A DNA stretch of 64,000 nucleotides from Sinohyriopsis cumingii (taxonomy: Eukaryota > Mollusca > Bivalvia > Unionida > Unionidae), in contig CM068827.1 of NCBI GenBank assembly GCA_028554795.2, positions 140,057,751-140,121,750 on the forward strand, in the 5' to 3' direction. Position 1 is the stretch's first letter. Every line of letters begins with the position of its first letter. The notes beneath the pieces are model-generated. The model was not told the origin of the DNA. It searched no databases and saw only the letters and a program-made list of their open reading frames with translations. The position numbers and the translations under genes are program-made. Below are positions 1 to 64,000 of the stretch, in pieces.

Positions 1-795
1 GCTGGTATAGGTCACTGGTCAATCTGAGGTGGAAGTTTCAGGCAGGGTTAAATGCTTATTGGAGATGTGTAATGCAGAGCTCCATATCAGGCCATGGTGG
101 ATAGTCAAAATTGGTCATAGCAGGACAATTTAAAAATAAATGTCTGATCATTTGTAGTCTCCAGAAATGAACCCTTGTTAGCTGGACACTCATATCTTTG
201 TGCCAATGTAAAACTTGTGCATCCAACTACAGTACACACTTTATGTGACCATATATATGTAACTAAATGTTTTGCTGCCTGGAAGTTAAACCGATAGAAT
301 TCATAGTCAACCATGTGCTTCATTTTCTTCTGTGCTTGTTCATTCAGTTGGTAATACCCATCTTTGTTACTATTTGAATATTCAGGAGTAATTGGAGTTG
401 CCTTCCCTTCTTCAGGAGGCATTGTTGAGTGAACCATGTACGTTTTGTGTTAATTAATGTGACGAAAATATACAATGGAATTGGAGCTGGATATTTAATG
501 CCAACATTTACTGAGCATTAAACATTTGTGTAGAATATGTGAAAATATTCATTTATACTATTCTTCCTTCATTCTTGCTATCTTTTAGATTTTGTTATAT
601 AAAATAGCAAAATAACATTCCTTGATTTACTTTCCAGATTCTTGAAGTTAAAAACATAGAGATGTCCTAGTGACTTTGTGCTTATTCAGTTCATATCATT
701 ACAGTACTACATGTATATTGTTTACGAAGAACACATAAATCTGATTATTTTGTTTGTCTCTGTTGCCTGTTGTTATAAAGAATTCATTTCCACAG
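1..795. other. Upstream intron of the dynein gene (3' part)
   Basis: No dynein coding sequence is recognisable here, so this is taken as the end of the intron before exon 1. A pyrimidine-rich stretch precedes the exon. Two AG sites, ending at 780 and 795, could both serve as acceptor in the same phase. A minus-strand open frame at 105-437 is described separately. Confidence 0.6.
105..437 (-). CDS. Unassigned minus-strand ORF, possible sulfotransferase-like fragment
   Basis: This is an open frame of 110 codons starting at ATG and lying inside the intron on the opposite strand. The composition looks protein-like. The segment around LNEQAQKKM and DYEFYRFNF faintly recalls the C-terminal part of galactose-3-O-sulfotransferases, which have a conserved aromatic/FN motif, but the match is from memory and weak. 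No acceptor AG was seen in the short open stretch upstream of the ATG. It may be a chance ORF, since other non-repeat ORFs in the window reach similar lengths, or an intronless gene fragment. Confidence 0.15.
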   Translation of the reverse strand: MVHSTMPPEEGKATPITPEYSNSNKDGYYQLNEQAQKKMKHMVDYEFYRFNFQAAKHLVTYIWSHKVCTVVGCTSFTLAQRYECPANKGSFLETTNDQTFIFKLSCYDQF

Positions 796-935
796 CACCG
801 TGTGAAGGATACCCTTGACTCTTGGCTGAAAGTGCAGGCAGCCTGGCTGTACCTGGAACCGATCTTTGGGTCTGAAGATATTCGCAACCAGATCCCAAAA
901 GAGGGACAGATGTTTGTGGAGGTTGACAACCACTG
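796..935 (+). CDS. DNAH3: DNAH3 exon 1 of window: linker (DHC_N2)
   Basis: This exon encodes residues 1-46 plus two bases of Trp47 and ends in phase 2. The segment [18 protein letters not shown] is a strongly conserved block of the dynein linker, the mechanical element that swings across the AAA ring. The donor is CACTG/GTAAGC at 935/936. The start at 796 follows TTTCCACAG. An alternative acceptor ending at 780 would add five residues in the same frame, but these fit the family less well. The 3' end of the exon and its donor are duplicated 83 bp downstream. Confidence 0.88.
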
Positions 936-3900
936 GTAAGCAAAGCATTTTCTATATTTTTATGTCATCACATTTGGAAAAATGTGACTATGATAACAGC
1001 TGAGGTTGACAACCACTAGTAAGAAAAGCATTTTCTTTTTTGTTATCTCATCGCTTTTGACAAAGTGTGAATATGAAAAGTCATCTACACATGTATGCAT
1101 GCACACGTGACTGTGTATATGTGTGTTTTTTTAATGTAGCTTAAACAATTTTCCAGTCATATCACTACAATGTCTGCAATGTGGCAGTTTATAACGATGT
1201 CTAGCACAAGGGCATCATGCCGCAGACATGTAGCATCATGTCCCGCCTAGTCACATTATCCTGGCACCATTCCACCCAGTCCTAACACTAACCTCTTAAT
1301 GCTGAGTGACAAGCAAGGCAGCTGCTCATACCAATATTTAATAAAAATGGTATTGGTATGACTTACTTGGCGTTTGAACCCGCAACCTCCTGCATCTGAG
1401 GTAGTCACTCTAACCACTTAGGCCACTGGAGCAGTTACCATGTCTATACATGTGTGTACATACGACCATGTATATATATGTATGTACATGTGACTATATG
1501 TATGAATGTAAAATATTGAACAACTGGTACGCCATTTGAATTAGAGATTTTAAATCTTAAATCATGATTGGGGGTGGGTGTTAAGGTGTGGTCATGGTTA
1601 TAAAAATTTTTATCAACCCACCTGGTTGAGCTTGGGGAATAGGTGTGTTTAGACTGGACAGAAAATTAATAAAAAACTGAGGACAACATTGGGACTGACC
1701 TGTTCTGGTTTGTATTAGCTCTCAGTCCTACTTGATCTAACAAGATATAGAAAACAATGTAAATCATTAATTTGGTGTCACTTAAAGTGCAGAAAGAAGC
1801 TGCACTTTCTTGGCAGTTGTGAACTTCAATTTTGTTTTTGTTGCTAAAATGTTTTTATTTTACATATTAATTACATTAAAGTGCAGCTTATTTCTTCTTA
1901 GTGACTATATACAGGTGATGCAGAATTTACGCCAATTTGATTATGTGATTTCATTTTAACACTATTTATAATGAAGAAATAAAATTCATTTTTTGCCAAT
2001 TTGTTCACTTTCATACCCTCGATATAATCATGTGCCATGATTTACACACAGCTTGTGCATATTTGATTTATGCCAATTTGGTTTTATGCCAATTTGGACT
2101 TATGCCATAATCTCAGGAATGCATCTATAATGTAAATCAGGCATCAACTATACTTTTATTTTATTTTAGTTTACAAATTATGAATAAGCTCAATCAGTTT
2201 AATTGAATCAAATTTTAAATAATAACATTATGTGCATATTTTGATTCATTTAGTGTTTGCTTGCAATTACATTCAAATCCAGGTCAAGGTTTCTAATTTT
2301 AAATAAAAATGTTTTCTTGTTGCTATGTGCAGGAAGTTGATAATGATGAATGCAGTGAAGAACACAGAAGCAATGGTGGTTATATCTCAGGATCAGATGC
2401 TGGAAAAATTGCAACACTCTGAGGTAAGATTGTCATACCCACATTTGCCTGTGTATAATGTATTCCATGATCTGTCATGTATATAATGTATTCCATGATC
2501 TGTCATGTGTATAATGTATTCCATGATGTGTCATGTGTATAATGTATTCCATGATCTGTAATGTGTATAATGTATTCCATGATCTGTGTAAAATGTATTC
2601 TATGATGTGTCATGTGTATAATGTATTCCATGATCTGTCATGTGTATAATGTATTCCATGATCTGTATATATATTCCTGATCTGTCATGTGTATCATGTA
2701 TTCCATGATCTGTCATGTGTATAATGTATTCCATGATCTGTGTAAAATGTATTCTATGATGTGTCATGTGTATAATGTATTCCATGATCTGTCATGTGTA
2801 TAATGTATTTCATGATCTGTGTATATATTCCTGATCTATCATGTGTATAATGTATTCCATGATCTGTGTATAATGTATTCCATGATCTGTGTATAATGTA
2901 TTCCATGATGTGTCATGTGTATAATGTATTCCATGATGTGTCATGTGTATAATGTATTCCATGATATGTCATGTGTATAATGTATTTCATGATCTGTGTA
3001 TATATTCCTGATCTATCATGTGTATAATATATTCCATGATCTGTGTATAATGTATTCCATGATCTGTGTATAATGTATTCCATGATTTTTCATGTGAATA
3101 ATATATTCCATGATCTGTCAGAACAAATTTTAAGCCTCCAAGCTATCCCTGTGTTTTATAAAAGTCTAAAAACCTCTATATTTTTTAATATATACTTTTA
3201 TCCTACACTGTTTCCCAAATATCTATAATATACAAATATTTTGGCTGTGAGAAGCACATGCCAATTTTTATGATAAATGTAATTTTGATTAAAATGATAA
3301 AAAGGCTATAGAATGATTAATCCTGATGGATTTGCTCAATACAGGATAGAATAGAAGTAGCAGTAATGAATTTTTCATAATGAGATTTTAAAATATATCA
3401 GTATGAAAAAATTTGATGTCACCACAATAGTGATTAAAGTGGTATTATCCATGTGTTGATTTCATCTCTGGAACTACTTTTTGTTCACATGAATGAAAAA
3501 TATCTGCTCTCATATATAGTTCCATATTTAGGCTTAATTTTTCTTCTCTCCCTTTCTCTCTCTCCACTAGGATAGAGAGATCTTAATATATGCTAACACT
3601 GTACATTTATGCAAGCAATGACAAGGTACCCTCAAAATATTATTATAATCAAACTCCAAACACAACAAGTCAGTTTCAAGTATTGATTTATTTATAATAG
3701 TTGTCTACATCAGTTGCAAACTCCCATTGATCACACTTACTTGGCCTGTTTTAATTCAACATTCAGTGTCACCCAAACTTATTACACACTTCAGATAATA
3801 CAGTTTCTTAGAGCAAATTTGGATTGAATAGAATACCAAGAATTGTTTCATTTGCAATTTTTACTCGCATCATACAGATAATCTTGTTTGAAAATGTTGG

Positions 3901-6900
3901 AGAAATCAAGGATATACAAGTATTGATTGCAAGTTGAATTAAATGACCTACAGAATTTCGGGGCATCATCTGTTACTGACAGACTGAAACACTTGCCAAT
4001 GCCACATCATTTCCTGTTTGAGTGAATAATTATACAAAATAAATAAACAAAATCCTAATTGGTGAACCTGCAGTAATTAAAATCTTTTCTTATGCTCAGA
4101 ATACTGCTGGATATGAATGGTCTGTGATGGTTGTACTTTTAGCCCACTAATATTCATTGCATCATCTTTGTTTGAAAACGAGCTTATATTTAATAAAATA
4201 CAAATTTCAAGAAATATATGAATAAGGTAAATTTATAACAAGTCACTGTCCTAAATTATATTATAATTTGTGAACTTTTTCTAGATACACCTCTCTCTCG
4301 ATAACTTGCGCACAGTGGGGTCCACAAACATAGACCACACTGTTAGTGAGGGCACAAGTTACCGAGGGACCTCCAAAAATTGATACAAATCTGATTTTGT
4401 ACCCAAAAAAACTGCAGGTGGGTTGGGAACTGGGATGTTTAATAACTGAATCCTGATTTTACAATCACATTGATAATAATTGTTAATAATGCGCTTTTTC
4501 TAATAAAGTTGTTCGTTTTTCTGTATAACCCTTTACTTCATGCAAGTGCCTTTTGACACCTCTACTCCATTTTGATGTAAGCACCTTTTGATGCCTCTAC
4601 CTGATTCTTATAATCTACTCGATGTCTCTACACCATTCTCATGGAAGCGCCTTTTGATGTCTGCTGTAAAACATCAGCCATTTTGAGCGGGTTTTGATAG
4701 TGCCACCTTTGGGGAAAACCTCCTATTAGATACTTCATTCATTGGTGTGAATGACCAATACGTCATATCATGTGGTTGCTGTTTAAGGTCTGGTCAACAT
4801 CTGCTTTTTAAAGTAACTGGGTCATATTCTCCATTCTCTAAAATGGAGGATGCGGATTACTTACTTGAGTTTTCATGATTAGAATCACAACTATGAAAGC
4901 TTCAATAGCCAAAGTAAAGACTCTAATATAGATGTAGGCAACAATTAGTTTTATAAATCATCAAATTCAGCTGATTTAGTGATGTAGATGCAGACAAAGA
5001 ACTTGTAAATTTTCAGTATATGAAATGGCAGGTCACGCGGCTTCACTGACTTGAGGCTGAATGATTTTTTTCAAGATTTTAAAGTACATTTTAAATAAAT
5101 TCTGTGATTTTTTTTTTTACACAGCTATAATGATCGGATTTTACTCTTTAATCATTCCATACATAATATATGTGTACCTAAAATGTAAAATGGTTGAAAT
5201 TTATGTTAAACCTCACCTATACTACACTGCTTAACAGTTAACTGGCAGGCCTATGTAAATGGAGTCAAATAGGTAAAAGGTGTCCTCTTTATAGCGACTG
5301 CACTGGGTAACTTTGCTACATGTATACTGAAGGGCTAAAAAGCCATACACTCTGTGAGGTAAAGGGATAAATAACATTTATTTTCAAAATGCCCAACAGG
5401 TGAAAGATCATTCCAACTGGTTTCAATGCGAAAGCATCTGTGTATTATGTCACTACTTTTTGGTTTGTTGATTAGTCTGGTTCCCAGAGTGGTTTCGAAT
5501 AGTATCCTGGCATGTCATAAGTCAGATTAGCAGGGAACTAGACTGTTGATAACCCACCGAACAAGATTCCTTTTTTTTTCCTCAAAATTTTTTATATTTA
5601 TTTTTTGTCAGACAATTGCCTATGTCAAAACTCAAATTTTGTATTGTTCATTTAGTACAATATTGATGTCATGATTTCATTGGAAGTAATAGTGAAACTT
5701 CTTATCATCCTTGAGGATATCTCTAAGTGCTAGTTCAGGAATTATCTGAAACTCACTTGCCCACAATGGTCCATATCTAAGCTCTTTATTTTATGCAGTA
5801 TTCATTTCGCTTGGTTGCCTTGCCGTCTCTGATCACAGTTATGAACAAGTCAGTTAATTTAAGTTAGTTTATGTTACATACACAATAACATTTATAACAG
5901 TGTTCGATTGTTCAAGTGATGAGGGTTCACCCGACATACCACTGGGGCCGCTAGATTTTAAGCATGTAGGATTTGCATGCCTTTTAACTTTTCTTTCATT
6001 CCACCTCCATTATTTGATTCAAAAGACAATTAATGTGATAATACAGAGGAGGCCAGCTTTTAATTCAGTGCAACGATACAACAAATACTTCCACAAGTCA
6101 GTCATCAAAACATGGTTGGCATTTAATTATGTTCTCAGAGAAACACTTGCGGACAAAGCTGTTATGTTGGATTGACACAGTGGTCAGCACAGAACATAAA
6201 GGCAGATGCTGTTTGCAGTTCTGTGTGCATTATGCACAGATATGTAGTATTTATTTCATGTCTTTAGAGAATTTGATTTATGTTCAGCATGCCTTGTCAC
6301 AACAATCACTTTAGTGGACATGTTCATGCCTTGTCAAAAGCTTGACATATCAGTCATTTTAATTTCCATGTGCTTGCCTTGTCAGAAGCTTGACAGAGCA
6401 ATTACTTTAGTGCCCATATTCATGCCTTGTCAGAAGCTTGACAGAGCAATCATTTAGTGCCCAGGTGCATGCCTTGTCAGAAGCTTGACAGCAGTTACTT
6501 CAGTGTCTATGTACATGTCTTGTCAGAAACTTGTCACAGCAATTACTTTAGTGTCCATGTGCATGCCATGTCAGAAGCTTGTCACAGCAATTACTTTAGT
6601 GACATAGTGCATGCTGTGTCAGAAGCTTCACACAGCAATCATTGCAGTGTCTGTGTGCATTGCCTTGTCAGAAGCTTGACAGAACAATCACTTTAGTGTC
6701 CATGTGCATGCCTTGTTAGAAGCTTGTCACAGCAATCACTTTAGTGTCCATGTACTTGCCATGTCAGAAACTTGACAGAGCAATCACTTTAGTGCCCAGG
6801 TGCATGCCTTGTCAGAAGCTTGACATATCAATCACTTCATTGTTTATGTTCATGCCCGTCTATATGTCTATCCATGTGTATATCTATCCACCATGAATTG

Positions 6901-9900
6901 TTCAAAAAAGTTTTCATGCCATCAGTTTCTGAAGTACAATTGGCCACAGAGTCATGTTACTTGGTGTTTGGAGGCTTCTTCATGTTTACACCAATAATTT
7001 GGATTTTGGAAGCTTCTTCATGTGTACATTAACAATTTGGTGTTTGGAGGCTTCTTCATGTGTACATCAATAATTTGGTGTATGGAGGCTTCTTCAGGTG
7101 TACATCAATAATTTGGTGTTTGGAGGCTTCTTCAGGTGTACATCAATAATTTGGTGTTTGGAGGCTTCTTCATGTGTACATCAATAATTTGGTGTTTGGA
7201 GGCTTCTTCAGGTGTACATCAATAATTTGGTGTTTGGAGGCTTCTTCAGGTGTACATCAATAATTTGGTGTTTGGAGGCTTCTTCATGTGTACATCAATA
7301 ATTTGGTGTTTGGAGGCTTCTTCAGGTGTACATCAATAATTTGGTGTTTGGAGGCTTCTTCAGGTGTACATCAATAATTTGGTGTTTGGAGGCTTCTTCA
7401 GGTGTACATCAATAATTTACCAAAACGTCAAGGACATGCTCAACATGTAGTCAGTGACCAGCTTCTTATTTGTTTGTTTTTGATGGTTGTTATGGCACAA
7501 CAACAAAACTTTGAAAGTTATACCATGCCAGATATTGTGGAATAAAGCATGCATTAGAGTAGCCAATCTGGACTGATCCAGGGGTGGGTATCAAATTTGT
7601 ACCCTACTGGTCACAAGTTCATTGCCTCAGTTACTGAGCCACCCTAACTCTTCTTCATTTCAAAACTAAATTATGTTGAATCCTAGTTATTGTTATATTT
7701 GCTTCATTATTTTTTTTAAGCATATGAAAAGAAAGCACCTGTTATTACAGTTAGATACACTTGCAGATCCAGCTGTCTATAAAATCAGTATACACTTAGA
7801 GCTAAAATGTAAGAGTAGGCATCTTTTCATTTTTTGTTTAATGATATCCACTACACACTGAAATAAGGAAACTTCTGATATAAACTTAGTAGCGATAACA
7901 GTGGTATTGCCATTGTGGTGATTTTATCTTTGAAACTACATTCTTTTCACATGAATGAAATATATCTGCCCTTATATATATTTCCATATTTAGGCTTATT
8001 TAGTTTGTTTTCTATCTCCTGCTATCTTTCTCTCTTTCTCCTTCTCATTCACTCTCTCCTTTAGGATAGACCGATCTGACAAGATACCAACACGTTACCT
8101 TTATAAAAGCATTAGGAGGGTGTAATAAAATATGCATAAAGTACTGTGACCCTAACAATTGTAACAGAATCCAAAATTTAATTCCAGCAATGGTATTTAC
8201 TTCCTAAAGAACTGAAAGGAGAAATGGCTATGTATATATAGATTTTTGAGGTGATGTATGCTGTTTACTCGCAGACCTGGGTTTGAATCTCCATAGAGTA
8301 TGATTTAAAATTCTCTAACCTGTATGATAGTATTATTTGTATTAAAATATTAATTCTGCCTACTATTATCAAGCATTCTTCTATACAATCCAGGGATATC
8401 ACTTTCCATTCTGTCTAGTCTATATTCATAATTCTCTCTCTCTCTCTCTCTCTCTCTCTATAAGTGCATAAAGTGAATCATTGTTATATCATTGTGAACA
8501 AAATGCATTGTACCAGCTTTTTTTCTCAGTACATGAAAAGCAATAAAAGTCTGATGAAGTAAGATTTTTTTTTTAATGCATTGTAAAAATTGGAAAAAAT
8601 GACATAGACTGCCTGTATGCTAACTGGAAAAAAATGACATAGACTGCCTGTATCTACCAAAGGATGCATACTTACCTAATCCTCTTATTCACATTTTAAC
8701 TTTGAATTTATCTCATTTTTTCTTCACTTTCAGAGCATGCTGGATGCTATTCAGAAGGGATTGAATGACTACCTTGAAATGAAGAGGCTATTCTTCCCTA
8801 GGTATTTAATGAAAACGTAACTTTAAGCAAAAGCCCGCTTGTGTTCATTCTTTGACAAATTAAGTAGTACAATAATCAGGTTTTGAAAAGTTTGTTTAGG
8901 TTCAGCTGTAAAATCTTGTTGTGCACACTTGAGGGAAGTTGCATCAGTTTACTCACATCCACATGACCTAGAATTTTGACTGGGAGAAGTAACATACATT
9001 TACACCCCCCCTCAACATCTAAAACTTTGACTGGGAAGGAGTTGTAGATGTGTGTGTTCTGAATGATGTCATAGCATTTGATACGTTGTGTCACTTGTCC
9101 TTCATTTGCCTGTTAGAACAATGGTCTAGAGTTGGAAGAGTATAAATCTTTGTTTTTTAATGGTGAATAAGTCATGTGACAAAGTAAATAATGTTGACTG
9201 ATATTTACTTAATGTTTTGCATTTTTTGTCCTTTCCATAATGGAGCATACGCAGAATACTAGAGGATAATGGTAAAGACTAGGCACTTCAAGTGCCATTG
9301 TTTTCAAGCTGTTAGGGTATAGTTTGTATATGCCTTCTTCTACATATATATTTCATCTAAGAAAGCAGAAACTTTGCTCACTGTGAATATCAAATTTTGG
9401 ACTATTCTGGCATTCAAAAAATATGGTGGTGTTTGAAGGCATGAGTTGAGTGGGTAATCTAGGCTCTTCTAAGTTTTTTGTTGTTGACATGTCTAATCAA
9501 AATTTCATTGGTGATGGAGTCTTTGAAGAAGTTTATTCCAACCACCCACCCACCCTTTACTTCGCGATAACAGCCTCAAAATTCTATCAACACTTTTGTT
9601 ACAGATTTGACATGGAATTAAATTGTAACTTAATACTTTAGAATCATAATTTAATTCATCAGCGGCAGAACTCTGTTCACATCAGATTTGTTTAATAACA
9701 TTTAGTCTGCATTTCTTTGTATATTTAGGTTCTTTTTCTTGTCAAATGATGAATTGCTGGAAATACTGTCCGAGACCAAGGACCCTCTCCGAGTCCAGCC
9801 TCATCTGAAAAAGTGCTTTGAGGGCATCTCTCAGCTTGGGTTTACACTGGACAAGATCATTACCTCCATGGAGTCTGCAGAAAAAGAAGTTGTCCAGTTT

Positions 9901-12900
9901 TCCAGGACCATTACACCAGCTGATGCTAAGGGGCTGGTGGAAAAGTGGCTTCTACAGGTTTGTGTGCAAAGGATTTTATATGGGTTTTTATTAGAACTGA
10001 AATTTATTGAGTAAAATTGTGATTTCATTTAGTTTGACTGAGAGCTATCTTATTGAACTATACGACACATGTCACTAGCAGCAAGTAGCACGTTGTATTG
10101 TACAACAAGTTCAAAAGTTTATGATTCTTTGTTTCGTACTGTACATGTGATTGCATTTTGATAAGGTTTATCACTGACTTCTCATAAATTTATTAACTAG
10201 TTTACAATAGAGTTCTGTTTGCTGTTTTGTTTGAACCTACATGTCCGTCAGTCTTTTTGGTGAATGGCCTGGAATGGGTAAATAATAATAAATTAATGAT
10301 CATAATGATAATGAAAAATGAAAAAGTGTTATTTAGAAAAGTGCTGAATAAAAATTATTTATTTTAGCTATTTATCATTAGTAGATAGCCCTTACAATTT
10401 TAGCTCTGAGTTGTTTAAGTGGTCTCCCCTGAGTTGTTGTACAGGAGAATTGTTTTTTTTATAATTTCTCAAGAGATATCAAGCAAGTCTAATAAAGCTA
10501 AATAATTGTAATATTTCATGTTAGTTACTTCTTTAGAGGAGTGTTCCTAATTGGTTATTTTTTTATGCAGTGGAGTGAAATTGGAGGTTTTTGTTATTAA
10601 TTTCTGGATCAATATTTCGGCCATACGTTCCCAGATTTTGAAATATTACTAGCTGGGTCTGTTGAGATAACACTGGCCCACGATTTCTGCACCTGCTGCT
10701 AGATTTGGACAAATGTCGAAGTTATGCTTTTTTCCCCCAAGGTTGACTCAGTTTGTGAGATACTTTGACCGGACTGAATTTGATCAAAGAAATAAAATGA
10801 TGAAAACACAAACCAGGAATCTGAGTACAGAACTAATTAGTAACTAGTAATTAGTAACAAGTAATTTGTTTTTACACTGGAAATTGGGCTTTGAGATTAT
10901 TGCTATTTTTGTAAATCATGTAGAAAATCTATCCCCCTTTCTGCATCATTTAAAAGATAATTTGTTACTTTTCTGGCTGTAACATTTTACTACATGTTGA
11001 AAATCTGCCCCTTTATGGCATCATTTGAAAGATTTATTGCTTTTACTTCATCCTTTACATGTGGCTCAGTTATGAACTGGCTCTTTAATAATATAGAATC
11101 ATTATATAGCAAACATATTGCAGTGGAGACATTGTATTATAATACAAAGAAATTTTTTGGTTTAACACTTATTTGGTTTTAAACAGAAATTCAGGTCTCC
11201 TTCCTTACAGCACCTGTCATTATTAGGTAATTAGGTAATGTCACTGCCATGTTATAAGCCCACTTTAAAAATGTAAGTTAAACATATTTATTCTTTTCAA
11301 TATGTATTAACTTAGAGATTTGTGAAACTGTCTGTTTCACATTTGGGATTTACAAAACATGTTGCCATAAACTGCCTTTTTTCTGATTAGTCAGTTTTGT
11401 TGAAAAAAGTGAAAATCATTAAATCATTATTTGACTATATCCCCAGGTTGAAGAGACAATGAAAGTGAGTCTGAAAGAGGTGACCATGAAGGCTATTAAG
11501 GCATACACTCAGACTGAACGACACAACTGGGTCACTCAGTGGCCAGGTCAGGTGGTTCTTGCAGCCTCTCAAGTCCACTGGACAACAGAGGTTACTCAGG
11601 TAGTGTCTTCATGAACAGCATATAAGTTACTTTCTTTGTAAGAAATTAAAAAGTTTTAGTGTTTTAATTGGTAAAATACATAGTATCAGTAAAAGTTTAA
11701 ATCGCACTAGTGAATATTCATTGATATTAATCAATTTATACAAAGCATTATTTACACTGGCACTAGTGAATATTCATTGATATTAATCACTTTATACAAA
11801 GCATTGTTTACACTAGCACTAGTGACTATTCATTGGCAATAATCATTTTAATACAAAGCATTGTTTACACTAGCACTAGTGACTATTCATTGGCAATAAT
11901 CATTTTAATACAAAGCATTGTTTACACTGGCACTAGTGAATATTCAGTGATATTAATCACTTTCATACAAAGCATTGTTTGCACTAGCACTAGTGACTAT
12001 TCATTGGCAATAATCAGTCAAATACAAAGCATTGTTTACACTGGCACTAGTGATTATTCATTGGCAATAATCATTCTAATACAAATCATTGTTTACACTG
12101 GCACTAGTGAATATTCAGTGATATTAATCACTTTCATACAAAGCATTGTTTACACTGGCACTAGTGAATATTCATTGATATTAATCACTTTATACAAAGC
12201 ATTGTTTGCACTAGCACAAGTGACTATTCATTGGCAATAATCATTCTAATACAAAGCATTATTTACACTGGCACTAGTGACTTTTCATTGGCAATAATCA
12301 TTCTAATACAAAAGCATTATTTACACTGGCACTAGTGAATTTTCATTGGCAATAATCATTCTAATACAAAGCATTATTTACACTGGCACTAGTGACTTTT
12401 CATTGGCAATAATCATTCTAATACAGAACATTGTTTACACTAGCACTAGTGAATATTCATTGGCAATAATCATTCTAATACAAAGCATTGTTTACACTAG
12501 CACTAGTGAATATTCATTGGCAATGATCATTCTAATACAAAGCATTGTTTACACTAGCACTAGTGAATATTCATTGGCAATAATCATTCTAATACAAAGC
12601 ATTATTTACACTGGCACTAGTGAATATTCATTGGCAATAATCATTCTAATACAAAGCATTGTTTACGCTGGCACTAGTGAATATTCATTGGCAATAATCA
12701 TTCTAATACAAAGCATTGTTTACACTAGCACTAGTGAATATTCACTGGCAATAATCATTCTAATACAGAACATTGTTTACACTAGCACTAGTGAATATTC
12801 ACTGGCAATAATCATTCTAATACAAAGCATTGTTTACACTGGCACTAGTGAATATTCATTGGCAATGATCATTCTAATACAAAGCATTGTTTACACTAGC

Positions 12901-14908
12901 ACTAGTGAATATTCATTGGCAATAATAATTCTAATACAAAGCATTGTTTACACTAGCACTAGTAAATATTCATCAGTATTAATCACTTTCATCCAATATT
13001 AATCATGCTGGTACAAAGCATTTTTTACAGGACATGCATTGAAACAGACCAGATTATACAAGCCAGTGTATTTGCATCTTGTTGTGAACATCCAATCCAC
13101 AGTTGTATTTAAAAGCAGAAACAATGATTTAATTAAAGCAACCTCATTTAGAGTGATCACACAAACTGATTTACTTTAATCCTTGGAGTTGGAACTATCC
13201 AGGTTTTGCTTTAATTGTAGTTTAAAACTCATCGTCTACTTGATTTTATCCAACCTTTGCCTAACTATTTGACATTATTTATTGAAAAAGTTCATTTTCT
13301 TATGAAACTGAAAATAGATACCTTTCTGTTAGACTCCTTAGCTTTTGACATCTTCAAAAGGCCTTCAACAAAGTAATTACATCAGGACTGCAGTCACATG
13401 ATCAACTTAAGTGTTGATCACTTGACAGAATTCTTCTGTACAAAGGTGGGCATTCCAGTCTGGAATCATGGTTCAATACTGGTTCCTCCTTTATGATTGC
13501 CATAACTTCCCTTGTTTAGCACCTTAAGGAATTATTCTCTCTACCACATACTCTGATGTTATCCCAAGAAAAGGTATGCCCTAATTATTTGCAGTGTTCA
13601 CCAACTGCTGTCAGGGAATCTCTTTTCATGTATAAGTATTCTTTAATTCTCGTTTCAAGGCTGTTTTCTCATCATCTACCATTTTCAGGTGTTGACACAT
13701 CTATTAACATATGCCTTTGACTTATGATATCTAACCATGCTTATATTACAATGGTAGCCTTTCATGGTATTAGTAAGTTTATATGTAACAATAGATGTGA
13801 CAGAAATGACTGAGGGCTGTTCCATTTAAACATACATGGTACCCTGGGAAGGCAGTTTTTAAAAAATGTATCCCAGGGTCCTTTGATTTCACAAAGTTCA
13901 TATTAAAATGATAAGACCATTATAAATTGCATCTATGGGTGAGTACCCCAGATTAAAAGTGCCTTCACTGGGTCCCATGTGTGTTTTAATGGAACAGCCC
14001 TGATCAGGTCTGGACAGATCAGGATATTTCCAGAATTTGGTCATGAGTTTTTCATAAACCCAATTTTTAGCATGCAGATAGGCAAAAACAACTATTAACA
14101 AATTGACATTTTACTAATATTAAAATATGTCAGTCATCTCATTAAACCAGTACTTTCACAGAAACATGTTGCCATTCATACTCTTATTATATGTACCACA
14201 AGTATTTTTGGCATTTCTTAAAAGGTCTTTGCTGGATTATATTGGTGGCAATCATTATCACTGTTGAACTTAACGCTTAGGAGATGATGTAATGTTACTT
14301 GATCCAGGCTTTCTCTGGAGTCAGCCTGAATTTTCCTCAGAATGAGAGATGTCCTTCTTAGTTCTTAGTGTCTGCATTGGAATGTGGCAGTGTCAGTACA
14401 ACTTTCTTTAGTTCACCAAAAGTTTACATTGTTTCCTGCCTGTGGGTAGATTCAGATCCAGAACTGCTCAGATTGATACCGTGTGGGTCTAATGTTGTTT
14501 TAATGTCAGTAAGATTCTTCACATGATGCACAAACATGTGTATTATTCGATCACACTCTTTGTGACTTAAAACCAAATTTGATGATAAATTTATTGTCAT
14601 CATTATCATCACATCACCACTCTTTAATAATGACAATGAAATTCAGAAACTGACTATCACTGACTATTATTATAGATGAAGACAATGATTCCATTCATCC
14701 CTGGCATTACTGATTACAATGGCAGTTAGTGACATGCACTTTAGTCTGGTTTACATTTATATTTAGAAAAGGATTCAGTCAAGATCAGTGGTGATGACAC
14801 CAGTCTTTATGATGAAGTTGTTCGAAGAATTTTCCAGTGCATATTTTACATAAAATTTGTGTTCATGTTCTGCAAATGGTCACTCATGACATTGAGTTTG
14901 TATAATAA

Positions 14909-14941
<33 letters not shown>

Positions 14942-17900
14942 GAATTAAGATTATGATTTCTTATGAACAATCAAATAGCCACTATGTAAGTAGGTTTTGT
15001 GCATTTGCATGTAAACATTTGTCAGGAAACATTATTTTGACTAAATCTGAATAATGTTCTGCTACCAGAAACAGGAGATTATGTTTGGCTGTAAGTTGGT
15101 AAAAGGTGTCTTGGCATGTATAACGTTATCCACATTTTATACAGATTCTGCAAACATGGATTTCAGTCTTGACATATTTATTGTTATGGTTCATTGCTTT
15201 AATGCGATGGGACTGAAGCATGATGCATTATGTAATTCTTTCTACTATAACAGACTTCAAAATCAGAATGCATATTCATATCTGTTTCATCTTGACTGAA
15301 TCTACTGAAATTCCAATTTCCAACCTTCATTGAATTTCTTATGATATTTTGGTTGCTTGGATTTTTGGTGTTTTGGCATTGGTGTGCTTAGACATCTGGA
15401 CATACTTTAAACACCCTAGTCAGATTGACCTAGTTTTATGCCACTTAAGCTCTTGAGTAATCCAACCATAATTGGCTAACATCTTTAATCCCATCGGAAT
15501 TCTGCTCACTCGTAGTATAATCCACCACTACAAATTTCAAGTAATAAAGCCAGCCAACCATGCCAACAGGATCAGAGGGTGAAATTAGCAATTACATTGT
15601 CTTGCTTTGTTTAAGCCATTTTAGTATACTACACTGGAACCAAGATTTGAAGAGAAATAATAGAAGGAAAAAATTTTCAGTAATAATTTTGCATATGCTG
15701 GAGATTTGATGGATGGGAAACACCCCTAAATTTGGGCAAAAAACCTTCAGTGGTGGTGGGTCATATGCATTTATCTCTCTTGGCAGCCAGATTTGGAAAG
15801 AAATTGAACTGCTCTGCTTATTGGCTTGATGATTTCTGGATTCCACTTGGCTCATTTATTTAGATATTTAAACAGTTTCATGGTCAGAGGATTCGCTCTG
15901 TTTTTGATTACAAGAAAATTTATTCTTACAGTCAAATGCTTGGAATTAGGTTTGATCTTAATCCATTTGCGTATGGGTACATATACAAAAATATACATGC
16001 TAGTTCATATCCTTTGACTATCCTCATGATATATTACTTCATTTACTTCTTTCTAATTGAATTACAGTGCTTGACAGTTTGTGCCATGTACAAACTAATC
16101 AGTACGTAATTATTTGGAAATCTGAAAGTTTACTTGCATTTTGTAAAACTTAAAGTTACTTGTTTTAGATTTGTAGTGATAGGATTTAATGCACACCATT
16201 TTTCAATTGGTTAATTTGCAAAGGTTGAGATTTTTGATAAGTCGATTCATTTTGTGAAATCCAAGGAAGAATACCCTCATATCAAGTAAAATAATTATTT
16301 GATTAACTTTTTGCAGGCAATTAAGAACAATTTCCTGGGACCATACTTGCAGAAGAGCAACAAACAGATTGATGAAATAGTTAAAATGGTTCGTGGCCAG
16401 CTTTCCAAAATGGCTCGAATAACATTGGGTGCTCTTATTGTCATTGATGTACATGGTATGTGTATACATACTTTGATTTTACAACTTTCCTAAGTTTCAG
16501 AAATGATAGAGGTGTGTGTTTGTTTCAAAGAAACATTTTTCTGTTACACTATTGATACTTGTAATGAATATAATTATGAAGTCAAAGGCACATTTATGTA
16601 TTTACATACATTTCTTTAGTTTATTCATTTTTTGTGTAGCATGTACAGTCAAATCCCACTATAATATGCTTCCATGACATGAATTCAGATTCATTGTATT
16701 TGTGGTGTGGTTCCCATATTTTCATGTTTTCACTAATTTCTCCTCACTGATTTTTTAAATTACGTCATGGTTTTATTGCAAGTGTTTGATTTTTTAATCT
16801 GGTGAGCTATGTTATATTCTTGAAGAAATAAGTTTATATTTTTTGCTTATTTTTGAAAGACCTCAGCTGAACCTAATTTGTATTGAACCATCGACAGTAA
16901 TGTTAACAATTTTTCTTTGTGTTTGTCTTCAATACACTGTTTAAGTTGTTGTAAATACAGGATAAACAATGGGCCACCAATGCCTTGTTCAATCAATACT
17001 CTCATGCACTAACAATACCATTGTTGAATTAAGATTATCACCCAAATTGATGAAAGAATTTTTCTGCTTAATACAGTAACTGTACATAATTGCAAATCAA
17101 CAAGATCAATCCATTATCAAATGTTTGTTGCATCTGTCTATCTCTGCTTTATATTAATAATGAAATGAAGATGCCCCCACCTTATTTCACATCTGTTAAC
17201 TCCATAAATGTAAATATATTTCCACATTATGTTACTCCTTCAAATCCCCAATGAACTGAGCTCCACTACCTCCTGTATCCTGCCCTCCCAAAGGATGAAA
17301 ATCGTCTTTCCCGTCTATAATATATAAACCAAGATCAGTAACTCTTGCCCATTACCACCTATTGCCACTACATTATTTGTTTATTTAGATCACTATTTAT
17401 GTGAATTTTGTTGCAGTCTTGGACTTATTTAATCGAACCTTGTGCTCCAATATGGTATTGCTGATGCTTGTTAATGTTTCTGTTTTCAAGTTTTGTTCAC
17501 TTATTTGGTAACAAGTGTTGTTTTTTGTGACCCATTCAGATATTGGAGTTGTTAATTTAATATTCTTTTAATTCAGGTTTATTAAACCATTGTGATAAAA
17601 TGTACCAAATGCAAAATGTTCATGCCCATTGAGGACACACTTGATACATGCTTTACTGCACCAAATATGCATTGTCTGGAACATGCACACTCTGGTCAGA
17701 AAATTTGATCAAGTCTTATGGAAGAGTATTTGGAGCAGATAAATCGTTCAAGTCTTGCATCAGGCTATTTGATGTATTGAGTATCCACCCCAAGATGCAA
17801 TCAATTGCAAATTTTGCTGGAGACATTGTTGGTCACACACATATGTACACACACACACACAAACACACAACCACAAAAAATGAAGATATATGATACAAAA

Positions 17901-20900
17901 CTGCTACCGTTACTTCAGTGAAAGTGGAGGGGCAATAGGCTGCAGTTTTGCTTACCTCATATTCTCCTGTGTCCTTTTTAGAGCTACAGATGCATTGCCT
18001 GGTGCAGTAGGCAATAACACAGTTGCTTAATTTGGGGCAGTATCTGCTTGTATGTCCATCTCACACCTGCTTAGATAATTTTGGGGAATATCCTCCTATT
18101 TATTGGAAGCCTAGTGGGTGTAAGACCCACATACATGTCTGAGCATGGCTGTCAAGCCTGTGAGTCTGGGCACATGGGGTTTGACTGGATCTTAATGACC
18201 ACTTCCATCATACCTTAATGCAGATTGATGTCATCCAACCAGCCCATCCAGTCATCTGGTCAACTCTCCTTAATACTCAGTGAATCTAGATTAGTACAGT
18301 GGAACCTATCTTGAAAGACCACCCCTTCTGCCAAAACATAATGGTCTCTCATGACAAGTGGTCTCTCATAGCAGGTCATAATACAATATAATCAACAAAT
18401 CTGTACACAGAGAACCTGGTCTCACAAGACAGGTGGTCTCTCATAGCAGTGGTCTCTCAAGGCAGGTTTTACTGTACCACGTACAGACTTATTGGGTCAA
18501 GGAACATGGACAAATATCCGGATCTTACTGATAGGTCCATCCCCTATTTTACCAATCCTTTTGCTGGTACTGGAATCCACAGTCTCACATTTCTGCTGAC
18601 CATTCATCTGGAAAGCCAGCCATATATACTGGTACAGATCCATCATGTGCATTCGGCTACTCATATGTTTATTGGTATGGTATACATACAGGGAGGAATG
18701 ATGCTAATGCCTCCAGGTTGTTTTACATTGACATGGAAGTAAAGCCTGACAAGTTTAACCTACACAGTGAGTATCAAGATAAAAACATACTCAGATCCAA
18801 CAGGGGAGAGAACTGAGTTTAGCTTTAAGTCTATAGTGGTTTCCTCTTGCTGAATGCCCTTACTACTTATGGTCACTTAGGTCTGCAAGGTCAAGGTCAG
18901 TAGATGAGCAGTCTTGGGAATTAAAGAAATTACAGATCGTCTGTCAAGCGAAATATGCAGTCCAGGAAGTTTGAAGAGTCTCATTGCAGAGTCAGTTGAC
19001 CTAGCCATTTGTCTTGTTGGTTCTGGACTTGCTTGGATTCCTTTCATACCGTGCATCGAGCCTTAGACAGCAATATTGCAGCTGTGAAAATGACGGCTCC
19101 TTTATTCTATAAAATTGACAAAAATGGTATTTAATATTGTAAACATGTCATCAATATTGGGCTTAGCATGATTAGTTATTTTTCAACTTCTGAAAAAGTC
19201 AGATAATAATTATGCCTGGGAGTCAGCATCTTGAAATGCAGAAGTCACATCCGTCACATCATTCTGTACCAAATACTTTGGTTGTCTTTGCCAACTCACA
19301 TTTGGTGCAATCAGATGCATGTGTCACAGATATTAATAGACTGACTCCAAAACTGATGCTTCTGCTGGGGTATATATCATTCCTCAAATCAGACCAAAAC
19401 TGTGTTGAAGAGACATTTTGAGCATGCTGGATGACAGTTTATGCATCGCAGTTAATGTATCATTGAATTTCACATTTATTCTCTTTTTCAGATTCAGTGA
19501 GTCCTCAAAATAGTAAGATTGAGTTATTAAATTCAAATAGTTCTGCAGATGGTTTCTATCCAGAGCAGATTTCTGTAAATGTGCAAACTTCCAATCCTTT
19601 TACCGCCAGATCACTTCAGTATTCTGTTTCCCCTCACATACAACAAAATCAGTCTATTAATCAAGAATCTATTACCCTAACTGGGATTCTCCCACCTGAA
19701 AATGGGCTGACTAAGGAAACCATTTGAACATATGGCTTTTTCACTGCATCACAAAAAGCCTTTCATTTTGTGCCTCCAATCCATGTTTTCACATAGACAA
19801 AATAATATGTATTCAGCATTTTTTCAGTTTTCTGACTTGTCTGAATACTGCACAATGTGTTACAAACATCATGGCACTTTGTTGACCTAACCATTATGTT
19901 ATAGTGGGGTCTGACTTGTCTGAATACTGCATAGTGTTTTACAAACATGATGGCACTTTGTTGACTTTGTTGACCTAACCATTATGTTATAGTGGGATCA
20001 GACATGTCTGAATACTGCACAGTGTGTTACAAACTTCATGGTACTTTGTCTACCCAACCATCATGTTATAGTGGGATTTCACTGTATTTGTTATTTTAGT
20101 GACTCTTTGTAAGGCTGCACAATGTCATCTCAAGAATTTTATTAATTATCATAATTAACAAATTCAAAGTATATATTTTAGTTCCTAACATTCATTTATC
20201 TTTAATAAAATATTCAATGTTTATAGTAAAATGAAGCTTTCTTTTCTATACTTTATTTTAAACATTATTGTGATATTGTCCTGTCATTTAAGCCCGAGAT
20301 GTGGTGAGCAATTTGTTGAAGCAGAAGATTGCCAATCCCATGGACTTCTCCTGGATCAGTCAACTACGTTATTATTTTGAGAATGACACTGTTTTGGTCC
20401 GCATGATTACAACGACAGTGCAGTATGCATATGAATATCTGGGCAATACTGGGAGACTTGTTATCACACCTCTGACTGATAGGTGCTACAGGTCAGGTTT
20501 AGTTTTTTGTCATTGTGTCTCTGACAGGTGCTACAGCTCAATTTTTTGTTATCACACCTCTGACAGACAGGGCAACAGGTCAGCTTTTTGTTATCACACC
20601 TCTGACAGACAGGGCAACAGGTCAGTTTTTTGTTATCACACCTCTGACAGACAGTGCTACAGGTCAGTTTTTTGTTATCACACCTCTGACAGACAGGTGC
20701 TACAGGTCAGTTTTGGCTTGATTGTGGAGTTTGAAAAATTTCTGAAAACATATTTGAAAAGATGTTGCCAGGCTGTGGGATTGTGGGAATATGCCAGAAA
20801 TGATTGAGAGTCTTGTGACTTTTAAAACCCAGTTGGGATCAGAGGGGTATATTGAATTGATCACTTGATCAGGCATATAGGAAACTTCTACAGTGATTAG

Positions 20901-23900
20901 TCTATAACAATGGTTTCTTTGGAAAAGTGGGAAACACAAAAAAGATCCTCTATTCAGAATAATAATTGGAAAGAGGATAAGAAGATAATTTACACCAACA
21001 GAAAAAAGCCCAGAAAGTGATGCAGAATTTGGCCAACATCTTGGCATGTATAATGAAGCTAATAGCTTTGAAAATTCCCACCACCACCACCACCACCATT
21101 TCCCCACCTCCTTTGCCTGATTCTCTCACCATCTGATCTATAGGTACATGTGACGAACCTATAAGAAAATTTCTGGCAGCATCTCTGCTTGTTTTCAAAA
21201 TTTGTTTGCAAAATGATGAGAATTTAAAATAATTTATTATTCCCCACCACAGCAATATATTGCAGACAACAATGTGCCACTTGCAGTGGCAGATTATGTT
21301 TCAGACCTGCATTTTTGGTACTCGCTTACAGCAATACAAATGCAGAAAGATTATTTTCTGCTGATAAAAATTCAAGATCTTTGGGGAAGTTTGAACAACA
21401 ATACTATCCAGTCTCGAATGAGTGCAGACACAATAATAAATAACACTTACATTACCTTTAAACCCTCTGAAGAATTATTAACAGTAACAAAGACTGCATT
21501 AAGTTGTGATTGTATTCCGCTGTCTGTTTGATTTTAAAGACAGAAACTGTATTTTTTTTAATGTCTTTGTCGTTGTGATTATATGAGTGGGTGCATGTAT
21601 ATGTGAGTTGTTGATAGTTGACAGTGCTAAGTCTACCAACAATTTTATTTTGATGAGTATACTAAATGCTGCAGAGAAGAAAGATATGTTATTGTTTTTT
21701 ATTCAAATTTCTATAGGTTTACATGTGGAGAAAACTTACTTGTAATACTTGGGACCTCAAAACACAAAAAAAAACAGTACTGTCATGAAGGTTGGTCATG
21801 TATGCTATTCTTTATTGAAGATATGCACATTATTGTGTATGAAAATAAATTAATACTTCTGAAGTAATCAAAGGCACTTTTTGTAGTTGGTAATTATATA
21901 CTAGACTAGATATTATAAGAACGCTGACATTAATCACAGGTAAGCAATTACACCTGGGGTTTTCTTTGCACCATTTGTTTTTTCAGGCAGTTGATTTAGA
22001 AAATTATAAGAACGTATAGAGTCTGTAAGCAAAACATTGTGTAATTTGGGTAATTTACTTGTGTTTCTTCAATTTCATGCAGAACTTTAATGGGAGCACT
22101 TTTGTTGAATTTGGGTGGTGCTCCAGAAGGTCCTGCAGGAACAGGGAAAACAGAAACATCCAAAGATCTGGCTAAAGCTGTGGCAAAACAGGTAAAATTA
22201 ATGCTCCATCAGTGTTACTTCATCAGATAACGAATATTTTACATCATATATTCGACTAGACAGCGATATCTTACTGATAAGGTTTATAATGAAGTAATTA
22301 ACCAAAACATTTATGGTAACAGAACTATAGTATTAGCACATGCTACCATCTGTTTGTACTTCCCTACTGATTTTAAAAACAAAAAACATCAAGGATATAA
22401 AAGATAAACAAGTCTTAGTCAATTCATTAACTGATTTGTAATTTCTAACCTGATTGGTGCCAAAGTGTCCCTAACACTGTTGAATTATTGTCATTTTAAT
22501 GCAAATGGAAGCTCCTGATGTAAACAAGCAAACTCAAGCAAGCATTTCCGGTTTCTAGAATAGTTTCTTTCAGTAAAAACTGTATCCTGTATTCCAACAT
22601 TTGCAATGTCTAGTTTTAATATTTCTAAAACAAATTGTGCAAGGAAATAGGAGGATCTCTTGTATACATGTATTCAAAGAGATATTAATCCAGAATTTAC
22701 AGAATGATTGCAATTTTCGAAGATGGTCAGCAATAGTCACATCTTTTGCTTGAAAGTATAGACTTGCCCAGACAAATATGGTGACAGTGTTGCTAAAGAA
22801 ACTCCTGTTCGATTCTAAACATAATTACAGTTTGACAGTGTTTGGGACCCCCTGGTGACAATCAGGTTAGAACTTATAAATCAGTGAATGAAATGACTAC
22901 GTTTTGTGCATTATTTATAACCCTCACTTTTTTTAATTGGTTGGGGTAAAAGCAAATGGGTTGGTCTGGGAATACTATGCATGAAAGCTGTCTGCTTATT
23001 TGCATGCCAGTCCTGTAGAGAATGTAAATTCTTAGCTTTAGTTGAGTTCGATTTATTCCAGCATGAATTATCATACTTCATCTCAGTTACACAGCTTTTA
23101 TCTCGGAGTCACATTTGCATTTACATTTGGATTAATTTTGTCTCACAGCCATCCAATGAAAAAAGTAAAGTAAACTTAAATTTAAGATAAATAGATTCTG
23201 ACTTATAAATTGAATAAAGCTTTTTTCAAAACTTGTGTTTAATGGAATTTGACTAATTAAATTGCACTAAATTCTTTCCATGTATAAAATTGAATTACAC
23301 TGATACTTGAACAGATGTAAGTTAAACAAGACATAACACTGTTTGCTGGCATACAGTGAACATTGTTGACCTGGCTAGACACATTTATTGCTACCTCTCT
23401 CATGGAGAAACCAGGAATCCAGAACAATTAATCATTTGAGAAAATAATTTTGGAAATGTTTCCTGAAGTTTAACATTATGGACTTATTTTGTTAACATTT
23501 TACTTTTTTATTGCTATTTTATGAGTAACTTTGTATAGCCTCACTGCATACAAAGTTTACCTTCTTCAGCATTGTATTGTAAATCCTGTATGCTTTTATA
23601 AAATGTGTTCTTTAATTGATATACTAACAACATTTGAAGACATTAAACATTTATTCTCTAATTTCATATGTTGCAGTTTCATTTTAGGATAGATACAAGT
23701 TGTTGTTATTTAATTGTAAAGTGTTTAGTTACTGTTACTCATTAGCTCTCTTTATGTAACATGTAAAGCAATGAGATAATTATACTATGTTACTCATTAG
23801 CTCTCTCTCTCTATGTAACATTTAAAGCAATGAGATAATTATACTATGTTACTCATTAGTTCTCTCTATGTAACATGGAAAGCAATGAGATAATTATACT

Positions 23901-26900
23901 ATGTTAGTCATTAGTTCCCTCTGTGTAACATGGAAATCAATGAGATAATTATACTATGTTACTCATTAACTCTCTCTATGTAACATGGAAAGCAATGAGA
24001 TAATTATACTATGTTACTCATTAACTCTCTCTATGTAACATGTAAAGCAGTGAGATAATTATACTATGTTACTCATTAACTCTATGTAACATGTAAAGCA
24101 ATGAGATAATTATACTATGTTACTCATTAGATCTCTCTATGTAACATGGAAAGCAATGAGATAATTATACTGTGAGTCTGAGACCTTAAATACTTAAGAC
24201 AAAATTAGTTCATATTTACAATATTTTTTATTCTCCTTGAAATAGAAGAAAAATAGTCCATAAAGGGACTACAGCTACAGGGAACTCAGCTATAGTATGC
24301 TTTATCATAACATGAATTCAGATATAATGCTTCTTTACAGCATCAATTTGGATATAACACACATTGCTGTAGTGTGCTTCATTGCAGCATGAATTCAGAT
24401 ATGATGCACATTCCTGTAGTGTGCTTCATTGCAGCATGAATTCAGACATAATGCACATTGCTGTAGTGTGCTTCTTTACAGCATCAATTTGGATATAACA
24501 CACATTGCTGTAGTGTGCTTTATCATAACATGAATTCAGATATAATGCACATTGCTGTAGTGTGCTTCATTGCAGCATGAATTCAGATATGATGCACATT
24601 GCTGTAGTGTGCTTCATTGCAGCATGAATTCAGATATGATGCACACTGCTGTAGTGTGCTTTTTTACAGCATGGATTCAGATATGATGCACATTGATGTA
24701 GTGTGCTTCTTTACAGCATGAATTCAGATATGATGCATATTGCTGTAGTGTGCTTCTTTACAGCATGGATTCAGATCTGATGCACATTGCTGTAGTGTGC
24801 TTCATTGCAGCATGAATTCAGATATAATGCACATTGCTGTAGTGTGCTTCTTTACACCATGAATTCAGATATGATGCACATTGTTGTAGTGTGCTTCTTT
24901 ACAGCATGGATTCCAATATGATGCACATTGCTGTTGTGTGCTTCATTGCAGCATGAATTCAGATATGCACATTGCTATAGTGTGCTTCTTTACAGCATGA
25001 ATTCAGATATGATGCACATTGCTGTAGTGTGCTTCATTGCAGCATGAATTCAGATGTAATGCACATTGCTGTAGTGTGCTTCATTGCAGCATGAATTCAT
25101 TGCTGTAGTGTGCTTCATAGCAGCTTGAATTCAGATATAATGCACATTGCTGTAGTGTGCTTCTTTACAGCATGAATTCAGATATGATGTACATTGCTGT
25201 AGTGTGCTTCTTTACAGCATGAATTCAGATATGATGAACATTGCTGTAGTGTGCTTCACTGCAGCATGAATTCAGATGTAATGCACATTGCTGTAGTGTG
25301 CTTCTTTACAGCATGAATTCAGATCTGATGCACATTGCTGTAGTGTGCTTCAATGCAGCATGAATTCAGATATGATGAACATTGCTGGAGTATGCTTCAT
25401 TGCAACATGAATTCAGATATAATGCACATTGCTGTAGTGTGCTTCTTTACAGAATGGATTTGGATATAATGCACATTGCTGTAGTGTGCTTCTTTGCAGC
25501 ATGAATTAGATATAATGCATATTGCTGTAGTGTGTTTCATTGCAGCATGAATTCAGATATGATGCACATTGCTGTAGTGTGCTTCTTTACAGCATGGATT
25601 CAGATATAATGCACATTGCTGTAGTGTGCTTCATTGCACATTAATTCAGATATGATGAACATTGCTGTAGTGTGCTTCATTGCAGCATGAACTCAGATAT
25701 GATGAACATTGCTGTTGTGTGCTTCATTGCAGCATGAATTCAGATGTAATGCACATTGCTGTAATGTGCTTCTTTACAGCATGGATTCAGATGTAATGCA
25801 CATTGCTGTAGTGTGCTTCATTGCTGCATGAATTCATTGCTGTAGTGTGCTTCTTTACAGCATGGATTTGGATATGATGCACATTGCTGTAGTGTACTTC
25901 GATGATTTAGATACATCATATATAACATATAACAAATAGCCATAACTATAGTACTACATGATGTTTAAATATCCAGACTGTATTTTAACATGTATGTTTT
26001 GTAGTGTGTGGTATTCAACTGTTCAGATGGACTGGATTACAAGGCCATGGGAAAATTCTTCAAGGGCTTGGCACAGTCTGGGGCTTGGGCATGCTTTGAT
26101 GAGTTCAACAGAATTGAATTGGAGGTCAGTAGGAGTTATGTTTCTGTACATTGTAATGTTTTGCATTTAAATAATTCGTACAAAATGGTAATCAAGACAA
26201 AATATACAAATATCTTGTGTATGATCAGCCTAAGTGTAAAGTTATGTCACATAGTCTGTTTTTGACAAATAAATTCCTAAAGGTGCTAGCTCATAAACTT
26301 GGACCCTGTAAAAAACCACTGTACATTGGTAGTGATAAATTACAATGAATTTGGAGTTGCACTAGTTATTTTTTTAGGTAGCCTTATGATATGCCTACTA
26401 TGAAACTAAGCTTTGAAAGTCTCTGAATATTTTGGCTGATTGGGATGGTAATTTCTTAATATGGGGAGTTTTTAATACCCGTCTGTAGATCATAAATGAT
26501 TATTCTATTAAGCGGCCAAAGCTTGTTGCATTGGTTTTATTTAACTATTGAGACCATGAGAATATGTATCATTGTTCCATCTAAAAAATGAATTTTATTG
26601 CTTAAAAATTACATATTGTACTGTAAGGTAATATTACAGTAAATTAAAGAGGTGTATACCTGATAGAGGATGCTAATCAGTTTGATTGAATTATTTCCCC
26701 TTTCCATCCAACTTTCTGTCCATGTTTGTCCAAACAATGTTTCTGTGCACCTGTACAAAAATAACTTTCCCAATACAAAACAACTTTCCAGATGCAAAGC
26801 AGTTCTGTATCATCTTTATAAAAGTTTGAAATCTCTTTGTAGATATTGTAGGTATGCAATGATTGGTTGAGCAATATTATAATACAGTATGCAATGTAAT

Positions 26901-29900
26901 TAAGGCTATTCATGTATCTTCCCATGGTAATGGTTTTTCTTCTTTGTATAATCCAGACAAAACCTTGATTTACAAGCCATGTATTAAGCCTATTTCTTGC
27001 TGCAGGTGTTGTCTGTGATAGCTCAGCAAGTTCAGACAATTCAGAGAGCCATAGCAGAACAGGTGAAGACATTTGTGTTTGAGGGAACAGAGATTTCTCT
27101 CGACCCAACATGTACCATTTTTATCACCATGAATCCTGGCTATGCTGGGAGAGCCGAACTTCCAGACAACCTGAAGGTAATTTTTCATGCAATGAGATCA
27201 GTTATATTATAAGCAATATGTGATGTTCACCAGGTTGAAATATTTGTGGGAATGTAATGAAAGATTTTTATTTTTAAAGTGTAGTATGTATGATTGTTAT
27301 TTTAAAATCATCACCAAAACCTAGATATATTTTTCGGTCTGAACAGCCAGACTGCCAGATTTATTCAAGCTTGAGAAAGTTCACAATTTTACTCAGATTT
27401 GCTTCTTTCTTTTAAGGTAGGAATGCATCAACACCATTGTATAGCTTATCAACCATAACATCAACACCACTGTATAGCTTATCAGCCACAACATAAACAC
27501 CATTGTATAGCTTATCAGCCACAACATAAACACCATTGTATAGCTTATCAGCCACAACATAAACACCATTGTATAGCTTATCAGCCACAACATCAACACT
27601 ATTATGCAGTTTATCAGCCACAATATCATCATCACTGTATATTTTGTCAGGCATAATATCAACACCATTGTCCACTTTATCAGCCACAATATCAACACTA
27701 GCTGTAAACCTGGTGCTAAATTTAGTTTAAGTTAAATCAATTGCATTGTATTTAATGGCAAGTCAAAGAAGTCTATATTACAGTTGCAGTCCCATCCATC
27801 TCTGTTGTGTTCTTTTTGTAGCTTGTTTAAATATCATTGTCCATCCATTAAAGAGCTTTTATTTTCCACCTTCAGCTATCAGTTTGCATGTATTCATGCT
27901 GTTTCATGGCTAGCGGTTTCCGCTGAGATTTCTGATTTTCCCAGTTCAAAGGTGACTTGCTACATCTTTTTTTTTAAATTGATGTAGAAAAACATAGTTT
28001 CACTTGTTGACAGCCCTGTGTGTACAGAAAAAATTGGGTCTCATTGCTTGTATAAGGATCATTTACATCTGCTTATGTTGCTGATGTACATAATAATAGT
28101 CATGGATTACATTGTTATTGTTTATTTTAAAAGGTGCTGTTCCGAACAGTTGCTATGATGATTCCAGACTATGCCATGATAGCTGAAATTTCTCTCTACT
28201 CCATGGGATTTGTGAATGCTCGGAGTCTATCAACCAAAATTGTAGAAACTTACAGGCTGTGCTCTGAGCAGCTGTCTTCCCAGCACCATTATGACTATGG
28301 TATGAGAGCTGTCAAATCAGTACTGACAGCTGCAGGTAATCTCAAGATCAAGTACGCCAAACAGTCTGAAGATGTCCTGGTCCTTAGGTCCATTAATGAT
28401 GTCAACTTGCCAAAGGTGAGCAGAGGTTAAGAAGAAAAAGATTTGAGCAGAGGCTGAGAGGAAAAAGATCTGAATTTTATTTTCTTCAGTCTTTTACCCG
28501 CCCCCACCCCAGTTTGTCAGTGGGGTCAGATAAAGATGTTCTGTTCTTTTTTTAAATGTCAGTCTTTACAGAGTTGTTCAGGAGATATGTACTTTTTGTT
28601 GGGGTTTTTTGGTGGTTAAACTTCCTGTTGATAGAGAGGATAATGGAAATATAGTTAGAATAGTTTCAAGGGTTGTAGCATTTGTTCATGGTCATTAATT
28701 CCTTTTTCTACAATGTTCTTATATTAACAATGTCTGTTTTTATAAATCTTGTTTGGTTTCCCCTTAAATGCCTGTGAAAAGTTAGGTTAGGACATGGTAA
28801 AATTGAAAATTTAATAATTACAATTTTCCCTGAGATTTTGTTTTGTCCAAAGAAATGTCATTTTGTATAATAGTTACTCTTTGTTACACAATTATTGCAG
28901 TATTATTTCTTTTTTGTTTTATAGTTTTTATCCCACGACATTCCATTGTTTGAGGGAATCATCTCTGACTTGTTCCCAGGTGTTGTGTTACCCAAACCTG
29001 ACTATGGGGACCTGGAAACAGCTTTGGTCAGGAATATTGAGAAACAAAATCTTCAGGCCATACCCTGGTTCATAGAAAAAATTATACAGGTATACAAGCC
29101 ATGACATGGTTGATAGGGAAAATTATACAGGTACACAAGTCATATCCTGGTTGTTTGGAAAATTATACAGGTACACAATCCATACCCTGGTTGTTAGGGA
29201 AAATTATATAGGTACACAAGTAATACATTGGTTCACTGAGAAAATTATACAGTTACATGAACCATACCCTGGTTCAGAAAAAATAATATAGATACAAAAG
29301 CCATACCCTGTTCAAAGGAAAATTATACAGGTACAGAAGTTATAAAATGGCTCACAGTGAACATTATACAGGTACACAAGTCATACACTGGTTCATAGAA
29401 AAAATTATACAAGTACACGTCATAACATGGCTCACATGAATATTTTACAGGTACACAAACCATACCCTAGTTCATAGGAAATGTATACAGGTACACATGT
29501 TATAACATGGTTTACAGTGAATATTATACAGGTAAACATGCCATACACTGGTTCATAGAAAAAATTATACAGGTACACAAGTCACGCACTGATTCACAGA
29601 GAAAGTTATAGAAGTACAAAGGCATATCATGATTCACAGATTCATTACACAGGTACAAGCCAACCCTAGTAAACAAAAAATTGTACGGATACACAAGCAT
29701 ACCTGGGTTCAGAGAGAAAATAATACAGGTATATAATCCATACTCTTTTTGACAGAAAATTACACAGGTACACAAATCATACCCAATGTTATTGATGTAA
29801 ATAACTTTTTGCCTTTTTTTGGTTTGAATAAAGCATGACAAGATTTGTTTTGAAGCTTGACAAGTCATTAAAAATATGAAAGTTTATGTGTGTATTTTTT

Positions 29901-31830
29901 GAAAAATTTGATTCTGACTTTTCTTGTGATATTCAGTTTTATATTGGGGCCTTCATTGTTTTGCAATAATTTGCATGCTGGACACTGTTACCTTGCATCT
30001 GAACTGGCATTCTGTTTAAAGTGATTTAGACCAAAGGGTTAGGGGATATGGCAGTAGTGATTCCCATCTCTCCATCGATGAGTTTGTTTCTGCAATATAT
30101 TTAGTTTTGCTGTGGTCTTCATTTTACCAATATTTATATGTTCCATACCATGGGAAGAGGTCGCATAAGCCTAATCATTTTGGGGCTTTCAAGATCATTG
30201 GACCTTTTAAATTGGAATTTTTCTTTTGGCTTGGTAAGTCCATTTTCATTGGTCAAATGTTTTTTGTTGTTGGTCTACACTTGGGCAGAGACAGCTCACT
30301 ATTGACTATGAGACTGAGAAATTCAAGGTCAAGGTCACTGGAGTGGATATTGTAGTTTGTTTGGTTTCTTCTTGATAACTTGGGTTTCTTGGATCCAATA
30401 TTCATCAGACTTCATAGGTAGTCTACATTTAGGCAGATTGTCAGGCCAAGAAACTAAAGGTCAAGGTCACCTGATATAAAACTAGAATGTGGGTTCCACA
30501 TGATGAATACATTTAACTCCATTTTCCCCATGTTGAAATTTTACAAACTTCTTACTAGATTACAGTTCCCTATTGAATATGTGATCAATAGATCAGAGGT
30601 CAAGAATGCTGGACTTGACTGAATTCTTGGTTTCTACATAATAACTCAAATTATATGGACACAATTTTCATTAAATGTAATGGGTATACAGTGGGACAAC
30701 AGCTCCTAATCAGTTTTTGAGTTGATAGGCCTAAGATCAAAATTGTTCACACTGAAATTGTAGTTTTTATTACAGACACACATACAGCATGAAGAGCTTT
30801 GCATTTTTTTGGAGTGATCAAAAATTAAAACCTCAGTGGTTTATGCATAGTGATATTAGATCACACCATTACAAATTTAGGTATTTAAGGCAAAATTCAT
30901 TTCATTTTACTTTTGTAATACCTTTGGTCTTGTTGGTGATCAGTAATTCTTCTGATGGCTAGTTTTGCAGATTGTATTGGCCATGTTCAATAGAAATTTG
31001 ATAACATGAATCACTTGAAATATTCATTATTACTGGAAGGATTTGCTTAGCTTCACTGAAGAACATTTTCTTGTCAACAACCTCCAGAAACTGAAACAGA
31101 TTTGAACCAAAGTCTTGGGCCTGTGATCCTTTGAGTTTTCAAAAGCTCAATGTTTATTCCTCAATGTATAAATCTCTTTCAGATTTATGATATGATCATG
31201 GTGCGACATGGTCTCATGATTGTTGGGGACCCTCTTGGAGGGAAGACGTCAGCATTTAAGGTTCTGGCAGAGGCCCTTAAGGATCTTCATGCTGAGAAAC
31301 TCATGGAAGAAAATGCTGTATGTCAGTTTCTGTCTCTCAAGTATAATCTCACTTTTGCTGTCTCTCTCCCTTCTAAACTACCTTTCTACTTGTGTATGTA
31401 TCTGTTTATTAACATACCTTTACATCATTTATCTCACTGTCTTATCCAAATCATCCAACAGAGTGTATAGTACATTAGTTTGAGAGAGTAACTGGTCTTG
31501 TGTATATAAAGACCTAGTTCAGTTTAATTTTACACTGGTTTTTGGCCATTGTTTAACTGAAACTTTTGGTAATGCATTTGAAACCAAGGTTTCTTCAACA
31601 GCACCATATTAGCATGGACATCTGTGTGGTATAGAAAAGATTTTAGTACACACACACACAAAATCTCCAATACATGCATAGTTCTCAATTTGGAAAAAGA
31701 AGATATAACTTGTTACTTTTAAGTACATAGTTACACTGAATTTTAAAGTAGACAAATAAAACTTTTCTAAATTGTAGCTGGGGAAAAACTAGACAAAAGG
31801 TGGGTTTTGTATAATAATTTGATAGAAATG

Positions 31831-31893
<63 letters not shown>

Positions 31894-33204
31894 CAATTAT
31901 TTTTGTTGCAGTTGTACATCATACAGTAAATAAATTCAGAAACATGAGTGCTAATGTATATTTATATATTTATGCTTTTTTGAGGAAGCAAGATGTGTGT
32001 AAGAAGATACGAGTTCTTTCTTGTAATTGTTATCACTTTCTCATTTTCCTCTGCTTTGTTTCTTTATTTCCCGTATTTTTCATCTGTAAAATATAAATAT
32101 CCCCTAATGTACGTAGTAAATTATTCATACAGTAATCATAATCATATTGCTGATAGGTACTTGGTACACCTCTAGTGTAACTTTGAATTTGTGTATATTT
32201 TGTTTCATGTAACCTGTATGCTTGCTACTAATATTATGTTTGTAAACCATGAACTCAAAGCCCATAATCTTGGCACTGTTTGTAAACCATGAACTCAAGG
32301 CCCATGGTCTTGGCACTGTTTCATTGCTTGGCATTTAAAAATAATACACATTTCTGCAAAGCATACATATTTCTGAAGAAAATAAATCTCTCTTCTGTGA
32401 TAGCTTTGCATGAAAATTATGATAATTCAAGAGGAAAAAAGTATCATCATCATGTGAAATTTCTGTTTCTAGGTCGACTACGTTATCATCAACCCTAAAG
32501 CTGTAACCATGGGACAGTTGTATGGACGGTTTGACCCTGTTTCTCATGAGTGGACTGATGGTAAGTTTACTGTTGTGTTGATCCAGTATTTAAGTTTAGA
32601 TTTTGGCTTCTGTCACTTCTCATTCCATATTGTCCAAAAAAAGGGTATGAGACCAGACTGCTGTCTAATTTTAATTATGAGACCACATTGTCCAAAAAAA
32701 GGGTATGAGACCAGACTGCTGTCTAATTTTAATTATGAGACCACATTGTTCAGAAAAAGGTAATACCTTGAGCAATGCAAGGAATGTAAGGTTCTTTAAA
32801 CTCAAACAATTTTTATATCTCCATTGTATTGTTATGCCCCCCACTGCAATAACTGGGGTGGGGCATGTTGTTTTTCAAATTTCCCTTCTCCCTGGACATT
32901 CTATAGCATGATAGTATGAAGGTTAGTGAACTTAGAGCTCTGAAATTTTACATTTCATCATGGTCATAAATATTTGAACTGATTAGATTAATATTTATGA
33001 CTAGTAACAACCACTTGTGGTAGACAAGCGAAGTTTGTTGTGAATGTTTATATACATATGTAGATGACCTGATTAGATTTTCATGTTGCTATAGCTACTT
33101 TTCACATTTTTATTCATTTTTAAATTTTGTTGGTCTAAGAAGTTTTTTGGATATGTTTTGTACAAATACAAATCTATTTATTTTTACTATTCCATTGAGT
33201 CAAG

Positions 33205-33239
<35 letters not shown>

Positions 33240-36200
33240 CTAGGTGTCTGAATTGTCTGAAATATATTTTTACATGTTTTCAAAATTTTGTAAGGTTAGT
33301 ATTTCTTGAAAGCCCTATTTCATGATGAGGACAGACATTAAGAACAATATTTTACCCTTTACCTTGCAATGTCTGTTACTGTATAGGTTGTTGATATATG
33401 TATGCCTAAGCCACACAGTGCATTTTGCTATGAATAGTATACATGGTACCTCAAAGCCTCAATGTAAATAGGCCTGCCTTTAAGAATTAAAGCAGTGTTC
33501 AGTAGTATTTGCTAAGTTCAGCATAAATTTTATCTATTTTACCTTTACTGTACATATCTATTTTCTATAGATAGGTTTAAGTGTTTCGCATCTAATCTTT
33601 GTTACATTGTGATTATTTTTCTTGCATGAATTTTCTGTTTGCTTTAAATCTTGAGAGAACTTATTCACCATCGAGGTATTGAAGCTCTGTGACCAACTGT
33701 AGCTGACCAGTCTCAACCTCTAAATATACTGGTTTGTTTTTTACATCTGTACCACTAAATCATTTGAATTTGATAAATTAACAAAAGTCATTGTTTCCTA
33801 CATCAATATCAGAGCCTGCTGTTTATCAGACTTATTGAAACCTTCATAGTCATAATTCTAATCATTCAAACTTAAGAAAGTACTGAAAGAAGTCCATGGC
33901 CTCCATTTTGGACCCTCCAACTCACTTTTTGTGTTGCTACAAAAACCCACTCAAAATGGCTGTAGGCATTGAAACATGCTTCCAGGTGAATGGTGCACAG
34001 GCATCCAAACATACTTGTATGCAAATCGGATGAAGGCATCCTGTAGCACTTCCATGAGAACAGCACTTGTATTTCCATCAGAACAGCGCTTGTATTTCCA
34101 TGAAAACAGCGCTTGTATATGAGAACAGCACTTGTATTTCCATGAGAACAGCACTTGTATTTCCATGAGAACAGTGCTTGTATTTCCATGAGAACAGCGC
34201 TTGTATGAGGCAGTAAAGAGTTAAACATCTTGCACTTCATATATCTGCACTGCAAAGAATCATCTTTTTGAGTCAGAATCAGTAGTTTTCAAGCATCCTA
34301 CACTATCAGATTTTGAAATGTGTTCATGAAACACAACTTCCCTTCCACTCTCAAGTCACTGAAGCCTGCAGTGTAGGCTATATTGACTGATCTTGAACAG
34401 AAGGGTGTCATACTCTCCAATATTATCCTGTAAGCAATAGTGCTAGAACAGTGTGAAAAAATGGTCTAGAAACAAAACTTAATTATCAAGAATGGACAGC
34501 TAGATGAAAGACCTTTCTACATTGATAGCACAGCATAAAATCACTGCTAGCATTTTCAAAAGTTAAAAAAATGTTAATATTGACTGGCAAATCTGTGTAA
34601 GTCAGCCTGAAAGTGAAAAGAATTACCATGAATGACATGTGACTTTTTTTAAACAGGTTTATTTCTACTACAGTTTTGTTAAAGGGATTTTGGAATAATT
34701 GCTGCCAAATGTAGATGATTAATTAGTAGATAAAGAGGAAAGGAATCTTTGATGCAGATTTGATTGTGCACCAGTGTTGTAGAATATTTTGCACTATCAT
34801 TCTGTTGCAGGTGTTCTGGCTAATGCTTTCCGAGCACATGCTTCAAGTACAACAGAGAACAGAAAATGGATTGTATTTGATGGCCCTGTTGATGCAGTAT
34901 GGATTGAGAACATGAACACAGTTTTGGATGACAATAAAAAGGTCTGAATCATGATTTATCTTCAGTTATTGGAATAAAGTTACATTACAGGCTAGGTCAC
35001 AGAAGGCTCTCTCTTTAAATAACTGTTATTTGTTTAGTTGTTTGTCTAATCCCACATTTTTGTCTTCTTGATTTTCTATAAGATGGAACATGTTATGTTG
35101 TCTGTCCATCCATACATCTGTCCATCCATTCATCTGTCTATCCATACATCTGTCAATCCATACATCTGTCAATCCATACATCTGTCCATCCATGCATCTG
35201 TCTATTTATCTGTCCATCCATACATCTGTCCATCAATTTATCTGTTCCATATTTTATTTCTGCCAAATAAAACTTAGGCTATCCACCATCAACAATTCCC
35301 AGACTTTGTGGTAATCACATGGTTGGCACACAATCAACTTTTATGGTACTCTTGTATTTTTTGAAGTTGTTATAGTTTATATGAGCAGGTGTGTAGTGCT
35401 GTGGGACTGCATGGGTATGGCATTCCCTTACTGTTTTTTTAGTGCAAATTCCCTTTTTTTTGTACTCACCATAGTCCCCCTGCATCTGAGTAACATGCAT
35501 TCCCTCCCTTTTTTTTTCATTCTCTCACTTTTTTATTTAGCACTACACTGCTGTGCCTGAGTGTCTGACCAATCAGAGAGGGTTTTATCTAAAGGAAGTG
35601 TAATAATACTGTTTATCCTATAGTTGGCACACAATGAACTTGTATGGTACTCTTATTCTTCTTGAAGTTTTTATAGTTGTTCACTGTAATGTAGTTGTGA
35701 AATTACTTATTAGTCATTGCAGCAGAATTCTTCAAAACTTAATTCAAATTGCTGGCATTGACAAAACTGCATTAAACATTTTCAAGAAAATTTATGTCTG
35801 AATATTGAGAAAAAATAGTAATGCAAAATTTGACCAAAGTGAACTCCAGTTCATGGGGAGTTGGGGTGGAGTTGGAGGAGGTAGGGCCATTTAAATTAGG
35901 ACATGGATTTTATTTTAGATGTGAAATTTGCCTTTATTTATCATATTGTTTTGCTCTTAGCTGTGCCTGATGAGTGGCGAGATCATCCAAATGAATAACA
36001 AGCAGAACATGATTTTTGAGCCCATGGACCTTGAACAGGCATCTCCTGCCACAGTCAGCAGGTAAGGGGAATAAATCTTGTAGTCTATGTCCACTATTAT
36101 TCATCAAACATTACCTCTGCATTTGAAGAGATGTGCATATTCAGTATTGATTCATATGGCCTGTTTCAACACAATGAAGAATACAAACCTTGTACAGAGA

Positions 36201-39200
36201 TGGTACCAGCATGTGTGAAGGCACAAATCATGCAAAATGTGTGGAATTTCATGCACTTCAAGAGCAATGATGCATGAGAACTCTTACAAATTAGCTTTAA
36301 GTTCTGGATATAAAAACTTACTCTGCACAACATACAATTTTTATTTCAAATTTAACCCTTAACCCTTTACCTCATAGGGTGTGTGGCTTTTTAGTCCTTC
36401 GATACACATGTAGCAAAGTTACCCAATGCAGTGCACTATAAATAGAATACCTGTTACCTATTTGACTCCATACACATAGACCTGCTTGTTAACTGTTAAG
36501 CAGTGTATTGTATGTTACATCTAACAGCAATTTTAACCATTTTACATTTTTGGTACACATCTATTATGTGTGGAAAAATGTAAGAGTAAAGTCTGATCAT
36601 TATAGGTGTGTAGTTGTTTTTCAAGGAAGAATTTTTTATGTGCTTTAAAATTTTGAGAGAACTCATTCACTGTCAAGTCAATGAAGCCGTGTGACCAACC
36701 GTAGCTGCCATTTCTCATACTCGAAATTTACAAGTTCTTTGTCTACGTCTACATCACTAAGTCATCTGAATTTGGTAATTTATAAAAACTAACTGCTACC
36801 TACATAAATATCAGAGCCTTTACCTAAGTTATTAAAGCTTTCATAGTTGTGATTCTAATCATGAAAAGTACTGAACGGAATCCGCAACCTCCATTTTGGA
36901 GAGTGGAGAATACGACCCAGTTACTTTAAATAGCCGATTTCAACCAGAGCATAAACAGCGACCCCATGATCATTCACAGCAATGAATGAGGTATCTGATG
37001 GGCGTGTTCCCCAAAGGTGGCGCTACAAAAACCCGCTAAAAATGACTGATGTTTACAGCAGGCATCAAAAGACGCTTCCATGCGAATGGAGTAGAGGCAT
37101 TAATAGGCACTTCCATGCAAATGGAGTAGAAGCGTCCAAGGGCACTTGCATGAGGTAAAGGGTTAAACTGCTTTTTATGTTATGTATATCTTTAAAAAAA
37201 AAAAAATTATATTCATGACTGTAAATTGTAGTGATCTATTGCTGGATTCAATCTACATGCATAGGTTCTCTTTTCAGATATTAAAGAATGTAAAATTGCA
37301 TATGATCTATGAATATTTGCTGACATACATGTTTACAGTTACTAATGATACGATTATTAGTAAATATGTTAATTAGTTTTGGGCTGTTTCCCATTGGACA
37401 GGTTGGTCCACTGGTCTCTTAAAAAAATTAATTCCTGTTGGATGAGTTAGGCCACACTGAATAGGTATTTTGAAATATTAAATTGAGTAATAAGATCTGT
37501 CATGTGGGGTATATTGTGATATATAGTCGTAATACACTCAGGAAAGTGTATATAAGGAGAGAATTGAGCAATCAAATTTCTTTCCTATTTTGGAGTTATT
37601 CTTATTTCTTGTATTCCTGTTATAAAATCAAGACTGCAGATATATTTGATGTTGTTCTTTGGTTATTTGAGAGAAAAAAACATTTGTTTGGATTGTTCAG
37701 TGTAAATAGAAAGTGCTCATTGGACTATAATATGATTTTGGAACTCTTTGAATTGTTCAAAACAGTTCGGGACAAAACCATTTTGACAATATCATCATTT
37801 TTGGCAGACCACTACATTTTCAGTTCTGAAATTTATACAGAACTTTTCATTTGTTCATACTTTAATAGAACTTTTTCAGGATTGTTTAGGATTCACTACA
37901 TAATACTGTAAGTTCCTCTCATTTTTAATTTTTAACTTTGATAATTAAATTATTTGTTACATTTTTCCAAACTGGTTGGTTTTGTTTCTTTCTGTTTCTT
38001 AGTTTATGACTGTAGAATCGTAACAGTAGCCACTTATGTTATGATGATGGCAGATGTCTCGTACTGCTTGTCATGTCACATGTTTTTTTGAGGTACGGTA
38101 GGCATCTGGGTACTAAATATAATTGGCACATAGGGCCCTGGAGCAAGCATTATGTATACATTTAGTTTGAATGTAACATTCATCAAGGAAGATTTACATA
38201 TGTTTGTTTAAAATACAGCCTACCATAAATTACAGCCTACCATAAATTACAGCCTCAGCCTACCATAAATTACAGCCTACTATAAATGGCCGACTCCCAT
38301 CATGATTAATTTTGTTCGGCATATAATGGCTAATGATACTAAAGATGACAATTATTGTTAAAGTTTTGAAATATATCAGATTATTGGAGCCAGGAAAGTG
38401 TTGCTGGAATATCATCAAGTGATAGTGATTTTGAACCCAAAAATGGTGTTGAAAATATGCCTGATGTACATGCTGGATGGATAAAAATAGATGGCATGCC
38501 CGTCAACCCCTTATTTAGTGATATCTCAAAATTTAATGTAGAAAAGGTAGAATGCATAGCCTAATTAAAATGCAGGCAATTTAAATGCAGGGTACAATTT
38601 TCATTTCTTTTCTCAAACAGTTTAGTCCTGTAGGATCTTGTGCCACAAAACACGTACCAGATAAATTGAATAAATGAGAATCTATAAAGAAATTGAAAAT
38701 TATGCATATTTATTTGTTCAAAATACCTCTGTTTGAACAAGTAGACTATGGCATTAATGGACTTATAATCCTAATATAGCATTATCGATCAGATCAGAAA
38801 TCTGGAATGATTGTAGTTAGGAAAGGAATGATTCAGGAAGGTGAAGCTTTGGAAACAATCGACAGATAATGGTTATACAATCTGGGGACACATCTTCTGA
38901 GGATTCTTATTTTAGTAGTGCTCTAACAGGGTGGATCAGGAAGAAATGGAGACACGTTCAGAAATTTAAGTGTTTGGTAAATATTGAAATATGGGTGTTT
39001 CCTCTGTTTTTTTCTTCTGTATACTCTTAATTTTCGAGACAAGCAGGAGCATCTCTGCTGATATGTGCTGCTAATTTTTGATTATGAAAAAATTGGTTGC
39101 CTTATTTTGTTGTGCCCAGCTTTTTGTACTCAAATAAGTTCTGAGTTTAAGTTTTGTTTGGATAACTTAAGTATAAAAACTAGATGTGTACAAAATTGCA

Positions 39201-42200
39201 TCATCTGCAAACAAATCTGTATTTGTGGATTCATTATTTAATAGAAGATCATTTTACTGCACTTAATCAACCATATTTTGATTAATGATGAAAAGAACTT
39301 TTACGAATTCATAAGAATGACTGCTATGAATTTATAAAAATGACTGCTATGAATTCATAAGAATGACTGCTATGAATTTATAAAAATGACTGCTACGAAT
39401 TCATAAGAATGACTGCTATGAGTTCATAAAAATGACTGCTCTGAATTCATAAGAATGACTGCTATGAATTCATAAGAATGACTGCTATGAATTTATAAAA
39501 ATAAATGTTACGAATTCATAAAAACAACTCTTATGAATTCATAAAAATAGATGCTATGAATTCATAAAAATAACTGTTTTCAAGCATTCAGATGTAGTAA
39601 GACATTGTGCTTTGTTCATCTGTGCAGATGTGGTATGATCTATATGGACCCACTACAGCTAGGATGGCAGCCATTGGTCAAGTCCTGGATGCAGACATCC
39701 ATCCCAGAAAAACTGACCAATGAACAAAAGGAGACCATAGAGGTAAAAAGAACTTACATTACTCAGAGTCTCTCATGGAGCAGCCAAGAATGAGACATAG
39801 CTGCATATTTTGCTGGCATTATCATCTTCAGTAGTTTATTAAATTTTGTGTTTCTAGGTTTTTAAAAGTCATGGACTATACTATACACCATAGTGAGGAT
39901 TAAAAACAAACCGTGATCGTGGAACACCAAATTAATATCCTGATATATTGAGTAATTGTCCTCCATGTAAATTATGTATTTTTGTTGTGTATTAATGTCA
40001 CCTAGATGACTCCTATACTTTATAATTAGTGGTGATAATGCATTAATTATCTTTTCAAATGTTCTCAGATAATTTCAGTAACATCAGTTTTAATGTCCTT
40101 GGCAAATTATGTAGTATAAGAATGGAACAAACAATCCTTCAGAGATGAGCTGCTGTTGTGTCAGTTAAGATAAGAATTCTTTATTTTAAGACTACATAGT
40201 CCATACATCTAAATTAAAATATAGATATAAAGTAAAACATTATAAACATAAAAGATATATATATCATACATACAAGCATAAAGATACATTAACAACAATG
40301 GACTGTGCCCTGCATCGTTAAGAATGAAACGAAGTAGCACAATTAAAGAGTAATTTGTTCCATCTACTAATAATATGTGAATTTAAATGAATGTCATAGT
40401 TCCAAAGAGATTTCAATATGCAGTTCTTACTATTAGATATTCTTGTCATCATTGAGAATACATACTTTCTCATTACTTCATCAAAACTCCATGATGACAT
40501 TGCATTGTTATATAACATTGATATATAATACACTCAGTGTCCATCATGACATTGTATTGTTATATAACATTCATACATAATACACTCAGTGTCCATCATG
40601 ACATAGCATTGTTATACAACATTCATACATAATACACTCAGTGTCCATCATGACATTGTATTGTTATATAACATTGATACATAATACACTCAGTGTCCAT
40701 TGTGACATTGTATTGTTATATAACATTGATACATCATACACCCAGTGTCTATCATGACATTGCATTGCTATATAAGATTGATACATAATACACTCAGTGT
40801 CCATCCTGACATTGCATTGTCATATAACATTGATACATAATACACTCAGTGTCCATCATGACATTGCATTGTTATATAAGATTGATACATAATACACTCA
40901 GTGTCCATCCTGACATTGTATTGTTATATAACATTCATACATAATACACTCAGTGTCCATTACTCAGTGTTCATCATGACATTGCATTGTTCTATAACAC
41001 TGATACATAATACACTCAGTGTCCATCATGACATTGTATTGTTATATAACATTGATACATAATACACTCAGTGTCAATCATGACATTGCATTGTTATATA
41101 ACATTGATATATAATACACTCAGTGTCCATCATGACATTGTATTGTTATATAACATTGATACATAATAAACTCAGTGTCTATCATGACATTGTATTTTTA
41201 TATAACATTGATACATAATACACTCAGTGTCTATCATGACATTACATTGTTATATAAGATTGATACATAATACACTCAGTGTCCATCATGACATTACATT
41301 GTTATATAAGATTGATACATAATACACTCAGTGTCCATCATGACATTACATTGTTATATAAGATTGATACATAATACACTCAGTGTCAGTCATGACATTA
41401 CATTGTTATATAAGATTGATACATAATACACTCAGTGTCCATCATGACATTGCATTGTTATATAAGATTGATACATAATACACTCAGTGTCCATCATGAC
41501 ATTGTATTGTTATATAAGATTGATACTTAATACACTCAGTGTCCATCATGACATTACATTGTTATATAACATTGATACATAATACACTCAGTGTCCATCA
41601 TGACATTGCATTGTTATATAACATTGATACATAATACACTCAGTGTCAGTCATGACATTGCATTGTTATATAAGATTGATACATAATACACTCAGTGTCC
41701 ATCATGACATTACATTGTTATATAACATTGATATATAATACACTCAGTGTCAGTCATGACATTGCATTGTTATATAAGATTGATATATAATGCACTCAGT
41801 GTCCATCATGACATTGCATTGTTATATAACATTGATACATAATACACTCAGTGTCCATCATGACATTGTATTGTTATATAACATTGATATATAATACACT
41901 CAGTGTCCATCATGACATTGTATTGTTATATAACATTGATATATAATACACTCAGTGTCCATTACTCAGTGTCCATCATGACGTTGCATTGTTATATGAC
42001 ATTGATACACTCAGTGTCAGTCATGACATTGCATTATTATATAACATTGATACATAATACACTCAGTGTCCATCATGACATTGCATTGTTATATAGCATT
42101 GATGCATAATACACTCAGTGTCCATCATGACATTGTATTGTTATATAACATTGATATATAATACACTCAGTGTCCATCATGACATTGTATTGTTATATAA

Positions 42201-45200
42201 CATTGATATATAATACACTCAGTGTCCATTACTCAGTGTCCATCATGACGTTGCATTGTTATATGACATTGGTACACTCAGTGTCAGTCATGACATTGTA
42301 TTGTTATATAACATTGATATATAATACACTCATTGTCCATCATGACATTGTATTGTTATATAACATTGATACATAATACACTCAGTGTCAGTCATGACAT
42401 TGCATTGTTCATAACATTGATATATTATACACTCATTGTCCATCATGACATTGCATTGTTATATAATATTGATATATAATACACTCAGTGTCCATCATGA
42501 CATTACATTGTTATATAACATTGGTACATAATACACTCAGTGTCAGTCATGACATTGCATTGTTATATAACATTGATACATAATACACTCAGTGTCTATC
42601 ATGACACTGCATTGTTATATAGCATTGATACATAATACACTCATTGTCCATCATGACATTGCATTGTTATATAACATTGATACATAATACACTCAGTGTC
42701 TATCATGACATTGCATTGTTATATAAGATTGATATATAATGCACTCAGTGTCCATCATGACATTGCATTGTTATATAACATTGATACATAATACACTCAG
42801 TGTCCATCATGACATTGTATTGTTATATAACATTGATATATAATACACTCAGTGTCCATCATGACATTGTATTGTTATATAACATTGATATATAATACAC
42901 TCAGTGTCCATTACTCAGTGTCCATCATGACGTTGCATTGTTATATGACATTGATACACTCAGTGTCAGTCATGACATTGCATTATTATATAACATTGAT
43001 ACATAATACACTCAGTGTGTATCATGACATTGCATTGTTATATACGATTGATACATAATACACTCACTGTCCATCATGACATTGTATTATTATATAACAT
43101 TGGTACATAATACACTCAGTGTCCATCATGACATTGTATTGTTATATAACATTGATATATAATACACTCAGTGTCCATCATGACATTGTATTGTTATATA
43201 ACATTGATATATAATACACTCAGCGTTCATCATGACATTGTATTGTTATATAACATTGATACATAATACACTCAGCGTTCATCATGACATTGTATTGTTA
43301 TATAACATTGATATATAATACACTCAGCGTTCATCATGACATTGTATTCTTATATAACATTGATATATAATACACTCAGCGTTCATCATGACATTGTATT
43401 GTTATATAACATTGATACATAATACACTCAGTGTTCATCATGACATTACATTGTTATATAACATTGATATATAATACACTCAGTGTTCATCATGACATTA
43501 CATTGTTAAATAACATTGATATATAATACACTCAGTGTCCATTACTCAGTGTTCATCATGACATTACATTGTTATATAACATTGATATATAATACACGCA
43601 GTGTCCATTACTCAGCGTTCATCATGACATTGTATTATTATATAACATTGATACATAATACACTCAGTGTCCATCATGACATTGTATTGTTATATAACAT
43701 TGATATATAATACACTCAGTGTCCATCATGACATTGTATTGTTATATAACATTGATACATAATACACTCAGTGTCCATCATGACATTGTATTGTTATATA
43801 ACATTGATATATAATACACTCATTGTCCATCATGACATTGCATTGTTATATAGCATTGATATATAATACACTCAGTGTCCATCATGACATTGTATTGTTA
43901 TATAACATTGATATATAATACACTCAGTGTCCATCATGACATTGTATTGTTATATAACATTGATACATAATACACTCAGTGTCCATCATGACATTGTATT
44001 GTTATATAACATTGATATATAATACACTCAGTGTCCATCATGACATTGTATTATTATATAACATTGATACATAATACACTCAGTGTCCATCATGACATTG
44101 TATTGTTATATAACATTGATATATAATACACTCAGTGTCCATCATGACATTGTATTGTTATATAACATTGATACATAATACACTCAGTGTCCATCATGAC
44201 ATTGTATTGTTATATAACATTGATATATAATACACTCAGTGTCCATCATGACATTGTATTGTTATATAACATTGATACATAATACACTCAGTGTCCATCA
44301 TGACATTGTATTGTTATATAACATTGATACATAATACACTCAGTGTCCATCATGACATTGTATTGTTATATAGCATTGATATATAATACACTCAGTGTCC
44401 ATCATGACATTGTATTGTTATATAACATTGATAGATAATACACTCAGTGTCCATCATGACATTGTATTGTTATATAGCATTGATATATAATACACTCAGT
44501 GTCCATCATGACATTGTATTGTTATATAACATTGATATATAATACACTCAGTGTCCATCATGACATTGTATTGTTATATAACATTGATACATAATACACT
44601 CAGTGTCCATCATGACATTGTATTGTTATATAACATTGATATATAATACACTCAGTGTCCATCATGACATTGTATTATTATATAACATTGATACATAATA
44701 CACTCAGTGTCCATCATGACATTGTATTGTTATATAACATTGATATATAATACACTCAGTGTCCATCATGACATTGTATTGTTATATAACATTGATACAT
44801 AATACACTCAGTGTCCATCATGACATTGTATTGTTATATAACATTGATATATAATACACTCAGTGTCCATCATGACATTGTATTATTATATAACATTGAT
44901 ACATAATACACTCAGTGTCCATCATGACATTGTATTGTTATATAACATTGATATATAATACACTCAGTGTCCATCATGACATTGTATTGTTATATAACAT
45001 TGATATATAATACACTCAGTGTCCATCATGACATTGTATTGTTATATAACATTGATATATAATACACTCAGTGTTCATCATGACATTACATTGTTATATA
45101 ACATTGATATATAATACACTCAGTGTCCATTACTCAGTGTTCATCATGACATTACATTGTTATATAACATTGATATATAATACACGCAGTGTCCATTACT

Positions 45201-48200
45201 CAGCGTTCATCATGACATTGTATTGTTATATAACATTCATATATAATACACTCAGTGTCCATCATGACATTGTATTGTTATATAACATTGATATATAATA
45301 CACTCAGTGTCCATCATGACATTGTATTGTTATATAACATTGATATATAATACACTCAGTGTCCATCATGACATTGTATTGTTATATAACTGATATATAC
45401 TATATTTCATGTAATATTTTGTACAAAAAAATATGTAAAATAAATAATTGTCATATTGTGGTAATGACCATGTATGAAAAGTAAAGAGATCATGATCTAC
45501 AGAACACATGACACTCGACAACGTACAGAACTTATGTACAAATCTGGTCTCATTCTGCTCTCAAATCAAGAATCTGTTTTCTAATGAGAGAGAGAGAATA
45601 ATCGTTATTGTTCAGTTACCTGTCAGTTGTGTTATTTCTTATGTAAACTATACAAAGGCACTGCTCTGGTGGCCTAGTGCATAGAGTGTCCGCCTTGGAA
45701 GTGGGAGGTCGTGGGTTCATGAGTCATGCCAAAGACTTACAAAAATGGTACTAACTTACAAAAATGGTACTAACAGATGCCTTGCTTGGCACTCAGCATT
45801 AAGAGGTTAGTGTTAGGACTGGTCGGCCTGGTGTCAGGATAATATGACTGGGTGAGACATCATGCTACATGTCTATGGCATGTTGCCCCAATGCTAGACA
45901 TCACTATATACTGCCACACTGCAGACATTGATATATAATACACTCAGTGTCCATCATGACATTGCATCGTTACATAACTGATATATAATACACTCAGTTT
46001 CCATCACGACATTGCATTGTTACATAACTGATATATATAATACACTCAGTTTCCTCCATGACATTGCATTGTTACATAACATTTATGTATGCTACACTCA
46101 TTGTCCATGCACGATTACAGCTAATGTTTGAGTGGTTGCTGCCACCTTGTCTGAACTTCGTGGGGAAGTACTGTAAACACCTTTTGACCTGTCACCCCAT
46201 GCACCTGACTGTCAGTATGCTGAGATTATATTCCTGTCTCCTTGAGGATGTCAAGTGAGTGGTTCTTTTCGATAATTTTGTTTATTTTACCTCATGAAAG
46301 TAATAGTGTCAGTGATTGGTGCATATAATGTCTCTGTCAGGGAACAAAAAAAGATAGGTTTCCTTCATATAGTTTTGTCTCCATCATGTAATTGAGTATG
46401 ACAGGATTTTATCTTCTTCATGTGACACGTTTCCCAGTCTTGATTGATTCATTACAATAAACAATTAATGCCCTTGTTTTGGGGGTAGATATGAAAATTT
46501 GTTCACCCTCATGGTACATGACTTGCCTTGAGTGAACAAATCTTCATATTTCACTCTTACAAGGGCAGTAAATGCGTATTGTTAAATAATATTCCAATTC
46601 TTTTTGTCATAACCTATGTCCTAAAATTGTTTTTGACCCTGACGTGATACATAGAAATATCATTAGCAACATCTTTTAGTGGTTCAAACGTATATATAGT
46701 TGTGTCATAAATTTAATTTCTGGTTTTTAATTTGACATTAAATCTATTGAATAATACAATATTTGTCATAATGGCAAGCAGCTCTCAGCATATGTTGAAT
46801 TTGAAGTTGTTTTTTAAATGTTATATCACATTTGTTCCTTTATTTCTGTCAGCATCATACCCTTCCTCTGCCAAGGAGTCCTATATTTACAGCTTGTTGT
46901 TGTTGTTGGTATTATTATTGTTCAAAAAGCATCACAAATGGTATTCAATACTACAAAGTAAAAAAAATGGTACTCTGTACCGAAAAATTTATCTCTCCAA
47001 ACATACAGAAAATGGTTAAGGAGAGCTCTTTGTACATGTGCCTCAGTAAGTTTATACCATTCTTATAACCACTAATGTACACACTATGCTTTCTAAATGT
47101 CAAAAGTTCACAGCTTCTGTTATGTAAATATTCGATACCTGCGAAGAGCAGCCAGAAGTAGGAATAACTCTTCAGGGTTACCTCCCTTGAGCATGCGCAT
47201 GCTGCTATTGTTTTCATCTTATTTTGCAATCACACAGTACAATTTGTTTTGGTAATAATGATGAATTATCCTTCAGGAGAAAAAAGAAAATTTTTAAATA
47301 AAATTTTGAAAATAAATTTATTGACTGGAAATAAGCTGAGAGGATGATGGCTCTACTTATTTGACAACAATAGAGCTTTAACATTGAGGGATTGACTTTT
47401 TGAGGGCGAGTTGAATGCATACCATCCACATGAATGGGGAAAAGTGTTGTATGGAACTATCAGAGTGTGTGCTGTTTTTAACCATTAAAGATCATGGTTC
47501 AGTATGAAATGTAACTGATAACTTTATCTGATTTTACATGTTACTGATTTCAGAAATGAAAAATTGCAAATAAAAACATAAGATGGATTTATTTTATAAT
47601 ATCTGAATGTGAAACATTTAATATGATGGCAGGAAAATTGGTGATGAAGATGATGAGGAAGATATTTTTGAAGAGGAGTTGGTTGAAGTTGAAGAAGGAA
47701 TTACCCCTCCACCTCAGAGTGTCACAGACCAAAAAATCATAGAGGAACGAACCAACATGATTATCAGCTATTTTTTCTTCTCCATGGTTTGGTCTGTAGG
47801 TGCCACACTTGACTCCACCTCAAGAATAAAATTTGACGAGTTTTTCAGGAATTTATGTGATGCAGATGGAACTACAGCGAAATCGAATCAGAAGTAAGTA
47901 AAACCCAAACAACTCGTATGATTTTGCCATAGGTCTTATGAAACCCAAACAACTCATATGAATTTGCCGTAAGTCTTATAAAACCCAAACAAGCAATCTT
48001 GTCATACATGCATGTGCATGATTTCAGGAAACTTTCAGATATATTTTGGAAATTCTTTATTTACTTCCATATAATACAGATGCAGCTGATGATATCATCT
48101 TAGATCTGCCGTTGCACAACGTGCTGGCAAAATTAATGTCAGATGTACTTTTTTTCACTTTAAATTTAAAGCGAACAGTGTAGACTTGGATCTTCCAGCA

Positions 48201-51200
48201 CATTATGGGATAGCAGCTCTGGGTCTAACCTTTTATCAGTAAAATGCCTATGTTTATGCAGTAAAGATGGTATAGTCTACTCGCATTAATCAGATTTCTT
48301 TTATTCAGATTCACTTTATGGTAGATATTAAAAACAGTTCATGAGCAGGTTTTACAGAATAAATAAAATTTACAAATATGATTTTTAGCCTTAAAGTTGT
48401 TAATGATAAATCATCACATAGACAAGCAAGTTATTAAATTGATTATTTATCTCTATTAATGATGACTTTTAGTCAAGCATGCAGTGAGGGGTATGGTATT
48501 GTGTTGTGTGTTACATGCTTTTGATGTTTTGTTAACCACTCTTATTATGTAAGATTTGCAAGTCTTAAAACAATTTTGCTTTCAGTTTGGAAAAATAAAA
48601 AAGGTTGTGGTACATTTTTTATTGGTTACTTATTCTTTGGTAAGCAAATAATTACAAAATTTATTAATTTTAACAGTTTTAGCTTGTTCTCAAGTACAAA
48701 ATTTTACGTCAAAATATGTTCTAAAATAAAAGTAGATGAAAATATAAATGATAATTATATGCACACAATAAGGAGTTGCATGTTATGTTATGATGTCCAT
48801 CTGTCTGTTTGCCTGTTGCCAAGTTGGTTTCTGTGCAGTAATTTGAGTTGTTCACCATCTACAATTATCACATTTTGTGAGTGGCTTGTACTTGGAATAA
48901 GGAAGAGCCCTTTCGATGTTCTGGTGAGAAGGTCAGAGGTCAAGTTCACTGTCTGAAACAAGCAAAATAGTTTGTGCATAATAACTCGAGTTGTCCACAA
49001 TCTACAGTTACTGAACTTTGTGGACAGGTTGATATTGGGTTATTGAAGAATCCTAGGATTAATAGTTCAAAGATCAGGGTCGTTGTGACTGAAAGACCAA
49101 AAAGATTTCCACACAATCATATTCCACATCACAGACCTGGATCAAATTTTGTGGATGGTTTTAGCTTCAGGTAATTAATAAGTATATTTACTGTTTGGAC
49201 AAATATCAAGGTCACTGACTGAAAGAAAAATGCCATCTGCACAGATTTAAGGTATCAACCATGTACCTCCATCAGAGTTTGTGACTGACTTGAATTGAAT
49301 ACAAAAGAAGCCTATTTATTTTTTGGTTAAAGGTCAAAGCCATTGAGGCTGAAAGATTGTTTTTGCATAAATAATTTAGTTCTAGGCTATGCAACATGAT
49401 GTGGGAGTTGGTTGTTGCCCAAAGAAAAATGGGTTTTGCATCACAACATTTGTTCTGGAGTAATTTCATTGACCAAACATTGTAGATGACTTGCACTTAA
49501 GGTAATAAAGAAACCTTTAAATTTTGGGATACAGACATCAGAGGTCAAAATCATGATAAGTCTAGTGAAAAATTAATGTTGATGCAAATTTAATTTAAAA
49601 CCTCATACACTGACCAAAGGAGACCCATTGACCATGTCATTGAGACCCATTGGTCAGTGATTTCTGAAGTCAGCCCTACCAGACTTAAGCCTATTAAACT
49701 CTGGACAGGTGTATAATGTACCTCTTGTAATGGGTTGATGTGATTCAAATAAGTATAGACAATACAGGTATTCACAACTTACCTTCTTAATTTATATGAC
49801 CTATAATGTTTAATCTCACATTTGCCATGTTTAATTGTCCAGGGGAGAGAACCACCCAAGGTAAGATATGCAATGTTGCTTCAGAAGCTGGAAAGAGGTG
49901 TTAAGTGTAGATGAAATCTTATCTCCCTCTTAGTTTTTAGTCCTAAACCTTTTGATGCTCTTCAGTCAATGCATTTAAACCAGTGTCATACATTATAGAA
50001 CTAAAGTGTCCAATGTCATTTTTATTTCTGAAAGGTAGGTGTACAAGTTTTAAGTATGCACTAAAGAATACAAATTATGTGGCAAATATCAGTCCAGCAA
50101 ATGATCATGTGCATCAGGGACTTATTAGGATAATTCTATAAAACAATGACAACAAAAACAGAGCAAAAATAGTTTTTCAAGTAGCCTAAGCTATTTTGAC
50201 TATCACTGAGCCTTTGTTAGAGTGAAAATTGCTAAACAGAGACAAACAATAAACACAGAAGAAAATGTTCAGTATACATCTTTACATAATTATGAATCTA
50301 TTAGATGTATTATTTCAGAAATATGGATATCGTGGCTAGAAGATGCAAAAACATATGAACACATGATTGAGACAATGAAAAGCAAAATATTGAATATAAA
50401 TGGTCAAGACAAATCATTCAAAATGGAGAATGCAATTTATCTCATCACATGTAGGATTTGGGGCTTTCATATGTTCAATACACTGAACAACTAAACAAAA
50501 ACAATCAGCAATCTGATTGGATGACAAAGACATTGGACAGATGTCTATTGGTTGAACACTAATCTTCACTGGTCATCTGTCATTGACATTATACCAACTG
50601 CAACTGTCTACAACCAAAACTGGAGTACTGAAACCAGGAAAGAAATGGAATCTTACTGGATATGCCATCTAAGAACACTGAAACCAAGCAGCCTCAACCA
50701 AGAAGACTCCATACAGGCACTCAAATACAAAAAAGTAAATAAAATCATCATCAGATTTGAGCCCATATTTTTCAAACTCGTAGTTGGTTCATTTAGTTTG
50801 TGAGTCATTCACTTACCTATAATTACTACTTTTATGGGGCTTTTTGGTATTAGTATTATTTTTGTGGTTATTGTTAATAAGAGACAACAAATTACTTGGG
50901 ATATAATGTATGGCTACATCGCATTATATCAAGAACTACATGGCCCTTTTGTTCCTCCATATTTAGATCAAAACCAACATGATTGCCATTTTATCAAACC
51001 AAAAAGGCATGATATCCACAATTTTGAAATAATGCTTCTGTTAGATCAGTATTATTGTAAAGTTATATATTCAAAGTTTTCTTTAGTGCTTATTGTTGGC
51101 GCTGTTTTGTATTTTCATCTGACCAATAAGCATTGAGAGTTGAAAGTGCTGTTTGAAAAACTAGCTTTGCTCTGTTTGTTGTCAAATTTATAAAGTTGTG

Positions 51201-54200
51201 TGTGTGCGTGTGCATGTATGTGTACATGTGTGTGTGTGTTACATTGACCCTATGTTCACTACAGAGCTTCAACGGAACATCCTGATTTAATTCTAAATAT
51301 TTTCTCAATTTGATGCAATAAAGACTTTCCAAACTGCTTTCTAAGGATCAAGTCGCCTTAAGAGGCCTAGCCCAACTGTAAAATGTCTCAGCTTTTTTAC
51401 TTGGGTATGGTTTTGTAAATATTTTTAATGTAAAATGATACACTGCCTTAAAACAGGCTATTCATTGTGAGTTGCAACATGAAACAAGAAGAAATTTTGA
51501 ATCAAGTATGTATTCAAGTTGAGAAGGTTAATGAAAGTGCGACATGTGATAGTTTAACTGGTATCTGTGTACGAACAAAACATTTGAATTCCCATCGACC
51601 TTAATGTTATGGTTTTGCTAAACTGCTTTACTTTTATGGTAAGATGCAAGGGATACTTACATCCAATACGTAATGATTTCAGGAGAAAACATTTGAAATA
51701 ATAAAAATGATATGATGTGCAGCTTGTTTTTGAAATGCCCATGTAGGTGCCAGGAAACAAAATCTGGCATGGTGAGATATCACCATTTAGATTCAATTGT
51801 ACCAGTGCAGTGACAGTGATAAAATGTGAATAGTTGTAGGATCACCTCTTCTAATATGTAAATTTAGCCAGTCCTTATCTTCTGATTTAAACAATTTATC
51901 ACTAATTGGGTGTAATTTTGTCACTATTATTATTATTATTTGTCACTAATTGGGTGTAATTTTTGTCCTCCAATCACTGACAGTCATTCTTTAAAATATG
52001 GCATGTAATATTCCACCACACAGAGACTGGTTCAGTGGAACAATATTAAGATGTCAGAAAAGGACAAGGTACTGTAGTCATTAAACTGCCATTGCACTCA
52101 AAGCTCAATACTCATAGATCTTTCTTCACTCTTTTGACAGGAAAGAATTGTGCATGCAGATAAACATGAGTGAACAGTATTAAGAAAATTATGACTTTGT
52201 TGTAACATTTTGTCTTTATTTAGGAGTAAAGTAAAGTAAAACATTTGGAAGCACATGTTGACATCTTGTTTTCAGGATATTTCTTATCTTTGGGCCAAAC
52301 GAGCAATAATGGTCTCACTTAGTTCATCGATAAGTTTTCACGTATTTCTTATATTGAATTTATGACCGGGTGAACCTTGTGACACACCTTAACCAAATGC
52401 AGTAGAATTGGCTTACTTGAACAGTCTTGGATTGGATTGCTTGAACTTGTTTGAATATTTGACAGAATGTTTATAATCATATTAAATACATTGATGCACT
52501 AAAGAACTCTCCAACTAATTTGTTAATACCATTTGGTGTCAAAGAGTATATTGTGATATTTGAAATTGGAATTTGGTATTATGTCTTACTACAGTCATTT
52601 TGAAATTGTCTTCAAGTAATCTTCTGAAGATTTTGGCATTGTTTTAGATGCATTTATTTAAAAAATAGTTTTCAGTTGTGGTTTTTTTTCTTCAAATTTA
52701 ACTCCACATATATACACGTATGTCAAGGTACTTAAAATCATGAATATTTTAATCAAATGAATTTAAGGAAAATTCTTTTGTGTGTATCAAAGTTTCTAAA
52801 TGATAAATTAAGAATAACATTAAATGATCATATCATATTGTGCTTTAGTTAAATATGACTTTTTTTCTATATCCTTGATTTCAGTGGGCTTAAATTTGAT
52901 TTTTTTTCTATTTCTTTGAAATCAGTGGGCTTAAATTTTATTCTTTTTCTATGTCCTTAATATTGATGGACTTGATTTTCAGATATATGTCTCTTTGTTG
53001 ACAACAGAGCTTACAGAAAATGTTCAATTAATGTGGTGATGGTTAACCATTAGATTTGCAGTTCTAATCAGATTTACCTAATCAGAATTCTTCTAATAAA
53101 AGAATTTATGATTTCCTTTATTACAATTACTAATTATAAATTATTCATTTGCACATGAAAAAATATTTTTTGTTCAAAGTATGTGAAATAATGTATAAAA
53201 AATTTATTATCATTTTGGGAAAGAGATGGCATATGAATTTGATTATAATATGATTGTGGCATGGTTCTGAAATATGTAATATTTAAATACATGTAAGTGT
53301 ATTTTTCTCGTACAAGAAACAGTGTATAAAATGTTTATTATCATTTTGGGGAACAGTTCATGTATGAATTTTAATATAATACAATCGTGGTGTAGCTTCT
53401 GAAATTTAATAATTTCACCAGGTTCTTGAAGTGTTATGCCAAAATAAACATTATAGGAAAAGTTACTTATTACTGATCCATGAGTAAAGCCAGTAAGACG
53501 TTTTTTTGATTGTCTTCAATTAATTCTGTATACAATCGTTGCTCAAACAATAGCCAACATGTGTTTCTTCTTTAACTCCAAACACAACCAAACAGCAGAC
53601 AATGCAGTGGTCGATAAAAGATTCTCACAGTTTGATAAACATAAAAAATTTAAAGCCACCAACATGTTTGCTGGGCTTTCTGGTGTTATTAGATGCAAGT
53701 AAATAATATCCGCTTTATTAGCTGGAAATTAAAAGGTTATGAAATTGTACATGTGTTCAGCTTAAAAAAATGCATAAGTGACTCTTGACCATTGCAGACC
53801 TATACTGCACTTAGTTCTCGGGTTTTACATGTGCATGGTGTTTGCTTATGAACTCGTTATTAATTTCCAATTTTTTTAACAAATATTTTACCATTATGGA
53901 AGGGGCCCCAAGTGGCCGAGTGGTCTAAAGCGCTGTCCGTTACGGATCACTGCCATCTCACCTCTGTCTGCGTGGGTTCGAGTCTAGGATTCGGACAATG
54001 TGGGTATGTGAGAAAGCTTGCCAGTAGTTTCTCGAGGGTCGGTGGTTCTTTCCCAGATTCTTCCTCCACCATTAATACTGGCCGCCATGTATAGCCTATC
54101 GTGTGCTGGAAAATGGCGTTAAACTCTACAACAACAACAACAACCATTATGGAAAATCAAGTTCACAAACGCAAGTCATTCTCTGCACTTTGTGTAATGA

Positions 54201-57200
54201 TTAGTATAGTAGTTTTCACACTTTATTTTCGATATTCTCAAAATCTGAAGTAAAAGTTATATGCATGGTGAAAGCATGTGTTGATTGTTAATTATTCTTG
54301 CTGTAGTCATTCAAACGAATAGGCGTACAAGCATTAATTATTGGAAATTTACAATAGATGAATGTACATGGAAACACATATGAGAAAATTTTAGCAGCAT
54401 GAAATTTGTACAGATGCCATTTATAGACTGTGGTACGTAATGAAGTATACATGTACTTTGTCTTTCTTAACCTAATTTTGCTGTTAATTTTTCCCATTGA
54501 ATTCAGACACATAATGATCTGTGACAAAATTATTGAATAGTTTAAATATGTATGCAAATTTTGCAATGAAATTACATGTATTATGGACTAGTTGCAAGCC
54601 CCGACAGTACGATATCAGAATGAAGTAAACGGTGTTAATACTCTGTTCATGCTATATATTACACATTGAATTCAGACACAATGATCTGGGACAAAATTAT
54701 TGAATATTGTAAATCTGTGAGCAATTTTTCAATGGAATTACATGCAATTTGGATGAACTGCATGCCACGATGGTACGATAGTAAACGGTGTTAATACCCT
54801 ATTATATACATTAGACATGAATACATGTATATGTGTCAATGAATTTTTCTCTGAAAAAGTAAAATACTTGTAAAACCCCGCATTAACATGACCCTGCTAT
54901 TAACGTGATTCAATTTTGTTGGACCCCAATTATCGCCTTATAGTGGGGTTCCACTGGGCTGTGATGCTAACATTTTTTATTTAGGTGTTGTTAACTTTTA
55001 TATATTGTTATACTTTTTATAGTGTTGTAATAGTCTTAATTATGGCTACAAATAAAAAGTAATATATTTGTTTTCATGGATTCTAAATAATACCGTAGAA
55101 TCTATCTTGAAAGACCACCACTTATGCCCCCCAAAATGATCTCTCAACAGTTAGTTGACAAGTAGTTGCTCATAATTGGTCATCTGGTGTGGAATTACCG
55201 TCTGCTTGTCATGCTGAACAACACACTGAGCTCCAGACACCCACTGGAGCAGGCAGACGATGGCGGGTCAACACCTTATTGACCGGGGGCTGCCCGGCTT
55301 GAGGCGGGCGATAGTTGGCCAGTGGGACACGATGATCCCTCCCACCGTCAAAGCTGACCCGTGGCGCCCCTTCCCTACGCCAATCGGGTGGGACTTATAA
55401 CCCGTAAACTGTCAGCTTCCGTGTTGTTTCCTCACTCAGTAGCGAGACTGGAGTGTCCTCTCCAGGGCGCAAGCCTGGGCGTGGAATATGGAGATCCTGG
55501 GCTGCCCAGACGTCAGGATCCCCCTCTCGTCCTTGCTGGTGGGGTCCAAAGGAATGCTGAGCATGACATTTGGCACCAGTTTGGATGCAGGAGCTGCCGG
55601 AAGGAGGTCGTAGTCGACCCCCAGCCGCCTTAGGGGCTCCACTCCTGATTTTCTGTCTGGGTTTACTCCCGTAGCCTTTCCTTCTCCCGAAGATATCCAC
55701 AAGGCAGTGGAGCCATAATCCAATGGATGGGACTTGGTTGGTTTTGAATCAGAGTTTCCTTCTCCTAGATGAACTGCCTGACAAGGCTAATGAGCTTCAT
55801 CTGCCCGGGTTTGGGGTCAGAGTTTCCCTTCTCTTAGTCTGGTTGCCTGCCAAGGTTAATGAGCCCAGTCTGCCCACCCAGTTATACCGCCGGGTACTCG
55901 GTCGCGCCACACAGCAGGCTCTGTTAAAACAGGGGGCACCGCGTGAAGGTGCTGCTGTGGACACAATAGTGTAGGAGAGGCCATATGCAAGTAACCTCCT
56001 GCCCCGCAGAGCAAGACAGTGGTCCTGCGGCGATCACTACACCTGGGAAGGAGAGGATATGAGAGACGCTTCAATTTCCTTTGGCAAGCGGGACGTCAGG
56101 CCCAGGCCACGCACCCCCCTAATTGGTCATAACGCTACATAATCAATAAACCAATGCATTAAGAATCTGGCTGTCAAGTCAGGTGGTCTTTCATAGCTGC
56201 AGTGTCTTCAACACAGGTTTTACTATTTTAAAAATGAATTATGGAAGAGTTTTGTCTTCAGTGTTTCAGTAGCAAATGTACACATCAACTCTTTTGACAA
56301 TGCTAATAAGTGTTATTTACAGATTTGATATACAGTTAGATCTCCTCATATTCAATCTTAATTTTGTCCCATATCCTAACCTCTTTTAATTGTAGGTCAA
56401 TACTCCTTCAACACCCCACCCCCCTTCTCCCTGCATCATGGTGCAGTTTGCATTATCTTCCAGTGTAAACTGCTTTATTAATGAAAATTATTTTAATGTC
56501 ATTCATGTAATTTGGGTTTGGAGATTCCAGAGCTAAATCTGGGAAATTGGTACAATGTTAGATATAAAAATGACTGTTATACAATTTACCAGATTGCTAA
56601 CCCTCAATTTCCTGATTATCTTTTCAGTATGGCAATGGAGGGAAGATATAGTCATTATCTTACATTTATCAGGTCATCTCTCCTTCATTTGTTAGGTAGT
56701 AAAGAAATATTTATACGGTAGTGCAATTTCACAGCTATAATTGAACATATTTTCTTCATAAGTCCAAGGACCTGTCATGTAAATTGTTTATAAAGGGATA
56801 GTGGTGGGTGGGTGGGTGGACTTAACACTGAAAAAAGTACACCAATTTCTGTACATGTCAGATTGTGCTTATCATCAGACATGTGGTCATTAAAGGAGAA
56901 TTATGGGACATGTATTCACCAGTTAATTTGTTTTACATTATTTATTAATTTTAGACATAACCTGATCTTTAATTTTACAATTCTGTGGAGAATTTAACTG
57001 GATTTTGTCTTTCTCTTGACCTGAAATTTCCTCATTAAGTCTTGTTTACAGCACAGTCTCAAAGTTACTAGATTTTTAAAGTTTGTACAGCAGGTTAACT
57101 AACTTGCATCCTATATTCTCTTTGCTGCTTATATTTTGCTTTGAATCAGTCCAAGATGCCCCCTGTGGGGTTGAGAATGTAGAATAGGTGTGATAACCCA

Positions 57201-57655
57201 CCCTACCCATACCCCACCCCACACCCCACATGTTGCAAGAGGCAACTAATCGAGTAAGCCTTTTTGTTCTGGTACATGTCCAGTTATAATTTTTTTGTCT
57301 GAGGATGACTTTTACTTTTTAAAATAATGTTTAATTTTTTAATGGACTTTTATATTGTAAGATTTTACCCATTTTTGTCTTTAATGGGTTTTTTAAATGC
57401 CTTTTGGGATGCATAAACTTGCTTGGCACTATATAGTCAGGATTTTGCTGATGTGCCTTTGAATCACACACATACATACATACAAACATACATATGCACA
57501 CACACACATACATACACACACACACACACACACATACATGCATACATACATACATACATACACACACATATACATACACATACATACATACATACATACA
57601 CACATACATACATACATACATACATACATACATACATACGCACACACACACACAG

Positions 57656-57690
<35 letters not shown>

Positions 57691-60600
57691 TACACACACA
57701 CACACACAGGTGAAGAAAATGTTTTTTGTGTGGAGGAAACCATGATAGGTCATCATACAAGGGCCTGAAAAAGGGCTGTAACCTGTGACAGCAGATGTGC
57801 AAGCAATATTTATTTTAGCCCCTGTTGAGTGCAGGACAGACACATCAATGACATGTTTGAAGACATTATTTACCATGATATAAAGATGACCTTCTTTGAT
57901 TTTTTTAACATTTTATGTAAAATATGATCAAGCTTATTTTCTTCAACTAAAAATGCATTCTTGGATGGAGAAAGACCTGCATAGTATCCAGCACAGTGTC
58001 ATGCCAGGGTTTGAAGTACAAGTGTTTCATATGCAGTATAGTATGGTTTTTGATTGATTACTTGGATTTACATCGCATGTGAGATGATATAGTGTGGTAT
58101 TTCATTTGTCAGAATGCCTATAATTTGTTCAAAATTCCCTCACTATAAGAAGCTGTGTTGGTGATTTGGTTATTTAGCTAAACTTATGACTAAAAGGGTA
58201 AGTGGAATTGAATCCTTCCATCAGACCAGCATGAGTTGGTTACTGTAGTGTGACCTTGGACAAAGCACTTTACTCCAATTGCCTCAACACTAAATAACCT
58301 ACTTGTGCTGCTGTGCCCAAACACTGAACGAAATCAATATAAGGCCATTCATTATAACACCACTCCCTGTTTTAATGTGAGTATAGACTTGGATCCCGTT
58401 CCATCTCAATAACTTAGTAGTGATATTACGATATAAACTAGCTTATAACTTGTGTCCAGCTGCAAACTGCACAGACCCAGATCTGCCATCACATAACGCA
58501 CCAGCAGATCTTGGTCTGTGCAGTTTGTTAGGAGTAATCAGTAGAACAAACAAAATAGACCCTGATCTGCAGGTACATTATACTATGACAGATCAGAATC
58601 TTTGTTGTTTGCAGTATGACTTGACTTGTATGTGAGTGTATATTGTATATTTATAATATACTTCACTAAAAGATGGTCTCATTGAAGGTGGTGTACCTTA
58701 TTTGTTCAATGGACAGAATTATAATGAGAGAGTGCTGTATATGAGTTACAATGGCACTTTATTAGAAACTTTTGTCACTGCTAGGTGTTTTCTTCTTATG
58801 ATTGGTAGGATGTTGTGATATTTAACATGCAGACCCCACTTGTATAAAAACTTTCAACTCTGAGTACATGCAGAGTTATCATTTGATATCCTCTTTCCAG
58901 ATTTAACAAACAAATAATCAGTAAATATACGTTAAAAAAACAGCAGCAATTATAGAGGTTGTGACATCAATAAATTATCCTTACATATAACTTTTCATAC
59001 AAAAAATATTCAAGAAATGAAATTCCGAATTAAGTACATTCTCATGCTGGGAAATTTTTTGAACAGTCTTGCAATGGCCATGTTACCCTGATAAGATCAT
59101 ATGTTTTATGAACAGTCATGCAATGGCCATGTTACCCGATAAGATCATATGTTTTATGAACAGTCATGCAATGGCCATGTTACCCGATAAGATCATATGT
59201 TTTGTGAACAGTCATGCAATGGCCATGTTACCCAATAAGATCATATGTTTTGTGAACAGTCATGCAATGGCCATGTTACCCGATAAGATCATATGTTTCG
59301 TGATCCATTAAGAATTACTGAGGATTAACAATGTCTTGTTTTGGCTGGTAATGAAATTAAATTTTACACTATCAATCTTACTGCTTCTTATTAAGCCAAC
59401 ATTATTGGGAATTGAGACATACTAGTTACCAGTTTCTAGTACAGCATGAACAGTTTGTTAGGGTTTTGGTGGAAAGTATTTCAGTATTGCTTTGCTTGTA
59501 GGCTCAACATGTGGGATTTGGCTTGTTTTTGCCAAGGCTTGATATGCAGGATCTTTCTTTTTTTTTTTTTTCTAAAATTATTTTGAACAAATTTTATCCA
59601 CATTTAGCCCAAATAAGGTTTTGGGTTTTCTTTGTTATTGTTAAGTATCAATTTTGGATCATGGATAATGACAGAATTTTGTACCAATAAAAGATTGTTG
59701 AAAGGAGCCAGTAAATTGTCAGATAAGGAAACTAGTTCAGCATCTAGTAATTAGGCTAACAGTTATGCTTTACTTGATATAATTACAAAATGTTTTCCCA
59801 ACAGCCCAAATTCTATCCTCATTTCCTTTGAAATCATTACTTACTTATGTCATAATGTCATCCATTAATTGACAGCATTTTCACCACTGCATCTTTATTT
59901 TTTCTTGAAAAACCACACTCGATTAACATTTTTGTTTTAGGAGGGTGATTCTTGGTGTTGGCTTAAAATTGCTTATCTTATGAGAATTTGCATTTTAATA
60001 ACAAATTCATGTGTCTAATTTTTTTGCCTCATTCATTCTTTCCAGTCTAATGCTTGTGTACTTACAAGACTTGATTTTAAAATGCTTTTTTGTTTATAAT
60101 ATAAAAATTGTAAAGCTTCAGTTTATAACCAATATGATTTTTTTAAATAGATTATTTGGCATATTATAGTAGAAAGTCAAGAATAATGTATCAAATTTCT
60201 AAACTCATATGAGATCAAGTGTTAAGCAATATTTTTCTTCAGAATGTTACAAAATTGAATGATTTTGGGACTTGACTGTATTTGATACTGCATTATCTTT
60301 TTATCAAAACCCATATATAAATTATCCATTTATAAACACACATCTTAGTTGTAGTGTGCCTTATCGGAGGTATTCTTAACTGTGCTGAGAACATCTTGAT
60401 TTGGTGCAGCATCTCACATGCATGACATTGCATCATGATGACTTTTTTGTGTGGATTAAACCAGTCTGAAAAAGTGATCTCACATGTATTTTACTGAGCA
60501 TGACCATGTTTGAGAATGAACTGTCAAATTTGAGAGTTCTCAGCATAGACAAAGAGATCACTTTTCTTGTATGCACACACATGTGTGATTATAGACAATG

Positions 60601-61554
60601 CATATCAATGGCATGACAGGCTATTTCCTCATCAAATTTACCCAAATGATAATTTGTCAAGGACACAGTGCATATGTTGCATTGAATACAGTATGTTTTA
60701 AACTGTTTCCGACAGTCTCAGCATCAAAGTAAACATTGATGAGGAACAGTATTTTTTTAATAACACATCAAAATTACCCAGATAATAATTTAAGTACACC
60801 ATATTATTGTATAGAATACGGTAAATACTGTTTATACATGCTTTTAAGGCCAATCCAACTGCATGGGCACAGATTCGTTGTTGCATAATATACTGGCAGA
60901 ATTGGATGTCAGCAGTTTATTAGGAGTAATAAGTAGAACAAGTAACACAGACCCTGATCTGCCAGTGCATTATGCTATGGCAGATCAAGATCTAAGTTGC
61001 TTGCAGTTGGACCTATAAGCAAGTATATAAGGTATCTTTTAAACTGCTATAAACAGTCTCAGCATCCAGGTAAACATGGATGAGGAACAGTAATTATATA
61101 AATAACACACCTGAAGATATGATGGTATATTTTATCATAAATTTATCACATTTAAAATATGTCCAAAACTAACTGAAAACAAAAATGAGAAATATGTTTG
61201 TTTAACTAATACATTCCCTTTATATTATTTTCATGAGTCACTAGTATATATGGATATAATGTTCAAATATATACTCTAATTAAATTTGCATCGTTCGTTT
61301 AAAAAAATGTAAAACCTAATTCACAAAAAGCATGAAAATTAAATATACTGATGAACCCATTTCTAAATCATAAATTTCTTTTACTAATAATCCCAAACAT
61401 ATTTTTCAGGCCTAAGGATCTAAAGATTGCCCGTAACCTGATGATTCCCAAGAAGGGCCTGGTATTTGACCATGTCTACCTTCGCAGGCAGTATGGGTCA
61501 TGGAATCAATGGAGTAGCCTTGTTACCCCTGTTAACATAGATGACAAAGCCAGG
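796..61554 (+). CDS. DNAH3: Axonemal dynein heavy chain 3-like gene, partial (20 internal exons)
   Basis: This entry spans the whole gene as seen here; the exons follow one by one. Dynein heavy chains are ATP-driven microtubule motors, and DNAH3 is a single-headed inner-arm chain of cilia and flagella. The 20 exons join in one frame with GT-AG introns and matched phases to give 992 residues: linker (about 1-330), AAA1 (about 331-560, Walker A 356-363, Walker B 403-410), AAA2 (about 620-800, P-loop 637-645) and the approach to AAA3. A full chain is near 4100 residues, so roughly a quarter is present. Features matching DNAH3 rather than DNAH7 or DNAH12 from memory include [13 protein letters not shown] and [11 protein letters not shown]. 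The family call is very secure; the DNAH3 call is likely but needs a tree. Exonic GC is visibly higher than the AT-rich introns. Confidence 0.85.
1002..1080 (+). repeat. Duplicate of exon 1 / intron 1 donor junction
   Basis: The end of exon 1 and the first part of intron 1 (919-1000) recur here with a period of 83 bp. GAGGTTGACAACCACT is repeated exactly, followed by a donor-like AGTAAGA. In the copy the Trp codon TGG has become TAG. A shift of 83 is not divisible by three, so use of the second donor would not keep frame. Confidence 0.85.
1170..1435 (-). mobile_element. tRNA-derived SINE, minus orientation
   Basis: Reverse-complemented, this matches the element at 45660-45929 over most of its length. 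It has a head with GGTGGCCTA-type A-box sequence and a degenerate B-box (GGGTTCAAACGCC). The body contains CTCAGCATTAAGAGGTTAGT-like sequence and it ends at CTGCAGACATTG. It is an old copy with no clear target duplication. Confidence 0.7.
2333..2423 (+). CDS. DNAH3: DNAH3 exon 2: linker
   Basis: This exon completes Trp47 and encodes residues 48-77, ending with [12 protein letters not shown] at phase 0. The acceptor is CTATGTGCAG and the donor GAG/GTAAGA. Dynein linkers at this point carry a variable helix followed by a motif of the form M-x-E-x-L, seen here as MLEKLQ. A minisatellite starts only about 26 bp into the following intron. Confidence 0.92.
2450..3120 (+). repeat. Minisatellite, 23/28-bp units
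   Basis: About 25 tandem units are built on TGTGTATAATGTATTCCATG. They occur in a short form (about 23 bp) and a longer form that adds TGTCA. The array begins just inside intron 2. Confidence 0.92.
3418..3625 (+). repeat. Dispersed repeat copy A (intron 2)
   Basis: This resembles 7885-8115, sharing TTTCACATGAATGAAA-like sequence, CCATATTTAGGCTTA and a long pyrimidine tract ending in AG followed by GATAGA. The pyrimidine tract plus AG makes a good decoy 3' splice site in both copies. Confidence 0.7.
4290..4385. repeat. Dispersed repeat fragment (CTCTCGATAACTTGCG type)
   Basis: The text CAGTGGGGTCCACAAA with a complementary-like GAGGGCACAAGTTACCGAGGG suggests a piece of the dispersed family whose other fragments lie near 16640, 19890, 20060 and 54880. 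The boundaries are uncertain. Confidence 0.4.
4529..5366 (-). mobile_element. TTAA-type MITE, copy 1 (inverted relative to copies 2 and 3)
   Basis: The element starts CCCTTTACTTCATGCAAGTG and ends CTCTGTGAGGTAAAGGG, giving terminal inverted repeats of about 13-15 bp. It is flanked on both sides by ATAA (4525-4528 and 5367-5370), a variant of the TTAA target used by piggyBac and Kolobok superfamilies. Internal sequence matches 36363-37162 in reverse. There is no transposase coding capacity. Confidence 0.82.
6285..6860 (+). repeat. Minisatellite, ~48-bp unit
   Basis: About 11 diverged copies built on CATGCCTTGTCAGAAGCTTG followed by CACTTTAGTG. Copies vary by small indels. Confidence 0.9.
6960..7415 (+). 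repeat. Minisatellite, 38-bp unit
   Basis: About 12 highly uniform copies built on TTGGTGTTTGGAGGCTTCTT with the tail TGTACATCAATAA. The homogeneity suggests recent expansion or conversion. It follows the 48-bp array after about 100 bp. Confidence 0.93.
7555..7652 (-). mobile_element. tRNA-derived SINE fragment (minus)
   Basis: The reverse complement reads like a tRNA head: an A-box-like TGGCTCAGTAACTG and a B-box-like GGTACAAATTTGATACCC. Only the head region is visible. Confidence 0.45.
7885..8115 (+). repeat. Dispersed repeat copy B (intron 2)
   Basis: This is the partner of 3418-3625. It has the same order: a TTCACATGAATGAAAT-like block, CCATATTTAGGCTTA, a pyrimidine tract, then TTTAGGATAGA. 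Confidence 0.7.
8235..8310 (+). mobile_element. Possible SINE fragment with B-box
   Basis: GGGTTTGAATCTCC at about 8279-8292 resembles a Pol III B-box. No other diagnostic part was found, so this is weak. Confidence 0.25.
8430..8459. repeat. (CT)n microsatellite
   Basis: A perfect CT dinucleotide run within intron 2. Confidence 0.97.
8587..8661 (+). repeat. Two-copy direct repeat
   Basis: AAAAATGACATAGACTGCCT is repeated twice about 46 bp apart, just upstream of exon 3. Confidence 0.9.
8734..8801 (+). CDS. DNAH3: DNAH3 exon 3: linker
   Basis: A short exon of 68 nt encoding residues 78-99 plus two bases of Arg100, phase 0 to phase 2. It contains [18 protein letters not shown], one of the most conserved dynein linker blocks. 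The acceptor is TTCACTTTCAG and the donor CCTAG/GTATTT. Confidence 0.95.
8802..9728 (+). other. Intron 3, no further feature seen
   Basis: A 927-bp phase 2 intron from GTATTT to TATTTAG. It is AT-rich with no repeat or coding signal recognised. Small ORFs on both strands look like chance. Confidence 0.9.
9729..9957 (+). CDS. DNAH3: DNAH3 exon 4: linker core
   Basis: This exon encodes the end of Arg100 through Gln176, phase 2 to phase 0. It starts with [19 protein letters not shown], the signature of the DHC_N2 linker in axonemal chains, then [14 protein letters not shown]. It ends LVEKWLLQ. Human DNAH3 and DNAH7 are nearly identical in the first 30 residues here. The donor is CTACAG/GTTTGT. 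Confidence 0.97.
9958..11446 (+). other. Intron 4, no further feature seen
   Basis: A 1489-bp phase 0 intron, very AT-rich. It has a few short A/T runs and TTAGTAACTAGTAATTAGTA-like microrepeats near 10830. Nothing else is supported. Confidence 0.9.
11447..11599 (+). CDS. DNAH3: DNAH3 exon 5: linker
   Basis: This exon encodes residues 177-227 in phase 0. The conserved [19 protein letters not shown] matches the dynein linker motif W-x-x-x-WPGQ-V; the SQ-x-x-W-T-x-E-V that follows is typical of inner-arm chains. The acceptor is ATATCCCCAG and the donor ACTCAG/GTAGTG. Confidence 0.96.
11700..13010 (+). repeat. Minisatellite, 57-bp unit, about 23 copies
   Basis: The unit is built on GCACTAGTGAATATTCATTG followed by GCAATAATCATTCTAATACA and AAAGCATTGTTTACACT. 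The unit length is divisible by three, so stretches stay open in one plus frame and produce repetitive 19-residue pseudo-peptides; this is a by-product, not a gene. Copies in the first half mix two subtypes (GATATTAATCACTTT versus GCAATAATCATTCT); the second half is nearly uniform. Confidence 0.95.
13814..14000. mobile_element. Harbinger-like MITE with long TIRs
   Basis: The outer ends are GGGCTGTTCCATTTAAACAT and, inverted, a matching block ending GGAACAGCCC. The imperfect TIRs extend about 40 bp, including CATGGTACCC versus GGGTCCCATG. Both sides carry TGA (13811-13813 and 14001-14003), a 3-bp duplication of the kind PIF/Harbinger makes. It is 187 bp and non-autonomous. Confidence 0.75.
14914..14942. 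repeat. (ATT)n microsatellite
   Basis: A perfect trinucleotide run in intron 5. Confidence 0.97.
16317..16455 (+). CDS. DNAH3: DNAH3 exon 6: C-terminal linker
   Basis: This exon encodes residues 228-273 plus the first base of Ala274, phase 0 to phase 1. [20 protein letters not shown] and [11 protein letters not shown] are the familiar block just before the ring, seen as a conserved VRG-x-L and a T-L-G-A-L-x-x-x-D-V-H-A in the family. The acceptor is CTTTTTGCAG and the donor CATG/GTATGT. Confidence 0.96.
16640..16725 (+). repeat. Dispersed repeat fragment related to the intron 8 array
   Basis: ACAGTCAAATCCCACTATAA followed by ATGCTTCCATGACATGAATTC is a single-copy relative of the unit that is tandemly amplified at 24290-25905. 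It looks like the founder or an old interspersed copy of that family. Confidence 0.6.
17836..17872. repeat. (CA)n-rich simple repeat
   Basis: A short CA-rich stretch with interruptions. Confidence 0.9.
18296..18478 (+). repeat. Dispersed repeat, GGTCTCTCATAGCAGG family
   Basis: The sequence runs from ACAGTGGAACCTATCTTGAA to AGGCAGGTTTTACTGTA, with internal TGGTCTCTCATAGCAG repeated twice. The same family occurs at about 55092-55183 plus 56131-56225, where it is split by a GC-rich insertion. Confidence 0.8.
18479..18760 (+). other. Unidentified block with a 97-codon ORF
   Basis: The frame at 18449-18742 stays open for 97 codons, but its start lies inside the repeat at 18296-18478. The predicted peptide shows no motif I recognise. 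GC is slightly higher than the flanks. It could be decayed mobile-element sequence. There is no evidence of function. Confidence 0.2.
19492..19727 (+). CDS. Candidate alternative 3'-terminal exon inside intron 6
   Basis: A strong acceptor (TTATTCTCTTTTTCAG, AG at 19490-19491) is followed by an open frame that is exactly in phase with exon 6. The phase 1 G joins AT to make Asp, then 76 codons run to TGA at 19725-19727. The peptide is Ser/Asn/Gln-rich ([25 protein letters not shown]), polar and likely disordered, unlike any dynein segment. Splicing exon 6 to it would give a chain truncated just before AAA1. No polyadenylation signal is seen close behind; AATAAA occurs near 20209. It may equally be chance, since one frame in three would match. 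Confidence 0.22.
19834..20085 (+). repeat. Three-copy tandem repeat, 79-88 bp period
   Basis: Copies begin at about 19834, 19913 and 20001 with TGTCTGAATACTGCA and end with AACCATTATGTTATAGTGGG. The end recalls the dispersed repeat family seen near 16640 and 54880. Confidence 0.85.
20293..20491 (+). CDS. DNAH3: DNAH3 exon 7: linker end and start of AAA1
   Basis: This exon encodes Ala274 to the first two bases of Arg340, phase 1 to phase 2. ARDVVSNL begins it, then [12 protein letters not shown] and [20 protein letters not shown], the block where the linker meets AAA1. The donor TGCTACAG/GTCAGG at 20491/20492 is the first of a row of copied donors, see 20460-20714. The exon frame remains open past the annotated donor to 20807. 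Confidence 0.95.
20460..20714 (+). repeat. Tandem array of the exon 7 / intron 7 donor junction
   Basis: Six copies start at 20460 (the exonic one), 20509, 20548, 20590, 20632 and 20674. The last four are spaced exactly 42 bp. Each carries GTTATCACACCTCTGAC, or a diverged form of it in the second copy. Most end in ACAG/GTCAG; the second ends in ACAGCTCA, without the GT. The last copy restores GACAGGTGCTACAGGTCAG. Junction-like sites lie at 20578, 20620, 20662 and 20705. The first three would lengthen exon 7 by 87, 129 or 171 nt in frame; the last would not (214 nt). Confidence 0.9.
20492..22082 (+). other. Intron 7
   Basis: A 1.6-kb phase 2 intron ending TTTCATGCAG. Besides the junction array and a short CCA trinucleotide run at about 21076-21099, nothing is recognised in 20715-22082. 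Confidence 0.9.
22083..22191 (+). CDS. DNAH3: DNAH3 exon 8: AAA1 Walker A
   Basis: This exon encodes the end of Arg340 to Gln376, phase 2 to 0. It carries [20 protein letters not shown], with the P-loop GPAGTGKT at residues 356-363. AAA1 is the main ATPase site of dynein and this motif is intact. [11 protein letters not shown] precedes it as in DNAH3. The donor is AAACAG/GTAAAA. Confidence 0.98.
23738..24172 (+). repeat. Minisatellite, ~53-bp unit, 8 copies
   Basis: The unit is built on GCAATGAGATAATTATACTA and TGTTACTCATTAG with a CTCTCTATGTAACATG segment that varies in CT count. Confidence 0.93.
24290..25905 (+). repeat. Minisatellite/satellite, 47-bp unit, about 34 copies
   Basis: The unit is GCACATTGCTGTAGTGTGCT, then TCATTGCAGCATGAATTCAG and ATATGAT; a TCTTTACAG variant alternates with TCATTGCAG. 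Each unit holds an EcoRI-type GAATTC and a CAG that resembles a 3' splice site. The sequence resembles the dispersed repeat at 16640 (ATGAATTCAGAT, TATGCTT). The array ends about 100 bp upstream of exon 9. Confidence 0.95.
26005..26124 (+). CDS. DNAH3: DNAH3 exon 9: AAA1 Walker B
   Basis: This exon encodes residues 377-416, phase 0 both ends. [19 protein letters not shown] is followed by [20 protein letters not shown], with Walker B Asp408 and catalytic Glu409 present. [14 protein letters not shown] is closer to DNAH3 than to DNAH7 as I recall them. The acceptor is TTTTGTAG and the donor GGAG/GTCAGT. Confidence 0.98.
26125..27005 (+). other. Intron 9, no further feature seen
   Basis: An 881-bp phase 0 intron, AT-rich, with a TTGCTGCAG acceptor. 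Overlapping small ORFs on both strands are not convincing. Confidence 0.9.
27006..27176 (+). CDS. DNAH3: DNAH3 exon 10: AAA1 sensor I
   Basis: This exon encodes residues 417-473 in phase 0. [16 protein letters not shown] leads to the sensor I block [18 protein letters not shown], with Asn459 present. The intact motor motifs argue for a functional gene. The donor is CTGAAG/GTAATT. Confidence 0.98.
27177..28133 (+). other. Intron 10
   Basis: A 957-bp phase 0 intron with one 33-bp minisatellite. 27701-28133 has no recognised feature. Confidence 0.9.
27424..27700 (+). repeat. Minisatellite, 33-bp unit, about 8 copies
   Basis: The unit is built on CACCATTGTATAGCTTATCA and GCCACAACAT. Since 33 is divisible by three, both strands carry open repetitive frames; these are not genes. 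Confidence 0.93.
28134..28415 (+). CDS. DNAH3: DNAH3 exon 11: AAA1 C-terminal half
   Basis: The longest exon of the window, residues 474-567, phase 0. [19 protein letters not shown] is followed by [13 protein letters not shown], then [20 protein letters not shown] and [11 protein letters not shown], the near-invariant AAA1 small-domain block. YSMGF matches DNAH3; DNAH7 has YSCGF. The donor is CCAAAG/GTGAGC. Confidence 0.98.
28416..28924 (+). other. Intron 11
   Basis: A 509-bp phase 0 intron. Its first 54 bp form a direct duplication starting at the donor (listed next); the rest has no recognised feature. Confidence 0.9.
28418..28469 (+). repeat. Direct duplication at the exon 11 donor
   Basis: GAGCAGAGGTTAAGAAGAAA (28418) recurs as GAGCAGAGGCTGAGAGGAAA (28445), a period of 27 bp. 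The first copy overlaps positions +3 onward of the donor. It does not recreate a GT donor in the second copy. Confidence 0.8.
28925..29089 (+). CDS. DNAH3: DNAH3 exon 12: AAA1-AAA2 connection
   Basis: This exon encodes residues 568-622 in phase 0. [20 protein letters not shown] leads to [14 protein letters not shown] and ends [13 protein letters not shown]-x-KIIQ is a DNAH3-like ending; DNAH7 has F-F-x-EKI-L-Q. The donor TTATACAG/GTATAC is followed by about 17 degenerate copies of itself. Confidence 0.97.
29057..29785 (+). repeat. Tandem array of the exon 12 / intron 12 donor junction, ~41-bp unit
   Basis: The last 33 nt of exon 12 (GCCATACCCTGGTTCATAGA and onward) plus the first intron bases are repeated about 17 times. 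Most copies keep AATTATACAGGTACACAA. Donor-like TACAG/GTACAC recurs at 29130, 29170 and further on. The exon frame meets TGA at 29102-29104, so use of any later donor would truncate the protein. Confidence 0.92.
29090..31182 (+). other. Intron 12
   Basis: A 2.1-kb phase 0 intron. It holds the junction array, then a block of AGGTCA-rich degenerate repeats at about 30140-30790. 29786-30139 and 30790-31182 show nothing else. Confidence 0.9.
30140..30790 (+). repeat. Degenerate AGGTCAAGGTCA repeat block
   Basis: Several diverged 130-150-bp units share AAGGTCAAGGTCACTGGA, ACTTGGGTTTCTTGG and TGATAACT-like text. The same family appears at 48780-49560. Such units are common in bivalve and gastropod DNA as I recall, which supports a molluscan source. 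Confidence 0.55.
31183..31317 (+). CDS. DNAH3: DNAH3 exon 13: AAA2 P-loop
   Basis: This exon encodes residues 623-667 in phase 0. [20 protein letters not shown] is followed by [12 protein letters not shown], with the AAA2 P-loop GDPLGGKTS at 637-645. AAA2 binds ATP structurally in dyneins. The exon ends MEENA. The donor is AATGCT/GTATGT; reading through it gives unrelated residues, so the exon end is set by the fit with exon 14 ([10 protein letters not shown]). Confidence 0.97.
31832..31889. repeat. (TA)n microsatellite
   Basis: A perfect TA run of about 58 bp, likely prone to cruciform formation and length variation. Confidence 0.97.
32239..32322 (+). repeat. Two-copy direct repeat, 41-bp period
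   Basis: TTTGTAAACCATGAACTCAA is repeated with AGCCCATAATC in one copy and GGCCCATGGTC in the other, each ending TTGGCACTG. Confidence 0.9.
32473..32560 (+). CDS. DNAH3: DNAH3 exon 14: AAA2
   Basis: This exon encodes residues 668-696 plus the first base of Gly697, phase 0 to 1. [20 protein letters not shown] and EWTDG form the conserved AAA2 block in which Met-Gly-Gln-Leu-Tyr-Gly is near-invariant. The acceptor is GTTTCTAG and the donor GATG/GTAAGT. Confidence 0.97.
32631..32760 (+). repeat. Direct repeat, ~62-bp unit, 2.1 copies
   Basis: CCAAAAAAAGGGTATGAGAC and CAGACTGCTGTCTAATTTTA recur, nearly identical, which suggests a recent duplication. Confidence 0.93.
33208..33237. repeat. (ATT)n microsatellite
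   Basis: A perfect trinucleotide run. Confidence 0.97.
33355..34220 (+). mobile_element. TTAA-type MITE, copy 3, with internal minisatellite
   Basis: It starts CCCTTTACCTTGCAATGTC after TTTA and ends ATGAGGCAGTAAAGAG before TTAA (34221-34224). The interior follows copy 2 (36363-37162) in the same order and orientation but is more diverged. Near its 3' end a 23-bp motif has been amplified (next entry), making this copy longer. Confidence 0.72.
34039..34206 (+). repeat. Minisatellite inside MITE copy 3, 23-bp unit
   Basis: Copies of GAGAACAGCACTTGTATTTC-CAT with small changes (GCGCTTG, CATCAGAAC). It derives from the element's subterminal GCACTTGCATG-like sequence. Confidence 0.9.
34811..34941 (+). 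CDS. DNAH3: DNAH3 exon 15: AAA2 Walker B region
   Basis: This exon completes Gly697 and runs to Lys740, phase 1 to 0. [20 protein letters not shown] and VLDDNKK form the AAA2 Walker B block. Asp720 is present, and the usual catalytic Glu position is Gly721, as normal for dynein AAA2, which does not hydrolyse ATP. The donor AAAAAG/GTCTGA is weak at +3 to +6. Confidence 0.97.
34942..35960 (+). other. Intron 15
   Basis: A 1-kb phase 0 intron ending TGCTCTTAG. It has one CATC-rich minisatellite; a motif near 35328 (GGCACACAATCAACTTTTAT) recurs at 35625. No other feature was recognised. Confidence 0.88.
35098..35250 (+). repeat. Minisatellite, TCTGTCCATCCATACA units
   Basis: About nine copies of a 16-bp unit with TATCTGTCC and TCAATCC variants. 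Confidence 0.93.
35961..36061 (+). CDS. DNAH3: DNAH3 exon 16: AAA2 sensor region
   Basis: This exon encodes residues 741-773 plus two bases of Arg774, phase 0 to 2. [20 protein letters not shown] and [14 protein letters not shown] are almost invariant in the family. The donor is TCAGCAG/GTAAGG. Confidence 0.98.
36363..37162 (+). mobile_element. TTAA-type MITE, copy 2 (best preserved)
   Basis: The ends are CCCTTTACCTCATAGGGTGT and CACTTGCATGAGGTAAAGGG, terminal inverted repeats of 13 bp (CCCTTTACCTCAT). TTAA flanks it exactly on both sides (36359-36362 and 37163-37166), as expected for piggyBac or Kolobok type insertion. It is 800 bp with no coding capacity. Confidence 0.88.
37483..37911 (+). 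CDS. Unassigned 142-codon ORF in intron 16
   Basis: The longest non-repetitive open frame outside the dynein exons. The product is rich in Phe, Ile, Leu, Tyr and Ser with no motif I recognise. AT-rich DNA favours such hydrophobic chance ORFs. The start codon is the first ATG-like codon in the track and no promoter or splice context was seen. Confidence 0.08.
   Translation: MSNKICHVGYIVIYSRNTLRKVYIRRELSNQISFLFWSYSYFLYSCYKIKTADIFDVVLWLFERKKHLFGLFSVNRKCSLDYNMILELFELFKTVRDKTILTISSFLADHYIFSSEIYTELFICSYFNRTFSGLFRIHYIIL
38209..38290 (+). repeat. Short tandem repeat, TACAGCCTACCATAAAT unit
   Basis: Four to five copies of a 17-18-bp unit with small insertions. Confidence 0.9.
38380..38563 (+). pseudogene. 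Possible decayed transposase N-terminal fragment
   Basis: Without an ATG, the frame from about 38382 is open for about 60 codons. It includes [12 protein letters not shown] and an acidic/Trp motif [14 protein letters not shown], followed by a stop near 38561. The DSDFEP run followed by a W-x-P-x-x-F pattern resembles the N-terminal region of piggyBac-type transposases, but from memory only. It may be unrelated. Confidence 0.2.
39296..39580 (+). repeat. Minisatellite, 23-bp unit, about 12 copies
   Basis: The unit is TGAATTCATAAGAATGACTG-CTA with TTTATAAAAA variants. It ends 47 bp before exon 17. Confidence 0.94.
39628..39742 (+). CDS. DNAH3: DNAH3 exon 17: AAA2 C-terminal part
   Basis: This exon completes Arg774 and encodes [20 protein letters not shown] onward to Glu812, phase 2 to 0. 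CGMIYM-x-P followed by LGW is family-wide. LQLGWQPL is nearer DNAH3 (HQLGWKPL) than DNAH7 (HMLGWRPL). The donor is ATAGAG/GTAAAA. Confidence 0.97.
40490..45395 (+). repeat. Large 52-bp satellite array, about 94 copies
   Basis: The unit is built on CATCATGACATTGTATTGTT, ATATAACATTGATATATAAT and ACACTCAGTGTC. Variant positions are GTATTG/GCATTG/ACATTG and GATATATAAT/GATACATAAT. A higher-order block beginning CAGTGTCCATTACTCAGTGT recurs at about 41958, 42225 and 42907; another recurs at about 43545 and 45130. From about 43660 to 45000 the two GATATA/GATACA forms alternate, a 104-bp dimer. Small ORFs in it are by-products. Confidence 0.97.
45660..45929 (+). mobile_element. tRNA-derived SINE, plus orientation
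   Basis: The head GCTCTGGTGGCCTAGTGCAT resembles a tRNA A-box region and GGAGGTCGTGGGTTCATGAG the B-box region. The body contains CAGCATTAAGAGGTTAGTGT and it ends CACACTGCAGACATTG. It is the same family as 1170-1435 (minus). The 3' end abuts satellite sequence, so it sits between the main array and its tail; it also carries a short internal duplication of ACTTACAAAAATGGTACTAA. Confidence 0.75.
45924..46110 (+). repeat. Satellite remnant abutting exon 18
   Basis: Three to four degenerate copies of the 52-bp unit, including GATATATAATACACTCAGTG. The last (ATAACATTTATGTATGCTAC, then ACTCATTGTCCATGCACGAT) runs into the acceptor TTACAG of exon 18. Confidence 0.85.
46121..46254 (+). CDS. DNAH3: DNAH3 exon 18: after AAA2
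   Basis: This exon encodes residues 813-856 plus two bases of Lys857, phase 0 to 2. [20 protein letters not shown] and [18 protein letters not shown] match the DNAH3 pattern (M-F-x-W-L-x-x-P-C-L-x-F, then SM-x-RLYSSLLDE) as I recall it. The acceptor CACGATTACAG has a poor pyrimidine tract and derives from satellite DNA. The donor is TCAA/GTGAGT. Confidence 0.95.
46255..47632 (+). other. Intron 18
   Basis: A 1.4-kb phase 2 intron ending ATGATGGCAG. It contains a foldback element at 46464-46574. The rest, including a GTT/ATT-rich stretch near 46895-46920, has nothing recognised. Confidence 0.88.
46464..46574. mobile_element. Small foldback/MITE-like inverted repeat
   Basis: The left arm CCCTTGTTTTGGGGGTAGAT plus ATGAAAATTTGTTCAC is matched in reverse by GTGAACAAATCTTCATATTT plus CACTCTTACAAGGG. 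Arms are about 35 bp with a 25-bp centre. Superfamily is unknown; flanks ATTAATG and CAGTAAAT do not show a clean duplication. Confidence 0.65.
47633..47893 (+). CDS. DNAH3: DNAH3 exon 19: acidic insert and AAA2-AAA3 segment
   Basis: This exon completes Lys857 and encodes residues 858-943 plus two bases of Lys944, phase 2 both ends. It opens with an acidic run ([19 protein letters not shown]), then PPP, then the more conserved [20 protein letters not shown] and FDEFFRNL. The acidic run sits at a length-variable site in the family. The donor AGAA/GTAAGT is partly repeated downstream. Confidence 0.94.
47894..47993 (+). repeat. Tandem copies of the exon 19 donor region, 40-bp period
   Basis: AAACCCAAACAA recurs at 47901, 47941 and 47981 exactly 40 bp apart. 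The third unit restores GTAAGTCTTATAAAACCCAA, so a consensus GTAAGT donor appears again at 47969. Confidence 0.85.
48078..48250 (+). repeat. Dispersed repeat, AGATCTGCC family, copy 1
   Basis: TTAGATCTGCCGTTGCACAA and GACTTGGATCTTCCAGCACA match in order the elements at 58455-58620 and 60860-61020, but are more diverged. Confidence 0.6.
48780..49560 (+). repeat. Degenerate AGGTCA-type repeat block
   Basis: About five diverged 130-150-bp units share GTGCATAATAACTCGAGTTG, ACTTTGTGGACAGGTTGATA and AGGTCAAGTTCACTG. It is the same family as 30140-30790. Confidence 0.6.
50222..50800 (+). mobile_element. Decayed Penelope-like retroelement, GIY-YIG endonuclease part
   Basis: Residues [10 protein letters not shown] at 50426-50455 match the start of the Penelope-like GIY-YIG domain (Y-L-I-T-C). 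The next motif (GLSYVQYTE, compare C-G-x-x-Y-V-G-Q-T) is reached only after a frame change near 50458. The end of the domain ([24 protein letters not shown]) is in a third segment at 50639-50712. Frame changes and stops show it is dead. Reverse transcriptase was not seen, so this is a 5'-truncated copy. Confidence 0.7.
51195..51241. repeat. (TG)n-rich simple repeat
   Basis: An interrupted TG run on the plus strand. Confidence 0.92.
51880..51965 (+). repeat. Two-copy repeat flanking an ATT run
   Basis: TCACTAATTGGGTGTAATTT occurs twice, on either side of a short ATT stretch, 44 bp apart. Confidence 0.9.
52850..52985 (+). repeat. Three-copy tandem repeat, ~55 bp
   Basis: TTTTTCTAT with TCAGTGGGCTTAAATTT in two copies and a diverged third (TTGATGGACTTGATTTT). 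Confidence 0.85.
53165..53400 (+). repeat. Two-copy direct repeat, ~135-bp period
   Basis: TTTATTATCATTTTGGG recurs at about 53201 and 53335, each followed by ATGAATTT, an AATATAATA-like block and TTCTGAAAT. Confidence 0.8.
53902..54142 (+). mobile_element. Full-length tRNA-derived SINE with perfect target duplication
   Basis: The 5' end is a tRNA-Ser/Leu-like head: AAGTGGCCGAGTGGTCTAAA contains the A-box TGGCCGAGTGG, and GGGTTCGAGTCTAGGA contains the B-box GGTTCGAGTCT. The body ends GGCGTTAAACTCTACAACAA with a CAA tail. ACCATTATGGAA flanks it exactly at 53890-53901 and 54143-54154. The duplication is intact, so this copy is young. Confidence 0.93.
54478..54800 (+). repeat. Two-copy direct repeat, ~175-bp period
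   Basis: CATTGAATTCAGACACA starts each copy (about 54496 and 54664), followed by ATGATCTG, GACAAAATTATTGAAT and AGTAAACGGTGTTAATAC. Confidence 0.88.
54874..54962 (+). repeat. Dispersed repeat fragment (CCCCGCATTAACATGA)
   Basis: It ends CTTATAGTGGGGTTCCACTG, a form of the dispersed family whose relatives are at 4290, 16640 and 19834-20085. Confidence 0.55.
55092..56225 (+). repeat. Dispersed repeat (GGTCTCTCATAGCAGG family) interrupted by an insertion
   Basis: The flanks, 55092-55183 (TACCGTAGAATCTATCTTGA onward) and 56131-56225 (ending AACACAGGTTTTACTA), together equal the repeat at 18296-18478. The GC-rich element 55184-56119 splits it. Confidence 0.8.
55184..56119 (-). mobile_element. 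GC-rich 936-bp insertion with 11-bp target duplication
   Basis: TAATTGGTCAT flanks it exactly at 55173-55183 and 56120-56130. GC is far above the rest of the window. Read on the minus strand it begins GGGGGGTGCGTGGCCTGGGC and contains two imperfect 60-bp repeats sharing CTCATTA-CCTTG-CAGGCA and GGAAACTCTGA. There are no terminal inverted repeats and no poly-A. Minus-strand frames of 95-101 codons (55395-55723) lack recognisable domains. It may be a non-autonomous or truncated non-LTR element. Confidence 0.75.
57140..57285 (-). repeat. Dispersed repeat or SINE body fragment
   Basis: Unusually GC-rich for this intron: CCCCCTGTGGGGTTGAGAAT, CCCACCCTACCCATACCCC and GTTGCAAGAGGCAACTAATC. No Pol III boxes were located. 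Confidence 0.35.
57465..57710. repeat. (CA)n / (CATA)n microsatellite
   Basis: A 245-bp mixture of CACA and CATA tetranucleotides on the plus strand. It generates long low-complexity frames on both strands that are not genes. Confidence 0.97.
58205..58300 (+). mobile_element. SINE tail-like fragment
   Basis: GTGACCTTGGACAAAGCACT followed by TTACTCCAATTGCCTCA resembles the conserved body of invertebrate and fish tRNA-SINEs (CTTGGGCAAGGCACTT). Confidence 0.45.
58455..58620 (+). repeat. Dispersed repeat, AGATCTGCC family, copy 2, with a near-perfect hairpin
   Basis: Arms 58463-58486 and 58504-58527 (CAAACTGCACAGACC-AGATCTGC and its inverse) pair over 24 bp with one mismatch around a 17-bp loop. 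The following part, GTTAGGAGTAATCAGTAGAA then GACCCTGATCTGCAGGTACA, matches 60860-61020. Confidence 0.82.
59061..59303 (+). repeat. Minisatellite, 48-bp unit, 5 copies
   Basis: GAACAGTCATGCAATGGCCA followed by TGTTACCCGATAAGATCATA. Copies are almost identical. The period is a multiple of three, so one frame stays open. Confidence 0.95.
60696..61110 (+). repeat. Direct duplication, 341-bp period, enclosing AGATCTGCC repeat copy 3
   Basis: TTTTAAACTG at 60696 and 61037 begins matched blocks that share ACAGTCTCAGCATC, GTAAACAT-GATGAGGAACAGT and AATAACACA. Between them lies the third AGATCTGCC-family copy (about 60860-61020). Confidence 0.8.
61410..61554 (+). CDS. DNAH3: DNAH3 exon 20: approach to AAA3
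   Basis: This exon completes Lys944 and encodes [20 protein letters not shown] onward to Arg992, phase 2 to 0. The pattern P-K-x-x-K followed by P-x-K-G-x-V-x-D and the S-W-x-x-W motif (GSWNQWSSL) is the family segment that precedes AAA3. The donor AGCCAGG/GTTTGT is weak. The next exon should begin near a (I/L)IVPT motif but is not in the window. Confidence 0.93.
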
Positions 61555-63014
61555 GTTTGTACAATTTTATAATTATATGTCATAAAAGTAACTTTTTTTT
61601 TAACATAATCAGCAACCTATCTAATGCTTAAGATTTGCTGTGAAATTTTCAGGTTGCATAACTTACACAGCACTGCTTTCAGAATGAAAACCTGTTTTTA
61701 CTCAATAAATAATTTCTTTTCTTAACCTTTGCAGATGTGATCACTGACAGTTTTTATAAATCTTTTTGCGAGTTACTCTCCAAATTTTACCATTTCTATA
61801 AAAAAAATGTAATTTTCCAAATATATGTTTTAAAATTAATGGGAGTGAATTGCCAAATTAGACATATTTTAAGTGTGTAATGATGAATGTACTGGTTGAT
61901 TACTACTTTATCATTACAGTAATAAAAGGAACTTATCAAAGAAAAAAAGATTTTTCTTTGACTCTTAATTACATAAGTAAGGGATTGAGTATTTGTTTCA
62001 CCATAAAATAATTGGTTTGGTTAGGTTTTGTGTTTTAAGACAACACAAGTATATTATTTACTGCTGAGGCAAATTGGACTAAAGTGACCTCTCCCCCCAT
62101 TCAAGGAAATGCCACAGTAGTCAAGCTGGATTAATGGTAAGATTTGAAAATGAACAACTCACAAATCTGATTTTCTTACCCATGAGCCACTGTGGCTCTT
62201 GCTGTCATTAGTTGTCACTTGCAGGATGCAGAAGAGTGCATTACGCCTATTCCATCTGTGTGGACCTGCAGGTGGAGAACAGTAGGGATCTTTTTCTTAC
62301 ATACAAATTCAATTTTTGTACTGAGGAATGCTTTATAATTTATTAAAATGCTGAAATGTGGACTTGAATTTGTACAATATTCTATATTCACGAGCAGAAA
62401 TAATACAAAGTTCTGAATTCATTTGATTTATACCATTCCAAAACATGTTCACATAATTTAGGTCATTGCGTGTATCTGCTATTTGTAAATGTATGAAACA
62501 ACTTTACCTTAAAATCTATACAAAATTTTATGTTGTTGTCCTCCTACATGGAGAACAATGGGATGTAAGCACTTTTTTATGGAAAGGGTCAATATTGAAT
62601 CTTATATTTACATCCTGAATGTCACATATACTAAAAGAATTATGTCAGACACCAGCATTAATGTCCACATTTACATATCAGAAAAAGTGCTGACCTAATT
62701 TTGGTTTGAACCAGGACTTGGTCTAATTAGATATATAAACTCATATTTTTGATCCAATTAATCTTGATAGAATTATACTGGAACACATTCAGAAGGCGGA
62801 GCCAGAAATTTGGTCATGATCTAATACAACTTTTAGACTGATTTGTAGTTATTTGGTTTTTCTTTGCACTTTGTTAGAGCAATTATACACTGCAACCATT
62901 TTACAAAAGTGAAAAATGTCAATCAAGAATAAACTTAACAACCATGACTGTCAGAAAACTTATGGTTTATAATAAACAGTTGTTTAGAGAGAAAATAAAG
63001 TGTCTAAGGATACA

Positions 63015-63440
63015 GACAGTGCCTATAGATGTATCCTGTCAGAATGTCAGTACCTATAGATGTAACCTGTCAGAATATCAGTACCTATAGATGTATCCTG
63101 TCAGAATGTCAGTACCTATAGATGTAACCTGTCAGAATATCAGTACCTATAGATGTATCCTGTCAGAATGTCAGTACCTATAGATGTAACCTGTCAGAAT
63201 ATCAGTACCTATAGATGTATCCTGTCAGAATGTCAGTACCTATAGATGTAACCTGTCAGAATGTCAGTACCTATAGATGTAACCTGTCAGAATGTCAGTA
63301 CCTATAGATGTAACCTGTCAGAATGTCAGTACCTATAGATGTAACCTGTCAGAATGTCAGTACCTATAGATGTAACCTGTCAGAATGTCAGTACATGTAG
63401 ATATAACCTGTCAGAATATCAGTACTTGTAGATGTAATCT
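63015..63440 (+). repeat. Minisatellite, 31-bp unit with 62-bp dimer
   Basis: About 13 copies of GTCAGTACCTATAGATGTAA-CCTGTCAGAAT. The first half alternates GTATCC...AATG and GTAACC...AATA units, giving a 62-bp dimer; the later half is uniform. Confidence 0.95.
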
Positions 63441-63585
63441 GTGTGAATGTTTAGATTGATATTTTATATTGTAGTTCAAAATACATGTAGTGTATTATTT
63501 TTTAATCTTATTATTTTATAACTATGCTTTCTTGCATTGTTGTGATGCCTCTAACAGTTTACAATTTACTTTGCTTACCAAACAG

Positions 63586-63594
63586 GAAATCCAG
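63586..63594 (+). CDS. DNAH3: Candidate 9-nt microexon (Glu-Ile-Gln)
   Basis: GAAATCCAG lies between an acceptor-like TTTGCTTACCAAACAG and a good donor GTAATT. It is phase 0 on both sides, as required after exon 20, and encodes three residues. In related chains about three residues separate the equivalent of KAR from the L-I-V-P-T motif, so the length fits. Such short motifs also arise by chance. Confidence 0.25.
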
Positions 63595-64000
63595 GTAATT
63601 TCTGTTTGCATGTATACATGCCTGTAGTTCATGTACTTAGCAGCTCATTTAATCAAAAGGTTTCAGTAGAGAGCCTTGACATTGTTATCTCCCGTAGGTA
63701 TTAATTGCAAAATCAAAATACGATCTGTCTGTGGACTTCTTGTGAAGACTTTGTCAAATGCAAATAGCCTGCCTCTTTCCCATGTCTAATAAAAGGACGT
63801 ATCATTGGGGGGAAAAAGAAAAATCGTGGGCATGAATATATAACTGAGGTTAAAAATGCTTAAGTGCTTACCTCTTACATGTGAAATGTAGTAGCTTATA
63901 CAATTTAACTTGCAGGTAGTTTTCAAGAAATATACTGCGTACCTGGCTGTCTTTATGGGGCTTATTTTCATTAAATTTGCAATCAGTCATTTGTCATAAA

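Follow-up and report, generated by a model that had tools for sequence, protein, structure and literature searches.

Are 5′ splice junctions special sites for the birth of tandem repeats? The question is raised by a DNAH3-like gene of the bivalve Sinohyriopsis cumingii, in which three exons end inside such repeats. Part of a report on amphioxus (PMC3087553) describes comparable arrays, termed mirages, in Adh3 and in the globin genes BflGb6 and BflGb9, where an exon-intron boundary is repeated in tandem, in the manner of a minisatellite, next to the authentic boundary. The window, i.e. the whole 64,000-nucleotide stretch analyzed here, was examined together with a sample of exon borders from elsewhere in the same genome, which appears to be repeat-rich (2.9 Gb).

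Junction-spanning arrays in the window

Twenty exons of a predicted dynein heavy chain gene (cilia motor) were mapped within the window. Spliced together, they give a frame that is open throughout (992 aa). The best phmmer matches were 9fqr_Xx and 8j07_g3 (DNAH3; query residues 1–734 aligned), with DNAH7 and DNAH12 close behind. The match extends across the linker-AAA1-AAA2 region, which argues for a DNAH3-type protein. The entry 9fqr_Xx carries a different molecule name.

As shown in Table 1, exons 1, 7 and 12 terminate inside tandem arrays whose unit consists of the exon end plus the 5′ splice site. The window arrays were defined by TRF and exon mapping; in addition, the last 25 exonic bases of each exon were compared with the following 600 intronic bases, and a mirror test was applied at the acceptors. 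Copy-match scores of 16, 21 and 25 were obtained for exons 1, 7 and 12, respectively, while the remaining 17 donors scored 10 or less and the 20 acceptors 12 or less. In all three arrays the first unit is the exon copy and the other copies are intronic, i.e. the array is bounded on one side by the authentic junction, as in a mirage.

Table 1. Exons and tandem arrays discussed in the text (positions are those of the window; Lnnn, sampled loci outside it).
Feature	Position	Strand	Basis
Exon 1 (of window), DNAH3-like, donor CACTG/GTAAGC	796..935	+	junctions, spliced open frame, phmmer to DNAH3 chains
Tandem duplication across exon 1 donor	919..1076	+	TRF, score, copy alignment
Intronic minisatellite, start +27 after exon 2	2450..3120	+	TRF
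57-bp intronic minisatellite, start +105 after exon 5	11704..12973	+	TRF
Exon 7, donor CTACAG/GTCAGG	20293..20491	+	exon mapping
Mirage array at exon 7 donor	20458..20714	+	TRF, score, copy alignment, genome search
27-bp repeat, two copies, from intron base +2 after exon 11; exon bases absent	28417..28473	+	TRF
Exon 12, donor ATACAG/GTATAC	28925..29089	+	exon mapping
Mirage array at exon 12 donor	29058..29782 (or 29057-29775)	+	TRF, score, copy alignment, genome search
58-bp intronic repeat, start +65 after exon 14	32625..32760	+	TRF
40-bp array from intron base +6 after exon 19; exon bases absent	47899..47992	+	TRF, sequence
L025: 9 copies of 55 bp, exon bases included			TRF
L041: 4 copies of 19 bp, exon bases included			TRF
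L056: 10 copies of 56 bp, exon bases included			TRF
L079: 6 copies of 43 bp, exon bases included; DNAH3 gene of the window, outside the window			TRF
L109: exon-end copy; TRF row starts at +59			alignment alone
L102: exon-end copy; old two-copy duplication, no TRF row			alignment alone

The exon 1 array (period 83 bp, 1.9 copies) includes 17 exonic bases, and its second copy reads CTA/GTAAGA. At exon 7 (period 42 bp, 6.0 copies) the unit comprises 34 terminal exonic bases plus the donor; GT is present in four of the five post-exon copies and the remaining one has CT. The longest array, at exon 12 (period 41 bp, approximately 18 copies), repeats 32–33 terminal exonic bases plus the donor, with GT in 14 of 17 aligned copies. 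DNA searches of the genome, in which very common words are skipped, returned a single match for the exon 7 unit, its own locus, and seven matches for the first 141 bases of the exon 12 array, every one inside that array. A dispersed origin of these two units was therefore rejected.

The original prediction had listed junction duplications at exons 1, 7, 12 and 19, with a weaker case at exon 11. Those at exons 1, 7 and 12 are confirmed, with the predicted periods; according to TRF, the repeats at exons 11 and 19 contain no exon bases and were rejected as junction duplications. The proportion of introns affected, put at four or five of 20, is thus reduced to three exon-spanning donors in 20 (TRF, exon mapping and copy-match scores). 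The minisatellites predicted downstream of exons 2 and 5 are present. Besides the repeat after exon 14, TRF revealed further arrays absent from that prediction, one stopping 52 bases short of exon 17 and another 41 bases short of exon 18; a longer TRF row near exon 18 ends 13 bases before the exon.

Survey of exon borders

The survey covered a sample of exons, as distinct from a whole-genome scan. The loci were assembled in four sets: (i) 57 rows giving 30 loci, three of which, in the window's own gene, were dropped; (ii) 71 rows giving 30 loci, plus 13 more; (iii) 53 rows giving 47 loci, six being omitted (very long exons or isolated hits); and (iv) 122 rows, from the upper part of which 60 were hand-picked, some multi-stop or long-open-frame rows being passed over (40 loci in full and, for the other 20, just the donor side). 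Among the first 60 loci, 105 tblastn intervals were treated as exons (eight in own-gene loci) and, with duplicates skipped, yielded 73 donors and 70 acceptors. Later sets added 60 donors and 58 acceptors, 39 and 40, and finally 20 donors. After further duplicate removal, 210 donors and 187 acceptors were retained, 20 of each from the window. Outside the window, a script located the junctions with a splice-site matrix, on which 186 of the 210 donors, among them all nine positive cases described below, score at least 0. For the final count the flank was 200 bases, or the shorter stretch available.

A naive per-base null, by which 22% of random intronic 25-mers are copied downstream, was discarded because an exon can be only the first or the last copy of an array. 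It was replaced by the rate at which an intronic point falls inside the first copy of an array, i.e. 2.1–3.0% (TRF) or 2.2–3.0% (the same alignment test as for the junctions). Tandem arrays make up about one fifth of the intronic DNA of the sampled loci, and their density in the window (0.508 per kb) matches the 0.506 per kb of the remaining loci.

Exon-end copies were found after nine of the 210 donors (4.3%, window included), and the mirror pattern at none of the 187 acceptors (Fisher p = 0.004). This donor bias, on which the original reading is supported, persists outside the window (6/190 donors vs 0/167 acceptors, p = 0.032), where the donor-side pattern also recurs. Chance controls gave 0/210, 0/206 and 0/187. 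Before the last 20 donors joined, a looser threshold gave 10/190 donors vs 0/187 acceptors and a stricter one 6/190 vs 0/187; locus L010 (score 13) was counted only under the looser threshold.

Comparison with the background gives a different picture. With the window included, the donor rate has p = 0.03–0.19 (p = 0.03 at a background of 2.06%, 0.04 at 2.17%). Outside it, the observed 3.2% is not clearly enriched over the 2.1–3.0% expected from minisatellite density (p = 0.20–0.51). The absence of cases among the 187 acceptors has a probability of 0.003–0.02, and the upper 95% limit of the acceptor rate (2.0%) lies near the lower background estimates. Donors are thus at or slightly above background, and acceptors below it.

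The positions of array borders follow the same pattern. Within the window, six arrays start between −80 and +50 of donors vs 1.3 expected (p = 0.002), in agreement with the claim that the clustering exceeds chance, but this excess is weakened because the window was chosen for that very pattern. For 92 donors with long flanks, window included, there were 12 such starts vs 6.0 expected (p = 0.02); without the window, six vs 4.7 (p = 0.32), so that the excess is not significant there. Near 90 acceptors with long flanks, one array end was found vs 7.1 expected. Outside the window it looks likely that junction-spanning repeats are no commoner than minisatellite density predicts, the outcome named beforehand as a refutation, and the special process at donors that had been suggested is not upheld by these rates.

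Unit lengths across the nine donor cases range from about 19 to 83 bp. The six cases outside the window are all in dynein or myosin exons, and none of the 59 kinesin donors has an exon-end copy. In the window's DNAH3 gene, four of 24 donors are affected vs five of 186 elsewhere (p = 0.011), a post hoc excess that is suggestive. Three loci lie at the margins of the classification. L035 and the kinesin locus L155 have donor arrays with about 7–9 exon bases, below the exon-side threshold (that of L155 being intron-side only), and are outside the nine. Locus L044 may be a weak acceptor case, since its array runs up to the AG and some 10 exon bases are similar to the repeat unit.

Splice donors within the copies

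In the arrays tested outside the window, GT is kept in 8/8 (L025), 8/9 (L056), 5/5 (L079), 1/2 aligned (L041) and 19/21 (L035) copies, so that splice signals persist in many copies, as in mirages. In four arrays, 34%, 28%, 47% and 85% of dinucleotides are retained equally well or better. Given this ordinary rank, GT conservation was rejected as a sign of function: donors in the copies are neither purged nor specially kept. In several arrays, downstream donors score at least as high as the authentic donor, and harmless splicing is therefore not guaranteed. The unit length is not a multiple of 3 in eight of the 11 arrays considered, so the use of a downstream donor would usually shift the frame.

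Origin of the arrays and of the one-sided pattern

We consider it probable that these are mirage-type minisatellites seeded at the background rate, tolerated at donors and lost across acceptors. In an array-rich genome, a few new tandem duplications would straddle exon-intron borders by chance, the copies presumably being made by slippage or unequal exchange. At a 5′ junction, the authentic upstream donor would still adjoin the exon and be used, so that the mRNA could stay unchanged; arrays would be tolerated because this donor remains beside the exon. The further copies, inside the intron, would behave as minisatellites generally do, gaining and losing units and decaying. At a 3′ splice site, by contrast, copies upstream of the exon would place earlier acceptors first, so acceptor-spanning arrays would mostly be lost, probably through selection. 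Such loss need not be absolute, since an acceptor mirage appears in the amphioxus report (PMC3087553, in part). Other observations also run against this reading: the donor rate with the window included exceeds the lower background estimates, the concentration in the DNAH3 gene is not predicted by uniform seeding, several arrays carry the strong downstream donors noted above, and on the acceptor side there are the possible case L044 and an upper rate limit close to the lower background estimates.

The donor/acceptor asymmetry, the clustering of array starts with the window included, the nine positive donors and the cases in the DNAH3 gene would all be accommodated by a donor-directed process (R-loop damage, breaks at AGGT or motif-aided slippage) that copies 5′ junctions more often than other sites. 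However, without the discovery window both the donor rate and the number of array starts fall to near expectation, kinesin donors have no cases, and a deficit at acceptors could by itself produce the asymmetry, for which loss at acceptors is a better explanation than attraction to donors. R-loop or slippage mechanisms may still act at donors, but such a donor-directed process is unlikely. A hotspot confined to the DNAH3 gene or its chromosome region fits the 4/24 donors there, including L079, an independent fourth case outside the window; three of the four nevertheless come from the window that raised the question, whose array density is that of other loci, and we find such instability quite improbable. 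A small chance is left for a broader reading in which, at least in this gene, some property of transcription or of the donor motif causes minisatellites to be seeded at 5′ junctions above the genomic background, and in which the resulting tandem donors could contribute to alternative splicing or to the formation of introns.

Retention of tandem donors to regulate the splicing of this motor gene might be read into the GT present in most aligned copies (e.g. exon 12, L025 and L035) and into the many downstream donors whose scores equal that of the authentic donor; set against the unremarkable rank of GT in four arrays and the usual frame shift, this function is very unlikely. The arrays could also be by-products or intermediates of intron gain through tandem duplication of exon segments that contain AGGT; a by-product of this kind was among the possibilities first raised. 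The AG/GT at unit junctions recalls a recognized route of intron gain (PMC3443670), mirages have been suggested, by those who described them in amphioxus, to give rise to new introns (PMC3087553), and boundary repeats in human genes have been tied to novel introns (PMC2812944), as stated in parts of these papers. Nevertheless, a dynein paralogue (C10, L020) has an acceptor at the position of the intron following exon 7 (codon 340, phase 2), and another (C16, L026) has a donor at that of the intron following exon 12 (after codon 622). These positions, matching in codon and phase, are common to dynein paralogues; both introns are therefore old and predate the arrays. Moreover, the copies sit in pre-existing introns and none inside exons, and the units mix an exon end with existing intron instead of being exonic segments. 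A link to intron gain is thus contradicted at exons 7 and 12 and extremely doubtful overall.

The one-sided pattern offers a way of testing how splice sites are chosen. Where many equally strong tandem donors lie behind an exon whose mRNA is still correct, the first donor would have to win, by position or through exon definition; the absence of arrays at acceptors is consistent with first-acceptor choice.

Comparison with known systems

Turri (1995) is said to have described a minisatellite supplying multiple splice donors to the transcript of the human interferon-induced gene 6-16 (G1P3/IFI6), reportedly with a 12-bp unit and several donors in use. Judging by its title, that case resembles ours in that repeats provide several splice donors; it reportedly differs from the present arrays in its short unit (about 19–83 bp here), and the copied donors here are putative. 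The original paper on amphioxus Adh3 is reportedly that of Canestro (2002).

As far as the later amphioxus report goes (PMC3087553, in part), mirage units measure 10–72 bp in Adh3 and 150–160 bp in the globin genes, many copies carry AG/GT signals, regular splicing is reportedly undisturbed, and length instability and RT-PCR are reported. The likeness lies in tandem boundary copies next to an authentic junction, many with splice signals. However, amphioxus mirages, as described there, occur at both 5′ and 3′ boundaries, whereas the exon-spanning cases found here all lie at 5′ ones (9/210 vs 0/187), with L044 as a borderline 3′ case. Mirage arrays are hereby extended to another genome, the new elements being a sampled rate (about 3–4% of donors, with matched controls) and a one-sided bias.

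In human segmental duplications, variable internal tandem repeats at exon-intron boundaries have a mean unit of 30 bp and about four copies, and 27 intron modifications were retained on inspection (PMC2812944, in part). There, too, minisatellite expansion touches exon-intron borders, but the human repeats, by the part of the account used here, were selected for altered gene structure (alternative or novel introns in recent paralogues), whereas the exons studied here are intact and the introns old. Our rate bears on the abundance of raw material for intron gain by tandem duplication. In the AGGT model, as outlined in part of PMC3443670, the duplicated segment likewise holds AG/GT; it creates an intron within an exon, whereas in the present case old introns receive the copies.

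Donor-spanning arrays in the window

Spliced at AG/GT junctions, the 20 exons of the window (C4:140057751-140121750, within a 2.9-Gb genome) encode 992 residues with no stop. A 734-residue query built from these exons gave full-length alignments to dynein axonemal heavy chain 3 and to the proteins most closely related to it.

Exons 1, 7 and 12 end inside tandem arrays, which are listed below together with other repeats. When the last 25 exonic bases were matched against the next 600 intronic bases, these exons scored 16, 21 and 25, respectively; the remaining 17 donors (5′ splice sites) scored at most 10, and the 20 acceptors (3′ splice sites) at most 12 in the mirror test. In genome searches that skipped very common words, the exon 7 array matched only itself, with no second locus, and the exon 12 query gave 7 matches, all within its own array. 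The junction-spanning duplications originally predicted at exons 1, 7, 12, 19 and (more weakly) 11 were confirmed at the first three, whereas the arrays at exons 11 and 19 begin within the intron. The interspersed repeat of the window resembles, by eye, a tRNA-derived SINE.

Tandem arrays and other repeats of the window
Feature	Window position	Unit	Exonic bases	Copies	Remarks
Exon 1 array		83 bp	17	~2	exon ends inside array
Exon 7 array		42 bp	last 34, plus donor	6	exon ends inside array
Exon 12 array		41 bp	32	~18	exon ends inside array
Interspersed repeat	1128-1400	roughly 270 bp		39 further	80-87% identity (40 scored of 5,201 candidates)
Satellite-like array	40488-45399	52/104 bp			~4.9 kb, within one intron
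Second piece	45925-46108	similar			ends near exon 18 acceptor

Exon-end copies in other genes

The check accompanying the original prediction was applied, within this genome, to a sample of exons from further dynein, myosin and kinesin genes. Six more donors with exon-end copies were identified (sampled loci L025, L041, L056, L079, L102 and L109), those of L102 and L109 by alignment, with no TRF array including the exon. Overall, such copies occur at 9/210 donors versus 0/187 acceptors (Fisher p=0.004) or, with the window left out, at 6/190 versus 0/167 (p=0.032). Reverse-complement and inner-exon controls gave 0/210, 0/206 and 0/187, and two sets of kinesin donors gave 0/39 and 0/20.

Donor arrays with only ~7-9 exonic bases were observed at a C8 dynein exon (L035; ~22 copies of 38 bp) and a C13 kinesin exon (L155; ~5 copies of 45 bp, the array being on the intron side). 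At L109, a C10 dynein exon, a 64-bp array stops just short of the acceptor, and the donor-side array has units of roughly 75-81 bp. One dynein heavy chain region is present in two copies ~73.6 kb apart on C3 (L029/L030 and L009/L019; 100% identity over 3,123 and 1,703 bases), reflecting either a very recent segmental duplication or an assembly-duplicated haplotype.

Donors and acceptors relative to minisatellite density

For arrays with a period of at least 15, the window and loci L009-L068 agree both in density (0.51 per kb) and in coverage of intronic DNA (19-21%). The chance of an intronic point falling within the first unit of an array was 2.1% (window) to 3.0% (other loci), and 2.2-3.0% by the alignment test. 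The donor rate of 4.3% (95% interval 2.0-8.0%) is ~1.4 to 2 times this chance (p=0.03-0.19) and falls to 3.2% without the window (p=0.20-0.51), so that in this sample the predicted excess over minisatellite density shows only against the lower estimates of this chance when the window is included, and is not significant without it. The acceptor rate is below the same chance (probability 0.003-0.02).

Where long flanks were available (92 donors, 90 acceptors), a positional test revealed 12 array starts at −80 to +50 of donors versus 6.0 expected (p=0.02; 6 versus 4.7 with the window removed, p=0.32), and one array end near acceptors versus 7.1 expected (p=0.006). When only intronic sequence is considered, the initial 25 bases of the intron recur downstream at 9/210 donors, and the final 25 recur upstream at 5/187 acceptors (two minisatellites and three simple repeats). 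Thus, arrays reach acceptors from the intron side but do not clearly cross them. Nearest to a crossing is L044, where the units of a minisatellite derive from the intron end and carry acceptor-like TTTCAG; this array stops precisely at the authentic acceptor (oriented position 1503), and ~10 exon bases are similar to the unit, possibly a faint acceptor mirage (minisatellite-like copying of an exon-intron boundary).

Origin and maintenance of the arrays

These data are best read as background seeding combined with one-sided tolerance: arrays would arise at the background rate, including across exon-intron borders, and those crossing a border would be tolerated at donors but mostly lost at acceptors. 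The gene of the window may also be a local hotspot, with exon-end copies at 4/24 of its donors versus 5/186 elsewhere (p=0.011), three of the four cases being those that first drew attention. The fourth, the L079 array (43-bp unit, six copies, 96% matches), probably belongs to this gene, judging only by strand and position.

A by-product of intron gain, as also proposed originally, is at odds with the age of the introns. That after exon 7 (codon 340, phase 2) coincides with the acceptor of paralogue L020, and that after exon 12 (after codon 622) with the donor of paralogue L026; being common to paralogues, both introns predate their arrays, which are not leftovers of recent intron birth.

As for selection for tandem donors, the copies often score on par with the authentic donor: as good a GT recurs at 10 sites within 760 bases downstream of exon 12 and at 9 sites within 560 bases at L056, but at none in the copies of exon 1 or L041. 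If the mRNA is normal, the first donor would therefore have to be favoured by position, its use being inferred here. In four arrays tested, GT was neither specially kept nor lost in the copies, and unit length is not a multiple of three in 8 of the 11 listed arrays; both observations fit neutral decay better than such selection.

Comparison with known systems

A human minisatellite has reportedly, by title, been the source of several donors. Within partial literature coverage, titles and abstract openings gave no donor-versus-acceptor rate for mirages or junction minisatellites. Intronic minisatellites are described in earthworm metallothionein and abalone TSSK1-like genes, with no exon-spanning unit stated in the available parts of these sources. 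Human exon-intron boundary repeats have been tied, in the part available, to alternative and novel introns (PMC2812944). The closest parallel is provided by the amphioxus Adh3 and globin genes, whose tandem repeats over exon-intron borders were named mirages; according to the accessible text, they are unstable in length, leave regular splicing unchanged and are present at both 5′ and 3′ borders (PMC3087553), whereas the exon-end copies sampled here are at 5′ borders, with L044 as a borderline 3′ case.
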